NCBI GenBank assembly: GCA_905160935.1
Contig: CAJHZI010000592.1
Span: forward strand, 145,001 to 209,000
DNA length: 64,000 bases
Reading direction: 5' to 3'
Origin: Enchytraeus crypticus
Lineage: Eukaryota > Annelida > Clitellata > Enchytraeida > Enchytraeidae
Below the pieces are notes generated by a model. It was not told the DNA's origin. It made no database searches and was given only the letters and a program-made list of their open reading frames with translations. Both the position numbers and the translations under genes were made by a program. This document shows positions 1-64,000 of the stretch, piece after piece. Every line of letters starts with the position of its first letter. Position 1 is the stretch's first letter.

Positions 1-1470
1 ATCGAGCACTCGATCTCGAGCCAAATCCAAACCGATGAGCACAAAATTAGGTCAAAAACGGTGCAAATCCAAAATTCAGGTAATTAGTCATATTAAGTGA
101 ATTCGTCAATGACAACATCGAGAACACGATGTCAAACCAAAGCCAAGCCGATGAGCAACAAGGAGGTTAAAACTGTGCAAATTCAATATTCAGTTAATTA
201 GTCATACTAAGTTAATTTGTTTATGACAACATCGAGCACTCGATCTTGAGCCAAAGCCAAACCGATGAGCACAAAATTAGGTCAAAAGCGGTGATAATTA
301 CAAGGTGAAAGTCTTTGGACTGATTTTCTGCATTTTGGAATTTGCACCGTTTTTGACCTAATTTTGTGCTCATCGGTTTGGCTTTGGTTTGACATCGCGT
401 GCTCGATGTTGTCATTGACGAATTCACTTAACATGACTAATTAACTGAATTTTGGATTTGCACCTTTTTTGACCTAATTTTGTGCTCATCGGTTTGGCTT
501 TGGCTCGAGATCGAGTGCTCGATGTTGTCATTGATACGGTGGCTCGCAACTGCCATAAATTTTATTATTTTTTTAAAGAAAAAAAGCAAAAAAACAAAAA
601 AAACAAAAAAACAAAAAAACAAAAAAACAAAAAAACAAAAAAACAAACAAATCTTTGTTACTATAAATAGCCACTTTGTTACTATAAATAGCACACTAGC
701 AGTATCTATATCACACATAGTCGATGACAACATCCAGCACTCGATCTTGAATCAAAAGCCAGCCTATGTGCAAAAAATAAAGTTTATTCTCAATGACAAC
801 ATCGAGCACTCGATCTCGAGCCAAAGCCAAACCGATGAGCACAAAATTAGGTCAAAAACGGTGCAAATCCAAAATTCAGTTAATTAGTCATGTTAAGTGA
901 ATTCGTCAATGACAACATCGAGCACGCGATGTCAAACCAAAGCCAAACCGATGAGCACAAAATTAGGTCAAAAACGGTGCAAATTCCAAAATGCAGAAAA
1001 ATCAGTCCAAAGACTTTCACCTTGTAATTATCATCGCTTTTGACCTAATTTTGTGCTCATCGGTTTGGCTTTGGCTCGAGATCGATGTTGTCATTGACGA
1101 ATTCACTTAGTATGACTAATTAACTGAAGTTTGGATTTGCACCGTTTTTGACCTTAATTTTGTGCTCATCGGTTTGGCTTTGGCTCAAGATCGAGTGCTC
1201 GATGTTGTCATTGACGAATTCACTTAACATGACTAATTAACTGAATTTTGGATTTGCACCTTTTTTGACCTAATTTTGTGCTCATCGGTTTGGCTTTGGC
1301 TCGAGATCGAGTGCTCGATGTTGTCATTGATACGGTGGCTCGCAACTGCCATAAATTTTATTACTTTTTTAAGCAAAAAAACAAAAAAACAAAAAAACTT
1401 TATTTTTTGCACATAGACTGGCCTTTGATTCAAGATCGAGTGCTGGATGTTGTCATCGACTATGTGTGAT
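1..1470. repeat. Clustered copies of dispersed repeat family A, both orientations
   Basis: Units of roughly 105-120 bp share the cores ATCGAGCACTCGATCTCGAG and CCAAACCGATGAGCACAAAA. Forward units begin near 1, 105, 222, 796 and 905. Reverse-complement units lie near 330-420, 420-535, 1035-1105, 1105-1215 and 1215-1335. Diverged single copies recur at 2.8, 15.4, 45.0 and 45.3 kb, so this is a dispersed family that has clustered here. No coding capacity is visible; open frames on both strands are only translations of the repeat. Confidence 0.85.
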
Positions 1471-1580
1471 ATAGATACTGCTAGTGAGCTATTTATAGTA
1501 ACAAAGATTTGTTTGTTTTTTTGTTTTTTTGATTTTTTGTTTCAAAAAAAAAATTTATGGCAGTTGCGAGCCACCGTATG
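533..1580. mobile_element. Foldback-like element with inverted ends
   Basis: The left end near 533-562 reads GGTGGCTCGCAACTGCCATA and its reverse complement is at about 1550-1579. The similarity goes deep: the block at about 540-785 (A-rich run, ATAAATAG motif, family A segment) is matched in reverse complement by about 1394-1580. A third, forward copy of the terminal sequence starts near 1334. Long inverted arms with a repeat-filled middle resemble foldback transposons. I see no transposase and no clear target-site duplication, so it could also be a rearranged family A cluster. Confidence 0.5.
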
Positions 1581-2774
1581 TTTCTGTTTTATTTTGTACT
1601 TATGTATTTAATTAGCAATCGAAATATAAGATAGGCCTATTGTTGGCAAGCTTTAATGGCTTGATGAAATTATTAATTGCAAAACTTCTGCCATTTCTGC
1701 CATTTCCGTAATGCAGATTAAGGTCAAATTTCTCAAAACAGAGTCAAATTATAGGAATATACATAGATCTGTACACAAAGGAAATATTGAAAGTTTTGGC
1801 CTTTTGCACTTGCCTAAAGTTTAAGACTTAAGGTTTGTATTTGAATCATTTACAGTCTTTGTGTATTGAAGCATTAAACTACGACTAGACTAGTGTTGCA
1901 GGTCCTCAAGACTTACTGAACGAGTATAATTAATTTAAGTTAAGTCTTCAACTATAGAATCCAGCTACATAACGAATCTACAAAGTACGGCGTACCGGTA
2001 AGATCGGAGCTCATATATTTCATACGTAAGTTCATATAACTTCATGAGGCACATAGGTACACTGTCTGCGTATATTACTAGTAAATCGTGTGCATTTTTA
2101 CAAATTGCAATATACGTACATATAAATTTTATTTTTTATATGCATATATATCTATACATACGTAATGCTAAAAATCAACAAACGTAATCCAATATGGATG
2201 CCAATGCCGGCAGGTGTCTAAAAGTGGGCGCGGCTAACAGCTGTGAAAGTCATCTATACTAAAAATTAAAAAAGTAAACAAAGTGGGGAAGTTAGTGAAA
2301 AATCCCGAAGGTTTCGATTTATGCGTCATTTGTGTTATTATTTTAAAATATAATTTGTAAATTATTTAATATAATAATAATTATAAATTTGTAATTTATT
2401 TAGCTTGTTATATTTTTTATTAAATTAAAGCTATTAACTATTTATACTTTCAGATGGACTCCTATTGAGGCTTATTGATTTTTCACGGGTGTACTGATTC
2501 GAATCCTAATGTTTTCTCACCCTTATGTGACGTGTTGATCATTCATGAACTGAAAGTCAAAATGGGACTATCCAAGGGCAGGGCTGCTGGACATATTGCA
2601 AAACTTTAATTGACGAATTTTGCGGTTTTGAAGTGAATTAACGTTTCTGTGGCCTGCTAACTTCATGAAGCTATGAAGGTGTAAAATATCTGATATCTCC
2701 TTTAAGTTTTGTCAGGAATTCAAATAAGCTTTTTAGCTCTCTTCTGTGTTATTGCTACCTTTTTGTTACATAGC
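1581..2774. other. AT-rich stretch without a recognised gene
   Basis: About 1.2 kb of AT-rich sequence. I see no exon with homology, no tandem array and no recognisable mobile element. It lies upstream of the RLR gene and could hold promoter or 5' untranslated sequence, but no specific motif supports that. Confidence 0.5.
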
Positions 2775-2925
2775 GATACAATAATAATAACAACAATTAG
2801 AGTGCTACAGTCATCAATGACAACATCGAACACTATTAAGATAAAATCAAGCCAGCGGGGAAAAAGAAGGTCCAAAAATGGTGCAAATTCCAAAATTCAG
2901 AAAATCAGTCCAAAGTTAGAGACTG
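2775..2925 (+). repeat. Dispersed repeat family A, diverged copy
   Basis: It starts with a short AAC-rich run, then AGTGCTACAGTCATCAATGA, the ACATCGAACACT core and a tail with GGTGCAAATTCCAAAATTCA ending near TCAGTCCAAAG. The same order of blocks is seen at 15.37, 45.04 and 45.31 kb. It lies just upstream of the first RLR coding exon. Confidence 0.7.
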
Positions 2926-3103
2926 CTGTCTGTTATTCTGTGAAGTTTTTTAAGCTTCCCTTTAATTTTGTCATTTGTCTTGTAATCTTGTCTTGTCTGG
3001 TTTTGTTTTTTGAATTTTTGTAATTTAGTCTTCTAGTCATGTAGTTTCAGATAAAATATTATTAAAGTTAGTGTTAGATCTGGCTGGACTAGGCTATGTA
3101 AAA

Positions 3104-3121
3104 ATGCCAGTATGGATATAA
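3104..3121 (+). promoter_or_regulatory. Five-codon upstream ORF overlapping the RLR start
   Basis: An ATG at 3104 opens a five-codon frame that ends with TAA at 3119-3121, overlapping the RLR start codon at 3112 in another frame. The RLR ATG has the better context (A at -3, G at +4), which suits leaky scanning or reinitiation. Whether the transcript includes 3104 is not known. Confidence 0.35.
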
Positions 3122-3379
3122 ATGAAAAGCGTGCAGTACGAAACGCTATTCTTAAAACAAGTCAGGGATTCAATACAGCAGAGTTTGCTGAATATAAATA
3201 TCTGTGGTGTGATGACATAAAAAAGAAAAACTACTACGAAATAGCAACGTTCCTTGATCTGACCAGGCATCTGGAAGAAGTGAACAAAATTTATCCAAGT
3301 TTTGAAGGAATAAAACCTTTATTTGAAATCTGCGAAGAAGACTGTACTCCGAAGGCTATAAGGGATCTGAAAGCTTTAG
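3112..3379 (+). CDS. RLR exon 1: death-effector-like domain
   Basis: Encodes 89 residues plus one base; donor AG|GTAAGA. The start is the first ATG in this frame with a strong Kozak context. The protein is helical and charged. A patch around EFAEYKYLWCDDIKKKNYYE followed by EIATFLDL and a distal AIRDL matches the DED pattern (E...LKFLC..I.K..LE....LDL...RxDL). Vertebrate RIG-I and MDA5 carry two CARDs here, so this is a different adaptor-binding module. CARD cannot be fully excluded without a profile search. Confidence 0.75.
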
Positions 3380-4005
3380 GTAAGATATGGATAAAATTAT
3401 GCCTCCATTTTACGATCAGACTGTAGCAGTTATTTTATTAGGTTCTATATTCGTCATTTACTTCACCTCCTAATTTACTTCACCTCCTGAGTGGCACCAT
3501 TGAAATTTGTTGTGCATGATTACTTTAGTGACAGAGTTATTGTAGGCATACGGACATCTTCTGTACAATGTATGTTATATATGATTTAATATATTTAAAT
3601 TTTAACTAACATTTTCGACTTTTATTCTTGGCCTCTATAAAATTAATTTTTTATTGTTTGAATATATATACAGTATATATATTATTCTGATTATTCTATA
3701 TTAGAAGTCCTGGAGAAAGTTGGCACAGATAGACAGTCGATAAATGTATTAAGAAATAGGAAGAAGAGTTGGATAGGAAACATTCTAAGGGGGGAAGGTC
3801 TATTAAAAGTGGTCATAGAAGGTAGAATGGAAGGAAAAAGAGACAGAGGCAGGCCGAGATTAGATATGTTAGATGATTTAAAGACCCACACATATGTGGA
3901 AATGAAGAGGAAGGTGGAAGACAGAGAAGAGTGGAGGCGTTATGTACCATGGACCTGCCAGTAGGCAGTGCATTAAGAGAGAGAGATATTTTTCTATAGT
4001 ATATA

Positions 4006-4042
<37 letters not shown>

Positions 4043-7000
4043 ATTACTGAGCTGCTTCCTATTGTTTTCTTTGTGTCGTAGTTTACGAGAAATTAACTTT
4101 GAAAGTTGAACAGCAACAACAACAGCAGCAGCAGCAGCAGCTGGAGCCAGCAGCTGACTCGCTGCAGCACTCAGTGTCTGCACCCGCTGGAATACAAGAG
4201 AGCGCGGGAGGTCAGTCGTCTGTCTGTGGAGATGTGTCGCAGGAAACGAACTTGACTGCAAATCAGCGACAAGACGGGGGTCATGTGTCGAGAAGGTCTC
4301 GCTCTGAGACAGAACTGCCGCACCCAACTCAAGAAAATCAACGGGTTTCGTCTGAGCAGGGACGCACTGGTTGTGATGATTTTAGGACTACCACACGAGA
4401 TAATGCACTATTAAATCATCCTGGTTCAGAATATTTCTTGGATGCAATGGCAGTGATAGTGCCACATCCATCCATAACGACATCAAGTGCTGGTACTGGA
4501 CAAGCCGATAATAGTTCTCTATCAGACGAAGATGACAATGAAACTTTAGTTAAGAGTGTTTACAATTTTTCAGAAGTTAACGATGGCATTGAAGTAGATG
4601 GACCCGAGGGACCATCTTTATTGGATAGGTCTGAGGGACCATCTTTATTTAATAAGTCAGTGGGACAGTCTCTAAGCTTATCACCTGTGAGTTCTTCTGG
4701 TTCAGCTAATGCTAGAGATGTAGGATATATGGGAAGAAATTTAGGATTAAATTCAACGAATCAATCATCACTTGAGTTAAGCTTGCAGAGAGATCACAGC
4801 TCAACTGTTCGTGATGAAGACAATTCATTCAATAATCATGATGGGACCCAGATGGGTGCATTTGCTTTACCTATGGGTGCTAGTAACAGTGGGGGTTTAC
4901 AGGGTGTTGGTGAGAATGCAGAAAGCAGGAATGACTTTCCATTGGAAGAACACGACTTTGTGTATGTGAATAATGATGATGACTCTACTAGTACTCTTGG
5001 GTACCAGAGAGCTGATGCTTGCGCTAACAATACAGTAGTTTCTCCTCAGACCACATTGAACAATCCCTCCAGAGAATTGGGACACCGAGAAACTCCTGTC
5101 AGACATTTTCGTCACGTTGGAAACTTACCAGCTGCCGACGGTGATGATGCGGACGAAACGGGAGCAAATGCTCTCAAATCTCTACGCAAGCGCAAAGAAA
5201 AATCACAAAATTTTCGCACTTTAGACGAACCGATCCAGTTATATTCGTATCAGTTGGAGTTGGCACAGCCGGCATTGGATGGTAAGAATTGCATCATCTG
5301 TGCTCCCACTGGGTCAGGCAAAACTCTCACAGCTGCTTATATATGTCAGGAGTTGAGACTAAGATCCAAAGCCATAGGTCTGCGGTTCAAAGCTCTGTTC
5401 GTCGTCTGCATTAGAAATCTGATTGAACAACAGCGAGAAGCACTGGGTCTGTCATTCCACTTTTTATTGAATTTCTGTAATCTAATGTTTTCATAATGCG
5501 CGTCAAGTGTTACTATAACATAAAGCTAAGGTAAAGCTAAGGTAAACGTCAGTTTCCTCACTTAAAAGTGATGTCAGTGACGGTCGAACCCAGGATTTGA
5601 ACCCCGCGCATACTGATCTGCAGTCGAGTATCTTACCGATTTCACCACTGGCTCCAACCAGTATCTACATAATTAGATCTATATTTAGAGATAGTAAAGC
5701 ATCTCATGTTTGCACCTATCTCATTCCAATGCCTGTATACTCACATGCTGCACTCTTGTTCCAATTCTTGTTCAATGTACAATCCTTGATCATAAGGCTA
5801 ACCCAGCCTCAAGGCCTCTCTCAGAACAATTGTGCCTTGTGCTTTGCATCTTCAAGAATCTTCTAATACTGCTTTGCTCGAATCTTAGCTATTGCATCAA
5901 GATAATATCAGGGACGTCCCTGACGTAAACTTTGGCTAATGGATTGAATGTTATTCATATTGTTAGGCATGCTACTGAAGGAGGACAACGTGTTGAACAG
6001 TATCAACGAGACAAGCCTGTTGTCTGACGCCATGACAGTCGCTGACGTCACTGTGCTCACAGCCCAGATATTAGTCAACTGTCTGAGAGACAAAGAGGTC
6101 AAGATCACGGACTTTGACCTAATTATCATGGATGAGTGTCATCATACCAACTTAAAACACCCCTACAACAACATCATGAAGGTAATGCTATGATTCTAAT
6201 TATTCATCAGTTTTAATAATAATAATAAGAACAGTTGTAATAATATTATCAATTATAAGATTAAGAATAGTAATTAAATTTTTTTCAATAAGAATAGTTG
6301 TATTAATAGTAATAATTATAATAATAATAATAAGAACATTCATAAATATAGCAGGTATATAGTAGTAATATCGGCCCCATGAATCCCGAAGGAGTTGACT
6401 TCATTAATGCCATAGGCAGACTTATTGTAAAGCAAATCTGTAATGAGTGAGAGACAGCTTTTCTTTGGCAAAGGCTTTCCATAACTTTGGAAAGATTTAG
6501 TGCAGTCTGCTTCGGCTATTCTTTTAAGCTGCTAGATGACCTCTACTAGCCGAGCGGCGATTCAACACGTATTACTCGAATCGCTTATTACTCGAATAAA
6601 TAAAAAATATTAAGGTAATATTATAGTAATTATGTATGATAATAAAATAATTACCCCTGACAATTTCTCAAGCAGTGTTACTGTACGTATTATATTCTAA
6701 TGCTCTATTGACTGGCATCTCTCTCTCTTAGTATACTGCCTACTGGCAGGTCCATGGTATATAACGCCTCCACTCAAGTCTATCGTCCGTTTTCCTCTTC
6801 ACGTCCACATGCGAGTGGATCTTTAAATCATATATAACATTCCTCTTGAATCACCATTATTCTTGGGGGATTCTGCTTATGACGAGGGTGGCCCCTATGC
6901 CTTCCTCAGCTTCGACTAACATTTACTGGACAGGGGCGTCACTCCCTGAGAAAACAATCCTGTTCAGTGTTTACCCAAAACTATATTATATATATGACTA

Positions 7001-10000
7001 TCATATATACTATTACAGTTTTACCACGAGACTAACTGGGCCGCTAGGGCAGGAGAGGGCGGGGCTAAGCTGCCTCAGATCATAGGCCTAACGGCCTCAC
7101 TGGGGGTGGGCGGGGCCAGTGGCTCGGCCCTGGAGATTGACATGGCGCTGGGTCACTACATCAGACTCTGCGCTAACCTGAACTGTCCTGAGATCACCAG
7201 TGTGAGGGGTCAGCAAGAACTGGATGAGCTGATGCGCCTGAATCCAGTTCCAGGCAAGGATCAGATACTGGCGGTCACTCCCAGGTCCAGGGATCATCCG
7301 TTTTACGTGGTGAGAGCTATTAGCAAATATTGATCATAGTACTGGCTGGAGCCAGTGGCAACGTCGGTAAGATACTCGACCGCAGATCAGTAGGTGCGTG
7401 GTTCAAATCCTGGGCTCGCCCGTCACTGACATCGCTTTCCAGTGAGGAAACTGACGTTAAACTTAGCTTTAGCTTTTTTTAAAGTAATAAATAATAATAA
7501 CGTCTGACAATTTCTATAGCGGTGTCATGGCCGGTGTCCGGTCTTAGAGACCACCTTACGGGTTCCTGGCAGGTTATTATTAATCCTTTCTACGCTCAAT
7601 CATATCTTTGCTATTGACAGCGCCAATCGGCAGCTAGCTCCGATACAAGATTAACCTTCCATGGGCCCATGGGGATATCCATCATTACTTGACTGACCTG
7701 GGCTTTGAACCCAGACCACTTGTATCCAAGGCGAACACTTTAACAGTTACGCTATATCGCCTCCCTGTTATTTGTAAATTTGTATTGAGATAAGCAAATC
7801 AACGAAGATGATATATAAACTTTTAATTTATTTCATCTGTGGATGATTTTAATATTATTATTTTTGACTTTTCCTCCACCTCGAATCAGATCAAAGCTGT
7901 CAGAGATACTTTTAATCGCGCAAGATAAATTGTAATTGAGTTTTCCTTGTGTGGATTATTTACTTGATAAAATGCGAGAAATTAGCAGCTTTTGAAAAGT
8001 TTATGCAATTATGTGGTAAACTTTGGATGGTTCTTGATGTTGTCCTGTAGAATGGTGTGTATAATGAAGGAGATAGGGCAGATGGCAGAGCCTCGATTTT
8101 TAAAGCACACTGTATAGTGATGTAACAAGTGTTTGATGGTGCTTGATGTTGTCTTCTGATTATTCGCAGGGAATGGTGCGTATGATGAAGGAGATAGGGC
8201 AGATGGCAGAGCCTCGACTACCAGAGCCCTCTGTTGAGCGAGGCACTCAGCAGTTTGAGAACTGGGTTGTGTCGCTGCTGATGAACGCAGAGGCGGAAGG
8301 TTTAGAAGAGAGAGTCTGTGTGCTGGAGGCAGTGAAACAGATTAACTCTGCTCTCATCTACTACAATGATCTACGTGCTAGAGTTTGTATAGGCAGTGAA
8401 ATAGATTAACTCTTCTCTCATCTATTACAATGATCTATGTGCTAGGGTTTGTATAGGCAGTGAAACAGATTAACTCATCTCTCATCTCTTGTATTATCAC
8501 ATTATATTGTGCTGTGTATATTTTTACTTCTTTCAAATTATTGTCTTTCCTTTTCGAGTGTCAGTAACAAGATAATAGCTTGCTGCTGTCGCTCCAATTT
8601 TCCAACGAGTTCCAGTTTTACTCTGGAACTCGTTGAGAACTCTTGAAAAGTGGAATGGGAACACATGATCGAATTGCAAGTGGAAAAATTCCGACCCGTA
8701 GAAAGTAAAGTAGGCGTTCCGGTGTACCAGTGTACCTACGCGTACATTGTACTGTTGATAGGACCAATAAATAATACAAATAAAAATAAAAATGTTAAAT
8801 ACACTGTCATTTCCACACATATATACAGTGGGATTGGCAAAGATTTCAAGATATGGCAAGGCAAATGAACATATACTATCAAATAATATTACCTTTTTAC
8901 ACCGACTCATAGAAAACAGTTGTGGTATTATTTTGTGCCTAGGACGCGCTATCACACCTGGACTCTACATTCAGACGAGAGAGTTACCTGGCAGCTGAAG
9001 AGCCGACCAACGTACGACAGAGGATTGAGAGCTGCTACCAGGCCAGTAGGGTGTCTCTGGCGTATCTAGCTGACCAAGAGAGGCTGAGTGATAACGCTAA
9101 GCTAGACAAGCTCTGTCAACTGCTCAATGATCTGTATGATGGACACACTGATGTCAGGGGTGAGATTGATTGATTGATTGACTGGTTGATTTATTGATTG
9201 ATTGGTTGATTGATTGATTGGTTTATTTATTGATTGATTGATTGACTGGTTGATTTATTGATTGATTGATTGGTTGATTGATTGGTTGATTGATTGATTG
9301 GTTTGTTTATTTATTGATTGATTGATAATACCTAGTTTGATAAGCTCTGTCAGCTGTTCGATGCTCTTTATAACAGGCGCACTGATGTCAGGAATTAAAA
9401 CGATTAATTAATGGATTGATTGATAGATTGATTGATTGAATGATCGTTGATTAATTTCTAGATTAGTCAATTAATTCAGTGATTGAATTATTGATTAGTT
9501 GATTTATTGATTGATTAATTGATAAATCGATTGATTGATTTATTTATTAGTTGATTAATTAATGTATTGGTTGATTAATTTATTGATTGGACGATCGATT
9601 GGATGACTGATTTATCGATCACTTGATTTACTTAATGATTGCTTGAGTTATTGATATGGCATATTTTATATTGCTTTGTTTGTAGAATGGATGAGAGGGA
9701 CTGTGTACTAAATAATTTTAGTTAATTACTCTAAACTATAAACTGAACTTAACTGAACGCCTTGAGACTCAAATAATCTAACACGTGTGTTAGTTTTTTC
9801 TCAGTTTCTTAGCTCATGTGTTTTACATTGTCATGTCTGATGGGAGCACTCTACGCTATGATATTTGTTATATGTAGGAATAGTGTTAACTAGAACACGC
9901 ATGAACGCGGAGGCACTGGTTAAGCTGATATCTGAACACGAGATCTTAAGGTTCAGAGTGTTTCCTGGTAAGCTTGTGGGACAGGGAGGCAGGGACGGCT

Positions 10001-13000
10001 ATATGACTGACACCGAACAAGAGGATGTGCTGAGGAGATTCAAACTGGGTGAGTAAATAATTGTGTGAATTACTGCAGGATTGATTCGTCAAATATTAGA
10101 CAAATTTACTGAAATTTAGATTTATTTTCTATTGAAGCCATAATTTTGCCTAGGTTATCAGCAATTCTTTTTGCCTAATTTCCACCAATCAGTCCATCCG
10201 TGACTTTAATCAATATTTCTCAGCTCGTCGCTGTTCTTGATTGGTTGAACGTCTCAATAGCTCAGTGTGCTGAGCGTACAGAATCTGAGGTGACTGTTCC
10301 AGAGGTCCTGGGATCAATTCCCGGTAGAGCTGATCAGAGAATACTATCTCTGACATTCACAGGACTGGCAGCGTGGATAACTGACTATAAAACGCTTAAC
10401 AGTACGTAGGACAGAGAGGATTTGAGGCAGTATATTCGTTTCCCGACCCTAGTTAAACTGGGCTTCAAGGGAAGATGATGATAATGATGATGATGATGAT
10501 ACTAATAGTGTTTGATATCATCACGGACACTCTATGTATGTAACAGGGCGCACCACGCAGTACGAGACAGATCAGGGATGTAACCTGCTAGTGGCCACAG
10601 ACGTTGCTCAGGAAGGTCTAGACATGCCCAAATGCAGCTTCGTGATTCGCTACAACTTTGTGAGTAATGAGATCGGCGGCGTCCAATCACGAGGCAGGGC
10701 GCGGGCAAGGAACAGCGAGTGCTATCTGATAGTGGACCGGGGCTCAGTGAACGAGAAGAGAGAGTACGAGAACCTGGAGAAAGAGCATCTGATGCTGCTG
10801 GCGCTGCAGGATATCAGCGTGATGGAGAGAGGAAAGGTGGAGCGGCTTCTGGAGCTAGCTCAGGTTGGTTGTAACAGCCTCTAGAGTCTAGCCTAGAGGA
10901 GGAAATAGACGTTAATTTATTATTATTATTATTACTTATATTTCGATTATTATTATTATGATTATTATTATGATTATTATTATGATTATTATTATGATTA
11001 TTATGATGATTATTATGATGATTATTATTATGATTATTATTATGATTATTATTATGATTATTATTGTGATTATTATTATGATTATTATTATGATTATTAT
11101 GATGATTATTATTATGATTATTATGATGATTATTATTATGATTATTATTATGATTATTAGTATCATTAATATTGTCATTATTACCGACGTCGCCACTGGC
11201 TCTAGCCATTGACAACGTCGGTAAGATATTCGACCGAGGATCAGTATGTTCAGGGTTAAAATCCGGGATTATCTTGTCACTGATATCGCTTTCAACTGAG
11301 AAAACTGATGTTAACACTAGTTTTATTATTAATAGTAATATTATATTTTTAATGTCCTGGGCTGTAGTAGATCGTGAGCCAAATACAAGATAAAACGAAT
11401 GTTAATTTATATAGGTTCTAATTCCTAAGTCACTTACGATGTCTGAAGCGACAGAGTTGATGGGACCTAGTCTGTTTCCTTAAACTTTGATTTCTGATTT
11501 CATAAATTCATTTTAATATTTAATAAAATATGCCTGTTGCTCTTTCTTTGACCATTATTAGTTGCAAAACTATCTTAAAAGTGTCCGATGTTGTCATGGT
11601 CTATGATAATTGTTTCTAGAAAGAACTACGGCTGGATCACGACAGAAGTGCGAGTGAGAGAACGATGAAGGCCGAGCAGTTCGACCCTACACAAGTGCTC
11701 CTGTACTGTAAGTCCTGCCACACACAGCTCTGCCGTGGTGCTGACGTCGTGTGCTACAACAACAACTACATCTGCACCGACGAGAACTTCCAGGAAAAGA
11801 TCCTGGTAAAGAGGAAGAACAGGCAGGAGTTCCGCAATGACGTCCACGTGGGTTAGTAGTCACTCGATTCTCTTTATATGGGCAGGATGAATTGTACTTA
11901 ACGTCTAGGTCAGAAGGACGAGATCTTCTTCGAGACTCGATATTCTGAGCTACCATTTAAAAGATTGGTATTGTTTCAATTTAAGGCACTTTTAGATTCG
12001 ACAATTCAGTCAACGGTATATTTTAGATTCAAATAAGTAAAGTTTTATATAATGTAGACGAATGTTCTGTTAATGTGGTGTTTAAAGTTTTATATGTAAT
12101 GTGGACGAATGTTAAAGTGGTGTTTGAAGTTTTATATGTAATGTGGATGAATGTTAAAGTGGTGTTTAAAGTTTTACATGTAATATAGACGATGTTAAAG
12201 TGGTGTTTAATGTTTTATATGTAATGTAGGCGAATGTTAAAGTGGTGTTTAAAGTTTTATATGTAATGTGGATGAATGTTTAAGTGGTGTTTAAAGTTTT
12301 TTATGTAATATAGACGATGTTAAAGTGGTGTTAAAAGTTTTATATGTAATGTAGGCGAATGTTAAAGTGGTGTTAAAAGTTTTATATGTAATGTAGGCGA
12401 ATGTTAAAGTGGTGTTTAAAGTTTTATATGTAATGTAGGCGAATGTTAAAGTGGTGTTTAAAGTTTTATATGTAATGTAGGCGAATGTTAAAGTGGTGTT
12501 TAAAGTTTATATGTAATGTAGGCGAATGTTAAAGTGGTGTTTAAAGAGATACAATCATTGATTGTCGTTGTTTCACTTCATTGCAGTTTATTTGTATGTA
12601 TCAAAATTGTGTATTATAATATATGAGCACTTTTCTTATTTAGTCAGTATTTACAATATTTTTTTTACTTTTCACATTATGTTAACGAAGTTCATATATA
12701 GTTTGTAACGCATTTGCTGTTGTACTTAATATCACACAGTTTATTTTGTTGCATTTGATATCACACTGTTGCATTTTGTTACAGGTTTGTTGCATTTGAT
12801 ATCACACTGTTGCAATTCGTTACAGGTTTGTTGCACTTGATGTCACACTGTTGCATTTCGTTACAGGATTGTTGCATTTGATATCACACCATTGCATTTC
12901 GTTACAGGGTTGTTGCACTTGATGTCACACTGTTGCATTTCGTTGCAGGTTTGTTGCACTTGATATCACACTGTTGCATTTCGTTACAGGTTTGTTGCAC

Positions 13001-13280
13001 TTGATGTCACACTGTTGCATTTCGTTGCAGGTTTGTTGCACTTGATGTCACACTGTTGCATTTCGTTGCAGGTTTGTTGCACTGCAAAGAGCCGAGATGT
13101 AACGCGAGGCTTGGAGTTAAGATAGAGTACAAGCGAGGGAGGAGGAGGGAGGGAAACTCTCTGGCCAAGGATGGAGTCTGCTGGAACATGCGTGGAGAGG
13201 CATTGTACAAGAACATCAAGAAGTGGTCCACTGTGCCTTTCCCCATCCAGGAAGAGGCTCTCTATGATCCTACAGATTGA
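3112..13280 (+). CDS. RIG-I-like receptor (RLR), complete ten-exon gene
   Basis: Cytosolic RNA-sensing DExD/H helicase of the RIG-I/MDA5/LGP2 family, expected to bind double-stranded RNA with ATP and start antiviral signalling. Exons: 3112-3379, 4082-5446, 5967-6181, 7019-7309, 8170-8382, 8943-9159, 9878-10048, 10547-10863, 11620-11851, 13072-13280. All join in phase to 1165 codons plus TGA. Residues 1-89 form a death-fold, best read as a DED; about 91-470 are a low-complexity linker starting with poly-Q. Helicase motifs follow: I APTGSGKT (497-504), II DECH (600-603), III LTAS (640-643), V LVATDVAQEGLD (928-939), VI QSRGRAR (960-966). The C-terminal domain keeps the zinc cysteines C1049, C1052, C1101 and C1106. 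Typical RLRs have about 680-1,020 residues; the excess is the linker. RIG-I or MDA5 orthology cannot be decided here. The splice model is inferred, without transcript evidence. Confidence 0.9.
3704..3990 (+). mobile_element. 3' end of a non-LTR retrotransposon (LINE family B), sense to the RLR gene
   Basis: Translation from 3704 to the stop at 3962-3964 stays open for 86 codons. It contains the end-of-polymerase signature RKKSWIGNILRGEG, then GKRDRGRPRLDMLDD and DREEWRRY. The sequence after the stop (GCAGTGCATTAAGAGAGAGA) is the 3' tail. Reverse copies of the same tail lie at 6.7, 57.9 and 63.1 kb. The element is 5'-truncated inside RLR intron 1. Confidence 0.8.
4010..4042. repeat. (TA)n microsatellite in RLR intron 1
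   Basis: Uninterrupted TA dinucleotides ending about 40 bases before the exon 2 acceptor, directly after the LINE tail. Confidence 0.9.
4082..5446 (+). CDS. RLR exon 2: poly-Q linker and helicase motif I
   Basis: Acceptor GTCGTAG|TTTACG, donor CTGG|GTCTGT; 1,365 bases and open throughout. It opens with a run of ten glutamines, then about 370 residues rich in S, N, G, D and T with short internal repeats (EGPSL twice). At its end the RecA1 fold begins: a Q-motif-like IQLYSYQLELAQPAL, motif I APTGSGKT and motif Ia around LFVVCIRNLIEQQ. The linker has no recognised domain; it contains PTQEN and PLEEHD, which fit loose TRAF-binding consensus forms. Confidence 0.88.
5521..5660 (-). mobile_element. 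tRNA-derived SINE family 1 copy (RLR intron 2)
   Basis: On the minus strand it reads head (CCAGTGG, GTAAGAT, CTCGAC), a Pol III B-box-like GGTTCAAATCC, and a tail GAGGAAACTGACGTTTACC; the 3' end carries a doubled AAGCTAAGGTA. The family is represented at least a dozen times in the window. Confidence 0.8.
5908..5923. repeat. Perfect palindrome TCAGGGACGTCCCTGA
   Basis: Sixteen bases identical to their own reverse complement, 44 bases before the exon 3 acceptor. Near-identical copies at 16.26, 33.00, 54.77, 60.86 and 62.97 kb suggest a mobile-element tail carries it. Confidence 0.75.
5967..6181 (+). CDS. RLR exon 3: helicase motif II (DECH box)
   Basis: Acceptor TTGTTAG|GCATGC, donor AAG|GTAATG. 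It encodes GMLLKEDNV through FDLIIMDECHHTNLKHPYNN. The Walker B box DECH with HPYNNIM after it is diagnostic of RLR and Dicer-type helicases rather than ordinary DEAD-box proteins. Confidence 0.9.
6190..6345. repeat. AAT-rich low-complexity DNA in RLR intron 3
   Basis: Irregular AAT/TAA trinucleotide runs with AAGAA interruptions. The rest of this intron up to 6718 shows no recognisable element. Confidence 0.7.
6718..6842 (-). mobile_element. LINE family B 3' tail (RLR intron 3)
   Basis: Reverse complement of the tail seen at 3.7-4.0 kb: CTGCCTACTGGCAGGTCCAT followed by GGTATATAACGCCTCCAC and CTTCACGTCCACATG. Only the last 120 bases or so are present. Confidence 0.75.
7019..7309 (+). CDS. 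RLR exon 4: helicase motif III
   Basis: Acceptor ATTACAG|TTTTAC, donor GTG|GTGAGA; 97 codons in phase 0. It starts FYHETNW and contains LPQIIGLTASLGVGGA, the conserved RLR motif III region, then the residues leading to the RLR-specific insertion. Confidence 0.9.
7344..7482 (+). mobile_element. tRNA-derived SINE family 1 copy (RLR intron 4)
   Basis: Nearly complete copy in sense orientation: GGCTGGAGCCAGTGGC head, B-box GTGGTTCAAATCCTGG, body GTCACTGACATCGCTTTCC, and tail AGCTTTAGC followed by a T run. It reaches to within 35 bases of the preceding donor. Confidence 0.85.
7500..7770 (-). mobile_element. tRNA-derived SINE family 3 copy (RLR intron 4)
   Basis: On the minus strand the head reads GGCGATATAGCGTAACTG, B-box-like GGGTTCAAAGCCC, then GGGCCCATGGAAGG and a 3' end CGCTATAGAAATTGTCAG. 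The same blocks in the same order occur at 36.77-37.03 kb, which defines the family. Confidence 0.75.
8015..8100 (+). repeat. Degenerate upstream copy of the RLR exon 5 start
   Basis: The block TTGATGTTGTCCTGTAGAATG with AATGAAGGAGATAGGGCAGA and TGGCAGAGCCTCGA repeats the acceptor and first codons of exon 5, 121 bases upstream of the real ones. It keeps a TAG before AATGG that could act as an acceptor, then diverges into TTTTAAAGC. Confidence 0.85.
8170..8382 (+). CDS. RLR exon 5: helicase insertion region
   Basis: Acceptor TTCGCAG|GGAATG, donor AGA|GTTTGT; 71 codons in phase 0. It encodes GMVRMMKEIGQMAEPRL through INSALIYYNDLRAR, matching the Hel2i helical insertion, where YND with a following DAL/HL element is typical. 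Both ends of this exon are duplicated in the flanking introns. Confidence 0.85.
8329..8497 (+). repeat. 64-bp tandem repeat across the RLR exon 5 donor
   Basis: The unit runs from GCAGTGAAACAGATTAACTC through the exon end and donor to TTTGTATAG. It is present fully at 8329-8392 and 8393-8456 and partly from 8457. The second donor copy is preserved (GCTAGG|GTTTGT). An in-frame TAA falls early in copy two, so use of the distal donor would truncate the protein. Confidence 0.9.
8500..8942. other. Remainder of RLR intron 5
   Basis: AT-rich sequence with a short A-rich run near 8765-8800. I see no repeat family and no coding signal. Confidence 0.5.
8943..9159 (+). CDS. RLR exon 6: insertion / second RecA start
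   Basis: Acceptor TGTGCCTAG|GACGCG, donor AGGG|GTGAGA. It encodes DALSHLDSTFRRES through QLLNDLYDGHTDVR. Phase 0 entry and one-base exit match exons 5 and 7. Confidence 0.88.
9165..9335. repeat. (TTGATTGA)n array after RLR exon 6
   Basis: Degenerate ATTG/TTGA units begin five bases after the donor. The same simple repeat resumes at about 9410-9655 after a displaced copy of the exon 6 end. Confidence 0.9.
9326..9400 (+). pseudogene. Displaced copy of the RLR exon 6 3' end
   Basis: GATAAGCTCTGTCAGCTG, GATGCTCTTTATAACAGG and CGCACTGATGTCAGG repeat the last 70 or so bases of exon 6 with scattered substitutions. The donor GGTGAG is lost (GAATTA). It sits between two (TTGA)n stretches, so the duplication included exon end plus intron start. 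Confidence 0.8.
9410..9655. repeat. (TTGATTGA)n array, second block
   Basis: Imperfect GATTGATT and TTAATTGA repeats, more diverged than the first block. Confidence 0.85.
9878..10048 (+). CDS. RLR exon 7: helicase motif IV region
   Basis: Acceptor TATGTAG|GAATAG, donor CTGG|GTGAGT. It encodes IVLTRTRMNAEALVKLI through MTDTEQEDVLRRFKL. The IVLTRTR strand and the GQGG loop fit motif IV and the following loop of RecA2 in RLRs. Confidence 0.9.
10235..10430 (+). mobile_element. tRNA-derived SINE family 2 copy (RLR intron 7)
   Basis: Head GTCTCAATAGCTCAGTGTGC, B-box-like GGGATCAATTCCCGG, then CTGATCAGAGAATACTATCT, ATTCACAGGACTGG and TAAAACGCTTAACAG. Better preserved copies lie at 34.05 and 38.06-38.25 kb. 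Confidence 0.7.
10547..10863 (+). CDS. RLR exon 8: helicase motifs V and VI
   Basis: Acceptor GTAACAG|GGCGCA, donor CTCAG|GTTGGT. It encodes QYETDQGCNLLVATDVAQEG and IGGVQSRGRARA, the catalytic RecA2 motifs with both arginine-finger-type residues, and runs on into the pincer helices that join RecA2 to the C-terminal domain. Confidence 0.92.
10917..11165. repeat. (ATTATTATG)n array in RLR intron 8
   Basis: About 250 bases of ATTATT/ATGATT units. Open frames here are poly-Ile or Asn/His repeats and are not genes. Confidence 0.95.
11184..11335 (+). mobile_element. SINE family 1 copy with inverted head (RLR intron 8)
   Basis: Sense copy with GACAACGTCGGTAAGATATT, CGACCGAGGATCAGTATG and GGGTTAAAATCC. 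It is preceded by a short reverse copy of its own head (CCGACGTCGCCACTGG), a decayed version of the snapback seen at 43.36 kb. Confidence 0.75.
11620..11851 (+). CDS. RLR exon 9: first half of the C-terminal domain
   Basis: Acceptor GTTTCTAG|AAAGAA, donor GTGG|GTTAGT. It encodes the last pincer residues and the RLR CTD start LLYCKSCHTQLCRGADV; C1049 and C1052 form the first zinc knuckle. The CTD is the lid that recognises RNA ends. Confidence 0.9.
12040..12546 (+). repeat. 42-bp minisatellite in RLR intron 9
   Basis: Twelve or so copies of a unit containing TAATGTAGGCGAATGTTAAA and GTGGTGTTTAAAGTTTTATA. The last copies are nearly identical, so the array is young or being homogenised. Confidence 0.95.
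12742..13082 (+). repeat. 41-bp minisatellite carrying the RLR exon 10 acceptor
   Basis: The unit includes TGCATTTCGTTGCAG|GTTTG and ends CACTTGATGTCACACTGT. AG acceptor copies end at 12784, 12825, 12866, 12907, 12948, 12989 and 13030, before the real one at 13071. Because 41 is not a multiple of three, most upstream acceptors shift the frame; the in-phase one ending at 12948 meets a stop soon after. Confidence 0.93.
13072..13280 (+). CDS. RLR exon 10: end of the C-terminal domain
   Basis: Acceptor GTTGCAG|GTTTGT, stop TGA at 13278-13280. It encodes GLLHCKEPRCNARLGVKIEY and KKWSTVPFPI. C1101-x4-C1106 is the second zinc pair with the same spacing as in human RIG-I, and W/PF near the end matches the family. 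The exon's first codons are part of the repeat unit upstream. Confidence 0.92.
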
Positions 13281-14045
13281 TGGGGGATTCTCCGCTACCA
13301 TAAACTATCTCCAGATTTGACCTTCTAATGATAAAAGCGAGAATCATGCACATTATTAACTCATCTATTCTGCTTTGTGCTGACGCGAGTCATGCAATGC
13401 ACGTAATAATAATGATAATATTAAGTATATTTATAGTGCGCCACTCTGTGCTAAATGCCACAGTTGCTCTGAATTGACAGTGAAGGTCAAGATGCGCTGA
13501 ATGACCTGTGAGTCATTAATACTGACTCTAGGCTAGGTGTGACACTTACATGCTATGATTTTATCTATAGAATAGTGTGCCCTACAGTAACAAGCATTTA
13601 GCGATTTCCACTTACAACCCTCCCTGATTGACTCAGGTTCTACGCTATTTATATCTTGAACATTCATCTATTAATATGTCTGCCAGGCTTGTATAATGTT
13701 ATTAATCGTTAGTAATAAGACTTAAACTCGACTTTTATTTTAGATTCTTATCTTATCCTGCCGTTTATTGAAGAATTGTTACGATATATTTACTGTTTAC
13801 ACTACTATATAAAATTGCATATATATAATTGTATACATATAAATTCACACGTATATAAAATTGTTAGTTAGTTATTTTTTGCTAGGTATTTAAATATATA
13901 AATGTATTGTATATACAGTTATTTTTAAAGTTTTTTGTATACATTGTCTAATATAATTTGCTTAAATTATGGATGAACCGCTTACATGCTAATCTAACAA
14001 CCTGTCAGACTTTCATGTCTATGATATGTGACGACAACTTTGTAA
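13281..14045. other. Downstream flank of the RLR gene
   Basis: AT-rich sequence, presumably 3' untranslated region at its start. I could not place a confident poly(A) signal. No other gene is visible. Confidence 0.45.
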
Positions 14046-14047
14046 AA

Positions 14048-14180
14048 GCTGGTAAAGCTAAGGATAACGTCAGTTTCCTCACTCCAAAACAATGTCAGTG
14101 ACGGGTGAGCCCAGGATTTTGAACCCCGCACATACTGATCCGCGGTCGAGTATCTTACCGACTTACCAGTGGCGAACTGA
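14048..14180 (-). mobile_element. SINE family 1 copy
   Basis: Minus-strand copy with TACTCGACCGCGGATCAG, B-box GGGTTCAAAATCCTGGG and tail AGCTTTACCAGC. Confidence 0.85.
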
Positions 14181-14214
14181 GATTTGTCATATTCGTGTGA
14201 CATGTGACGATCCC

Positions 14215-14412
14215 TTTGTCGTATTCATGTAAAGACTGTGACATCTGATAAATGTTTACCACTAGGTAAAGACTCTGACATCTGATGAATGTTTACCACT
14301 ATGTAAAGACTGTGACATCTGGTGAATGTTTACCACTATGTAAAGACTGCGACATCTGATGAATGTTTACAATTAGGTAAAGACTGTGACATCTGGTGAA
14401 TGTTTACCATGA
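14215..14412 (+). repeat. 37-bp minisatellite
   Basis: About five copies of a unit containing GTAAAGACTGTGACATCTGG and TGAATGTTTACCACTA. Confidence 0.9.
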
Positions 14413-15365
14413 CTTCACTTTTGATAGCAGAAGTGAAGCCATGGTTAACGTTCATAATGGAAGAGCAATGTTTATGGTAACACTCGTGGTAAGACTGTGT
14501 AGCCAGTATTCTGTAACAATTGGTAACACTGTATAGCTTATATTTATCTTGATTTAGCCCATGAGTACATTGATGTAGATACTTGTAGTATGAACTGTTG
14601 TTTTGTTATATATTTTATTCTAATATTCACTCTCGTGTTGTATTATTGTTTGATGAATTGTCTTTGATTATAATTAACCCACTGACCATAAATAGGCCAA
14701 GGTTCAGTTCTATGAAAAATTATTATCGTTTTTCCATGTGAGCTCTTCTAGAAACAAACCCTGGATTGTGGTGTGTTGTGCCGATGACCGCATGTGTTTT
14801 GTAGAATCTTCTAAGTTAACAGAAGAAAATGAGAACTTTTAAAATCTTCCTCAGGCGGTGTAGCATCTAGGAAGATCTTTTTAAATGTAATATTTACGCT
14901 TTAATCATGGCATGAAAACACCAATATAATTGGTCGAGATAGTAATATAATACTTTGTAAATACACTCGCGAGATCAAATTAATACTCCTTTTTTCCTTC
15001 ATGACGCTGTTGAATCTTTATGCCGACTACTGAGTGTGTAACCTAGAGGCTATACTAACTTAGATTTTGGAGACCACGAAAATCTTTGTAGGTTCTAAAT
15101 TTTATTTTCCTTAATTTAGCTTTTTAGTAAATAAATTTTGAGCCGAGATCAAGTGTTCAATTTCTTGCTCTTTTGTGAGCGATGTTGAAGAATTTGAATG
15201 GAATATTTGCTGCGGATCAATGAATGAATGGAATATTTGCTGTGAACCAGAAGTAGAAAGATAACAAACCAGGAACTGAATTGTTGTTTACATGACAATC
15301 AAATTGTGTTATCTTCTATTTTAAATGAGTATATTACATTTTAAATACATTCAATCTTAATCTTT
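14413..15365. other. Intergenic DNA without recognised features
   Basis: AT-rich, non-repetitive stretch between the two convergent genes. A short direct repeat (GAATGGAATATTTGCTG) is seen near 15195-15245. No coding signal. Confidence 0.5.
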
Positions 15366-15370
15366 AGATC

Positions 15371-15510
15371 ATTCCAACAACAACAACAACAAAATTAGAG
15401 TGCTACTGTCGTCAATGACAACATTGAGCACTGTGGTACCAAATCAAATCCGATGAGCAGAGTGTGGGGTCCAGAATGGTGCGATACAAAATCCGGGAGT
15501 TCAGTCCGAG
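15371..15510 (+). repeat. Dispersed repeat family A copy
   Basis: CAACAACAACAACAAAATTA, AGTGCTACTGTCGTCAATGA, GAGCACTGTGG, CCGATGAGCAGAGTG and the tail AAAATCCGGGAGTTCAGTCC: the same block order as the other family A copies. Confidence 0.8.
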
Positions 15511-16340
15511 AAAGGGTACTAGTGGAATGGAGGTTTACGTGTTGGTCTCAGTTCATGTGCAAAGGTTGGATATGAGTGGTCGAAAAGAAAAAAAGAAAAG
15601 AAATTCCAAGATCTATGAAAACTCTACTACCTCTCATTTAGCTGCAATCAGTCGTTACAGTGTAATTGAAAAGTTAGTTGAACGGTGAGAGATTTTCTGG
15701 CCCATCTGTAATGTATTAACAATAATAATAATAATAATAAAGTTTTGACGTCCGTTTCTTCATACAAGAGAGAGTTTAAGTTTATTTCAGTATCACACGC
15801 CACTACAATATTGCACACTAGTTATAAAAAGTCCAAAGTAATATACAGCATGAATTCATATCAGAATAAATATTTCAGTCAAAAACATAACCAGCACATA
15901 ATTAATAATTTGTCTATTCTATCAGTAGTAGTAGTTTTATGTATTTGATCAGAAATAGAGGCTACCAAAACAGCGACTAGCGCCATCTAGTTGGTTACCT
16001 CAAAAGTACAAATGAAAACTTACAAATTAAATTTTAAAACTAATGCAAGTAAACAGAAAAATAACATAAAAGCATAAATTTGTGGGATAAAGCGAAAGAA
16101 AGGAAATTAGCCATTTCATACTCACAACGTGTTCCTTAATTTTCCTTAAATAAATATTGGTGGAGCTGATTGCCTGTATGTTTTCAGGGAGCATATTCCA
16201 CAAATGGGAACATATGTAACTGGTAGTTCTTTTTCCATAGTTAGTATTTGCACAAGGATGATGTCAGAGACGTCCCCTGACATTAACAGGTCTCCTAGAA
16301 TATAATAGGGCCCCTAGCAGGAGGAGCACTTTAGGTAAAT
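15511..16340. other. Intergenic DNA, unassigned
   Basis: A short AAT run lies at 15720-15740. Near 16255-16295 there is ATGTCAGAGACGTCCCCTGA, a one-base-longer relative of the palindrome at 5908. Nothing else is recognised. Confidence 0.45.
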
Positions 16341-16342
16341 AA

Positions 16343-16482
16343 TAGCTGGTAAAGCTTACGCTAACATAAGTTTCCACACTCAAAAGCGACGTCAGTGACG
16401 GGCGAGCCGAGGATTTGAGGCCCGATTGTACTGATCCGCGGTCGAATATCTAACCGACATCGCCACTGGCTCCAGCCACTCA
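16343..16482 (-). mobile_element. SINE family 1 copy
   Basis: Minus-strand copy from GGCTGGAGCCAGTGGCGATG through TCGGTTAGATATTCGACC to AGCTTTACCAGC. The B-box is mutated (GGGCCTCAAATCC). Confidence 0.8.
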
Positions 16483-16678
16483 TGGATAAATGAAAGCTAG
16501 TGGAACAGCATTCACCTTCGTTCCCTCCACTTTAACCACTGACCGCACCTCATAACATGGTAAGTCAGCCCTGACATCTGTCTCAGGTGAGGAACTGAAC
16601 GTTAAATCTTGTTGTATCGCGTTGTGCTGCATTGTACTGCACTTAGCAGTACTCAGTAGGAGGATCAATTCTGTAACA

Positions 16679-16730
16679 CACATTGTTCTATTAGCTATGA
16701 TCTCTTGCAGTCCAGTATCACGGTTCTAAG
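16679..16730 (-). pseudogene. Duplicated C-terminal end of the muscarinic receptor gene
   Basis: On the minus strand this reads LRTVILDCKRS and a stop, against LRTMRLDWKRT and a stop at the true gene end. Removing the hAT element and one copy of its target duplication leaves this as the first copy of a 58-bp tandem duplication of the gene's end. Confidence 0.85.
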
Positions 16731-17661
16731 TAGTGATGTGCTTAACGACTCATCTGTGAGAGCAGCATATAAACGACTCAATGAGCTGAATCTTTTGAGC
16801 TGCTCACCTGCACACTGCTCTCCACTGGTTCAGGCGCTGACTACAATAACTGCACTGAGCCTGTTTCTAAGGCATACGTGACTTCTAGTAGTCTAGATCC
16901 TCAAGGAGTCTACAATGACCTCCTCGAGTCAGCCAGTATTGCCATAAGGGCGAATTTCACGCATATTTGGACTGTTTATGAGGTAGTTCCGTTAAGTTCG
17001 TTGGGCTAAATTTAATAGACATCTGGTAACCCTGCATGATACGAGTGTTGTAAACTAGGCTAACTGTAGAACGAATCTACCGTAGACAAACTACATACGA
17101 TATAACGGTAGTCTAATAATAAACAATTACATTAATATTTATGTCACTTTGTAACTACTCCAAGGTTTATAACCTAAAGTTTGCACCACAAAACTAATTA
17201 AATGTGTACAACCAATTTCATACGCAAGATTACATCGGCTTCGCTTTACGAATGTGCCATCAACGACGGTTCTAGTTCATATTAGAACTCTCCCCATCTG
17301 AAACGGTTTTATATGAAGCGGCTTTATAAACTATAGTCTCCATGCATCAACTAATAATACATGCACATGCAGTTTATAATTACTCGAGGCTGCAGCTGTC
17401 ACCTATAGCTAATAAAATAAAATATACCACAGTTTGAGAGGCTGAGAGTGAGAAACCGCCGTCCCTGATCGTTTGAAATGCAGGCCTGTATAGGCCTGCT
17501 ACAAGGCCATGACGCCTTAGCACTAGTGAATAAATATTATAACACTGTCTGAAACTGCTCACTGAGAGCAGCCCTTAGAGAGCACTGAGCTATGAACGAG
17601 AGCAGCTCACTTCAAAGAGCAGCACTTGGTGAGTCGAAAGAGTAGTTAGCGGCTATCCCTA
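16731..17661. mobile_element. Non-autonomous hAT-like DNA transposon
   Basis: 931 bp flanked by the direct 8-bp duplication GTTCTAAG (16723-16730 and 17662-17669), the size made by hAT transposases. The ends are imperfect inverted repeats: left TAGTGATGTGCTTAACGACT, right (reverse complement) TAGGGATAGCCGCTAACTAC. Subterminal GAGCTGCTC/GAGAGCAGC motifs recur near both ends, as in hAT elements. No transposase frame is present. It lies just 3' of the receptor stop codon, probably inside the 3' untranslated region. Confidence 0.85.
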
Positions 17662-17745
17662 GTTCTAAGGAAAGCTTTCTTGTTCTATTAGCTATGTTCT
17701 CTTCCAGTCTAGTCTCATGGTTCTAAGGAAAGCCTTTTTGAACTG
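17662..17745 (-). repeat. 58-bp duplication of the receptor 3' end
   Basis: GGTTCTAAGGAAAGC occurs at both ends of this stretch (17660s and 17719 onward), with the stop codon region between. With 16679-16730 it defines a 58-bp tandem duplication that was later split by the hAT-like element. Confidence 0.8.
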
Positions 17746-20700
17746 CTGGTTGGCGAGAGCGTAGCAGAAAGGATTGAGAGGACTGTTGAGGTAGCAGAGC
17801 CAGTAGGAGACGTTGTAGAGGAGAGGTTGGACGCACTGGTGCCTCTGAGCGGCGGGTGCCCCGGCCTCGCCTGCTGCCCCGCCACTGGCGCCCCTGCAGA
17901 AGCTCATGATGAGCGATAGGATGTGCCAGGGAATCCAGCAGACCACAAAAGCTCCTAGGATTATCGTGATGGTGCGCAAAGCTTTGCGGGTTCTGTTCTG
18001 ATTGCGGGCGTTCTGTCGCTGAACTTTCTTCACCTCGGCGTCAGCCCGGCGTCCCCCCGCCGTTATGCCGCCCAGAGAGATTCCGCCGCCGCCCAGCAGA
18101 CCCCCGCCCAGGCGCGCCGTCAGCTCCCCCGCGCCCTTGCTCAGCGCGGTACTGCGGAAAACCTCTGCAAGCAGCGATCCCTGACGTCTGGAAGACTGTT
18201 CCGCTGATGTATCTGCAGCTGTGGCTTCCTTTGATGAATCTGCGTTTTGTGTAAGTTTTGGTAAAGCCTTCAACGAGCTCTCGACTGGTTGTGAACTGCC
18301 TGGTTGTTGTTTATTAGTCATCGTCTCTCCCGAGTTGGTTGGCATGGAGACATAGCCGCTGGTGTTGTTTGGTTGTTTGTTGGGCGGAGAATGAGACAAC
18401 CAGTTGGACACTGTGGAAGATGTTTGTTGTCTCCACCAGTTGGGCGTGAACTGTTGTGTCACGCTGGGCGTGGTTTCCTCTACGCCACTCTCGTCCTCGT
18501 CGCTATCTCCGTAGTCGCTGTCCCTGCCAGGAGAGGCGGGGCGTTTGCTTGACTGATGTTTCATTTCCTTATTAACTCCTCCCTTTATCCTATCATACGA
18601 CGCTAATTCAATGTTTACTTTTGGTTTAGTGGGCGGAGCTTTTCGGCGTCCTATCATTGATTGACGCAACCTATGCACAGTTGAGAAGCTGCTCGAGAAG
18701 CTGCTGGCAGCTGCTGCAGAATGCTCGTAGCTGATGGCAGCTGCTGCAGAATGATCGTAGCTGTTGGTTGTCTCCTGACCCAGTGACATCATCTTGTGCC
18801 ACAGTCTCTTCTGCAGGTGCTTCTGTTCTTGTCTTCTCACCAAGCCACTGCTCTTCGATTGTGCATCGTGGCCCGAAGTTTTTGAGTTGAAAAATTTGCT
18901 TTTACCCTCACCGGAAGCCTTCATCAGAACAACGACGTCACGTTTATCGTTGGTTTCGTCTTCGCACGGTGGCTCGAGGTTGTTCCCTGCTTTACTCTCT
19001 AACACATCCGCGCTTTTACTCTTCATTGTCATGTCTTTTAGTTTACCTCTTTGTGTGCCGCTATCAGCTACTGTGCCGCTATCAGCTGCTATGCTGCTAT
19101 CAGCTGTTATGCCGCTATCAGCTACTGTGCCTCTATCAGCTGATGACCTGAGGTGTCTGGATTGGCTCTTTCTCGTGCTGTTCACTGAGCTATCATCTTC
19201 ATCGACGTACTCTATGCTCAAGAGCCTGCTGATCTCACCAGTGACCGCCCTGGCAGCTCTGCCCATTTTCTCTTCACATCCAGTCTTTAGATCACCCGAT
19301 GTGGCTCCGCATAAACTACTTACCAGCACTGCTTTAGCTGCAGCTGTGTTACCATCAGATTTTATATTTTCATCAGCGACAGTGTTACCATCTTGCCTAT
19401 GAGCAAGAGTGTAAGATGTGTTCCCGTCTTGCCTGTGAACCTTAGCGGAAGCAGTGTTACCATCTTTCCTGCAATACTTATCGGAAGCGGTGTTACCATC
19501 TTTCCTGTGAGCAAGAACGGAAGCAGTGTTACCATTATGTCTATGAGCAAGAGCGGAAGCAATGCTACCATCTTGCCAAACTTTGTCGTGAGAGAACTCT
19601 GACTTATGAAGCGAGTTATCTCCTAGAAATATACACGTGACCAGCTCTGGGCTGATCGCTCCACTCTGATCCCCACTGAGCTCTGATGTGTCACTCCTCC
19701 AGCTTGCTCTATCTGTCGAAGTGTTACAAGTGGCGCCACACGAAGATGACGAAGTCATACTCGTCTGTCCCTCTAAATATCTCTCTGTATCGCTGCTTAT
19801 TCCGCTGGATAGCCCTGTCAGTTCTCTTGTTTGTTCTGCTCTTTGTCTCAACTCATATATTTGTGAGTAATCACATGCCGCTACTGGTGTTCTAACTATC
19901 TCTCTCCTTATCGTCTTCCACTCCTCTTCTATCTCTTTACCTCTCTTCCCCTCTCCCTTTATCCCTTTTGAGCGTTTTGTGTCCAGCACGTCGTCACTGC
20001 TGACGTATTTATCGTTCCTTATTTCATTACCGTTCCTGATTTCGTTATCGTTCCTGATTTCGTTATCGTTCCTGATTTCTTTATCGTTCCTGATTTCTTT
20101 ATCGTTCCTGATGTCGTTATAGTTCCTGATTTCGTTCTCGTTCTTGATTTCTTTATGGCTGTCTTTTTCTATATATATTTCGTTTCGCACGTCGTTTTCG
20201 TTCCTGACATCTTTTTCTTTATCTCTCGTACTGCTGTAAATCCTGCCAGTGCTCGTTTTACTCTTCGCGAATGCTATTCTCCGCTCTCTAGCGTCACCCT
20301 CCGGAGCTGTTCCCACTTCCATCTCTGGATCATTTCCCGCTTCCATCTCTGGACCTTTTCCCATTTCCATCTCTGGACCTTTTCCCACTTCCATCTCTGG
20401 ACCTTTTCCCATTTCCATCTCTGGACCTTTTCTCATTTCCATCTCTGGACCTTTTCCCTCTTCCATCTTCGGGCCTCTTCTCGCTTCCTTCTCTGTACCT
20501 CTTCTAGCTACCATCTCTGTACCTCTTGTAGCTATCATCTCTCTAGCTCTTTCATATCCAGTTGACGACTGCAAGCAATGAGAAATGCTTTCAAACGACT
20601 CGTCCACGGAATCTCGAGCAAGTATCGCAGGATTGGCTGGTAACATTCTCTCTGTGTTTGTATTGTTAGATGAGAGCATGGCTGCGTCGAGCGTGGTGGT

Positions 20701-21405
20701 GGTGGAAGTGCTGCCATACGAGTGTTTTCTGCTGTGGACACTGTTGAGTGGGGCGATGGTATGACGGCGCTGCTCGGATGTAACTAGATGACGATGATGA
20801 TGATGTTGGTGACGTTGTGTTGAAGGTTGATAAGATTTCCTTCGATCGTTTTCATTTACCTGAGCACGAGTAGACTGAAGTAGTTTTCCTATGAGTTCAT
20901 CGTCGTCGTCTTCATCTTCATCGTCATCTTCACCTAGTATGGCGACCTCTAGCGCTTTCTCCACAGAACTTATCTCGTGTTCTATTCGACTCAGTTCCTC
21001 CACAACATAATCTCTCAGCGCTCTATCGTCACAAGCTCCTCCCATTCTTCTGTCATCTGACGTCTTTACGCCACGCCCATCTTCATTCTCATTGGACAGA
21101 CTCCGTCTAAGCTCCGCCTCGTCCAACTCAGGCCACGCCTCAAACCGCCCCGATCCCGGCGGTAATCTCTTATCTACGCAAGTTCTGCTGACGTCATCCG
21201 AGCATGTTTTGATGACGTCACGGTTTCGTGTGATACTAATGACGGAGCCTATTTGTGTGACGGTACGACCGGCAGCCATAGAGAGGAGGCATGCCATGTT
21301 CTGCTCTCGCTGTGCCCTGGCTCGTCTGTGCAGGCCCAGTGCTACCCTGTAGATACCAGCGTACAGGCAGAACATCGCTACCACTGTTATCCAGAAATAC
21401 CCCAC
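17692..21405 (-). CDS. Receptor exon 3: TM5, giant intracellular loop 3, TM6, TM7
   Basis: Acceptor CTGTTTCAG|GTGGGG at 21405; stop TAG at 17692-17694; 1,237 codons. TM5 is [20 protein letters not shown]. The loop spans about residues 250-1360 (21327-17995) and is built from low-complexity repeats: [8 protein letters not shown]-type units, RNDKEI units, a DGNTAS-type unit and ADSG units, with acidic DEDDDD and poly-His/Ala runs. TM6 and TM7 occupy the last 100 residues, with a short tail [11 protein letters not shown]. Confidence 0.9.
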   Translation of the reverse strand: [1237 protein letters not shown]

Positions 21406-24400
21406 CTGAAACAGTTGATAACAACAACAACCACTGTTATCCAGAAATACCCCACCTGAAACAGTTGATAACAACAACAACCACAGAGCTACCACTGTTA
21501 TCTAGAAATACCCCACCTGAAACAGTTGATAACAACAACAGCCACAGAGCTACCACTGTTATCCAGAAATACCCCACCTGAAACAGCTGACAACAACAAC
21601 AACCACAGAGCTACCACTGTTATCTAGAAATACCCCTGAAACAGTTGACAACTACTGCAGAGCTACCACTGTTATCTAGAAATACCCCTGAAACAGTTGA
21701 CGACAACTACTGCGGAGCTACCACTGTTATCTAGAAATACCCCTGAAACAGTTATATTACACATATAATAGCTATTAGTCATGTAATAGATATTAGTCAT
21801 GTAATAGATATTACACATGCAATAGCTATTACACGTGTAATAGATATTGCACATACATGTATTATATCTATTAGGCATGTAATAGATATTACACATGTAA
21901 TAAATATTTCGCATGTAATATCTATTACACATGTAATGCTGGATGGCGGTGTTGATATCTAACCTGTAGGATGCAGGTAAACACGGCGTAGTCCATATAC
22001 TGCACGTAGCACTTCCCATCAGGCACTGTTCGGCGACCCTCGAAGTGCTGCCAGCCGAAGATGGACATGAAGAAGACGGTGGAGGGAATGATCCATGTGG
22101 CCGCCACGAGACAAAGGACTCGCCCTTCTGTCCGCCACTTCCGGTAGCGAGCTGGGAGCTTCACGGAGCAGAACCTGGAAAAATATCCATCGGACTTTAT
22201 CGGTGCCTTATTAGAAATTGATTATTTATTATTAGACTTTATTTGTGTTTTAATCAGAACTTCTGTGAAGGAGCGTTAGATGTTTGGTTATATTGGCGGC
22301 ACTTGTTAGGTATTTAGTTTTACCGCAGAGCAGCTGATATGAGGTTCAAATCCTGTGCTCTCCTGTGTCTTATGTCCTGTCAAGCTACGAAACGTAATCA
22401 CATAATCACGCACAGTAGAGCTTGATATAAGTGAAGAATTAACCACATAATCACGCACAGTAGAGCTTGATATAAGTGAAGAATTAGCCACATAATCACG
22501 CAGAGTAGAACTTGATATAAGTGAAGATTTAACCACATAATCACGCATAGTAGAGCTTGATATAAGTAAAGATTTAACCACATAATTACGCATAGTAGAG
22601 CTTGATATAAGTGAAGATTTAACCACATAATCACGCATAGTAGAGCTTGATATAAGTGAAGATTTAACCACATAATCACGCATAGTAGAGCTTGATATAA
22701 GTGAAGATTTAACCACATAATCACGCATAGTAGAGCTTGATATAAGTGAAGATTTAACCACATAATCACGCATAGTATGGCCTGATACGAGTGAAGATTT
22801 AAATCTAATTTTCTTTGACTGAAGACGATACTGATAACGATGAGATATAAGAATAAAAAACAAGAACTGCAGGATGAAGAGCTTAACGAATGAATTTAAA
22901 GACTCGCTCGACCAGTGATCTATCAGATAATTAAATCTTTCAGGATTTCCAATCAGATGCTGGTTGTCCACTACTCTACATAGAGTAACCTAGGCTAGAA
23001 CCTCTATAGCACAAATACTTCGCTATGTATTTAACCTGTTTGCAGTCTTTAGTGGGGCTTATGACTAACGAACACCTGTATTTTAACTTATAAAGAAAAA
23101 AATTCTGAGAGACGATAATAAGCATGTTGCAATCGCTAACATTTGAATTGACTTAAAGACTGCATGAATGTATGACTGCCTTACTGTATGACTGCATGAC
23201 TGTATGCTTGCATGACTGTTTGACTGTATGACTCTATGTCTGCTTGGCTATGACTATATGACTGCATGAATACATGACCCTATTTTGACTGTTTGACTGT
23301 ATTGCTGCATGACTGCATGACTCTATGTCTGCTTGACTAGGACTCTCTATGTCTGCTTGACTAGGACTATATGGCTGCATGACTGTTTAACTGTATGACT
23401 GCATGACTGCACTACTCTATGTCTGCTTGACTATAACTATATGACTGTATGACTGTGTGACTGTATGACTGCATGACTGCATGACTGCATGACTACATGA
23501 TTGTATGACTGTTTGACTGTTTGACTGTATGGCTGCATAACTGTTTTACGGTATGACTGCATGACTTCATGACTCTATGTCTGCTTGAATATGACTATAT
23601 GACTGTATGACTGTTTAACTGTATGACTGCATGACTGCTTAACTGTATGACTGTATGATGGTATGACTGTATGACTGTATGACTGCATGACTGTTTAACT
23701 GTATGACTGTATGACTGCATGACTGTTTGACTGTGTAACTGTATGACTGTATGATTGTATGACTGTATGACTGCATGACTGTTTAACTGTATGACTGTAT
23801 GATTGTATGACTGTATGACTGCATGACTGTATGACTGTATGACTGTTTGACTGTTTGACTGTTTCAGCCTTTGATATGGTTTCGTTATACTACAATAATA
23901 AATACTCAACTCGTTAATCGATAGATAGATTGCACCCACCTGTCAGCTGTAATACAGAACACGGTGTAGATGTAAATAGTTTGCACCCACCTGTACACCC
24001 TGTAGATGTAAATAGATTGCACCCACCTGCACACCCTGTAGATATAAATAGATTGCACCCACCTATCAGCTGTGATACAGAACACGGTGTAGATGGAGCA
24101 CAGACAGGCTGTATAATCTATCGACAGCCAGAGATCGCACATCGTTTCTCCCAGCAGCCAGTGCTCTCCTGACAGTAGGTAGATTGTATAGAGCGGCATG
24201 GAGGTGGAGCCTATGAGCAGATCGCTGAAGGCCAGGGAACATATGAAGTAGTTGGACGGCTGACGGATGGAGCGCTCGAAGAAGAAGGACAAGATGACGA
24301 CGAGATTGCCAGTGATGGTCACTAGGCTGATGATGGAGGCGAGAGTGGAGAAGAGCGCGATGTGCCAGACAGGGAACTGGATGAAGGTTATCTGAGGGGA

Positions 24401-24520
24401 AGTGGAAGAGGGATAAGGGGTGGTGGTGTTGTGGAAGAGATGGGGAGAGATGGGGTGGATGCAGGGGTGGGTGGAGGACGTACAGTCAGGCAGGTGAACG
24501 CTGTAGTTGTGAACAGTCAT
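17692..24520 (-). CDS. Muscarinic acetylcholine receptor-like GPCR, complete three-exon gene
   Basis: Class A amine receptor in the plasma membrane. Exons on the minus strand: 24520-24063, 22174-21964, 21405-17692; phases join to 1460 residues. Landmarks: N-glycosylation motifs NYS and NTT in the N-terminus, N72 in TM1, D100 in TM2, C128 and C208 for the extracellular disulfide, D135 as the amine-binding aspartate in WLSIDYTA, DRF (152-154) in place of DRY, W180 in TM4, CWIP (1379-1382) in TM6, and [20 protein letters not shown] in TM7. The TM6 phrase [14 protein letters not shown] and the TM7 phrase are characteristic of invertebrate muscarinic receptors. The third intracellular loop is about 1,100 residues against roughly 150-400 in most relatives. 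Positions that are Tyr-Asn in M1-M5 TM6 are Trp-His here, so classical muscarinic pharmacology may not apply. Confidence 0.9.
19060..19150 (-). repeat. 18-bp coding repeat in receptor loop 3 (ADSG units)
   Basis: GTGCCGCTATCAGCTACT-type units encode repeats of the form [10 protein letters not shown] on the minus strand. Unit length is a multiple of three, so the frame is kept. Confidence 0.8.
19330..19580 (-). repeat. About 39-bp coding repeat in receptor loop 3 (DGNTAS units)
   Basis: Six to seven diverged units ending in DGNTAS or a close variant, with HRQ/HRK before them. In frame on the minus strand. Confidence 0.85.
20000..20150 (-). repeat. 18-bp coding repeat in receptor loop 3 (RNDKEI units)
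   Basis: Repeats of CGTTCCTGATTTCGTTAT on the plus strand give [12 protein letters not shown] on the minus strand, about seven copies. Strongly charged, probably helical or disordered. Confidence 0.9.
20315..20475 (-). repeat. 24-bp coding repeat in receptor loop 3 (KGPEMEMG units)
   Basis: Six near-identical units, CCATCTCTGGACCTTTTCCC on the plus strand, encode KGPEMEMG and variants. Low divergence points to recent expansion. Confidence 0.9.
21406..21760 (-). repeat. 50-61-bp tandem repeat carrying the receptor exon 3 acceptor
   Basis: The unit copies CTGTTTCAG|GTGGGGTATT and the codons after it. Exact CAG|GTGGGG copies start at 21455, 21516 and 21577; shortened CAG|GGGTA copies at 21635, 21687 and 21742. 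Most upstream copies carry TAG a few codons in, so only the gene-proximal acceptor gives the full receptor. Confidence 0.93.
21761..21945. repeat. About 20-bp repeat filling the rest of receptor intron 2
   Basis: Units of TGTAATAGATATTACACA, themselves nearly palindromic. With the acceptor array they make up almost the whole 558-bp intron. Confidence 0.85.
21964..22174 (-). CDS. Receptor exon 2: intracellular loop 2 to extracellular loop 2
   Basis: Acceptor TTTTCCAG|GTTCTG, donor CTACAG|GTTAGA. It encodes FCSVKLPARYRKWRTEGRV (loop 2), TM4 with W180 and P183, and GKCYVQYMDYAVFTCILQ (extracellular loop 2, C208). Confidence 0.92.
22396..22800 (-). repeat. 45-bp minisatellite in receptor intron 1
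   Basis: Nine copies of a unit with ACCACATAATCACGCATAGT and AGAGCTTGATATAAGTGAAG. The long open frame across it is a by-product of the 45-base unit being divisible by three. Confidence 0.95.
22801..23155. other. Unique part of receptor intron 1
   Basis: No repeat family and no coding signal recognised between the two intron arrays. Confidence 0.5.
23158..23868 (+). repeat. ACTGTATG/ACTGCATG minisatellite in receptor intron 1
   Basis: About 700 bases of eight- to ten-base units TGACTGTATGACTGCATGAC with CTATGTCTGCTTG interruptions. Confidence 0.95.
23930..24085 (-). repeat. Tandem repeat carrying the receptor exon 1 donor, four in-phase copies
   Basis: On the minus strand the donor AG|GTGGGTGCAA follows exon ends at 24063, 24027, 23991 and 23940. 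Offsets are 36, 36 and 51 bases, all multiples of three, and the frame is open through all copies. The farthest copy is preceded by a near-exact copy (two differences in about 32 bases) of the exon end encoding IYTVFCITADR. Confidence 0.93.
24063..24520 (-). CDS. Receptor exon 1: N-terminus to TM3
   Basis: The ATG at 24520 starts a short glycosylatable N-terminus, then TM1 (about 52-78), TM2 (about 90-113) and TM3 with D135. Donor GATAG|GTGGGT splits the arginine codon of the DR motif. The first donor gives the canonical muscarinic spacing; three more in-phase donors follow. An upstream non-coding exon is possible. Confidence 0.9.
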
Positions 24521-24659
24521 GATCTGTACAATGGAATGTCATAAAACTAGAGATAAGTCTAATTTTATTCCCTGTCTTGTATATTGAATCAATATCATAT
24601 TTTATTTATACAATATAGGCCTACGTGTGTAGAAATATTTATATTCTAAACACCTGTAT

Positions 24660-24682
24660 TCAATTATATATATATATACATG

Positions 24683-24723
<41 letters not shown>

Positions 24724-24791
24724 AAATAGATACATATGTATATATATATACATGTATATATATATATATATACATGTATATACTATATATA

Positions 24792-24832
<41 letters not shown>

Positions 24833-25105
24833 CTATATATAAATATAATTATACGCGTATATATACATGTATATATATATATATATATATACATGTATAT
24901 ATATATATATATACATGTATATATGTATATATATATGTATATATATATGTAGTATATATATACATGTATATATATATATATAGTATATATATATATAGTA
25001 TATATATACATGTATATATATATATCTAGTATATATATATAGTATATATATATACATGTACATATATATATATATATATATATATAGTATATATATATAT
25101 ATACA

Positions 25106-25142
<37 letters not shown>

Positions 25143-25162
25143 TATATATATATATAGTATAT

Positions 25163-25194
<32 letters not shown>

Positions 25195-25255
25195 AGTATT
25201 TATATATATAGTATATATATATATATATAGTATATATATACATGTATATATGTAA
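24660..25255. repeat. (TA)n-rich minisatellite upstream of the receptor gene
   Basis: Nearly 600 bases of TA dinucleotides with periodic TACATGTA and TAGTA interruptions, starting about 140 bases before the receptor start codon. Tyr/Ile frames here are artefacts. Confidence 0.97.
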
Positions 25256-26159
25256 ACACGTATCTATACACGTGTGTAGACGGATGAGTCACGTACAGTG
25301 GGTCTCTAAGCATTATGATACTCATCAAAGTCTGATAACCAGAATCCATGATGACATCAGTTACTCTCAGCCTAAGCGCTGATGACATCCAAAACGTGAT
25401 TCTATACACACAAGCGCGTCTCTACAGAACAGCGCCACTGCTGTCACGTTAGGAATACGAGAGAACCGAATGGCATGACCGCAGAAGAGAAATCTGTGCT
25501 TTGGACAAGACAACTGAGACTGAGATTTTCGTTGGTGGAGAAGTTGACACGTGAATACGTGACAAAGAAATAGGAATAGAGTAAAAATGCACAGCTAACA
25601 GAAGTATAAATAATATGAATATAAAATATAGTAAATATAAAATATAATATAAAATATAGTGAGTATAAATATGATGTCAAATATAATAAATATAAAATAT
25701 AACATAAGAAATATAAATATACTGTAAAACACAATAAATATAAATATAATATAAAATATAATCAATATACAATACAAACACCAGCATAGCACAGTGTACA
25801 GTGAGTTACTGAGAGATCAACAAGTGATCGAGAGAGCAACACTTAGCGCAGGAATATGTACCTTGGACCTGTAGTGTTACGGAGATGTAGACAGATGGTA
25901 GAGAGGTTACGGTTAACTTGAGTCACGATCATACAATAGGTGAGCTGTGTAGGAATGTGTGCCTTGAACCAATCACGAGGTTGATTGATGATGAAGCAGT
26001 CAACAGATGACATCGAGCACTCTGGTGCGGCATATGAACTATGAGGGAGTCAGAGATCAAAGTCATCTGCTCTGTCTCTCTACAAGAGTCAGACAATGAT
26101 TAATGGAGTCAGCTAGATAGATCTGTCCTGAGAGAGAAAGAACGGAAAATATTCAGATA
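25256..26159. other. Intergenic DNA with an AT-rich ATATAAAATA block
   Basis: 25600-25775 is a degenerate AATATAAAATATAATA array. The rest is unique. GACATCGAGCACTCTGGTG near 26010 looks like a fragment of family A. No gene recognised. Confidence 0.55.
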
Positions 26160-26334
26160 TAAGCATTGCTTATATACAATTTATGTATGTATATATATAT
26201 ATGTACCTACAGTATATACAATGGTACATATGATACATATATATGTATATAAATGGTAGATATAAATATATACAATTTATGTATATATACATGTAGGTAT
26301 CATCTATATATTTATGTACACATACATGTATGTA

Positions 26335-26389
<55 letters not shown>

Positions 26390-26526
26390 TGTATATATAT
26401 AGTATATATATATACATATATACTGTATATATACATAGTATATTTCTATATACATGGTATATATATACATACATACTATATATATATATATATGCATGTA
26501 TATATATACATATATCTCTTTATATA

Positions 26527-26565
<39 letters not shown>

Positions 26566-26905
26566 CTACAGTATCTACAATGGTACATATGATACATATA
26601 CATGTATATAAGTGGTAGGTATAAATATATACAATTTATGTATATATATATACATGTAGGTACCATCTATATATTTATGTACACATATGTACCATATATA
26701 TATATATATATATATCTATATATATATACATGTATATATATATATACATGTATATATATACATGTATATATATATAGTATATATATATATACATAGTATA
26801 TATATACATATATACTATATATATACATGTATATATATATATATATCTTTATATATATATATATATATATATCTTTATATATACATGTATATATATATAA
26901 AGAGA
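26160..26905. repeat. (TA)n with embedded longer duplication
   Basis: TA arrays around a duplicated block: GTACCTACAGTATATACAAT with GGTACATATGATACATATA occurs at about 26201-26250 and again at about 26561-26610, each followed by a GGTAGATATAAATATATACA-type segment. Confidence 0.9.
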
Positions 26906-27044
26906 GAGAGAGAGAGAACAGAACCTGTAACCTCAACATCAGAGCCAAGTCTGCTGACCACCGCGCTTTATCTTACTAGTGACTCGTTAACTTGATAACG
27001 TAGAGTTTTTCAATTGTAACGATATTTATCACATAATATCACAT

Positions 27045-27450
27045 TACGATGTTTAACGCTATTTATCACATAGTATCGCATTGCGATGTGATTTCATGAG
27101 GCCACAACACATGCGATATTTAATACATAACATCACATTATGTTGTGATTTCATGAGGTCACAACATATCCGATATTTATCACATAATATCACATTACGA
27201 TGTGATTTCATGAGGCCATAAAACATACGATATTTATCACATAATATCGCATTACAATGTGATTTCATGAGGCCACAACACATGCGATATTTATTACATA
27301 ATATCACATTATGATGTGATTTCATGACGCCACAAAACATACGATATTTATCACATAATATCGCATTACAATGTGATTTCATAAGGCCACAACACATACG
27401 ATATTTATCACATAATATCACATTACGATGTGATTTCATGAGGCCACATT
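27045..27450. repeat. 57-bp minisatellite
   Basis: Seven copies of a unit with ATCACATAATATCGCATTAC and GATGTGATTTCATGAGGCCA. Each unit contains the inverted pair CACATAATATC / GATGTG. Confidence 0.95.
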
Positions 27451-27599
27451 GCCTGCTCATGATCGAAAGGAAATATCAGCCGATAAGTGAGTTAGAGAAA
27501 TTACAATAGAAGCAGTTCTTTGATTTCTCTCAGCTCAATATTCTCATAATTGTGTTACTGGTCACACGAGCATTCGTATAAACAGCCGAGAACCTAAGG

Positions 27600-28155
27600 G
27601 TGCCTTCTACTACAGGGGTGTCAAACGCTAGAGGGGTGCCAAACACTATAGGGGTGTCAAACACTAGGGTTCCAACCAATATAGAGGTGCCAATCACTAT
27701 AGGGTGCCAAACACTATAGGGTGTGAATCACTATGGGTGTCAAACACTATAGGGGTTCCAAACACTATAGGGTTGTCAATCACTATAGGGGTGTCAATCA
27801 CTATAGGGTGTCAATCACTATAAAGTGTCAAACACTATAGGGGTGCCAAACACTATAGGGTTGTCAATCACTATAGGGGTGTCAATCATTGGGGTGTCAA
27901 TCAATATAGGGGTGTCAATCAATATAGGGGTGTCAAACACTATAGGGTGTCAATCACTATAGGGGTGTCAATCACTAGGGTGTCAATCATTACAGGGTGT
28001 CAATTACTGAGGTGTCAATCAATATAGAGGTTTCAACCACTATAGAGATGCCCACCAATATAGGGGTGTGATACCAATAGGGGTGTCAATCACTACAGGG
28101 TGTCAATCGCTAGGGGTGTCAATCACTAGGGTGTCAATCACTAGGGTGTCAAGCC
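27600..28155. repeat. About 18-bp minisatellite
   Basis: Roughly thirty units of GGGGTGTCAATCACTATA and variants, length 15-19 bases. Confidence 0.95.
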
Positions 28156-28680
28156 AGCCTCTATGGGGTGAAGAAACGTGTGCATTTCTAAGTTTATATT
28201 TAAATTTTTAAAAATTAATTAAATCCGCGGATTCAAATTTTTCAATTCCATCACCAGGAATATGTGAAAACTTTTAGACACATTTTATTTCCTATCAAAG
28301 ACAGCACAAAGCTTATAGTTTAGCTCATGAGAAGCCCTACGGGATAATACATTTATTCTCATCAACTTTCTTCTTGCGCCGGAGGCAGAGGAGAAATATT
28401 GGAAATAGGAAGTTTTGTCGACTTTATGCTGACAGAAATTCGATAGAAAGTTTCTTGACTTCAGTTCTGACTACAAAGAATCAGTTGAGATGAGAAATCC
28501 TTGAAGCGTTCCCTTTTACTTGAGAATAGACCCACGGAAACTGCGTGTTACGAAAAACCTTACAAACGTAACTGCCGGATAAAACGTAACGGATAAAAAT
28601 GATCATGAAAACTTTACATGTACAACAGATATTAACCAGACTGGTCACTCTCATTGGATGTTTTGTGTTGTCTTGTTACA
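28156..28680. other. Unique intergenic DNA
   Basis: No gene or repeat recognised. Confidence 0.5.
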
Positions 28681-28687
28681 TAGTCTT

Positions 28688-28806
28688 AAAATAGAGATAC
28701 TCGACCGCGGATCAGTATGTGCGGGGTTCAAATCCTGGGCTCGCCCATCACTGACATCGCTTTCGAGTGAGTAAACTGACCTTAACCTTAGCTTTACCAG
28801 CTTTAC
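28688..28806 (+). mobile_element. SINE family 1 copy, 5'-truncated
   Basis: Begins within the head at GATACTCGACCGCGGATCAG; has the intact B-box GGGTTCAAATCCTGGG and tail CTTAGCTTTACCAGCTTTAC. Confidence 0.88.
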
Positions 28807-28893
28807 CTATTACTAGTAGTAAAAATAGTAAGTATTTGTAAAAAGATGTAAATAAATTTGCGATTGGATTCGATAGAATCTTATAAAAACGAC

Positions 28894-28939
28894 GTAGAAT
28901 ATAATTGTAGTATTATAAAATACTACAATTATATTCTAC
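28894..28939. repeat. Perfect 21-bp inverted repeat (hairpin)
   Basis: Arms 28894-28914 and 28919-28939 are exact reverse complements around the loop ATAA. No T run follows, so it is not an obvious terminator; it may be a tiny palindromic insertion. Confidence 0.9.
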
Positions 28940-28976
28940 TATAATAACACCAGGTATACAACCATATAAGGGTGTT

Positions 28977-29245
28977 TACTCAAAAACTAAATCATAACAC
29001 CCATATCCAGGAACCCAAACATAACACCCATATCCAGGCACCCAAACGTAACACCCATATCCAGGCACCCAAACATAACACCCATATCCAGGCACCCAAA
29101 CATAACACCCATATCCAGGCACCCAAACATAACACCCATATCCAGGAACCCAAACATAACACCCATATCCAGGCACCCAAACATAACACAAATATCTAGG
29201 CAACCAATCGAAACATTCATATCCAGGCACCCAATCTAACATCCA
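28977..29245 (+). repeat. 27-bp minisatellite
   Basis: Nine copies of AACACCCATATCCAGGCACC followed by CAAACAT, very uniform in the middle. Confidence 0.95.
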
Positions 29246-29261
29246 AAACCCAATGAGAGAA

Positions 29262-29695
29262 TTACATGTAGACAAACACCACAAAGACAAACAGACAAAC
29301 ACCACACATACAAGCAGACAAACTCCACACAGACAAACAGACAAACATCACACATACAAGCAGACAAACACCCCACAGACAAGCAGACAAACACCACTCA
29401 GACAAGCAGACAAACACCACACAGACTAGCAGACAAACACCACACAGACAAGCAGACAAACACCACACAGACAAGCAGACAAACACCACACAGACTAGCA
29501 GAAAAACACCATACAGACAAACAGACAAACACCATACAGACAAGCAGACAAACACCACACAGACAAACAGACAAACACCATACAGACAAGCAGACAAACA
29601 CCACACAGACAAGAAGACAAACACCATACAGACAAGCAGACAAACACCACACAGACAAGCAGACAAACACCATACAGACAAGCAGACAAACACTA
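29262..29695 (+). repeat. 23-bp minisatellite
   Basis: About eighteen copies of ACACCACACAGACAAGCAGA with CAA. The Cys/Val-rich minus-strand frames are artefacts of this array. Confidence 0.95.
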
Positions 29696-30195
29696 GTCGC
29701 AGTTCTCGTTATATTGATCAATAGCCAATCGGACCAAAAGATCGAACAACCCCCCGTGCTTCCCGCAAACCCCCCCCCCCCCCAAGGCTCCCCCCTACCA
29801 CAATAACCCAGCGAAACATCAGAATCAGGGACACCCCCCCCGGCATTGAATCGTTACGTCGTATTTATAGCTCTCTCTCGATGTCCATTGCGATTGTTAA
29901 CTTTTCTCTTGTCACATTAATCAATATCTGCTTCTTTACGTCCGTTTTGTTGCGGAAGGAGACATTGGGAGGACAGTGACGAGAGGAACTGTTTGAGCGT
30001 TCAAACAACTGATGCCTACATGAACGTGTTGTCATCACAGGAAAACATAAGAGTAACAGATATAGGTAAACTGTTTGTATCTCTTGTTAACTGGTTAATA
30101 TCTGCAGTGCAGATGATGTGTGTGGACAAAGATACATGTATATATAAAAATAATATATACATGTATACATGCATATACTGTATATATATATATAA

Positions 30196-30230
<35 letters not shown>

Positions 30231-30235
30231 TGCAC
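29696..30235. other. Intergenic DNA with poly-C and (TA)n
   Basis: A C13-like tract at 29768-29783 and a second C-rich patch near 29830; TA-rich sequence at 30130-30235. No gene recognised. Confidence 0.5.
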
Positions 30236-30237
30236 CA

Positions 30238-30434
30238 CGTTAAGCTCTCTACCACCAGGTACCCACCACATTTTTGCCCCACCTCGTAAAGCTCTCTACC
30301 ACCAGGTACAGCCACATTTCTGCCCCACCTCGTAAAGCTCTCTACCACCAGGTACCCACCACATTTCTGCCCCATCTCGCAAAGCTCTCTACCACCAGGT
30401 ACCCACCACATTTCTGCCCCACCTCGTAAAGTCC
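30238..30434 (+). repeat. 47-bp minisatellite
   Basis: Four copies of TAAAGCTCTCTACCACCAGG with TACCCACCACATTTCTGCCC. Confidence 0.93.
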
Positions 30435-30582
30435 TCTAGCGACTAATAGTTCCCAGGACTATAATCCTGCACACCGGATCGTAAAGCTCAACGACTCTTC
30501 TAATCCTGACCGGATGTCTCGTGGAATGACAAAGATCCGGATCTCAAGCTCTCCCTAATCTCATATCTCTAATGCCTCTAAC

Positions 30583-30722
30583 TGCTGGTCCAGTGGTTAG
30601 CGGACTGGAATACTAAACAGGCGGCTCCGTGTTCAACGCCTGAGGTACTCAGTGGAGTAAACTGGTGGATTGTTGTGTTAGAATATGAGATCATCGCTGG
30701 ACTAAAGCGCTCCCAGTGTACA
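30583..30722 (+). mobile_element. tRNA-derived SINE-like sequence
   Basis: GCTGGTCCAGTGGTTAGCGG looks like a tRNA D-arm/A-box region and GTGTTCAACGCC like a weak B-box, followed by non-tRNA sequence. No paired acceptor stem is seen, so it is not scored as a tRNA gene. Confidence 0.5.
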
Positions 30723-30784
30723 TATAAACCTAGTCAAATATACATGTATAACTCATCCCATATATACAAACAAAGGTTTTACAT

Positions 30785-30798
30785 AAATAAATAAATAA

Positions 30799-30857
<59 letters not shown>

Positions 30858-30900
30858 GGCCCTATATTTATATAATAAATATATTTAATATATATTACAT
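30785..30900. repeat. (AAAT)n and (TA)n microsatellites
   Basis: TAAATAAATAAATAAATA followed by about 60 bases of TA. Confidence 0.95.
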
Positions 30901-30904
30901 ATAT

Positions 30905-31433
30905 CTCTTCCCCGTGTTGTGCTCGGGTGTGGTTGGACCACTGCAGAATAGGGCAACCGCAAACATTCTGCCGCGTGTACGTAAGAGACGACTAAAGGCG
31001 GGAGCTGAGGATGGCAAGAGGGGACCCACCTCACTATGAAATATTACCCCTATGATTAAATGTTACTAATCCACCTAACTGAGGAAGGCAACGGAAAACC
31101 ACCTCAGAAGCTATACTTTTCCCAAGCTGTAATAAATCAATAGTAGAAAGAATTGAAATTTAAATAGTTAAATATCAAAGACTGAATCGTTTGATGTCGA
31201 ATAAAGGTGAAATTATTAGTTGGTAAAGCTAGTGTTCTGAGGAAGGCAACGGGATACAATCGCAGAAGCCATATTTTCCCCAAGCTATAGACTACGTATG
31301 GTATGATTAAGGCACAGACTTTGGAAAGGATTAACTTATTGATCTAAGGAGTGCTCTTATGGAGCGAGAAAACAGACTTTGAGTATGAATATGTATCTTG
31401 AACCTGCCACTTGGCAGTGCACTGAAGAAGAAG

Positions 31434-31440
<7 letters not shown>
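30905..31440 (+). mobile_element. Retrotransposon 3'-end repeat (family C), composite copy
   Basis: Contains CGTAAGAGACGACTAAAGG, GAGGAAGGCAACGGAAAACC and, after 31141, a block ending AACCTGCCACTTGGCAGTGC. The GAGGAAGGCAACGG-type motif recurs at 37.5, 51.9 and 53.2 kb. The order resembles 3' ends of RTE-type retrotransposons, but no coding part is present, so the class is tentative. Confidence 0.6.

Positions 31441-31482
<42 letters not shown>
31440..31482. repeat. (TA)n microsatellite
   Basis: TA dinucleotides directly after the family C 3' end, probably grown from its tail. Confidence 0.95.
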
Positions 31483-31489
<7 letters not shown>

Positions 31490-32295
31490 GATATACAATA
31501 ATAATAATATCAAAGGTTTAACGTTGGTTTCCTCACTAAGGGATGATGTCAGGGAGTCATCCCTGACATCATCCCTGGTTCTACAGCTATGGTGATCATC
31601 TAGATAGATATACAACTGATATCTTCACAAGTTCTACCACTAGGGTGATCAACTAGATAGATATTGAACCGATATCTTCACAAGTTCAGCACTATGATGA
31701 CCAGCTAGATAGATTTATCTAACTCACGAACTCTTCTCTGCTAATTAAATAGAATCACTCAAGGCTGAGATGAAAAGAGAGTGCTGTCGTCATCGTAGAT
31801 GTCAAATTGAATAAATAGCGTGCTGTAATCATCATGGATGGCGAATGGAATAATGCATGAGACCCGAGTAATGCCTGTTGATGTAATAAGATAATGATAT
31901 GAACCTATCAGCGAGGCTTCCTTTCAAGTCAAGCACATAACGTGACGCCAGAACTTCTGACGCAATGTAAATTCACTCCTAGCTTATGAAGTGACAGTAA
32001 AAGCGTCACATTTTTAGACTTGAAGGTGCAACCAATCAGAGCACTGGGTATAAAAGCGTGTTTGCAAGCAAGAGGCTCACGTTTCGAATCTGGTGAGATA
32101 TCGAATTACTTGACCAAGAACAAGACTGACTCTGAACTGACGCTTCACTTCTACTTGCAGGCATATAAACCGAGACTTCTCTTTTATTATATCTCTGTGT
32201 CTTAAAGAAACCCAGCGCTGATGGAGACTTTGATCAACTCTATCGTCGTTGATAGTGTTTTAAGCAGTTATTATCAGCACTGAACTGCTTGTTCG
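31483..32295. other. Intergenic DNA, mostly unique
   Basis: GATGTCAGGGAGTCATCCCT at about 31543 is part of a near-palindrome related to the one at 5908. A direct repeat around GATCATCTAGATAGATATACAACTGATATC is seen twice within 31590-31680. No gene recognised. Confidence 0.5.
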
Positions 32296-32299
32296 AGAA

Positions 32300-32780
32300 T
32301 GAGAGTGGTAACACTGATTTCACTGTTCTAGAGTGGTAACACTGTTCTAGAGTGGTAACACTGTTCTAGAGTGGTAACACTGATTTCACTGTTCTAGAGT
32401 GGTAACACTGTTCTAGAGTGGCAACACACTTCTAGAGTGGTAACACTGTTCTAGAGTGGTAACACTATTCTAGAGTGGTAACACTGATCTAGAGTGGTAA
32501 CACTGTTCTAGAGTGGTAACACTGATCTAGAGTGGTAACACTGATCTAGAGTGGTAACACTGTTGTAGAGTGGTAACATTGATTTAGAGTGGCAGCACTG
32601 TTCTAGAGTGGCAAAACTCTTCTAGAGTGGTAACACTGTTCTAGAGTGGTAACACTGATCTAGAGTGGTAACACTGATCTAGAGTGGTAACATTGTTCTA
32701 GAGTGGTAACACTGATCTAGAGTGGTAACACTGATCTAGAGTGGTAACACTGTTGTAGAGTGGTAACATTGATCTAGAAT
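32300..32780 (+). repeat. 20-bp minisatellite
   Basis: About twenty-four copies of TCTAGAGTGGTAACACTGAT or TCTAGAGTGGTAACACTGTT. Confidence 0.96.
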
Positions 32781-33248
32781 GGTAGCGCTGTAGAGCTATT
32801 AGCACGCTACGAGAAACTCAATTCAGTCAGGATCAGAATTCAACCTGTGAGAGACCCCCCTCCCCTCCTCCCTTCCCACTGTGTCTACAGTACCATCCAC
32901 GTGATCTTAAATGAAATCATCTCTGCCTCTAATCTCATCGAGCAGTAGCAAGGTACCGATCCTCTTCCACCAGTGGTTGTGGAGTGTGGCCTTCTATAGT
33001 CTGTCAGAGACGTCCCTGACATTGAGTTTATATGAAAAAACATGTAGGTAACATATTGCTAATGAAAAGTATAACAATGAACGAATGTTTTCATACATCA
33101 ATATTCTTCAGACTTATAAAGGTGTAGCGTTGTCATTTCACACATGCAGCAGACGGTTTTTTAACTCTCAACGACTGTCCCAATATTGTCTCTATGGTTT
33201 GATTTCAACTCTCCATACCTACGTCATTAGTTACTAGTGAATACGGTC
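32781..33248. other. Unique intergenic DNA
   Basis: Contains the palindrome relative GTCAGAGACGTCCCTGAC at 33003-33020. Nothing else recognised. Confidence 0.5.
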
Positions 33249-33249
33249 T

Positions 33250-33362
33250 ATATGACGTAACGACCACGTCACGACCACGTCACAACAACGTCACGACACG
33301 TCACGACCACGTCACGACACGTCACGATCACGTCACGATGACACGTCACGACCACGTCACTT
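33250..33362 (+). repeat. CACGTCACGAC tandem repeat
   Basis: About eleven CGTCACGACCA-type units, each containing the CRE/E-box-like core CACGTCA. Confidence 0.9.
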
Positions 33363-33714
33363 ATCAGATCTTCTAAGCCCCGCTAGCACTGTTCAACGCC
33401 ACCTGTGTCTCTGACAGTTCAATTAGCTACAAAACAGACGTTAAACTCAGCTTTGTGACAAGGGCTGAGCCATTGGGCTGACAGACCTGACCTCACAAGC
33501 AGTGTCACAGTTTCACAGTGTCACAGTGTCACGAGCAGCTCGGCCACATCTAAACTAATTACACGTGACGTACGGAGCTGTCAGGCATTCCTAATAGTTT
33601 TCCCTCTAACCATTCTAACTCCCCCCCCCTCAGTCCATACATTGCCGTCCTTTCCATACCCATTCAGGGTTTACGGGGTGGCGACCGACCCCTACTTTCA
33701 ATTTTCTGCCTAAA

Positions 33715-33918
33715 AAGCTAATATTAACGACAGTTTCCTCACTCGAAAGCGATGTCAGTAACGGGAAAGCGAAGAAAAATCTGGTAAAGCTAATGTTAAC
33801 GTCAGTTTCCTCACTCGAAGGCGATGCCAGTGACCGGCGAGCCCAGGATTTGAACTCCGCACATGCTGATCCGCGGTCGAGTATCTCACCGACATCGCCA
33901 CTGGTTCCAGCCGATGTA
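33715..33918 (-). mobile_element. SINE family 1 copy with duplicated tail
   Basis: Full minus-strand copy (about 33788-33918) plus a second tail block at 33715-33785 (AGTTTCCTCACTCGAAAGCG), consistent with insertion next to an older fragment or tail slippage. Confidence 0.85.
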
Positions 33919-34049
33919 AAAACGAGAAAGTATAGAAAAATCAAAGCAAGATAGCATCTGTACTAAGTTACCCTAACTCCCCCCCCCTCACCTACTTTAC
34001 TGTTGAAGATGTTAAACACTCTCTGTAATAAGTCACTGTGATAGAAATA

Positions 34050-34325
34050 TGCCGAGTGTCTCAGTAGCTCAGTGGTTACAGGAGTCAGGTTGTGTCACGA
34101 AAGGGCAGATCATGAGGTGAATTAAAACCTCATGGGTTCGAATCCCAGCCACGCTGACCTGAGAGCAAAATCTCGGATTTCACTGTACTGGTTATACGGA
34201 AAATGGAATAAATTGCCTAACGGTTTAAACGTATAGTATGAAAAGTAATAGATAACAACGTAGTTGATCATTTCATTATAGTGCGTGTTATTATTGACTG
34301 ATGTCTTTACGACAGAAATGATCAA
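34050..34325 (+). mobile_element. tRNA-derived SINE family 2 copy
   Basis: A-box-like CAGTAGCTCAGTGGTTACAG, B-box GGGTTCGAATCCCAGCC, body GGAATAAATTGCCTAACGGT and tail GTTGATCATTTCATTATAGT. About 40 bases are inserted between A and B boxes relative to a tRNA. A reverse copy lies at 38.06-38.25 kb. Confidence 0.8.
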
Positions 34326-35120
34326 CCCCACGAAAAAATAGAAATCGTTTATATTTTGACTGATTGAAGCTTTATTGATTGATTGATTGATTGATTTGCC
34401 TAGCTAGTTGCATCTAGATGCATTAAGCATCTAGACGCTGAGTTACTGCTATTTCACGTGACTCTATTGGAATGGAGATAAGATCCTACGCTGTACTGAA
34501 TGCTACAAGCAGCACAAGATCCGCAACATGGAATGGATTAAAATTAAATCCCTGTTTTAATCCCAACATCGTGAATTAGTGTGGGACCATATTTTACTCG
34601 AGTTTTGTTATCAACATTAATATTTCATTGGGTTAGGTTTCATTGTTATTTCTAAGCTGATATAGAAACGCTGATACATAGACAATCATTTCCAATCCGT
34701 TAGTCCGTGTTTAGAAGTGGATAATAACAAAAAACCATCCCGAGAGTAACCCAGATCAACTTGAGTGGTTTGCTGGTGGACATATGGAAAACCTGCGTAT
34801 GGTAAGAAACAGAGATCTGCTCTTAACAGAGCTTTGTTTTGTGTTGTATGGAGATTAAGAGACTTCTTGTTGATGTGATGAATGGAAAAGAGATGAAGGA
34901 ATTGTAGGAGTGTTGAACAATTCTCATTAAAATCTAAATCATTGAGACAGCACTTTAATTACGACGCAATTGTTGAGAAGAGTGAAATGGTGAAGACTGA
35001 TTGAGAGAGTGAGAGAGAGAGAGAGATAGAGAGAGAAATACTGAGAGAAGCAGAGGCATAGAAATAGAGAGAGAGAGAGTGAGAGAAAAACATAAAAGTG
35101 GCAGACAGACAGAGATGTCT
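34326..35120. other. Unique intergenic DNA with short GA runs
   Basis: A short ATTG run at 34370-34395 and GAGA tracts at 35000-35085. No gene recognised. Confidence 0.5.
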
Positions 35121-35124
35121 CTCT

Positions 35125-35647
35125 GATTAGCGTTAGGTGAGGGTTAAGATGAGGGTTAGGGTTAGGGTTAGTGTTAGGGTTAGAGTTAGGATTAGGGTTA
35201 GGATTAGTTTTAGGTTAGGGTTAGGGTTAGGTTAGGTTTAGGGTTATGGTTAGGGTTAGGAATAGTGTTAGGTTAGGGTTAGGGTTAGGGTTAGGGTTAG
35301 GTTTAGGGTTAGAGTTAGTAGTAGTGTTAGATTAGAGTTAGGGTTAAGATTAGGGTTAGGGTTAGGGTTAAGAGTTATGGTCTGGGTTTGAGCTAGGATT
35401 TGTTTTAGGTTTATGGTTAGGGTTAGGGTTAGAGTTCGGTCTGTGTTTGGGTTGGGTTAGGATTAGAGTTAGGTAAGGGTTATGGTTAGGTTTAAGATTT
35501 GGTTAGGGTTATTGTTAGGGTTTGGTTAGGGTTAGAATTAGGGTTATGGTGATCTAAGAACTTAGATTTAGGGCTAAGATTAGGGTTAAAGTTTTAGGAT
35601 TAGGGTTAGGGTTAGGGTTAGGGTTAGGGTTAGGTTAGGGTTAGGGG

Positions 35648-35683
<36 letters not shown>

Positions 35684-35910
35684 TTACGGTTAGGATTAGG
35701 GTTAGGTTAGGATTAGGGTTAGGTTACGGTTAGAATTAGGGTTAGGTTAGGGTTAGGATTAGGTTACAGTTAGGATTAGGGTTAGGTTTGGATTTGGGTT
35801 AGGTTACGGTTAGGATTAGGGTTAGGTTAGGATTAGGGTTAGTGTTAGTGTTAGGGTTAGGTTTAGGGTTAGGATTAATGTTAGGTTAGTGTTTGGATGA
35901 GGTTTAGGGG
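35125..35910 (+). repeat. Degenerate interstitial telomeric repeat (TTAGGG)n
   Basis: About 780 bases dominated by GGGTTAGGGTTAGG with frequent one-base changes (TTAGGA, TTAGAG, TTAGTG, GTTAGGTTAGGG). Flanked on both sides by ordinary intergenic DNA, so not a chromosome end. Confidence 0.93.
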
Positions 35911-36765
35911 TGCGAGAGAGAGAAAGAGAGAGACTGAAAGACCTAGCGAGATGTACGGAGATAGAGCGAGAGAGAGAAAGAGAGATATTGTTTGTGATAA
36001 CGGCACGGATGAGAGTGAAGTATTGCGTTCTTATCAAATCTTGAACTAACGTGAAATACACTACAGGGAAATCCCAGCTAAATATAGAACTACCCCTCCC
36101 CGCTGCAGTCAGTATGAAGAACTAAAGACTGTAGTCCGCTAGATAGCATCTATCTAACTGTTCCCCTGTGAAACCATTGAGCCAGTGAGACGGGCATTGC
36201 AATAGCATTGCATTATCGTTATCAGAGGCTTAGTGGTTTAGATTTCCTTAGAACCTGCATGTTCCATAATTCTATGAAATGAAAATCTTAACTGAATGAA
36301 ATGCCCCATTCAGTCATTGCATCAAAACAAAATAGTACTATAATAATAAATGTTTTTTAATGTTTATTTTTGCAACTGTCTTTTAATACACGTTTACTAT
36401 TTACATGTCTCTATCTAGAAAACACTCAACAAGTAGAATAGTATATCTGTCTCAAGCTCAGTTCTCAGCTTTTCCTCAATTTCAATGAAGCAGTAATCTA
36501 TCTTTTTCCTTTCTTCAACTGATTATATCATTAATTTACCATCATTAAACTGTCAATATATCACTTACCGATTAGGCGTAGGTTAGACTATTGGCAGACT
36601 CAAGGAATGTACTTACCTTTGATTCGGTTGAAGACCTCCGCTATTTAAAAGTGGCTAAGAGTGAATGTATAATATCCTCATTGTCTTAACCGTTCAACAG
36701 AATATAATGTATTATACTGTGTAAAGTTTTACTTTTACCAATGTTAAGATGTTATTATACTAAAG
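35911..36765. other. Unique intergenic DNA
   Basis: GAGA runs to about 35985, then non-repetitive AT-rich sequence. No gene recognised. Confidence 0.5.
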
Positions 36766-36767
36766 AA

Positions 36768-37032
36768 AGGGATACGGCGTAACGGTTAGAACGTTCGTCT
36801 CGGAAGCAAGTGAACTGGTTTCAAGGCTCAGTTTAATCAACAATTAAATGATATAGGGCCCATGGAAGGCCAATCATGTTCAGAGCTTGCTGCTGAATGC
36901 GTTGTCTAAAAAAGATACATATATTCTTGGAAAGGCTTCAAACTACATGCCAGGAATATGTAAAGCAGTCTCGAAGACCGATCACTGGCTAGGACACTGC
37001 TATAGAAACGGTATAGTAAGCGTATGACTGGC
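36768..37032 (+). mobile_element. tRNA-derived SINE family 3 copy
   Basis: Head GGATACGGCGTAACGGTTAG, weak B-box GGTTTCAAGGCTC, then GGGCCCATGGAAGG, TGCCAGGAATATGTAAAGCA and 3' end GACACTGCTATAGAAACGG. It aligns block for block with the copy at 7500-7770. Confidence 0.75.
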
Positions 37033-37209
37033 ACGTGATGCTACGATGCGATTTAGATCAGTCTGATGTTGCTGTTGTTTCGATGAAGAAATATCTCGTT
37101 GTTCCAGCCAATCAAAATCCCATCAATCAATCAAGACAGCATCTGCAGCAAATCTACTTTCATTCAAATGCAGTCTCCCTAGTGTCTTAGTGACAAATAT
37201 TAGATTAAT

Positions 37210-37332
37210 TCGACTGACTTCTTAGCGCGCTAGACACGCAGCCAAGAGGTTGCGTGGTTCAAATCCTATGCAAGCGTTCACTATCACAAAGTAATCTTAG
37301 GTTAGTAAAGACGAAATTACGTTAACACTAGC
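37210..37332 (+). mobile_element. SINE family 1-like copy, diverged
   Basis: Head CGCTAGACACGCAGCC, B-box GTGGTTCAAATCCTATGC and tail TTACGTTAACACTAGC. It abuts the reverse family C element. Confidence 0.6.
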
Positions 37333-37640
37333 TTTCTTCTTCTTCAGTGCACTGTCAAGTGGCAGGTTCAAGGTACATATTCATACTCAAAGTCTGTTTT
37401 CTCGCTCCATAAGAGCACTCCTTAGATCAACAAGTTAATCCTTTCCAAAGTCTGTGCCTTAACCATACCATACGTAGTCTATAGCTTGGGGAAAATATGG
37501 CTTCTGAGATTGTATCCCGTTGCCTTCCTCAGAACACTAGCTTTACCAACTAATAATTTCACCTTCATTCAACATCAAACGATTCAGTCTTGGATATTTA
37601 ACTATTTAAATTTCAATTCTTTCTACTATTGACTTATTGA
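37333..37640 (-). mobile_element. Retrotransposon 3'-end repeat (family C), inverted partner
   Basis: Reverse complement of 31141-31435 with only about ten differences over some 300 bases, including CCGTTGCCTTCCTCAG and AGTGCACTGTCAAGTGGCAG. Confidence 0.85.
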
Positions 37641-37886
37641 CTTTTATTTTTGAAATAATAATGTAAAACCTTAAGAGTTGCTAATAACACTTTAATTAAA
37701 ACACCATGCAGACTCGCCCCTAGCAATTCGAGATCTTCAAGATTTAAAGAGCCTCGGAAACATAACTTCGTAGAATTTCTACATTGGTGCTTTTAATATA
37801 AATATGAAAAAAATACATGAATGTAAGCGATTATGATATCCTAAGTTTTCAGAATTTTTTCCAAATTGAAAAAAAATTAAATCAAA

Positions 37887-37917
<31 letters not shown>

Positions 37918-38060
37918 TTAAAACAAGTGAACTTGCTAAGTTGAAGTGCAGCTACTCGAGATCCTCTAGTTTAAATGTGCCACTAGAGAAGAAGGCCCTA
38001 TACGTTACAGTTCTCAATACACAATATCCCTGATAGGGAGCCAAGGTTTAAAAAGTAAAA
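37641..38060. other. AT-rich intergenic DNA
   Basis: A-rich AAATAAAAATAA tract at about 37865-37925. No gene recognised. Confidence 0.5.
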
Positions 38061-38063
38061 AAG

Positions 38064-38250
38064 TAAACACGCATTATAGTGAAATGATCAACTATGTTGA
38101 TATCTATCACTTTTAATACCACGTGTTTAAACCGTTAGGCAATTTATTCCATTTTCCATATAACCAGTCCAGTGAATGTCTGAGATTTTACTCTCAGATC
38201 AGCTTGGCTGGGATTCGAACCCACGGGGTTCAATCAACCTCAGAATCTGT
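38064..38250 (-). mobile_element. tRNA-derived SINE family 2 copy, 3' part
   Basis: Reverse complement of 34130-34300 at roughly 85-90 percent identity, with GGTTCGAATCCCAGCCA and GGAATAAATTGCCTAACGG. Confidence 0.8.
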
Positions 38251-38640
38251 CATTTAAAACTTCATGACGTTACCCCTATGCTATTAAGACGTCAATAGGT
38301 CAATAGTCCTCTGACTGATAATCCAGAGAGGTCGATAGATCGATTGATCAAGAGTTCATATTCATTGATTGTCCATATATATATATATATAGATCGATAA
38401 ATCAATAGTCCCTATGAAATCGATAGTCCAGTTAGAACGATTGATCTAAAGATCTCTCCTCTCTCTCTCTCTCTACTATTCTGTCAATTAACATGTACAA
38501 TATACATATATTCCTACCCCCATTCAGTTGTCAAGCTCTATAATGAGCGCTCCATCGATTAACTAATTAATTTCTTCGCAAACAGACCATGCTTTAACAT
38601 AAAGCATAAAACAAGCGAAAGGCTACCTAAGGCCTATATA
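38251..38640. other. Intergenic DNA
   Basis: A short TA run at 38375-38395 and a CT run at 38460-38475; otherwise unique. No gene recognised. Confidence 0.5.
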
Positions 38641-38698
38641 CAAGTATATATATACATGTATATACATGTATATATATGCATGTATATATATATACATT

Positions 38699-38745
<47 letters not shown>
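38640..38745. repeat. (TA)n with TACATGTA interruptions
   Basis: Simple repeat of the same type as at 24.7 and 26.7 kb. Confidence 0.95.
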
Positions 38746-38837
38746 GTCTCGTTTGCACACACGACGCTGTGTATAAACTGTATGAGACAGAGATATGAGA
38801 CTGTAAGGAATATGCGTGGCTGACTAACATGGGTCCT

Positions 38838-39105
38838 ACATCCATTCCTCCCTCCCTCTCTCTCTCTCTCTCTCTCTATCTGCCTCTCTACCTTTCTTTC
38901 TTTTTTCTCTCTCTCTTCTCTTCTCTCTCTCTCTCGTCTCTCTCTCTTCTCTCTTTCTCTCTCGCTATGTATGTATATATCTTGCTATTTCTCTGACACT
39001 CTAACTAATTCTCTCTGCCATATATATCATTTTCTATGGCTTTCTCTCTTCTCTCTCTCTCTCTCTCTCTCAAATTCTCTATCTATCTCTGTCTGTCTAG
39101 GTTCT
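38838..39105 (+). repeat. (CT)n pyrimidine tract
   Basis: CTCTCT with TTTCT and TATAT interruptions. Confidence 0.93.
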
Positions 39106-39329
39106 TGAACTCTTCACTTTCACTTCATGTTTTATTTGCTCTCTTTCCTTAGATCTCTTTTTCATTAGCCGCTGCTCTCTGTATTCGAATCAGTCAATCA
39201 TTCATTCATTCATTCGTTCATTCGTTCATTCATTCAGACTGCCCAACTCTTGAATGTCCCGTGTTTTATTCCTTCATTCCCTGTCTTCCACAATCCATCA
39301 TTTCCACTGAAACACTACAGCATCAGACC

Positions 39330-39615
39330 CCTGGACACCAGTGGACACAGCTAGTGGACACAGCTAGTGGACACAGCTAGTGGACACACCTACTGGACAC
39401 ATCTAGTGGACAACCTAGTGGACACCAGTGGACACAGCTAGTGGACACAGCTAGTGGACACAGCTAGTGGACACAGCTAGTGGACACACCTAGTGGACAC
39501 CAGTGCACACCAGTGCACACAGCTAGTGGACACAGCTAGTGGACACAGCTAGTGGACACAGCTAGTGGACACTGATGTCCACTAGTGTCCACTAGTGTAC
39601 ACCAGTGGACACGTG
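39330..39615 (+). repeat. 13-bp minisatellite
   Basis: About twenty GTGGACACAGCTA units with ACACCAGTG variants; near 39570-39600 the array flips to TGTCCACTAG, the reverse complement. Confidence 0.95.
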
Positions 39616-42130
39616 AAGACACCAGTGGGGTATATTGTGGCTCAGCCCTTAGCTCATGGCACCTTCAGTAGCTCATCTCTGTGACTCAGTTGATAAAGGC
39701 GACTCAGGATTTATATAGCGCGTAACAATGTTTGTCGCATCAAACAGTCAAATCTGATTTATCAGCAGACTAAATCAGTTGACCCCTGCGCTCTGGGATA
39801 TCCACCAATAGCACACTCTGTTACATATTAATTTTGACCAATAGAAAGACGTGTTACAGAAATCACTGGATTATTTTACGGTTGATTGTGCAGCTGATAA
39901 GAGATAGAGACAGAATGTTGCCATGCAGGCGACTAGAAACAGAAGTTACTCCTTATGTGCATAGCTACATCTTTCATACTAAATACTTGTAGATCTACTG
40001 AATGCTCGTTGCTTGCTAATGGCTGCAGTTTACTGCGCAGAGATAAAGCTGACGATTTTCCTTAGAGTTCAATAATAGTTGCATAGTCGTAGTGTAGACC
40101 AATATGTTGTGCATGTGCGGAGTGTATGTGTACACTATAAGTGTATGTTCGGGTGTGTATACATGCGATTGTGTGTATGTTCATATGTGTTTGTATAATT
40201 ATGTTTGTCAGTATGTCAGTGTAGGCTTATGTGTACTTCTGACCACCCGGAGAGAATGCTATTACTCAAAATACCTTTGATAACCTCTATGTGCTGTATT
40301 ATGTTCTAGTATTCACCAGTGATTAACCTTCCTCACTCACTACAATTGGAGTAGGCCTACCGAAGATTGCTCCCTGAGCCTTTCTGTCAATTCTGCAAGG
40401 ATAAAAGACAGGGAAAATCGTTGCGTTATTTCAGTATGGTTGACTTCACTGTATTAACACAGGGCTAGCTAGCACTGTATTAACACAGGCTAGCAGTGTA
40501 CTAAATGGGTTTCTAAGTTCTTTTAGGATTCTTTGTATTTAGATCATTTATGTGTAAGTTAGATATTAGCTTCTAGCCAACTGAGTTCATCATTAGGAGT
40601 CCTGAAAGAAGTGTAAGATCACAGAATGAGTCCCTATCAAACAGTTCCTTGGACTTGGTCTCCAGTTTATGTTCACCGGACGACAGCAGGACATGATATG
40701 AGCAGTCAGTCCGGGCTGGGTGGAGAAAGCAAGTCCATGGAACCCGGTCATTCGCTCAGCGAGGATTTCAATAAACTCTGTTCGAACCAATCGACCGTTA
40801 AACGATGAAATGACGCGGAAGATTTTCTCCAGTTTTCCTATTTTATCTAAAAATAGTCGCCGACTACTCTTGTCGGTTGATAACCCCGAGGCTAACCAAC
40901 GTCCCAGTCCTTATCTGAAACTTAAACTTCTCCCTAATTAGACCTTCGCTGTAGCCCAATCAGCTTTCCCTTGTTTTCAAGATATAGTATAGGCTCCTCC
41001 CCAGTCCCATCTGAGAGCTTAGGCTCCTTTCCTGTTCTATGTGAGAGCTTAGGCTCCTCCCCCTCGACATGTGAGTCATGTATTAGTCATGTATTAATCA
41101 TGCATTAGTCATGTGTGAGCCATGTATTAATCATGTAGTAGTCATGATGTATTAGCATATCTTCGCATTATGTATCAGCATCACGGCCACTTTTAGAAAT
41201 AGTAAAATGATCATGCCAGTAGGATCAGTTAAATTAATCAGTTAAATCATTGATCAGTTAAACAAATGTCACATGACGACAGTGTTGACGAATTATCAGG
41301 AGAAGAAAAGATCAAAGTCCAGTTCAATTTCTTTTCTTGAGAGAAAAGCAGCTAAGAATGTCCACGCAGAGTGAACTATAGACTGCTGACACCTGGTGAA
41401 CGCTTAGTATTATTGACGCTCAGATTTATAATTACTTGTATCGCTCGTAATTTCATTAGACTTTAACACAGTGTAATGTATTTGCTATTTACATAATTGA
41501 TTGTTTTTCAGTTCCATCATGGAAGTCCGCTAGAGGACTGAAATTTCATTAACTAAAAGTTTAAATTATCTTGTTCATGTCTAGCAAATGGAATTAGTGG
41601 CATCTCTCTGCATCTTCTGATAACTCAATATTAAAGTTTAGTCGTCTCCTAAAACACTAGCGGAAACTTTGCTTGTCTGGACGATTATATTTCTAAAAGT
41701 AATGATGCAGTTCTTGTGCAATAAGTTAATTCACAGAAAAATGAGGTTAAAAAGTTAGTTCACAAAAGTTTTCGGTTATAAATAAGTTACTCTAAACAAG
41801 GTGAATATTGATAGGTTAATTTAATAAAAATTAAGTTGATTAAAAAAGGTGAAGATTGGTAAGTTAATTTAATCGATTGAGATGGAGGTAGACATCTGAT
41901 AAAATTAGTACGATCTTCTAACATGAACACTAAAGGTTTCAGTTATTGTTTCGTGATTGTTATTACAGTTGCGACTTCAAATTTGTATTTTTCAAAGAGA
42001 AATAATAAAGATCGATAAATGCATTGCTAGTTGTTGTTGTATCTCTGACTCCAGTATTGATTTAAGCGCGGTATGACTTCACGTCAAGCCTTTAATCTTA
42101 TCACTATCTCTAACACCATCACTAATAAAT
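39616..42130. other. Mostly unique intergenic DNA
   Basis: About 2.5 kb without recognisable genes. Short repeats: ACTGTATTAACACAGG twice near 40445-40490, GAGAGCTTAGGCTCCT twice near 41010-41060, and TCATGTATTAGTCATG units at 41070-41155. Open frames around 40.6-40.9 kb lack homology. Confidence 0.5.
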
Positions 42131-42134
42131 CTAC

Positions 42135-42548
42135 TGCTACAAGAGCCAGCAGCTGTATCTACAGCAGCTGTTAGAAGCAACCAGTATCAGTAGCAGCTGT
42201 ATCTACAGCAGCTGTTAGCACTAGTAGTATCAGTAGCAGCTGTATCTAGGCCTACATGTACAGCAGCTGTTAACAGCAGTAGCTCAGCTGTTAGCAGCTG
42301 TCGCTCAGCTGTTACCAGCAGTCTCTCAGCTGTTAGCAGCTATCGCTTAGCTGTTAGCAGCTGTAACTCAGCTGTGAACAGCTGTAACTCAGCTGTGAAC
42401 AGCTGTTCGCTAAGCTATTAGTAGCTGTCGATCAGTTGTTGATAGCAGTAGCTCAGCTGTTAACAGCTGTATCTCAGTTGTTAGCAGCTGAGCTAGTGCT
42501 ATCAACAGCTGAGCTACAGCTGCTAGCAGCTGTAGCTCAGCTGTTATC
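42135..42548 (+). repeat. CAGCTG-rich minisatellite
   Basis: Units such as CAGCTGTTAGCAGCTGTAAC in changing combinations; more than twenty CAGCTG E-box hexamers in 400 bases. Confidence 0.9.
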
Positions 42549-43350
42549 TCACAGTTTCACTGGATCTATAGAGAAGCTAAGCTGACATGAGAGCGAGAGA
42601 GAGAGAGAGGGAGAGAGAGAGAGAGTTTCGCTTCAGTGCAATGGACGCTGGATTGTACAGCCGAGCAGTATTGACTGAGAGAGGTGAGTATACATGTGGA
42701 TATTCTCATATTTGTTACATTATGTTGTCATCATTTGTGTAACTATCGCCATGACATAGGGCTTAACCTCTCGTATCTTCTCTATAGAACCGATTGATAT
42801 ATTGATTGATACTTGTGCGTATGGGCATCGTTGTATTGAACAGATGTGATGGATTGACTGCTGTCGAACATTGCACTATTTTAAATGTTACTTGGCGTTT
42901 AAACAAGATTAAAAGCCTAAGGGTTGTGTTTTGTCTACCAGAGAAGTGTCCCCTCAACAATTGAGTATAGGCATTGAACCTGTCTCTAGGCAGAGAGAGA
43001 GAGAGAGAGAGAGAGAAGGAGAGAGAGAGAGACAGACAGACAGAGATATGCATATAGGATTGTTATAATAGCTAGTGTTGACGTTTGTTTTGTTATCTGA
43101 GTATGATGTCAGGGACATTCTTATCATCAGGTTGTTTTGGCATGTTTCACACTGATTCTACAAGAAATGCTAACAGATTTCACTCGTGTAGTCACGCTAA
43201 TGAAAGCAAAATGTAACCACACGAACCAAAATGGCATGTATTTTAGAGAGTCTCTCAATCTATGTTACTTTCTCTCCCTAAGATCTCTGGTACTCTCTCT
43301 CTCCCTAAGTTCGCTGTTACTTTCTCTCTCTCCCTAATCTCTTCGTCCGC
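42549..43350. other. Intergenic DNA with GA/CT tracts
   Basis: GA tracts at 42594-42626 and 42990-43032, CT tracts at 43260-43335. GATGTCAGGGACATTC near 43112 is another fragment of the palindrome-bearing tail. Confidence 0.5.
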
Positions 43351-43354
43351 GTTC

Positions 43355-43525
43355 GATCCGCGGTCGAGTATCTTACCGACTTCGCCACTGGCTCCAGGCG
43401 AAGTCGGTAAGATACTCGACCGCGGATCAGTATGTGCGGGTTCAAATCCTAGGCTCGCCCGTCACTGACATCGCTTTCGAGTGAGGAAACTGACGTTAAC
43501 CTTAGCTTTAACCGTAGCTTTTTTA
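43355..43525 (+). mobile_element. SINE family 1 copy with perfect snapback head
   Basis: A complete sense copy (head, B-box GGGTTCAAATCCTAGG, tail ending AGCTTTAACC) whose first 32 bases (43397-43428) are exactly mirrored by 43355-43386 around a 10-base loop ACTGGCTCCA. Confidence 0.92.
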
Positions 43526-43960
43526 AGAGACTCCTAGTGTTATGTTACTTGCATCACTTAGCTCTCATCTCCTCTATTCTCATTGTACATGTACACTCCT
43601 ATCTCTTCTTGTTCTTATTCCACTATGAGCTTGATTATATTGTCATATACATGTATGCTTGGTTGTATTGCCAAATACATGAATACTTAGTTGTATTGCC
43701 AAATACATGTATGTTTGGTTGTATTGTCATATACATGTATGTTTGATTGTATTACTCAATATGCTCACATCTAAACACTGTATCCTTCGGTATATTCTTG
43801 TATACGCTTCATATATTCTTGTATACGCTGTATTCTTCTCCTGTATATTTGATTGTACTCTCCTACATGCTTGGCTGTATTCTCCTGCATGACTGGTTGT
43901 ATAACAATTATTATGAGAATGTTGGTACAGTTAATGAAATAATCGTCGAGAAGCGTTAAT
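43526..43960. other. ACATGTATG-rich intergenic DNA
   Basis: Loose repeats of TTGTATTGCCAAATACATG around 43640-43765 and TTCTTGTATACGCT twice near 43795-43830. No gene. Confidence 0.6.
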
Positions 43961-43984
43961 GTTAAACATTAGAGACAACGAATA

Positions 43985-44250
43985 AGAAATGAATCCTTAT
44001 CACTTTTGTAAATCATTATCACTTTATCATTCATTATTATCACTCTATCACTAAATCGTTATCACTTTATCATTAAATCGTTATCACTTTAACATTAATT
44101 ATTATCACTCTATCACTAAATCGTTATCACTTTAACATTAAATTGTTATCACTCTATCATTAAATTTTTATAGTCTAGCACAAATCGCTATTAGTATAAC
44201 ATTAAATTGTTATCACCATACATAAAAACGTTACCACAGTAATGCAAAAC
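43985..44250 (+). repeat. About 21-bp minisatellite (TATCACT type)
   Basis: Units like TTATCACTTTATCATTAAAT in about twelve diverged copies. Confidence 0.88.
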
Positions 44251-44507
44251 TGTAATCTAAAACACAATCATTTTCACTCAAACATACGAAATCATTATAA
44301 CAGTAACTTGAGTTTAGTAGGACGAGGGACTTGAAGTTAGCCTCAATGGCACACAAACTATCACAGAAAGTTCAATATTGACTTTTTTCATGAGGAAGAA
44401 GATGTGAAACTGTGAGAGAAAGAGAGAGAAAGAGAAAAGAGGAGAAAGTTCACAAGATGTCATAACATCGCCAGTGTAGTAGGAAAAGACACAAAGAGTA
44501 AACCACA

Positions 44508-44700
44508 AGAAAATCTAAACAAACACGGGAACATCTAAACAAACACAGGAACATATAAACAAACATAGGAACATCTAAACAAATACAGGAAAATCTAAAC
44601 AAACACAGGAACATCTAAACAAACACAGGAACATCTAAATACACACAGGAACATCTAAACACACACAGGAACATCTAAACAAACATCGGAACATATAAGT
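44508..44700 (+). repeat. 21-bp minisatellite
   Basis: Nine copies of AACACAGGAACATCTAAAC with AA. Confidence 0.93.
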
Positions 44701-44809
44701 ACACAGACATTCAGGCATACACATGGGACCACTATTGATCCCGCAGTCTCGAGCTCTTACAATGATCTAGAGTTACTGTGATCAATGGAGAGCTTGATAC
44801 TCGGTGCCT

Positions 44810-45030
44810 GGTAGCATATTTATTGTGCCTATAGGCATATTTATAGTGCCTCTAGGCATATTTATAGTTCCTAGTATCATATTTATAGTTCCTAGTATCA
44901 TACTTATAGTTCCTAGTATCATACTTATAGTTCCTAGTATCATATTTGTAGTTCCTAGTATCATACTTATAGTTCCTAGTATCATATTTGTAGTTCCTAG
45001 GATCATACTTATAGTTCCTAGTATCATCTC
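44810..45030 (+). repeat. 21-bp minisatellite
   Basis: Ten copies of ATCATACTTATAGTTCCTAG with T, alternating TACTTATAG and TATTTGTAG versions. Confidence 0.95.
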
Positions 45031-45039
45031 TCAGCAGGT

Positions 45040-45180
45040 AATAACAACAACAACAATTACAGTGCTACAGTCATCAATGACAACAACGAGCACTATTGAG
45101 ACATAATCAAGCCGGCGAGCAAAAAGAAGGTCCAAACACTGTGCAAAATCCAAAATCCAGATGATCAGTCCAAAGGTGGA
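45040..45180 (+). repeat. Dispersed repeat family A copy
   Basis: ACAACAACAACAATTACAGT, then TACAGTCATCAATGACAAC, GAGCACTATTGAG and AAAATCCAGATGATCAGTCC. Very close to the copy at 2775-2925. Confidence 0.82.
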
Positions 45181-45307
45181 CTCAGAGGATCATGGATTCA
45201 CAGGACGTCCTATACGACAGCTGTAGTATCAGCCTGGATCCATTTCTACCATTCTACTGTTTAAATATTAACAACCCGGCGCCCTCTGTCGTCTTCTAGA
45301 GATATAC

Positions 45308-45442
45308 CGTGGCTTGTGATAACAACAACAACAGAATTAGAGTACTACGACAATATCGAGCACTATGACACCATATCCAATCCGATGAGCAGAGTGTTGA
45401 GTCCAAACGCGGTCGCACCAAAATCCAGGAATTCAGTCGAAA

Positions 45443-45445
<3 letters not shown>
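45308..45445 (+). repeat. Dispersed repeat family A copy
   Basis: GATAACAACAACAACAGAAT, ATATCGAGCACTATGACACC, CCGATGAGCAGAGTG and AAAATCCAGGAATTCAGTCG. Closest to the copy at 15371. Confidence 0.82.
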
Positions 45446-45488
<43 letters not shown>

Positions 45489-45594
45489 TGTACACATGTA
45501 TGCGTGTATATATACATGTATGTATATACATATACATACATTTATATGTGTATATGTACAGTATAGAATTCAGTTGAAAATATAAAAATATGTA

Positions 45595-45646
<52 letters not shown>

Positions 45647-45672
45647 TATATATATATATATATTTATATTTA

Positions 45673-45718
<46 letters not shown>

Positions 45719-45730
45719 GGTACAGTTTAT
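45445..45730. repeat. (TA)n microsatellites
   Basis: Two TA blocks, 45446-45487 and 45600-45712, around a TACATGTATG-rich spacer. Confidence 0.95.
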
Positions 45731-46310
45731 AAATGCATGTATATATACATATTATATGTGCATGTGTATACATGTATGTGTAATAATTATACAACATATA
45801 ATACACATGTCTTGTATCCATAACGATGCGTACAATGTATATCACATTTGGTTATGATCTCAGAGATGCTGTATGCATTAATTAACGCAGGCATTTGATA
45901 GTACAATGCGCAATACTCAGTGAACCACTAGAGTAATGTGCATGTGTAGCTCATGATGTGGACTAAATATATCTTTTTAAACATCAACCTATACCTAATT
46001 AACTAAGATCTACCATATAGAACATTAGTCCCGTGTAGAACAAGAGAGCAATGCCCTCAGCATGTTCTGTAGTTGTATTGTATTTCACATTTAGCTTGTG
46101 TGTGAGAGACGACTCGAGTTTCAAAGGTGTTCTAATATCCTCTGGATATTTCACAAGTGTACTGAACGAGAAGTAAGGAAAGGTTCGTTGAAATCCTTCC
46201 TCAGATCTCGCGTTCCACTCTTCAATTTTCTCAAGTATCCACAAATAGTTTTTTGTAATTTCTTGTATGGCCTACATGTAACTCGGCGATTAATAAAAAG
46301 AGCTTGACTG
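45731..46310. other. Unique intergenic DNA
   Basis: No gene recognised; the open frames near 46.0-46.3 kb have no homology I can name. Confidence 0.5.
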
Positions 46311-46314
46311 TGTT

Positions 46315-46535
46315 TTGAATTTTTGTAATCTGTTGAAGTACCCTTTTTGTTTTCTGCTGTAATACCTTTGTAATATGTTGGACTATCTTTGTAATAACTT
46401 TGTAATCTGCTGTAATATTTTTTATAATCTATTGTAATAACTTTGTAAGCTGTTGTAATAAATCTGTAATATGTTGCAATAACTTTGTAACCTGTTGTAA
46501 TCTCTTTGTAATCTGTTGTAATACTTCAGGACGCG
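46315..46535 (+). repeat. TTGTAATCTGTTGTAATA minisatellite
   Basis: About twelve diverged units of 15-19 bases. Confidence 0.88.
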
Positions 46536-46900
46536 TGAATAACTAATTACGCTGCTGAATAAAGCATTAGTACATGTGCTAACAGAAAACAATGGCAAAA
46601 AATATCTGTATTTTGAACCTTGGACCTGCACTTGGAGAGAGCATACTAGTAGAGTACAATGACCTATGTTAACGCTCTCTATGGTACCTATAACAAGATT
46701 AATGAGCGACATTAAATATTAGCAGAGCTTCGAGGTTCGCTAATGCTGATGAAATGTCGATTAAAACTTTAACTTTTTAATTTCAATTTGGCGAGTAGTA
46801 AGATGCATGTACAAGCATTTGTGGAGGGAAATTACCTAGGTTCTGAAACTACTTGGGCCTATGTTTATATTTAAGGTTAAGAGAATTATGTGCTTTAATA
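46536..46900. other. Unique intergenic DNA
   Basis: A fragment reading TTGAACCTTGGACCTGCACTTGG near 46613 resembles the family B/C 3' end. Nothing else. Confidence 0.45.
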
Positions 46901-46910
46901 TATATATACA

Positions 46911-46975
<65 letters not shown>
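46901..46975. repeat. (TA)n microsatellite
   Basis: TA dinucleotides with one CAG interruption. Confidence 0.95.
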
Positions 46976-46976
<1 letters not shown>

Positions 46977-47379
46977 ATATGTCTTTCTCAGTGCACCTCC
47001 AATTATTACTGGCTGGTCCATATATAATTTCTTCACATATTTCTACCCCCTGTCTTTCTCTGTAATATTAGAGACATCACATGCTATTTCTCTACACAAT
47101 ATGCACATGTGATGTTATGTTATAGATATCTACACACTGCACACATGTGATGATATAGACAGGGCACCAGTCAATGCTTTATGGTGCAGCTATTCTCTTG
47201 TCCCGTAAGTTCTCTTTCAATAATTCACGCAATGAGCGACATTATGCGCGATACCCCTGTACAATACAAACAGTTTCAATGTAAAGTGCTATGAGTACAG
47301 AAAATACTACCTACATCCTGGTACTAATATTATTAAAATATTGCTTTATCTTATCTCTACCTGTTTCTTTTTATATCCC

Positions 47380-47665
47380 CTCCCCCCATCACTCTATATC
47401 TCTCACTCTACCTCTTTCTCCCTCTAAATTTTCTTTCTCTCTCTCTTTCTCCCTCTATCACTCTCCCTCTACCCCTTTCTTTCTCTAATTCTGTCTCTCT
47501 CTCCCTCTATCTCTCTCACTCTACCTCTTTCTCTCTCTCGTTCTCTCTCTCTCTCTCTCACTCTCCCTCTTTCTCTCTCTCTCTCTCTCTCACTCTACCT
47601 CTTTCTCTCTCTCTCTCTTTCCCTCTCTCTCTCTCACTCTACCTCTTTCTCTCTCTCTCTCTTTT

Positions 47666-47704
<39 letters not shown>

Positions 47705-47710
47705 GTCTTT
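47380..47710 (+). repeat. (CT)n pyrimidine tract
   Basis: CTCTCT interrupted by CACTCTACCTCTTTCTCTCT, which itself recurs several times as a longer unit. Confidence 0.93.
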
Positions 47711-47969
47711 CACCCACTCTCATGGTTCATTATCTCTCTCCAGAGGTATTGTTGTATCGATTCCTCAGTTCTCTGCTATTATTGGCGCCACTAGAGGGAC
47801 CTGGAAACGATTCAGTCCTTCAGACCACAGCATTCCTCACTCGCTCTTCACGGAGTCTATAGTGGTTGTGCTCTTTAGGATATTAGGTCCATTAAGCTTA
47901 ATTAAACCTACAGTCTACACTAGTAAAGATGCAAAAGTTACTTGTCGCTGATTAGAAATTAATTCATCG

Positions 47970-48097
47970 TAAAAGCTGGTAGAGCTAAGGTTAACGTCGG
48001 TTTCCTCACGCGAAATCTATGTCAGTGATGGGCGACCCCAAGATTTGAACCCCGCACATACATGAACTGATCCGCGGTCGAGTATCTTACCGCATTT
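47970..48097 (-). mobile_element. SINE family 1 copy
   Basis: Minus-strand copy with GATACTCGACCGCGGATCAG, B-box GGGTTCAAATCTTGGG and an eight-base insertion (TACATGAA) between them. Confidence 0.85.
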
Positions 48098-48304
48098 AGC
48101 AATCGGTTAATCAGCCAGTCAAATAATGAAGACTCGACCAATATGACACGGGTTCTGATCTAAGACTAACAAGTCAATTGAAGTTTGGATTAGTCAACTA
48201 ATCCGTCAATAAAAGTTTTGATTGGTAAACTATTCTGTCAATCAAAGTTTTGATTAGTAAACTAATCTGGCAATCAAAGCTTTATTGACTCTTAATTAAT
48301 CCGT

Positions 48305-48535
48305 AACTAATCTTGACATCAGCTGTAAGGAGCTGTAGCAGCTGTAGAGAGCTGTAGCAACTGTAGAGAGCTGTAGCAGCTGTAGAGAGCTGTAGCAGTT
48401 GTGGAGTGCTGTAGCAGCTGTAGAGACCTGCAGCAGCTGTAGAGAGCTGCAGCAGCTGTAGAGACCTGCAGCAGCTGTAGAGAGCAGCTGTAGGATTGCT
48501 GCAGCAGCTGTAGAGAGCAGCTGTAGGATTGCTGC
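48305..48535 (+). repeat. AGCTGTAGCAGCTGTAGAG minisatellite
   Basis: About fourteen units rich in CAGCTG, unit length about 18 bases. Confidence 0.93.
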
Positions 48536-48639
48536 CATGAAGCTATGCAGAGCTTTGCTGCATAAACCTGTCGTTTATCTTCTGGTCACGCTTCTATCCG
48601 GCCCTCTCGAATACATCCATCTGACAGTCGTGTGGCACA

Positions 48640-49290
48640 TCAGCTAGGCGTCTAGACCTGTACTATATGAGACATCAGTCAGATGTCTTCTAGACCTGTA
48701 CTATATGAGACATCAGTGTGGCGTCTAGACCTGTACTATATGAGACATCAGTCAGAAGTCTAGACCTGTACTACATGAGACATCAGTCAGATGTCTAGAC
48801 CTGTACTATATGAGACATCAGTGTGGCATCTAGACCTGTACTATATGAGACATCAGTCAGATATCTAGACCTGTACTATATGAGACATCAGTCAGATATC
48901 TAGACCTGTACTATATGAGACACCAGTGTGACGTCTAGACCTGTACTACATGAGACATCAGTCAGATGTCTAGACCTGTACTATATGAGACATCAGTCTG
49001 GCGTCTAGACCTGTACTATATGAGACATCAGTCAGATGTCTAGACCTGTACTATATGAGACATCAGTCTGGCGTCTAGACCTGTACTATATGACACATCA
49101 GTCAGATGTCTAGACCTGTACTATATGAGACATCAGTCAGATGTCTAGACCTGTACTATATGAGACATCAGTGTGGCGTCTAGACCTGTACTATATTGTA
49201 CATCAGTTAGTCGTCTAGACCTGTACTTTATGTACATCAGTTAGGCGTCTAGACCTCTAGTTTATGGCACATGGATCATGCGTCTAGACC
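48640..49290 (+). repeat. 35-bp minisatellite with two alternating variants
   Basis: About seventeen copies of TCTAGACCTGTACTATATGA followed by GACATCAGT and a variable end (CAGATG or GTGGCG/CTGGCG). The two ends alternate in a loose higher-order pattern. Confidence 0.95.
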
Positions 49291-49294
49291 TGTG

Positions 49295-49511
49295 TAGCGT
49301 TCTCTCTCTCTCTCTCTCTCCCTCTCTATAGCGCTCTCTTTCTCTCTATCACTCTATCAATCGTTCTTTGTCTCTCCATCTCTCTCTCTCTCTCCCTCTC
49401 TCTTCTCTCTCTATCTCTCTCTCACTCTCTCTCTCTCTTTCTCTTTCTCTCTCTCTCTCTCTCTATTTCTCTCTCTCTGTCTCTTTTTCTCTCTCTCTCC
49501 TCTCTCTCTTC

Positions 49512-49543
<32 letters not shown>

Positions 49544-49608
49544 TCTCTCTCTCTTCTCTCTCTCTTCTCTCTCTCTTCTCTCTCTCTTCTCTCTCTCTCT
49601 CTCTCTTC

Positions 49609-49639
<31 letters not shown>

Positions 49640-49682
49640 ACTCACTCTCACTCTCTCTCTCTCTCTCGCTCTCTATCTATCT
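49295..49682 (+). repeat. (CT)n pyrimidine tract
   Basis: Almost 390 bases of CTCTCT with TTCTCTCTCT and TATCT interruptions. Ser/Leu and Arg/Glu frames here are artefacts. Confidence 0.97.
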
Positions 49683-49797
49683 AGGTGCTCTAATGATCCT
49701 CTTTCCACTTGAACGGTCAAGTTGAGCGACAGTTATATTTTATCATTGGAGGACCAAGACAAACAAGCGATTGAATGCTACTCCAAAACTGTAATCA

Positions 49798-49842
<45 letters not shown>

Positions 49843-50210
49843 TCTTAAAACACTTAGCTACTAGCATGCTACTGCAGTCCATGGTTATATCGAGCCTCGT
49901 TCATATTGAAAGCTATCTAATTGATTCTTCTAAAATTTCACTTAATAGAAGTTACTGTATCTTTCATCATTGACTATCTGTCGGTTTAGCTTTCTTGTAT
50001 CAGTTTCCGATGTTGTTATGAACGACGATAGCATTGTAATTATGTGCGTTTGCTATTTGATAGCAACAAACAAGTGCGCAAAACCAATACCGTTAGTTCA
50101 AGTGTTACAGCTTAGGCTGTCGGACTGGCGTTCAGTAATTCTAATTAGACAATGATGTTAGGACAAGCATATTGTCGCAGCCTAGGCGGCGCGTTGTTAT
50201 CACTTGTAAA
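49683..50210. other. Intergenic DNA with a (CT)n run
   Basis: CT dinucleotides at 49800-49841. Otherwise unique, no gene recognised. Confidence 0.55.
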
Positions 50211-50213
50211 AAT

Positions 50214-50345
50214 AGCTGGTAAAGCTAAGGTTAACGTCAGTTTCCTCACTCGAAGGCGACGTCAGTGACGGGCGAGCCCAAGATTTGAACCCCTCACATT
50301 CTGATCCGCGGTCGAGTACCAACGTCGCCACTGGCGCCAGCCAGT
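50214..50345 (-). mobile_element. SINE family 1 copy
   Basis: Minus-strand copy with a shortened head (GTTGGTACTCGACCGCGG) and B-box GGGTTCAAATCTTGGG. Confidence 0.87.
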
Positions 50346-51715
50346 GGTTGTCTGATCGGTCAGTGACAGTCGCTTTGATATTAGAAACCTTGATATATCT
50401 CGTAATATATTTAAGAAGATCTCAGTAAAGTTTATATTTGTAATCATTCCTCCTCCTCAAGCTTTGTTTCTAGAGATTCTCTGATATGGGGATATGAGAT
50501 TTCTCAAATCTTTGTGTCATTTACAAATTTCTCTTTCATTACCATTCTGTGACATTGCAAGCGGAAGCAATTGGTTGTCCCGTCTCTAAAGTACGTCCAC
50601 TGCGTAACCAATCAAACAGAAGTACGGATTGGATGCCAGAAACTGATTGGTCAGCCGTGTCAGCGCCTGCTGTACTGGAAAAGCCGTATGATTTATTAGA
50701 GATTGTAACGTCAGATGGCGTAATAAGAATTCATCGTGAGACCTGGAATTTCTTCCATAACTTCCTCAACTATTCTTCCACTCATAAAATATGAACGGCT
50801 TCGCTTAACCATGATTACGGATAATTTCCACCTGTTGTCTTTCCGCCTGTCTGTCGAAGTCCATGTTGTTCCAGTCCCGGCGGAGTCTTCTCAGAGAGTC
50901 CTTCCTGTTCCTGGTCGTATCCGGGACATTTGAACAATAGGCGCTGGCTGCAAGTGTTCGTAGGACGCGAGTTAATCAGACATCACGAGCTTAATCATTC
51001 GTGATTCTCAAGCATTTGGTCTAGACTCTATAACCGATGACTCAATGAGACACTGGTTTTACTGGTCACGTGATGCAATGTTATCCAGTAATCTCTAGTC
51101 TTGTTAGTGAAATTCTGTGGGCTAATTAGTGCTAAAAGTGGAAATATACACAAGTGTAGTTGTGATAGGCCATATTTAGTAGACTATATAAGATATTCTC
51201 CTGACTATGATATAACATAACCCAACGAAGTTTTAGAGAGAACTAGATGATTCAGTAACAAGAACTACCATATAGTCCCATGGTAACAAATAATCTCTGT
51301 TGTTTACATTAAATTTTGATGAAACTCTGTTAATAATTAAGTCTGTTAATTGTTTTTAATAGGCTTTCAGTGAATTATCATCGAACCGGAAGTGAGTGAA
51401 AAGTCGCCATCATTTTATAGGCTGTGGTGTATCTTCTTCTTTTATATCTATGATATAACCTCATGAGTAGTAGGCCTAAACGTTGATTATAAAAATTGAA
51501 CTGACAACAGCTGTGAGCTATAGTTGTTGCCCCACAATGTTGTTCAGCCGGTGCTGTAACACAGGCCGTATCTTACGTCAAGGCGACCAAACGAGGGTAT
51601 TTATTGAAATCAATGTTGAAAATTGCAACTGAAAAGCAGGCTATCTCCTGAAGTGTCCTCAGTGTATTAGTATAAAAATTCGATTAAGCGAGTCACCCCG
51701 CACCCCCTTCTGTCT
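50346..51715. other. Unique intergenic DNA
   Basis: About 1.4 kb without repeats. A frame at 50549-50794 is open but has no recognisable homology or splice context. Confidence 0.5.
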
Positions 51716-51717
51716 CT

Positions 51718-51910
51718 CTTGTGTTCTGCCAAATGGCAGGTCCAATGTGCATACTTAAACTCAGAGTCTGCTTTCAGGCTCCATAAAGAGCACTCCATAG
51801 ATCATAATCCGTTCACATAAGACCGTGCTTTATCCAGTACCATGTGCAGCTTATAGCACAGGAAATATTATTTATGAGGTGGTTTCCCGTTGCCTTCCTC
51901 ACGTTTTATC
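51718..51910 (-). mobile_element. Family C 3'-end fragment
   Basis: Reverse orientation: TGCCAAATGGCAGGTCCAAT, CATAAAGAGCACTCCATAG and GGTTTCCCGTTGCCTTCCTC. More diverged than the pair at 31.1 and 37.3 kb. Confidence 0.7.
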
Positions 51911-51929
51911 TCGTACAGCGCCTTAGACG

Positions 51930-52050
51930 CCTGGTAAAGCTAATATTAACGTCAGTTTCCTCACTCGAAAGCGATGACAGTAACGGGCGAGCCCAGGATT
52001 TGAACCCCGCACATACTGAACCGCGGGAAAGTATCTTACCGACGCCTTGT
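51930..52050 (-). mobile_element. SINE family 1 copy
   Basis: Minus-strand copy; B-box GGGTTCAAATCCTGGG intact, head partly deleted. It directly follows the family C fragment. Confidence 0.87.
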
Positions 52051-52199
52051 CGTGTTAACGTGTGTAACACAGTATCCTCTCATAGAGGCCTATAAAACAA
52101 CTCCTACATCACGTGACGTGCGCGGACAGAACCTATCATACATCGAATCCTCTAGAACACGATCACGTGACCATATGAACACCAGCAGCTGGGCATTCG

Positions 52200-52640
52200 T
52201 TGTAGTAGCTTAGTCTAGTAGCATAGCCTAGATACATAGTCTAGATACATAGTCTAATAGCATAGTCTAGATACATAATCTAGATACGTAATCTAGTAGC
52301 ATAGTCTAGATACATAGTCTAAATACATAGTCTAATAGCATAGTCTAGATACATAGTCTAGATGCATAGTCTAATAGCATAGCCTAGATAGAGAGTCTAA
52401 TGCATGATTTAATAGCATAGTCTGGTAGCATAGTCTGGTAGCATAATCTAGCAGTATAGTCTAGTGACATGGTACAGTAGCATAGCCTAATAGCATAGTC
52501 TAGTAACATAGTAACATAGCCTAGAAGCATAGTATATTAACATAATAGCATAATATGTAATAACATAATGGCATAGTATAATAACATAACAGCATAGTCT
52601 AGTAGCATTGTCTAGTAACTTAGACTAATAGCTTAACCTA
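52200..52640 (+). repeat. AGCATAGTCTAGATACATAG minisatellite
   Basis: About thirty short units (14-16 bases) of TAGTCTAGATACA and TAGTCTAATAGCA. Confidence 0.92.
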
Positions 52641-52965
52641 GAATCAACTAAATTCTCTCTCTAATTGATGGTAAGGAGTCTAACATAGTCGTCTTTAAAC
52701 TGCGCAGTGCTAATAAACGACAAGTAGCCTACAACAAAACTCGTATCATAGTCTATTGTAGCCTATGAACAGCGTGTGTTAACAATTCATATAACTGATT
52801 AATGTTGAGTGGTATCAATCAATAAACTCATTGTAGATGTAGTGTATGGCGGTCAATACTCGCGGGGGGGGGGGAGTTAACGATTAATCTCTTGCTGTTC
52901 AATGTCGTTCAGCCCAGCCCACTATGGGACAGGCTTCATCAGAGGCTGGGTTGACAAATAACACA
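52641..52965. other. Unique intergenic DNA with a poly-G run
   Basis: An eleven-base G run at about 52863. No gene recognised. Confidence 0.5.
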
Positions 52966-52967
52966 GC

Positions 52968-53100
52968 TAAAAAGCTAATGTTAACGTCAGTTTCCTCACT
53001 CGAGAGCGATGTCAGTTACGAGCGAGCCCAGGATTTGAACCCAGCACACACTGATTCGAAGTCGAATATCTTACCGACATCGCCATTGGCTTCAGCCGAT
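52968..53100 (-). mobile_element. SINE family 1 copy
   Basis: Minus-strand copy: GGCTGAAGCCAATGGCGATG head, GGGTTCAAATCCTGGG B-box, tail TTAGCTTTTTAGC. Confidence 0.87.
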
Positions 53101-53154
53101 TGAATGATGAAAGCCGATGATTCAGCAAGCTAAACCATTTCACAATATGGTATG

Positions 53155-53240
53155 TTTCGTCCGTATTTTATTCAGCTTATGACTTTGGCAAAATATGAAT
53201 TCTGAGGTGGTTTCCCGTTGTCTTCCTCAGTTCTTGTTTT
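53155..53240 (-). mobile_element. Family C fragment
   Basis: GAATTCTGAGGTGGTTTCCC followed by GTTGTCTTCCTCAG, the conserved core of family C, adjacent to the SINE. Confidence 0.6.
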
Positions 53241-54640
53241 GTTGCCTCTCACAACAGGTACTGTTAGCGGTTGGTTTAATCCTCAGTATATCGGACACAA
53301 CACGGGGTGATCTTCAACATTATATGAGAGAAGATCAGTTGTTAGAATCCCTACTGTGGTTCAGAACTGAACGCTGAACTCAGCTGAATTTATTTATATA
53401 GGATTATGTTAATATTAAAAATAAATATGCAATTCAGAATGATGATTCTATTGGTAAAATAAGACATAACGTTTTTACTTATTTTGAAGGTATATTGACC
53501 TAATTTAATTATTGAAAGTCGATCCTAAGATAAACGACGATTTTAGTTTAAATTTCTCTACTTGTAAACTCTTTAATGGTTAATCCGTAGTTTGTGTTGT
53601 TCTGTTGGTTCATTATTTTTTCATTTCTTGTTCTGTTCTAACTGCCATGTATTTTGTTGAATAAAGATCATAATGTTATAATATAATTCAGATAATTTCG
53701 TCAAATTGTCCGTCATATAGTTGATTTTCGATCCATTCGTAGTGCTACAAATAATATTAATTGATGTCAAACTCCTGCAGCTGTTGAAAGACATTTAAAC
53801 ATGCAAAGCTTCAGATTTCTAGGTTAATAGGATCTGCTCAGTTTTCAAATATAGTTCTTCAAAAATAATATTAATTAAAATACATATCTAATTCAACTTG
53901 TTATACAGTGAGTTCGATAGCATTCGAAAATTTATATTTGACGTTACAGAATTCACAAGAAATCATGAAATCTTTTGTTTCAATCTTTCTTAAGTTCCAT
54001 AGTTGGGTTACGTAAAGTTGCTAAAAAGTAAAATTAGGTATATTATTATGCATCGCAAGCGTCGTCTAATAAAAAATTATCACAATTACCACACTGTCAC
54101 ATTAATAATCACATTAGGACACAATTATCAGGCCGATTAAAATTTAGTTTTTTCTAATGGAAACATCGCATCGTGTTTGAAAACTGTAGTTTTTATGATG
54201 TGCATGATTGGCTGATTTGGCTCTAATGAATTCTCAACATGGAGCGAGACAGTAATGAATGCCATTTTCTGCCTTGAACCTGATGTCTGATGAAGAGCGA
54301 GTAGTGGCCTTGAATTAAAACTGATAATTGGATTAACTTTAACGTCCCACTAGACTATGACGTTGAGAGAATAGAGGGATCGCTTGACTGATTCTATTAG
54401 AGGAGAAATCGATTTAATAACGATTTAGTATTATCTCATTCGCCTTAAACTATTTCTACATGATCTAGAACTAGTGTAGCAGTTTGTTTTTAACTACGAT
54501 TAACTAAAACTACTGTAGAAGTTTGTTTTTAACTACGATTAACTAGAACTAGTGTAACAGTTTGTTTTTAACTCCGATTAACTACTTTTCTGATTAGTTG
54601 CAGACTTTTACTCGTATTTGATAGCTCTTTCCACCATAGG
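53241..54640. other. AT-rich unique intergenic DNA
   Basis: About 1.4 kb. A triplicated segment around AACTACGATTAACTAGAACT lies at 54465-54590. No gene recognised. Confidence 0.5.
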
Positions 54641-54739
54641 TCTAAATTTTGACCCGCTTGCCTTGGATCTTGGACTTACACTGTTTTTATCTCGCTTTCT
54701 CTTGTGGTCTCTGTGTACTCAGTCGTCATCGTGTGGTCG

Positions 54740-54830
54740 TTTGGGGCCTGTTTTCGTAGAGTCTGCCAGAGACGTCCCTGACATTGCCTTATGACGAGGA
54801 ACCGGACGTTAAATTATTATTTATTTATTT
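54740..54830 (+). mobile_element. SINE tail with the dispersed palindrome
   Basis: CCAGAGACGTCCCTGACATT, GCCTTATGACGAGGAACCGG and ACGTTAAATT. The reverse complement of this arrangement is at 60829-60870. It parallels the family 1 tail (GACATCGC...GAAACTGACGTTAAC), so it is probably a related SINE subfamily. Confidence 0.6.
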
Positions 54831-55799
54831 ATTTGTATACTCACTGTTTTGTGAAGCGCAGGAAACACGTGATAAAAGCTTGACGTCACGTGACGCATCA
54901 TGTGACAAGAGAGATGAAGGGATCATCTGTGTTAATTATTTAGGTCAAAGTCATCGTTCTGCAGTCCTATGGATTACCGCAGTTAAGAGGACTTTTAATG
55001 GACGTATGGAGAATCGTTTCCACTCTATAGGATGTGAAGTAGAACCGGTTCCAGCCGGTTAAATAATACAGGACTCAACTTTATTGTCAGGAATTCACAA
55101 TAAGGAAAAGGTCGATCCCATTTATTGCGGTGTATTATATGGTGACGGCACTATCTTATAAAATGTTTAATGACTAATTTTATGATTATATTAATTCAGA
55201 ATGCTTATTTATAAATATATAAAACAAAAATAGCTATGCTTCTTTAGATATCTCTGTATTTTATATTTATGATGTTACAAATTTTAAATAGTATATAAGT
55301 AGACGGCTCTACTACAATATGGCTGCATTGTTTACAGATTATGACGCCATGTTTGACCTCTCTTTCAAGAGTTGACCTTGTGGAATAAGAATCTTTCTAC
55401 TCATAGTGCAATATCTTCTCTCATCTAAAGTGAAGGATCATCAGATATGTGCACTTATAGAGCGTTCTACTGTATCCAGCACAACATCAAGCTAAGAAAC
55501 AATGTTAAAGAAATGTCTACCTCTTCAGTGCCGTTCTGAATTTAGAAGTAACTACTTTAAGAATATTTTCTTAAGTAATCTTTTCTCTGATTTTGCTAAT
55601 AAAAGGATTGGAATTGACTCAATTAAAAGCGGAAGTAGATTGTATATTTTCTCATAGTGTGGATGAACTGGTGCTGCAGACAATTGCGCTCAAGAAACGA
55701 ATTATCTTCAAGCATCGTTTGTTGATTGATTCCCGTTCCTCGTTCTCATTGGTTGACAGTTCAAAGTCGTCTAACTTCTTCCTGTGGAAAACTGTTTAA
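54831..55799. other. Unique DNA upstream of the SLC4 gene
   Basis: AT-rich, with a short ATTT run at 54813-54832. No coding signal that I can support. Confidence 0.5.
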
Positions 55800-55805
55800 C
55801 AAAGA

Positions 55806-55948
55806 TTCTTCGTATCCTAGCAACTTACCTCGTATCCTAGCAACTTACCTCGTATCCTAGCAACTTACCTCGTATCATAGCAACTTACATCGTATCCTAG
55901 CAACTTACCTCGTATCCTAGCAACTTACCTCGTATCCTAGCAACAGTC
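55806..55948 (+). repeat. 20-bp repeat with RFX-like half sites upstream of SLC4
   Basis: Seven copies of CGTATCCTAGCAACTTACCT (one CATAGCAAC variant). Each contains CCTAGCAAC, whose reverse GTTGCTAGG matches an X-box half site bound by RFX factors. More CTAGCAAC and CTAAGCAAC motifs follow at about 55990 and 56115. It ends 270 bases before the SLC4 start codon. The repeat is certain; a regulatory role is inference. Confidence 0.6.
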
Positions 55949-56216
55949 TAATCGTAGAAACAACTAATAATCCTAGAATATATACTCGTCGCTAAGCAAC
56001 TGTTGTCCTGGGTATTATGTTGTTGTTGTTGTCCTCGGTATTATGCTGAGTCTAATAAATCAACATGGAGGCTCTACTAGTCTCCCAGTAACTCACTGTC
56101 GTCCTGGAAACCCTACATGTCACCTAGCAACTATCTTCGTCGCCTAGCAGCCATATTTATTGATTCTGTCACCTAACACTGCAATTTATACCGCAAACAT
56201 TTAACAGTTAAGAACA

Positions 56217-57287
56217 ATGTCACGTGATAATCTCCATGACAACAGTTCTTACGTCAGTGATAACGTCACAGGTGACGAGGGTGATGACGTAGATGGATAT
56301 CACCATGGTAACGAAAGTACGACAAAGTCAGAGAGTGGTGAAGATAGTGTAGACAGAGAGAGTGAAGAAATAAAAGAAGATGCACGTTATTTAGAACATG
56401 GAGATGTTGGAGGAATTATGCATAGCGAAAATACTCTGGAATGGAAAGATGATGCTAAAAAAGAAAACACGCAAGTCGATAAGGATGACAAATTCTACGC
56501 AAATAATTCATTAATTACGGAAAACGCAAAGCAAACGGGCGATAATATAGGTATTAGGACGCTGAGCGATAATATGGATATAACTAAGCTGAGTGATAAT
56601 ACGGGTATTAGGACGCTGAGCGATATTGAAGCAATAACAGACAATACTGTTGATAATGCAGACGGCAGCAACAGGACTACTAATTCAGCTGCAGCTGAAG
56701 GCTTATTAGACGACAAGAACGCACATAGTTATGTGGGAGAAATAACAGAGGGAGCGGTAGATATCTTAGAGCCAGTCAATAAGGGCGATGTATCAACTTG
56801 TCCAAGTGAAGAACCTTCTGTTGACTCCACGCTCCACCAGTCTAACCTGGTGCCTGGTAGGACACTGGAGCAATATGGTGGAAGATCTGCAGATGGAACA
56901 CACGAGAATGCCTTACACTCTCACGCAGCAGAGAGTTTAACGAGACTTGACCCTAATCACGCAGGTCCTGGTTCAAACCCTGACATGGGTGAAATGTTGC
57001 CTGATGGAAAGGTAATCTGTTCCAGTTCAGTGGATGAACTACTAAGCGTTGAGGAGGACCTAGAGAAGGACAAGTGGAAGGACAGGGAGAGGGACAACGA
57101 CGAGGACGCAGAGACATACAGGCAGAACGGGGAGGTATCGACCAGAATCAGGTTTTCAGATGTTGAGGGGGCAGGGGAGCAGACTACCCCTGTGGGGAGG
57201 TGTAGGGGGTGGGGGGCAAGGAGGCAGTCCGATGAGCAGAGTCCTGATCCTGATGAGTTCTGGAGGAAGGACAGCACGGCTGAGCGG
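56217..57287 (+). CDS. SLC4 exon 1: acidic N-terminal extension
   Basis: 357 codons, donor GAGCGG|GTACGA. Rich in D, E, N, S and G with an internal repeat (GIRTLSDN twice, ITKLSDN) and no recognised domain. Long N-terminal extensions occur in some anion exchangers. Ending in phase 0 agrees with exon 2. Confidence 0.75.
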
Positions 57288-60200
57288 GTACGATTAATTG
57301 ATCAATCAATCCATCAATTAGTCAACAATCCATCAATAAATCAAAGAATATACATGTATAACGCTTGGTGATTCGTACGAACTTTATGTTAGAGGCTTTG
57401 ACTCTCCAATCCTACAAATTCCCCACTACAAGTCGTAATTTTAAAATTAAATTTCTAGCTATTTTTTATGCCGTGCTTAAACATTATTCATGTATATTTG
57501 AAGATTATGACCATGCTTTGTGAATGTAACCTACGTTTCCATGGATACATCACTTACATTGGTTGCTATAGATACGGCTGTTGCTAAGCGACGAACAGGA
57601 GATAGAAGGAGGGCCTCAGGGAAGAATAAAGCTGAGTCAGCACTCGCTCTTCACACAGCTCGATGTGCTCTGTCACTTCCCAGGTGGAAAGCTTGGCTGG
57701 AAGGAAATGTCAAGGTCAGTCACGTGGTCAGGTAATGTTTCTGTACGACCATGACCTTGACTTTACGACTATGACCTTGACTTTACGACCATGACCTTGC
57801 CTTTACGACTTTTCGACTATGACCTTGACTTTACGACCATGACCTTGCCTTTACGACTATGACCTTGACTTTACGACTAGGACCTTGACCTTCTTCACAG
57901 TATCAGGAATTTTCAGTTCTGGAATATATATATATATATCTCTTAGTGCACTGCCTACTGGCAGGTCCATGGTATATAGCGACTCAACTCTTTTCTCTGT
58001 CTTCCACTTTTCCTCTTCATTTCCACATATGTGTAGGTCTTTAAATCAATCTTTTGGAATATATCGGTCCAAATTTGAACTTGCTTCGAAGTATTTGAAC
58101 GATGTTGACTTGAAGAAGAGAATGATGTAATAAATCTTGCTGTTTAGAGTCCGTGTAAGTGTTGTCATAGATGAATGTTATGCGTGGCTTTGTTGATTTA
58201 ATCGCAGATGTGATCATAAATCAGCGTGACTTTGATTGCCTTGGACTCAGAGTTCTCATGAGATAATAAAAATAAGGAGCGAGCATACACGCAGAGAGAG
58301 AGAGAGAGAGAGAGAGAAAAAGAAAAAAATGAGAGAGCGAGAGAGGGATGAAATACACAGTTTGACATAGGCGCACTCACATATGGATCTTAACGTAAAT
58401 TGTTCATTTTTCTCAATATCTCTCGCAGATAATTGATAATTATCTCTCAGATCAGATCTCAGTCTTTGCCTAAGGAATCGAGTAATTGAATTATCAACTC
58501 TCTACAGATGCGCCTATGTCTGCATGACTGAAGTTCTATACAGCTGCTGCTGTCATATACAGCTGCTGTGATATACAGCTGCTGCAGTGATATACAGCTG
58601 CTTCTGTCATATACAGCTGCTGCTGTCATATGAGATACAGCTGCTGATATAAGATACATCAGCTGCTCATATGATATACAGCTATTGATAAAGCTGCTGT
58701 CATATACAGCTGCTGTTGATATGTGATACAGCTGCTGCTGTGAGATACAGCTGCTGATATGATATACAGAAGCTGATATAATATATTGCTGCTGATATGA
58801 GTTACAGCTGCTTATTGGAGATAAGTACATTTCAGGATCTGTACATCGTCTCTTGTAGAATTACATAGTAGAACCAAATCTGCACTACAGTCTAATGAAA
58901 TGGTCGGTACTACGTTAGCGTATATTATACACGGGAGTAGACGGATGTCTGACAGGCAATCGTCGCCGGAAGTGTAAGGGAAGCTTTCAGTGTGAAATAT
59001 ACCAGAGACACTCGAGCTATCGTTTAGTCACGTAATTAGCAGCTCAGTGTTGATGAGGCGTAAAGCTGGTAAAGCTAAGGTTTAATGTATAATGTTTAGT
59101 AGAGTATATCATGCTAAAGCATCTCTATACTTTACAATAGTTACAGGAAAAACAAGCAAATAAAATAAAATGCACTCAGTAAAAATCACAAAAATATCAA
59201 AAACCAAAATGTAACGTAGCTTAAATATTGCAATCTGAGAAATTTAAGAGTGAGCAGAATTTAAATTGAGTGATCTAGCAAAAAGATGTGTCTTAAGACT
59301 CTCTTTAAAGCTATCAGGTATATAAGAATGTCTCATAAATTATGGAAGTTCATTCCACAATTTGGGACCTGCTACAGGAAACGACTTGTCACCATAAGAA
59401 ACTGTACGGCATTTAGGAACAGCGAGTTTACCTGACTCAACAGACCGTAAGTTTTTCCTTACCGAACAAGAACTTAATGGTATACAATAGTCAGAAAGAT
59501 AAGACGGGGCTGAGTTAGTCAGGCATTTGAACGTGGTAAGACAGGATTTGAATTCAATCCGTTCTGGAATTTTAAGCCAATGAAGTTTCTGTAGCAAAGG
59601 TGTGGCCAAATCAGAGTGCCTCGCACGAAGAACTAATCTTGCAGCTGCATTCTGCATTCTTTGTAGTCTATCAATTACCGATTTATTGCAACATAAGAAC
59701 AGACTATTACAATAATCTAGCCTTGAGGAAATAAAGGCATGAACAAGGATTTCTGTGGAAGACTCAGACAAACATGGTTTAATACTCCATAACTGGCGGA
59801 TTTGAAAGAAACACGAAGAAGATACAGTAATTGCTTAGAATGCTGCTCAAAGTTCAGGTTAGAGTCAAAGACAACACCAAGGTTACGAAGAGTGTTCAGA
59901 ATAGGTACATTTGCTTCACCCAATGCAATCGAAGTTATATTAATTGTATTGAGTTAAGGTTAACGTCAGTTTCCTCACTCAAAAGAGATGTCAGTGACGG
60001 GGGAGCCCAGGATTTGAATTCCGTACATACTGATCCGCTGTCGAAGATCTTACCGACTTCGCCACTGGCTCCAGCCATATGATGGATAGTTATGAATACA
60101 TTTTGGAGGTAGTGATGTATGGTATAGCTAAATGTTAGTGGTTATGATGTATGGTTGTAAATACAATGTGATGGCTATATTTTAAGGTTATAGATGCATT

Positions 60201-63069
60201 TAATGGTTGTAGATGGTTGAAGTACGAGGAAAAGGTTGACGCAGGAGGTCGCTGGTCTAAACCACACGTGGGCACCACGTCACTGCGGGCTCTCACTCAG
60301 CTGAGAGGCTCTGTGGCTGATGACCACTGCGCCATCTGTCTGGACATTTCTGCCTCAGAGCAGCATCCTTCTGCTGTCATAGGTTGTCATACGCTCTGTT
60401 ATGACATCAACTGTCATAGGTTGTCATACACTTATAATAACATATCAGCTGTCATAGGTTGTCATACACATTATAATAACATATCAGCTGTCATAGGTTG
60501 TCATACACATTATAATGACACATCAGCTGTCATAGGTTGTCATACACATTATAATGACATATCAGCTGTCATAGGTTGTCATACACATTATAATGACACA
60601 TCAGCTGTCATAGGTTGTCATACACATTATAATGACACATCAGCTGTCATAGGTTGTCATACACTTATAATGACATCAGGTGTCATAGGTTGTCATAAAA
60701 TCTATAATAACATCAGCTGTCATAGGTTGTCATACACTTATAATGACATATCAGCTGTCAGAGGTTGTCATACACTTATAATGACAAACCATAGCCATTC
60801 AATCAATCAATCAATAATCAATAAGAATTTAACGTCCGGTTCGCCATAAGGCAATGTCAGGGACGTCAACTGGATTCACCCAGTGTTGATCCTGATTAGT
60901 TGTAATGCAGGTGCGATGTTCTGTCACTCGCTCTATTCTCCAATCTGTTTAAAATTTTAAAAATAACAAGTCCAGACTAAACAGAAGAATTGCGACCTTG
61001 ACATGTTATTCAGTAAACTAGCCCTGCCCAGGTAATATGTGCTAGAGAATAACTGCTGGCATTCTGTTATCAGGAAATGTTTGTTTCACCTGCGCTACAA
61101 ATCAATTAGACTCTTGTTGTCTGTGACATTCTCTACACTAAAGATTCTCTCAATTATTCTGCTTTCAGTGTCAGATTTCTGCCATTAACTAACATTAAAG
61201 TTACGATGAATAAAGACAGAACTTGACCCTAATCAAGAGGTCAAGTTTCTCTCTTGTTTTCAGACTTGTGGAACCCGTAGACCGCTTACTGCAGGTGTTT
61301 GATAGCGTCGACTTACAGAATTCTTCAACTAGGCAATAGTGTCATGTGACCTTTTTTGGATTAAAACACTGTTACATTATCAGCCTAAAACTAATCAGCT
61401 AATCCATGGTGTACTCAATCGTCTCTTTTCACTTTACTTTAGTCTATTAGAGGTTGAATCTAGGCACAAATCACAAAGTTCTGCGAGGGGGGGGAGATTC
61501 AAGCATGTAACATACCCCCTCCCTGATTTAGCTGGGGGGGGGTTTGAACGACTGGATAATTTGAGGGGTACCTGGGGGGGTCCAAATCCATTGAGAGTTG
61601 GACAGACGCTGTAATATATTGCAACTTGTGCTGATATACTTGGTGCATGAAAATGTGGCATGCTTTCAGTTTTGAGTCTTTCTTCATTTACTAAATAGCG
61701 AATTGGAATAATAATTAATAGTACTGTGCGAGTGACTACTTCAGAAGATTGAGTTTATATATTCCACATCGCAGGGGACTGAGGTACCTTTCCCTTGCTT
61801 AACCCTCAAGTGCATTGAGTGTTAGCACTCTGTGATTAATCTCTGCTATCACGCATCTAGGTGACATTTCATTTTAGTTCTGATCTCCAGACTTCATCAG
61901 ATCTCTAGGTGCGTGCTAATTAAAGAAAGCCTTCATTTGAGCGGATTTCAATGGATTAGACTGGAGTCAAGCATGGAAACAGGAACGTGATATAGAAAAA
62001 ATAGAGAGAGAAAGAGAGAGACAGAGAGAGAAACAGACAGACAGATGGTGAGAAACAAGGATAGATGCTTTCAGATTGAGCTAAGGTTTACTTAATTCCA
62101 GATTTACTTAATTAACTTAGAATCAACCTAAGCGTCAATCTAAGAATCAACCTGAGCGCTTTAATCTCGCTTCACACCTGCCTCGTATCTGGCAATAAAA
62201 TGACTACATATCGAAACGCTGTATATCCACGTTATTAATGATTGAATAACACTTTATTTACTAAATGATTGATTGATTAATTGATTGATTAAATAAATTG
62301 ATCAATCAATTAACCAATCTATAATTGATTGATCGATTCAATTTGATTAATTTATGGATATATTGATTGATTTGATTGCTTAGTTAATTTATTTGTTGAT
62401 AGATTGAAGCAGTAGTGATAATGATATCATTTCTGCGAAGAAATTCGACAACACATGATTGCTGATTGATTGATTAATTGATCGATTATTTGTTTGATTT
62501 ATTGTTTGTTTATTCGATTTATTGATAGCTTTATGGTATGATAGATTTATTGTATGAGCGATTGATTGATTGATTGATTGAATGATTGATTGATAGATTA
62601 ATTGAATGATTGATTGGTTGTTTGAATGATTGATTGATTAATTTAATGAATGACTGATTAAATGGTTCTTTGAATGATAGATTAATTGAATGAATGAAAG
62701 ATTAATAGAATGAATGACTGATTGATTGACTGACTGACTGTTTGATCATGTGATTGACCGATTGGTTGATTGATTGACTGACTGATTGATTGACTACTGC
62801 TGACAGATGCACTGGTAGAGTCAGTGAGAGAGCACTATGGTCTAGACGCGGTTGTGGCTCATCGACTTTCAGATGTGCTGCACAAGCCTCACAAGCACAA
62901 GAACAGGAGAGCAGAGAGACACCTAGTCACATTCCTCGGTGGCTCAGGTCTGTAGAGATCATGTCAGGGACGTCTCTGACATCTTCCTCCACCCACCCAG
63001 CATTTACATAGGCAGAAGTAAAACAACAATTTAAACAAATGATTAAGGCTTAAAGCAGTCAGCTAAGTT

Positions 63070-63106
<37 letters not shown>

Positions 63107-63609
63107 GCATGTACAGTATATATATCTTAGTGCACAACCTTCTGGCAGGTACATGGTATATAACACCTCCACACTTCTCTATCTTCCGCTTTTCTCTTCA
63201 TTTCCACATGTGAGGATGTTTACATCATCTAACATACCTAATCTCGGCCTGCTTCTGCTTCTATTTCTTTCCATTCTGACCTTCCTATGACCTCTTTTAG
63301 TGAGCGTTGCTTTGTTGTGCTATTTTTAGATGGAGGCGTGGCCGGTAGGCTGGGTGGGCGGGGCTCATCGATGACGTCAGCTCGACGTAAGAGCCTGGTG
63401 AGGAAAGAGGGCAAGGACCTCTGGGCCATCTACACCGCCTACCCCAAGGGTCTGACCCCCGATCAACTGCAGCCTTATAAAGTGCGGCTTAGACTCACTA
63501 GTTATTTAAGTAGGCCTACCTATCTAGGAATCATTAGTTATTCAGGAACCGCTCTCTGAAACAATGATCAATATAACTCTCTCTCCCTCTTTCTGTCTTT
63601 CCTTCTCTC

Positions 63610-63654
<45 letters not shown>

Positions 63655-64000
63655 TTCATCTCTCTTATTGGGTCTATTTACTACAACGAAAGACAACAGC
63701 TAGAGTAATAGCAATTGTGATTTTCACTTTCAGCCCAATAAGAGATTACATCAGAAGTTGCCTAAAGATGCTGAAGTAGCTAACGTTTTGATTGGTCAGC
63801 TTGATTGTCTTGATCAACCAATCATGGCTTTCTGTCGACTTGAACCTGCAGTAGTTCTAAATGACACGTCAGAGGTTGCCGCGCCAACCAGATTCGTATT
63901 TCTAGTTCTGGGACCGCCCATCGTGACGTCACTGTGGGAACTGTCAGAGATTGGTCGAGCGGCGGCAGCATTGTTCAATGACAAGGCTAGTATACCACGC
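56217..64000 (+). CDS. SLC4-family bicarbonate transporter, N-terminal part (runs off the window)
   Basis: SLC4 proteins exchange or cotransport bicarbonate across the plasma membrane and set intracellular pH. Exons: 56217-57287, 57572-57714, 60213-60382, 62807-62947, 63330-63481, 63734-64000 (continues). They join in phase to 648 residues: a 357-residue acidic low-complexity extension, then the Band 3 cytosolic domain. Diagnostic stretches: [40 protein letters not shown] (406-425), [20 protein letters not shown] and [12 protein letters not shown] (610-621) followed by [13 protein letters not shown]. The membrane domain lies beyond the right edge, so anion exchanger and sodium-coupled types cannot be told apart. 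Start: first ATG after an in-frame TAA five codons upstream, if no 5' intron intervenes. Confidence 0.88.
57572..57714 (+). CDS. SLC4 exon 2: start of the Band 3 cytosolic domain
   Basis: Acceptor TGCTATAG|ATACGG, donor TCAAG|GTCAGT. The correct frame reads [14 protein letters not shown], then [15 protein letters not shown] and [15 protein letters not shown] and W-KE match the SLC4 consensus before the WxKFEE box. Another open frame over this segment is a shadow. Confidence 0.85.
57725..57898 (+). repeat. Minisatellite with TGACCTTGAC units after the SLC4 exon 2 donor
   Basis: Units ACGACCATGACCTTGACTTT and variants. TGACCTTGAC occurs four times exactly, plus two TGACCTTGCC and one GGACCTTGAC. 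Its reverse complement GTCAAGGTCA is present across the exon 2 donor (57709-57718). Confidence 0.9.
57940..58062 (-). mobile_element. LINE family B 3' tail (SLC4 intron 2)
   Basis: TTAGTGCACTGCCTACTGGC, AGGTCCATGGTATATAGCG and TCATTTCCACATATGTG: reverse copy of the 3.7-kb tail. Confidence 0.8.
58290..58350 (+). repeat. (GA)n tract
   Basis: GAGAGA with A-rich interruption in SLC4 intron 2. Confidence 0.9.
58552..58828 (+). repeat. CAGCTGCTGATATGATATA minisatellite (SLC4 intron 2)
   Basis: About fifteen units of 15-22 bases, each with a CAGCTG; the third CAGCTG-based array in the window, with a different unit from those at 42.1 and 48.3 kb. Confidence 0.9.
59061..60077 (-). mobile_element. 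SINE family 1 copy split by a LINE
   Basis: Tail AAAGCTGGTAAAGCTAAGG at 59061-59082 and the rest (TTAAGGTTAACGTCAGTTTC to CACTGGCTCCAGCC) at 59955-60077 join into one normal minus-strand SINE when the LINE and one TAAGGTT are removed. Confidence 0.85.
59083..59954 (-). mobile_element. 5'-truncated LINE (CR1/L2-like) inserted in a SINE
   Basis: On the minus strand it encodes the end of a reverse transcriptase: [18 protein letters not shown], then after a frame break [37 protein letters not shown] and [13 protein letters not shown], then GPKLWNELP. This is the C-terminal polymerase/thumb signature of CR1/L2/Rex-type elements. It is flanked by TAAGGTT at 59076-59082 and 59955-59961. The frame break and missing 5' part make it non-functional. 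Confidence 0.88.
60213..60382 (+). CDS. SLC4 exon 3: WxKYEE core of the cytosolic domain
   Basis: Acceptor GGTTGTAG|ATGGTT, donor TCATAG|GTTGTC. It encodes [34 protein letters not shown] and [18 protein letters not shown]. The donor chosen is the first of an array of eleven; it gives the smoothest join to exon 4 (SAVI-D-ALVESV). Confidence 0.88.
60375..60790 (+). repeat. 36-39-bp tandem repeat carrying the SLC4 exon 3 donor
   Basis: The unit is TCAGCTGTCATAG|GTTGTCA plus CACATTATAATGACA. Candidate GT donors are at 60383, 60420, 60458, 60497, 60536, 60575, 60614, 60653, 60689, 60726 and 60764. Nine of the eleven are in phase with the first, and the frame is open until about 60849. Confidence 0.93.
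60825..60880 (-). mobile_element. SINE tail with dispersed palindrome
   Basis: TTTAACGTCCGGTTCGCCAT, AAGGCAATGTCAGGGACGTC: reverse complement of the 54.76-kb tail. Short AATC repeats adjoin it. Confidence 0.6.
60881..62240. other. Remainder of SLC4 intron 3, mostly unique
   Basis: G-rich patches (GGGGGGGG runs) at 61488-61580 and a GA tract at 62000-62040. No coding signal. Confidence 0.55.
62250..62800. repeat. (TTGA)n array before SLC4 exon 4
   Basis: About 550 bases of degenerate ATTGATTGATTG and TGAATGATTGAT. It runs up to the branch-point/acceptor region of exon 4. Confidence 0.93.
62807..62947 (+). CDS. SLC4 exon 4
   Basis: Acceptor GCTGACAG|ATGCAC, donor CTCAG|GTCTGT. It encodes [20 protein letters not shown] and [19 protein letters not shown]. 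The His/Lys-rich RKHRH-like segment after a helix matches this place in SLC4 cytosolic domains. Confidence 0.8.
62963..62980. repeat. Dispersed palindrome GTCAGGGACGTCTCTGAC
   Basis: One mismatch from perfect self-complementarity; 15 bases after the exon 4 donor. Confidence 0.75.
63070..63125. repeat. (TA)n microsatellite
   Basis: TA run with GCATGTACAG, next to a LINE tail, as at 4.0 and 31.4 kb. Confidence 0.93.
63126..63300 (-). mobile_element. LINE family B 3' end (SLC4 intron 4)
   Basis: Reverse copy of the element at 3.7-4.0 kb, covering the DREEWRRY-equivalent codons and the GRPRLDML region (TAATCTCGGCCTGC) down to the tail. It ends about 30 bases before the exon 5 acceptor. Confidence 0.82.
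63330..63481 (+). CDS. SLC4 exon 5: variable loop
   Basis: Acceptor TTTTTAG|ATGGAG, donor TATAAA|GTGCGG. It encodes [23 protein letters not shown] and [20 protein letters not shown]. This is the less conserved loop before the NKxxxKxPxDAE strand. The donor is chosen because exon 6 must start in phase 0; it is weak and could be wrong by a few codons. Confidence 0.65.
63565..63662 (+). repeat. (CT)n tract in SLC4 intron 5
   Basis: CTCTCT with TTTCT; lies within the polypyrimidine side of the intron. Confidence 0.93.
63734..64000 (+). CDS. SLC4 exon 6 (cut by the window edge)
   Basis: Acceptor CTTTCAG|CCCAAT, open for 89 codons to the last base. It encodes [44 protein letters not shown] and [15 protein letters not shown], the most conserved part of the Band 3 cytosolic fold. 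A donor (GCTA|GTATAC) may lie at 63988-63990. Confidence 0.9.

Follow-up and report, generated by a model that had tools for sequence, protein, structure and literature searches.

Minisatellites spanning exon-intron boundaries are common in Enchytraeus crypticus and appear to postdate the introns in a gene with old introns

Introduction

A 64,000-nucleotide stretch of the genome of the annelid E. crypticus (assembly GCA_905160935.1, contig CAJHZI010000592.1, positions 145,001 to 209,000; hereafter, the window) raises the question of why short tandem duplications include splice sites in three unrelated genes. According to the original prediction, at least six of the 32 exon-intron junctions in the window are copied in this way, most of them carrying AGGT, and the genome either creates introns by tandem duplication or tolerates expansions that are anchored at junctions.

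Results

The 32 junctions belong to 16 introns of a RIG-I-like receptor (RLR) gene, a muscarinic-like receptor gene and an SLC4 bicarbonate-transporter gene (Table 1). All three gene models were confirmed, and protein alignments are gap-free at both introns of the muscarinic-like receptor (against human M1), in RLR exon 5 (against MDA5) and in exon 2 of a dynein gene from elsewhere in the genome, while a 2-residue gap lies near the SLC4 exon 3 donor. A Pfam match to RIG-I_C-RD covers the RLR exon 10 acceptor. The proteins thus align well across the copied junctions, which suggests that the exon-proximal sites are the splice sites in use. Rfam searches at the gathering threshold and a tRNA scan of the whole window gave no matches.

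Table 1. Gene models and duplicated regions, in window coordinates
Feature	Position	Strand	Details
RLR gene	3112..13280	+	10 coding exons, 1165 aa; open and homologous
RLR exons 1-5	3112-3379, 4082-5446, 5967-6181, 7019-7309, 8170-8382	+	
RLR exons 6-10	8943-9159, 9878-10048, 10547-10863, 11620-11851, 13072-13280	+	
Muscarinic-like GPCR gene	17692..24520	-	exons 24520-24063, 22174-21964, 21405-17692; open and homologous
SLC4 gene	56217..64000	+	6 coding exons, truncated by window end; open and homologous
SLC4 exons	56217-57287, 57599-57714, 60213-60382, 62807-62947, 63330-63481, 63734-	+	
RLR exon 5 acceptor duplication	8022..8290	+	unit ~121 bp, 2 copies; TRF and spanning alignment (score 95, 81% identity); true acceptor 8169/8170
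RLR exon 5 donor array	8327..8487	+	64-bp unit, 2.5 copies; TRF and alignment (93% identity); true donor 8382/8383
RLR exon 6 donor	9104..9434	+	spanning alignment (75% identity); true donor 9159/9160
RLR exon 10 acceptor array	12745..13083	+	41-bp unit, 8.3 copies; TRF and alignment; true acceptor 13071/13072
Receptor exon 1 donor array	23920..24095	-	36-bp units and second exon-end copy; TRF and alignment; true donor 24063/24062
Receptor exon 3 acceptor array	21376..21743	-	50-61-bp units; TRF and alignment; true acceptor 21406/21405
SLC4 exon 3 donor array	60369..60790	+	units ~39 bp; alignment; true donor 60382/60383
Receptor stop region	17680..17727	-	stop codon 17694-17692; copy at 16683-16730, 43/48 identical, ~1 kb downstream

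When the flank of each junction was aligned to its own intron, a junction-spanning copy was found in the adjoining intron at 7 of 32 junctions, in agreement with the expected minimum of six; the other 25 had no such copy at the alignment threshold used. A search of 1 kb on either side returned the same seven, and their best copies always lay on the intron side. Cross-locus comparisons under unchanged score and span limits, considering only the best alignment per side, produced no match (0/276), so the copies are not due to chance matching. The receptor stop region also proved to be duplicated, as had been claimed.

The copies differ in their preservation. Upstream of RLR exon 5 the copy is degenerate, with an acceptor-like CTGTAG near 8050, and the end of the same exon is copied at 8446. 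The copy of the RLR exon 6 end lies ~234 bp into intron 6, past a GATT array (9164-9326). Seven upstream units of the RLR exon 10 array contain an AG acceptor, and six intronic copies span the receptor exon 3 acceptor, the outer three reading TTTCAG/GGGTA, with AGGT lost and AG retained. AG/GT is kept in 5/7 and 3/6 of these copies, respectively, and lost in the rest. Receptor intron 2 (558 bp) is largely tandem array according to TRF, and the receptor exon 1 donor array sits at the intron in the DRF (DRY-type) motif. At SLC4 exon 3, a string search located GTTGTCATA at 11 places, with TCATAG or TCAGAG just before it.

The pattern is not confined to the window. A screen of an additional 200 kb of the same genome covered 60 junctions in three further genes (dynein, a Jagged-type gene and a third gene) and gave seven more hand-checked cases: the acceptor and donor of dynein exon 2, the donors of Jagged-type exons 2, 14 and 17 and the acceptor of its exon 12, and, as a weak case (24/30 bases), the acceptor of exon 8 of the third gene. 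Three of them (dynein exon 2 acceptor, Jagged-type exon 14 donor and third-gene exon 8 acceptor) were below the automatic threshold and were included manually on the basis of direct alignments. The acceptors of Jagged-type exons 13 and 14, which matched automatically, consist of GATT-type simple sequence and were dropped, and the exon 4 acceptor of the third gene (CTCAAG/GTCATC), which is placed by reading frame only and adjoins a 14-bp repeat within the exon, was not counted. The outside counts rest on these three modelled genes; the additional sequence has other candidate frames as well (e.g., C100 at ~1-1.7 kb, and C500 at ~27-29 and 47.5 kb). By hand curation, the six genes together have 14 copied junctions out of 92 (six acceptors and eight donors), and the seven cases in three other genes indicate that the feature is general in this genome.

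How strongly junctions are favoured over their surroundings depends on the null. Scored by one method in the window genes, copies were present at 171/500 sites in intron interiors, 7/32 junctions and 24/300 sites in exon interiors; scored by the same automatic method in the other genes, the counts were 91/500, 6/60 and 3/300. This ranking of intron over junction over exon is the one expected if introns tolerate copies and exons purge them, and by it copying is not specific to junctions in any simple way. An ungapped test of the window likewise speaks against junction-specific copying: local repeats occupied 32.6% of positions in introns, 28.4% between genes and 11.1% in exons, and they reached 6 of 32 junctions, where circular shifts predict 8.5 over the whole window and 6.8 when confined to genes. 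The coverage test outside the window found 4 of 47 junctions, against 20.2% of intron and 1.7% of exon positions and a circular-shift mean of 7.25. Treating each array as one seeding event gave another answer: five junction-spanning arrays in the window against 1.16 expected (P 0.003), and four outside against 1.26 (P 0.03). One-sided virtual-junction nulls were intermediate between the coverage and seed nulls (P 0.03-0.23 in the window, 0.08-0.28 outside). We retained both the coverage null, which shows no enrichment, and the seed null, which shows some.

Exon-intron borders might seed duplication preferentially, above the general rate, through mutational bias, for example from co-transcriptional structure or a change in composition. 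The pooled seed null (9 observed against 2.4 expected, P 0.0003) argues for this, but it includes the window, which was itself picked for the pattern; outside it, the four arrays compare with an expectation of 1.3-2.7, P varying from 0.03 to 0.28 with the choice of null, and the distance profile shows no peak at the junction. We regard preferential seeding as improbable. Since arrays exceed the seed expectation, a modest junction bias is still conceivable, and outside the window there is possibly an excess of about 1.5- to 3-fold over the stricter nulls. Of the proposal that the genome tolerates expansions anchored at junctions, the tolerance is supported, with copies located in introns, frames intact and recurrence in the dynein, Jagged-type and third genes, but the evidence on anchoring is mixed, with no excess over intronic positions and a possible one over the stricter nulls outside the window.

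A second explanation, the Rogers model, holds that AGGT-bearing exon segments duplicated in tandem give rise to new introns, so that the arrays would be traces of intron creation. There are precedents in potato (PMC4974935) and in a globin model (PMC3087553), as far as the available text of these papers goes, and the array that makes up most of receptor intron 2 would fit. AGGT is literally present at most of the copied window junctions, as stated in the original prediction, but the difference is not significant (4/7 copied vs 7/25 uncopied, Fisher P = 0.20). Over all six genes AG/GT occurs at 7/14 copied and 22/78 other junctions (P 0.13), with P 0.05 for acceptors alone and 1.0 for donors. 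None of 45 introns, including the 16 in the window, shows likeness between donor and acceptor flanks beyond the 99th percentile of the null; the highest, dynein intron 2, has a rank P of 0.014, uncorrected for 45 tests, and in the window receptor intron 2 reaches a rank P of 0.025 with its in-register score, also uncorrected.

Intron age argues against creation as well. Comparison of intron positions with another animal was made for the Jagged-type gene only, where the intron at each of the four copied junctions has a counterpart of the same spacing and phase in human JAG1; within the human record consulted, those at the donors of exons 2, 14 and 17 are documented introns, and that at the exon 12 acceptor is matched by inference. 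Ten of the 12 human JAG1 introns compared (after c.755, 886, 1348, 1395, 1720, 2372, 2458, 2572, 2682 and 2916) match in order and phase, with exon lengths equal or nearly so; of the other two, intron 18 is absent from the Jagged-type gene and intron 24 differs in phase. Judged from these positions, the introns of this gene appear to be far older than the repeats. The receptor exon 1 intron points the same way, as many GPCRs have introns of the same phase in the DRY-type motif, but the site alone is no proof of age because the portion of PMC3151243 consulted reads some such introns as recent gains. For the RLR gene, the accessible text of PMC8998645 gives no usable intron positions. We therefore consider it very improbable that these arrays record the creation of introns by tandem duplication.

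Lastly, the repeated sites could be retained for useful alternative splice forms. The receptor exon 1 donors at 0, +36, +72 and +123 all keep an open reading frame, and at SLC4 exon 3 eight of the ten downstream donors are in frame, with a stop-free array interior. The donor frame check covered three cases (receptor exon 1, SLC4 exon 3 and RLR exon 5), and two in-frame cases of three are too few for us to accept in-frame donor arrays as a sign of function. We give this explanation hardly any credence, because use of any tested copy at the RLR exon 10 acceptor (all seven), the receptor exon 3 acceptor (three of six checked) or the RLR exon 5 donor (one, by frameshift) leads to a stop, because the conserved proteins fit the exon-proximal sites, and because comparable repeats in amphioxus are reported with normal splicing (PMC3087553, in the part available).

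Discussion

We consider it highly probable that these arrays are minisatellites of the type called 'mirages' in amphioxus, arising in a duplication-prone genome, with boundary copies that are nearly neutral and introns that came first. A genome prone to short local tandem duplication would sometimes duplicate a segment that spans a border between exon and intron; the copy nearest the exon would remain the functional splice site while the additional copies turn into intron. Because the extra copies would end up as intron, the event would be nearly neutral, and the array could then grow by slippage or unequal exchange. In the window genes, too, the introns would precede the arrays.

A broader version is unlikely but worth stating: borders may be mildly favoured as starting points of duplication, laying down spare splice sites, so that the receptor exon 1 and SLC4 exon 3 arrays could yield protein variants differing by repeat lengths, and intron length and splice choice could evolve thereby.

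Boundary-spanning minisatellites are thus common in E. crypticus, and they appear to postdate the intron in the gene whose introns are old. Together, these two points call for caution in gene annotation and in claims of intron gain that are based on junctional repeats. The genome is also one where large-scale tests of junction-biased duplication could be made.

Duplication across or near splice signals has been described in potato RdRp (PMC4974935, consulted in part); here, in contrast, no new intron is shown, and the donor flank of an intron does not duplicate its acceptor flank. In humans, some exon-intron boundaries carry internal tandem repeats (PMC2812944, in the sections available) that are likewise minisatellite expansions across the boundary, with units averaging 30 bp, but they vary between recent paralogs and some form novel introns, a change in gene structure not seen here. 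The closest match, in the literature available to us, is with the amphioxus mirages, and the phenomenon itself has already been described in lancelets. Mirages were originally reported by Canestro 2002 (as cited in PMC3087553) and are known as boundary-spanning minisatellites in Adh3 and the globins BflGb6 and BflGb9, with PGBD5 and TnC also cited (PMC3087553, PMC3902484); they are reported to leave regular splicing undisturbed. Instability of copy number, among haplotypes or somatically, is counted among their features, and array length at amphioxus Adh has been genotyped across individuals and tissues. The E. crypticus arrays differ in their hosts (dynein, Jagged-type, RLR, GPCR, SLC4 and an unnamed gene), in being known from the DNA of one genome assembly, and in one unit of ~234 bp, longer than the 10 to 160 bp of mirage units. 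In both animals, the tandem units include the exon-intron boundary, donors and acceptors are both hit, and AG/GT is kept in many but not all copies.

Results

Junction copies within the window

Three gene models fix 32 splice junctions in the window: the ten exons of a RIG-I-like receptor gene (RLR) join into one open frame of 1165 aa, the three of a muscarinic-like GPCR on the minus strand (the receptor) into one of 1460 aa whose third loop is very long, and the six of a bicarbonate transporter (SLC4) into one open frame, this last gene being cut by the window end. Their Pfam domains are helicase, RIG-I_C and RIG-I_C-RD; 7tm_1; and Band_3_cyto. Their best matches among solved chains are MDA5 (E 7e-79), M1 muscarinic (E 7e-46), to which the receptor aligns gap-free at both introns, and electroneutral sodium bicarbonate exchanger 1 (E 5e-37).

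Each junction flank (60 bp of exon and 40 bp of intron) was aligned to its own intron. Junction-spanning copies were found at 7 of the 32 junctions, with none at the same threshold in this own-intron search for the other 25, and the seven are the junctions that the original prediction had named as copied. Repeat units measure 121, 64, ~234, 41, 36–123, 50–61 and ~39 bp, the spanning copies are 75–100% identical, and when 1 kb on both sides was searched the best copy lay on the intron side in all seven. The receptor stop region, also predicted to be duplicated, has a copy identical at 43 of 48 bases. Junction copies often keep usable splice signals: the SLC4 donor string GTTGTCATA is in frame at 8 of 10 downstream places, and the receptor exon 1 donor copies at +36, +72 and +123 are all open and in frame. 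The copies tested of the RLR exon 10 and receptor exon 3 acceptors run into stops.

As sequence, the copies exceed chance, because cross-locus controls with the same score and span limits gave 0 spanning matches in 276 comparisons, only the best alignment per side being examined. The repeat excess is not clearly a property of the junctions themselves. TRF arrays cover 29% of the window (35% of introns, 13% of exons). An ungapped test (threshold 22 matches in 30, range 1 kb) scored 32.6% of intron positions, 28.4% of intergenic ones and 11.1% of exon ones as repeated, together with 6 of the 32 junctions, where circular shifts expect 8.5 or 6.8; the repeat rate climbs on passing out of the exon into the intron, without peaking at the junction itself. 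With one event per array, a seeding null expects 1.16 junction-spanning arrays against the 5 observed (P 0.003), and one-sided nulls expect 1.74–3.27 (P 0.03–0.23), the window having itself been selected for the junction-repeat pattern.

Features observed in the window and in same-genome stretches sampled outside it (L labels)
Feature	Location	Strand	Remark
RLR N-terminal region, ~90 residues	window 3112-4154		without Pfam match; by eye, could be a candidate death-fold domain
Glutamine run following it	window 4111-4154		
Receptor third intracellular loop, >1000 residues	window 17692-21405	minus	by eye
Coding tandem repeats in this loop (examples)	window 18699-18767, 19054-19141, 19380-19577, 20009-20156, 20299-20551	minus	
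Degenerate TTAGGG array, ~780 bp	window 35127-35909		inside contig; resembles interstitial telomere repeat
Short dispersed repeat, conserved core GGTTCAAATCC plus flanks	window 7340-7481, 11197-11344; also L003, L006		SINE-like by eye; common to other contigs, identity up to ~86%
Same repeat, by eye	window 28690-28800, 50210-50340 and others		
Insert of ~930 bp splitting the dynein exon 2 acceptor array	L005 590-1520		35-bp units on both sides
1685-residue reading frame inside a Jagged-type intron	L017 1855-6909	minus	probably a retroelement
Large reading frames	L005 from ~7 kb; L019; L020; also L001		by eye, Polinton-like or other virus-like candidate

Junction copies elsewhere in the genome

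A further 200 kb of the same assembly was sampled in 10-kb stretches; contigs were picked by number before reading, save where a contig in the sample was extended. Of the eight first stretches, five have dispersed repeats in common with the window (identity up to 92%). Three multi-exon genes among the candidate frames were modelled, giving 60 junctions: cytoplasmic dynein heavy chain 1 (its C-terminal exons), a Delta/Jagged-type ligand (19 exons reading to a stop codon, the 5' end off the contig) and a third gene of 8 exons. Two of the three were noticed through their arrays, yet all junctions of every modelled gene were counted.

The automatic test called 6 of the 60 junctions copied, two of the 6 being simple sequence, along with 91 of 500 intron pseudo-junctions and 3 of 300 exon interiors. 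The curated count, one hand-made set from small samples, drops those two, adds three by direct alignment and so reaches 7 of 60: the dynein exon 2 acceptor and donor, the Jagged-type exon 2, 14 and 17 donors and exon 12 acceptor, and a weak case by direct alignment at the exon 8 acceptor of the third gene. Among the first 47 of these junctions the ungapped test was positive at 4 (circular-shift mean 7.25; intron 20.2%, exon 1.7%). From these counts (60 junctions, three genes), junction-spanning copies are therefore general in the genome, at a rate between those of introns and exons. In the 200-kb sample TRF arrays span 4 of the 60 junctions; depending on the null, the expected number is 1.26 (P 0.03), 1.66 (P 0.08) or 2.69 (P 0.28). 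There may be a modest excess of duplication at junctions.

Discussion

Origin of the introns

It had been suggested that the genome may create introns by tandem duplication of AGGT-bearing exon segments, as in the Rogers model, under which a single exon segment is duplicated to give both ends of a new intron. We scored the donor flank of each intron against its own acceptor flank, with flanks of other introns as null, and none of 45 introns has a donor–acceptor similarity above the 99th percentile of that null. The highest score belongs to dynein intron 2, at rank P 0.014 (uncorrected, 45 introns); among the 16 window introns alone, the in-register score of receptor intron 2 ranks at P 0.025, uncorrected. 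AGGT is present at 7 of 14 copied junctions and at 22 of the remaining 78 (P 0.13); for acceptors by themselves P is 0.05 and for donors 1.0. The receptor's first intron interrupts the DRF motif, and its phase is the usual one of DRY introns, a class found across many GPCRs; its site alone is no proof of age, because some DRY introns are considered recent gains (PMC3151243).

The Jagged-type gene (L006, L017, L018) is, judged by its sequence matches, a member of the Delta/Jagged family; its best chains are Delta-like 1, jagged-2 and jagged-1, and further matches include notch chains. Its exon lengths are 61, 134, 120, 114, 228, 47, 174, 151, 168, 114, 114, 114, 145, 86, 114, 122, 243 and 154, plus the last exon, and lengths and phases are close to those of human JAG1. 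Single human JAG1 exons measure 61, 120, 114, 174, 151, 165 and 117, and two neighbouring human pairs are seemingly fused here (228 = 114+114, 145 = 117+28).

Twelve human JAG1 introns documented in PMC6899717 lie after c.755, 886, 1348, 1395, 1720, 2344, 2372, 2458, 2572, 2682, 2916 and 3048, implying exons of 131, 47, 28, 86, 114, 110, 234 and 132. Ten of the twelve agree in order and phase with the Jagged-type gene, in a comparison based on spacing and phase and not on residue alignment to full-length human JAG1. The human sums 462 and 325 equal 120+114+228 and 174+151 in this gene, the equivalent of c.1720–2344 is 627 versus 624 in human, and three matching exons differ by multiples of three (134, 122 and 243 versus human 131, 110 and 234). 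The two in disagreement are intron 18 (c.2344), absent here, and intron 24 (c.3048), in another phase. From this comparison, the copied exon 2, 14 and 17 donors lie at introns that agree with documented human ones, and the copied exon 12 acceptor would, by the 114-base exons, sit at a matching intron too. In the Jagged-type gene, introns at four copied junctions match human ones (three documented, one deduced); with no flank similarity above the 99th percentile of the null in 45 introns, creation by tandem duplication is not supported. The simplest reading is that the Jagged-type introns are older than their arrays.

Proposed mechanism

The anatomy, direction and recurrence of the copies are observed, as is agreement with human intron positions for one gene. 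The most likely mechanism, set out here, is a proposal, as are its neutrality and the choice of working splice site. A short local duplication spanning an exon–intron border would leave its outer copy in the intron. Such a duplication would change little, because the exon-proximal site would go on splicing, and the array would then be free to grow. Duplications within exons would alter the protein and mostly be lost, except in the receptor's long third loop, which holds many coding repeats.

Comparison with known systems

Boundary-spanning repeats have been described in amphioxus globin genes, in an account that cites amphioxus Adh3 as the place where such minisatellites, whose unit includes the exon–intron boundary, were named mirages; splicing there is seemingly undisturbed, and the repeats were proposed as a route to new introns (PMC3087553). 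PGBD5 has been added as a further mirage case, with TnC cited (PMC3902484), and boundary repeats are reported in human paralogs (PMC2812944). The junction repeats of Enchytraeus crypticus are of the same kind as the amphioxus mirages and human boundary repeats, and constitute a further instance.
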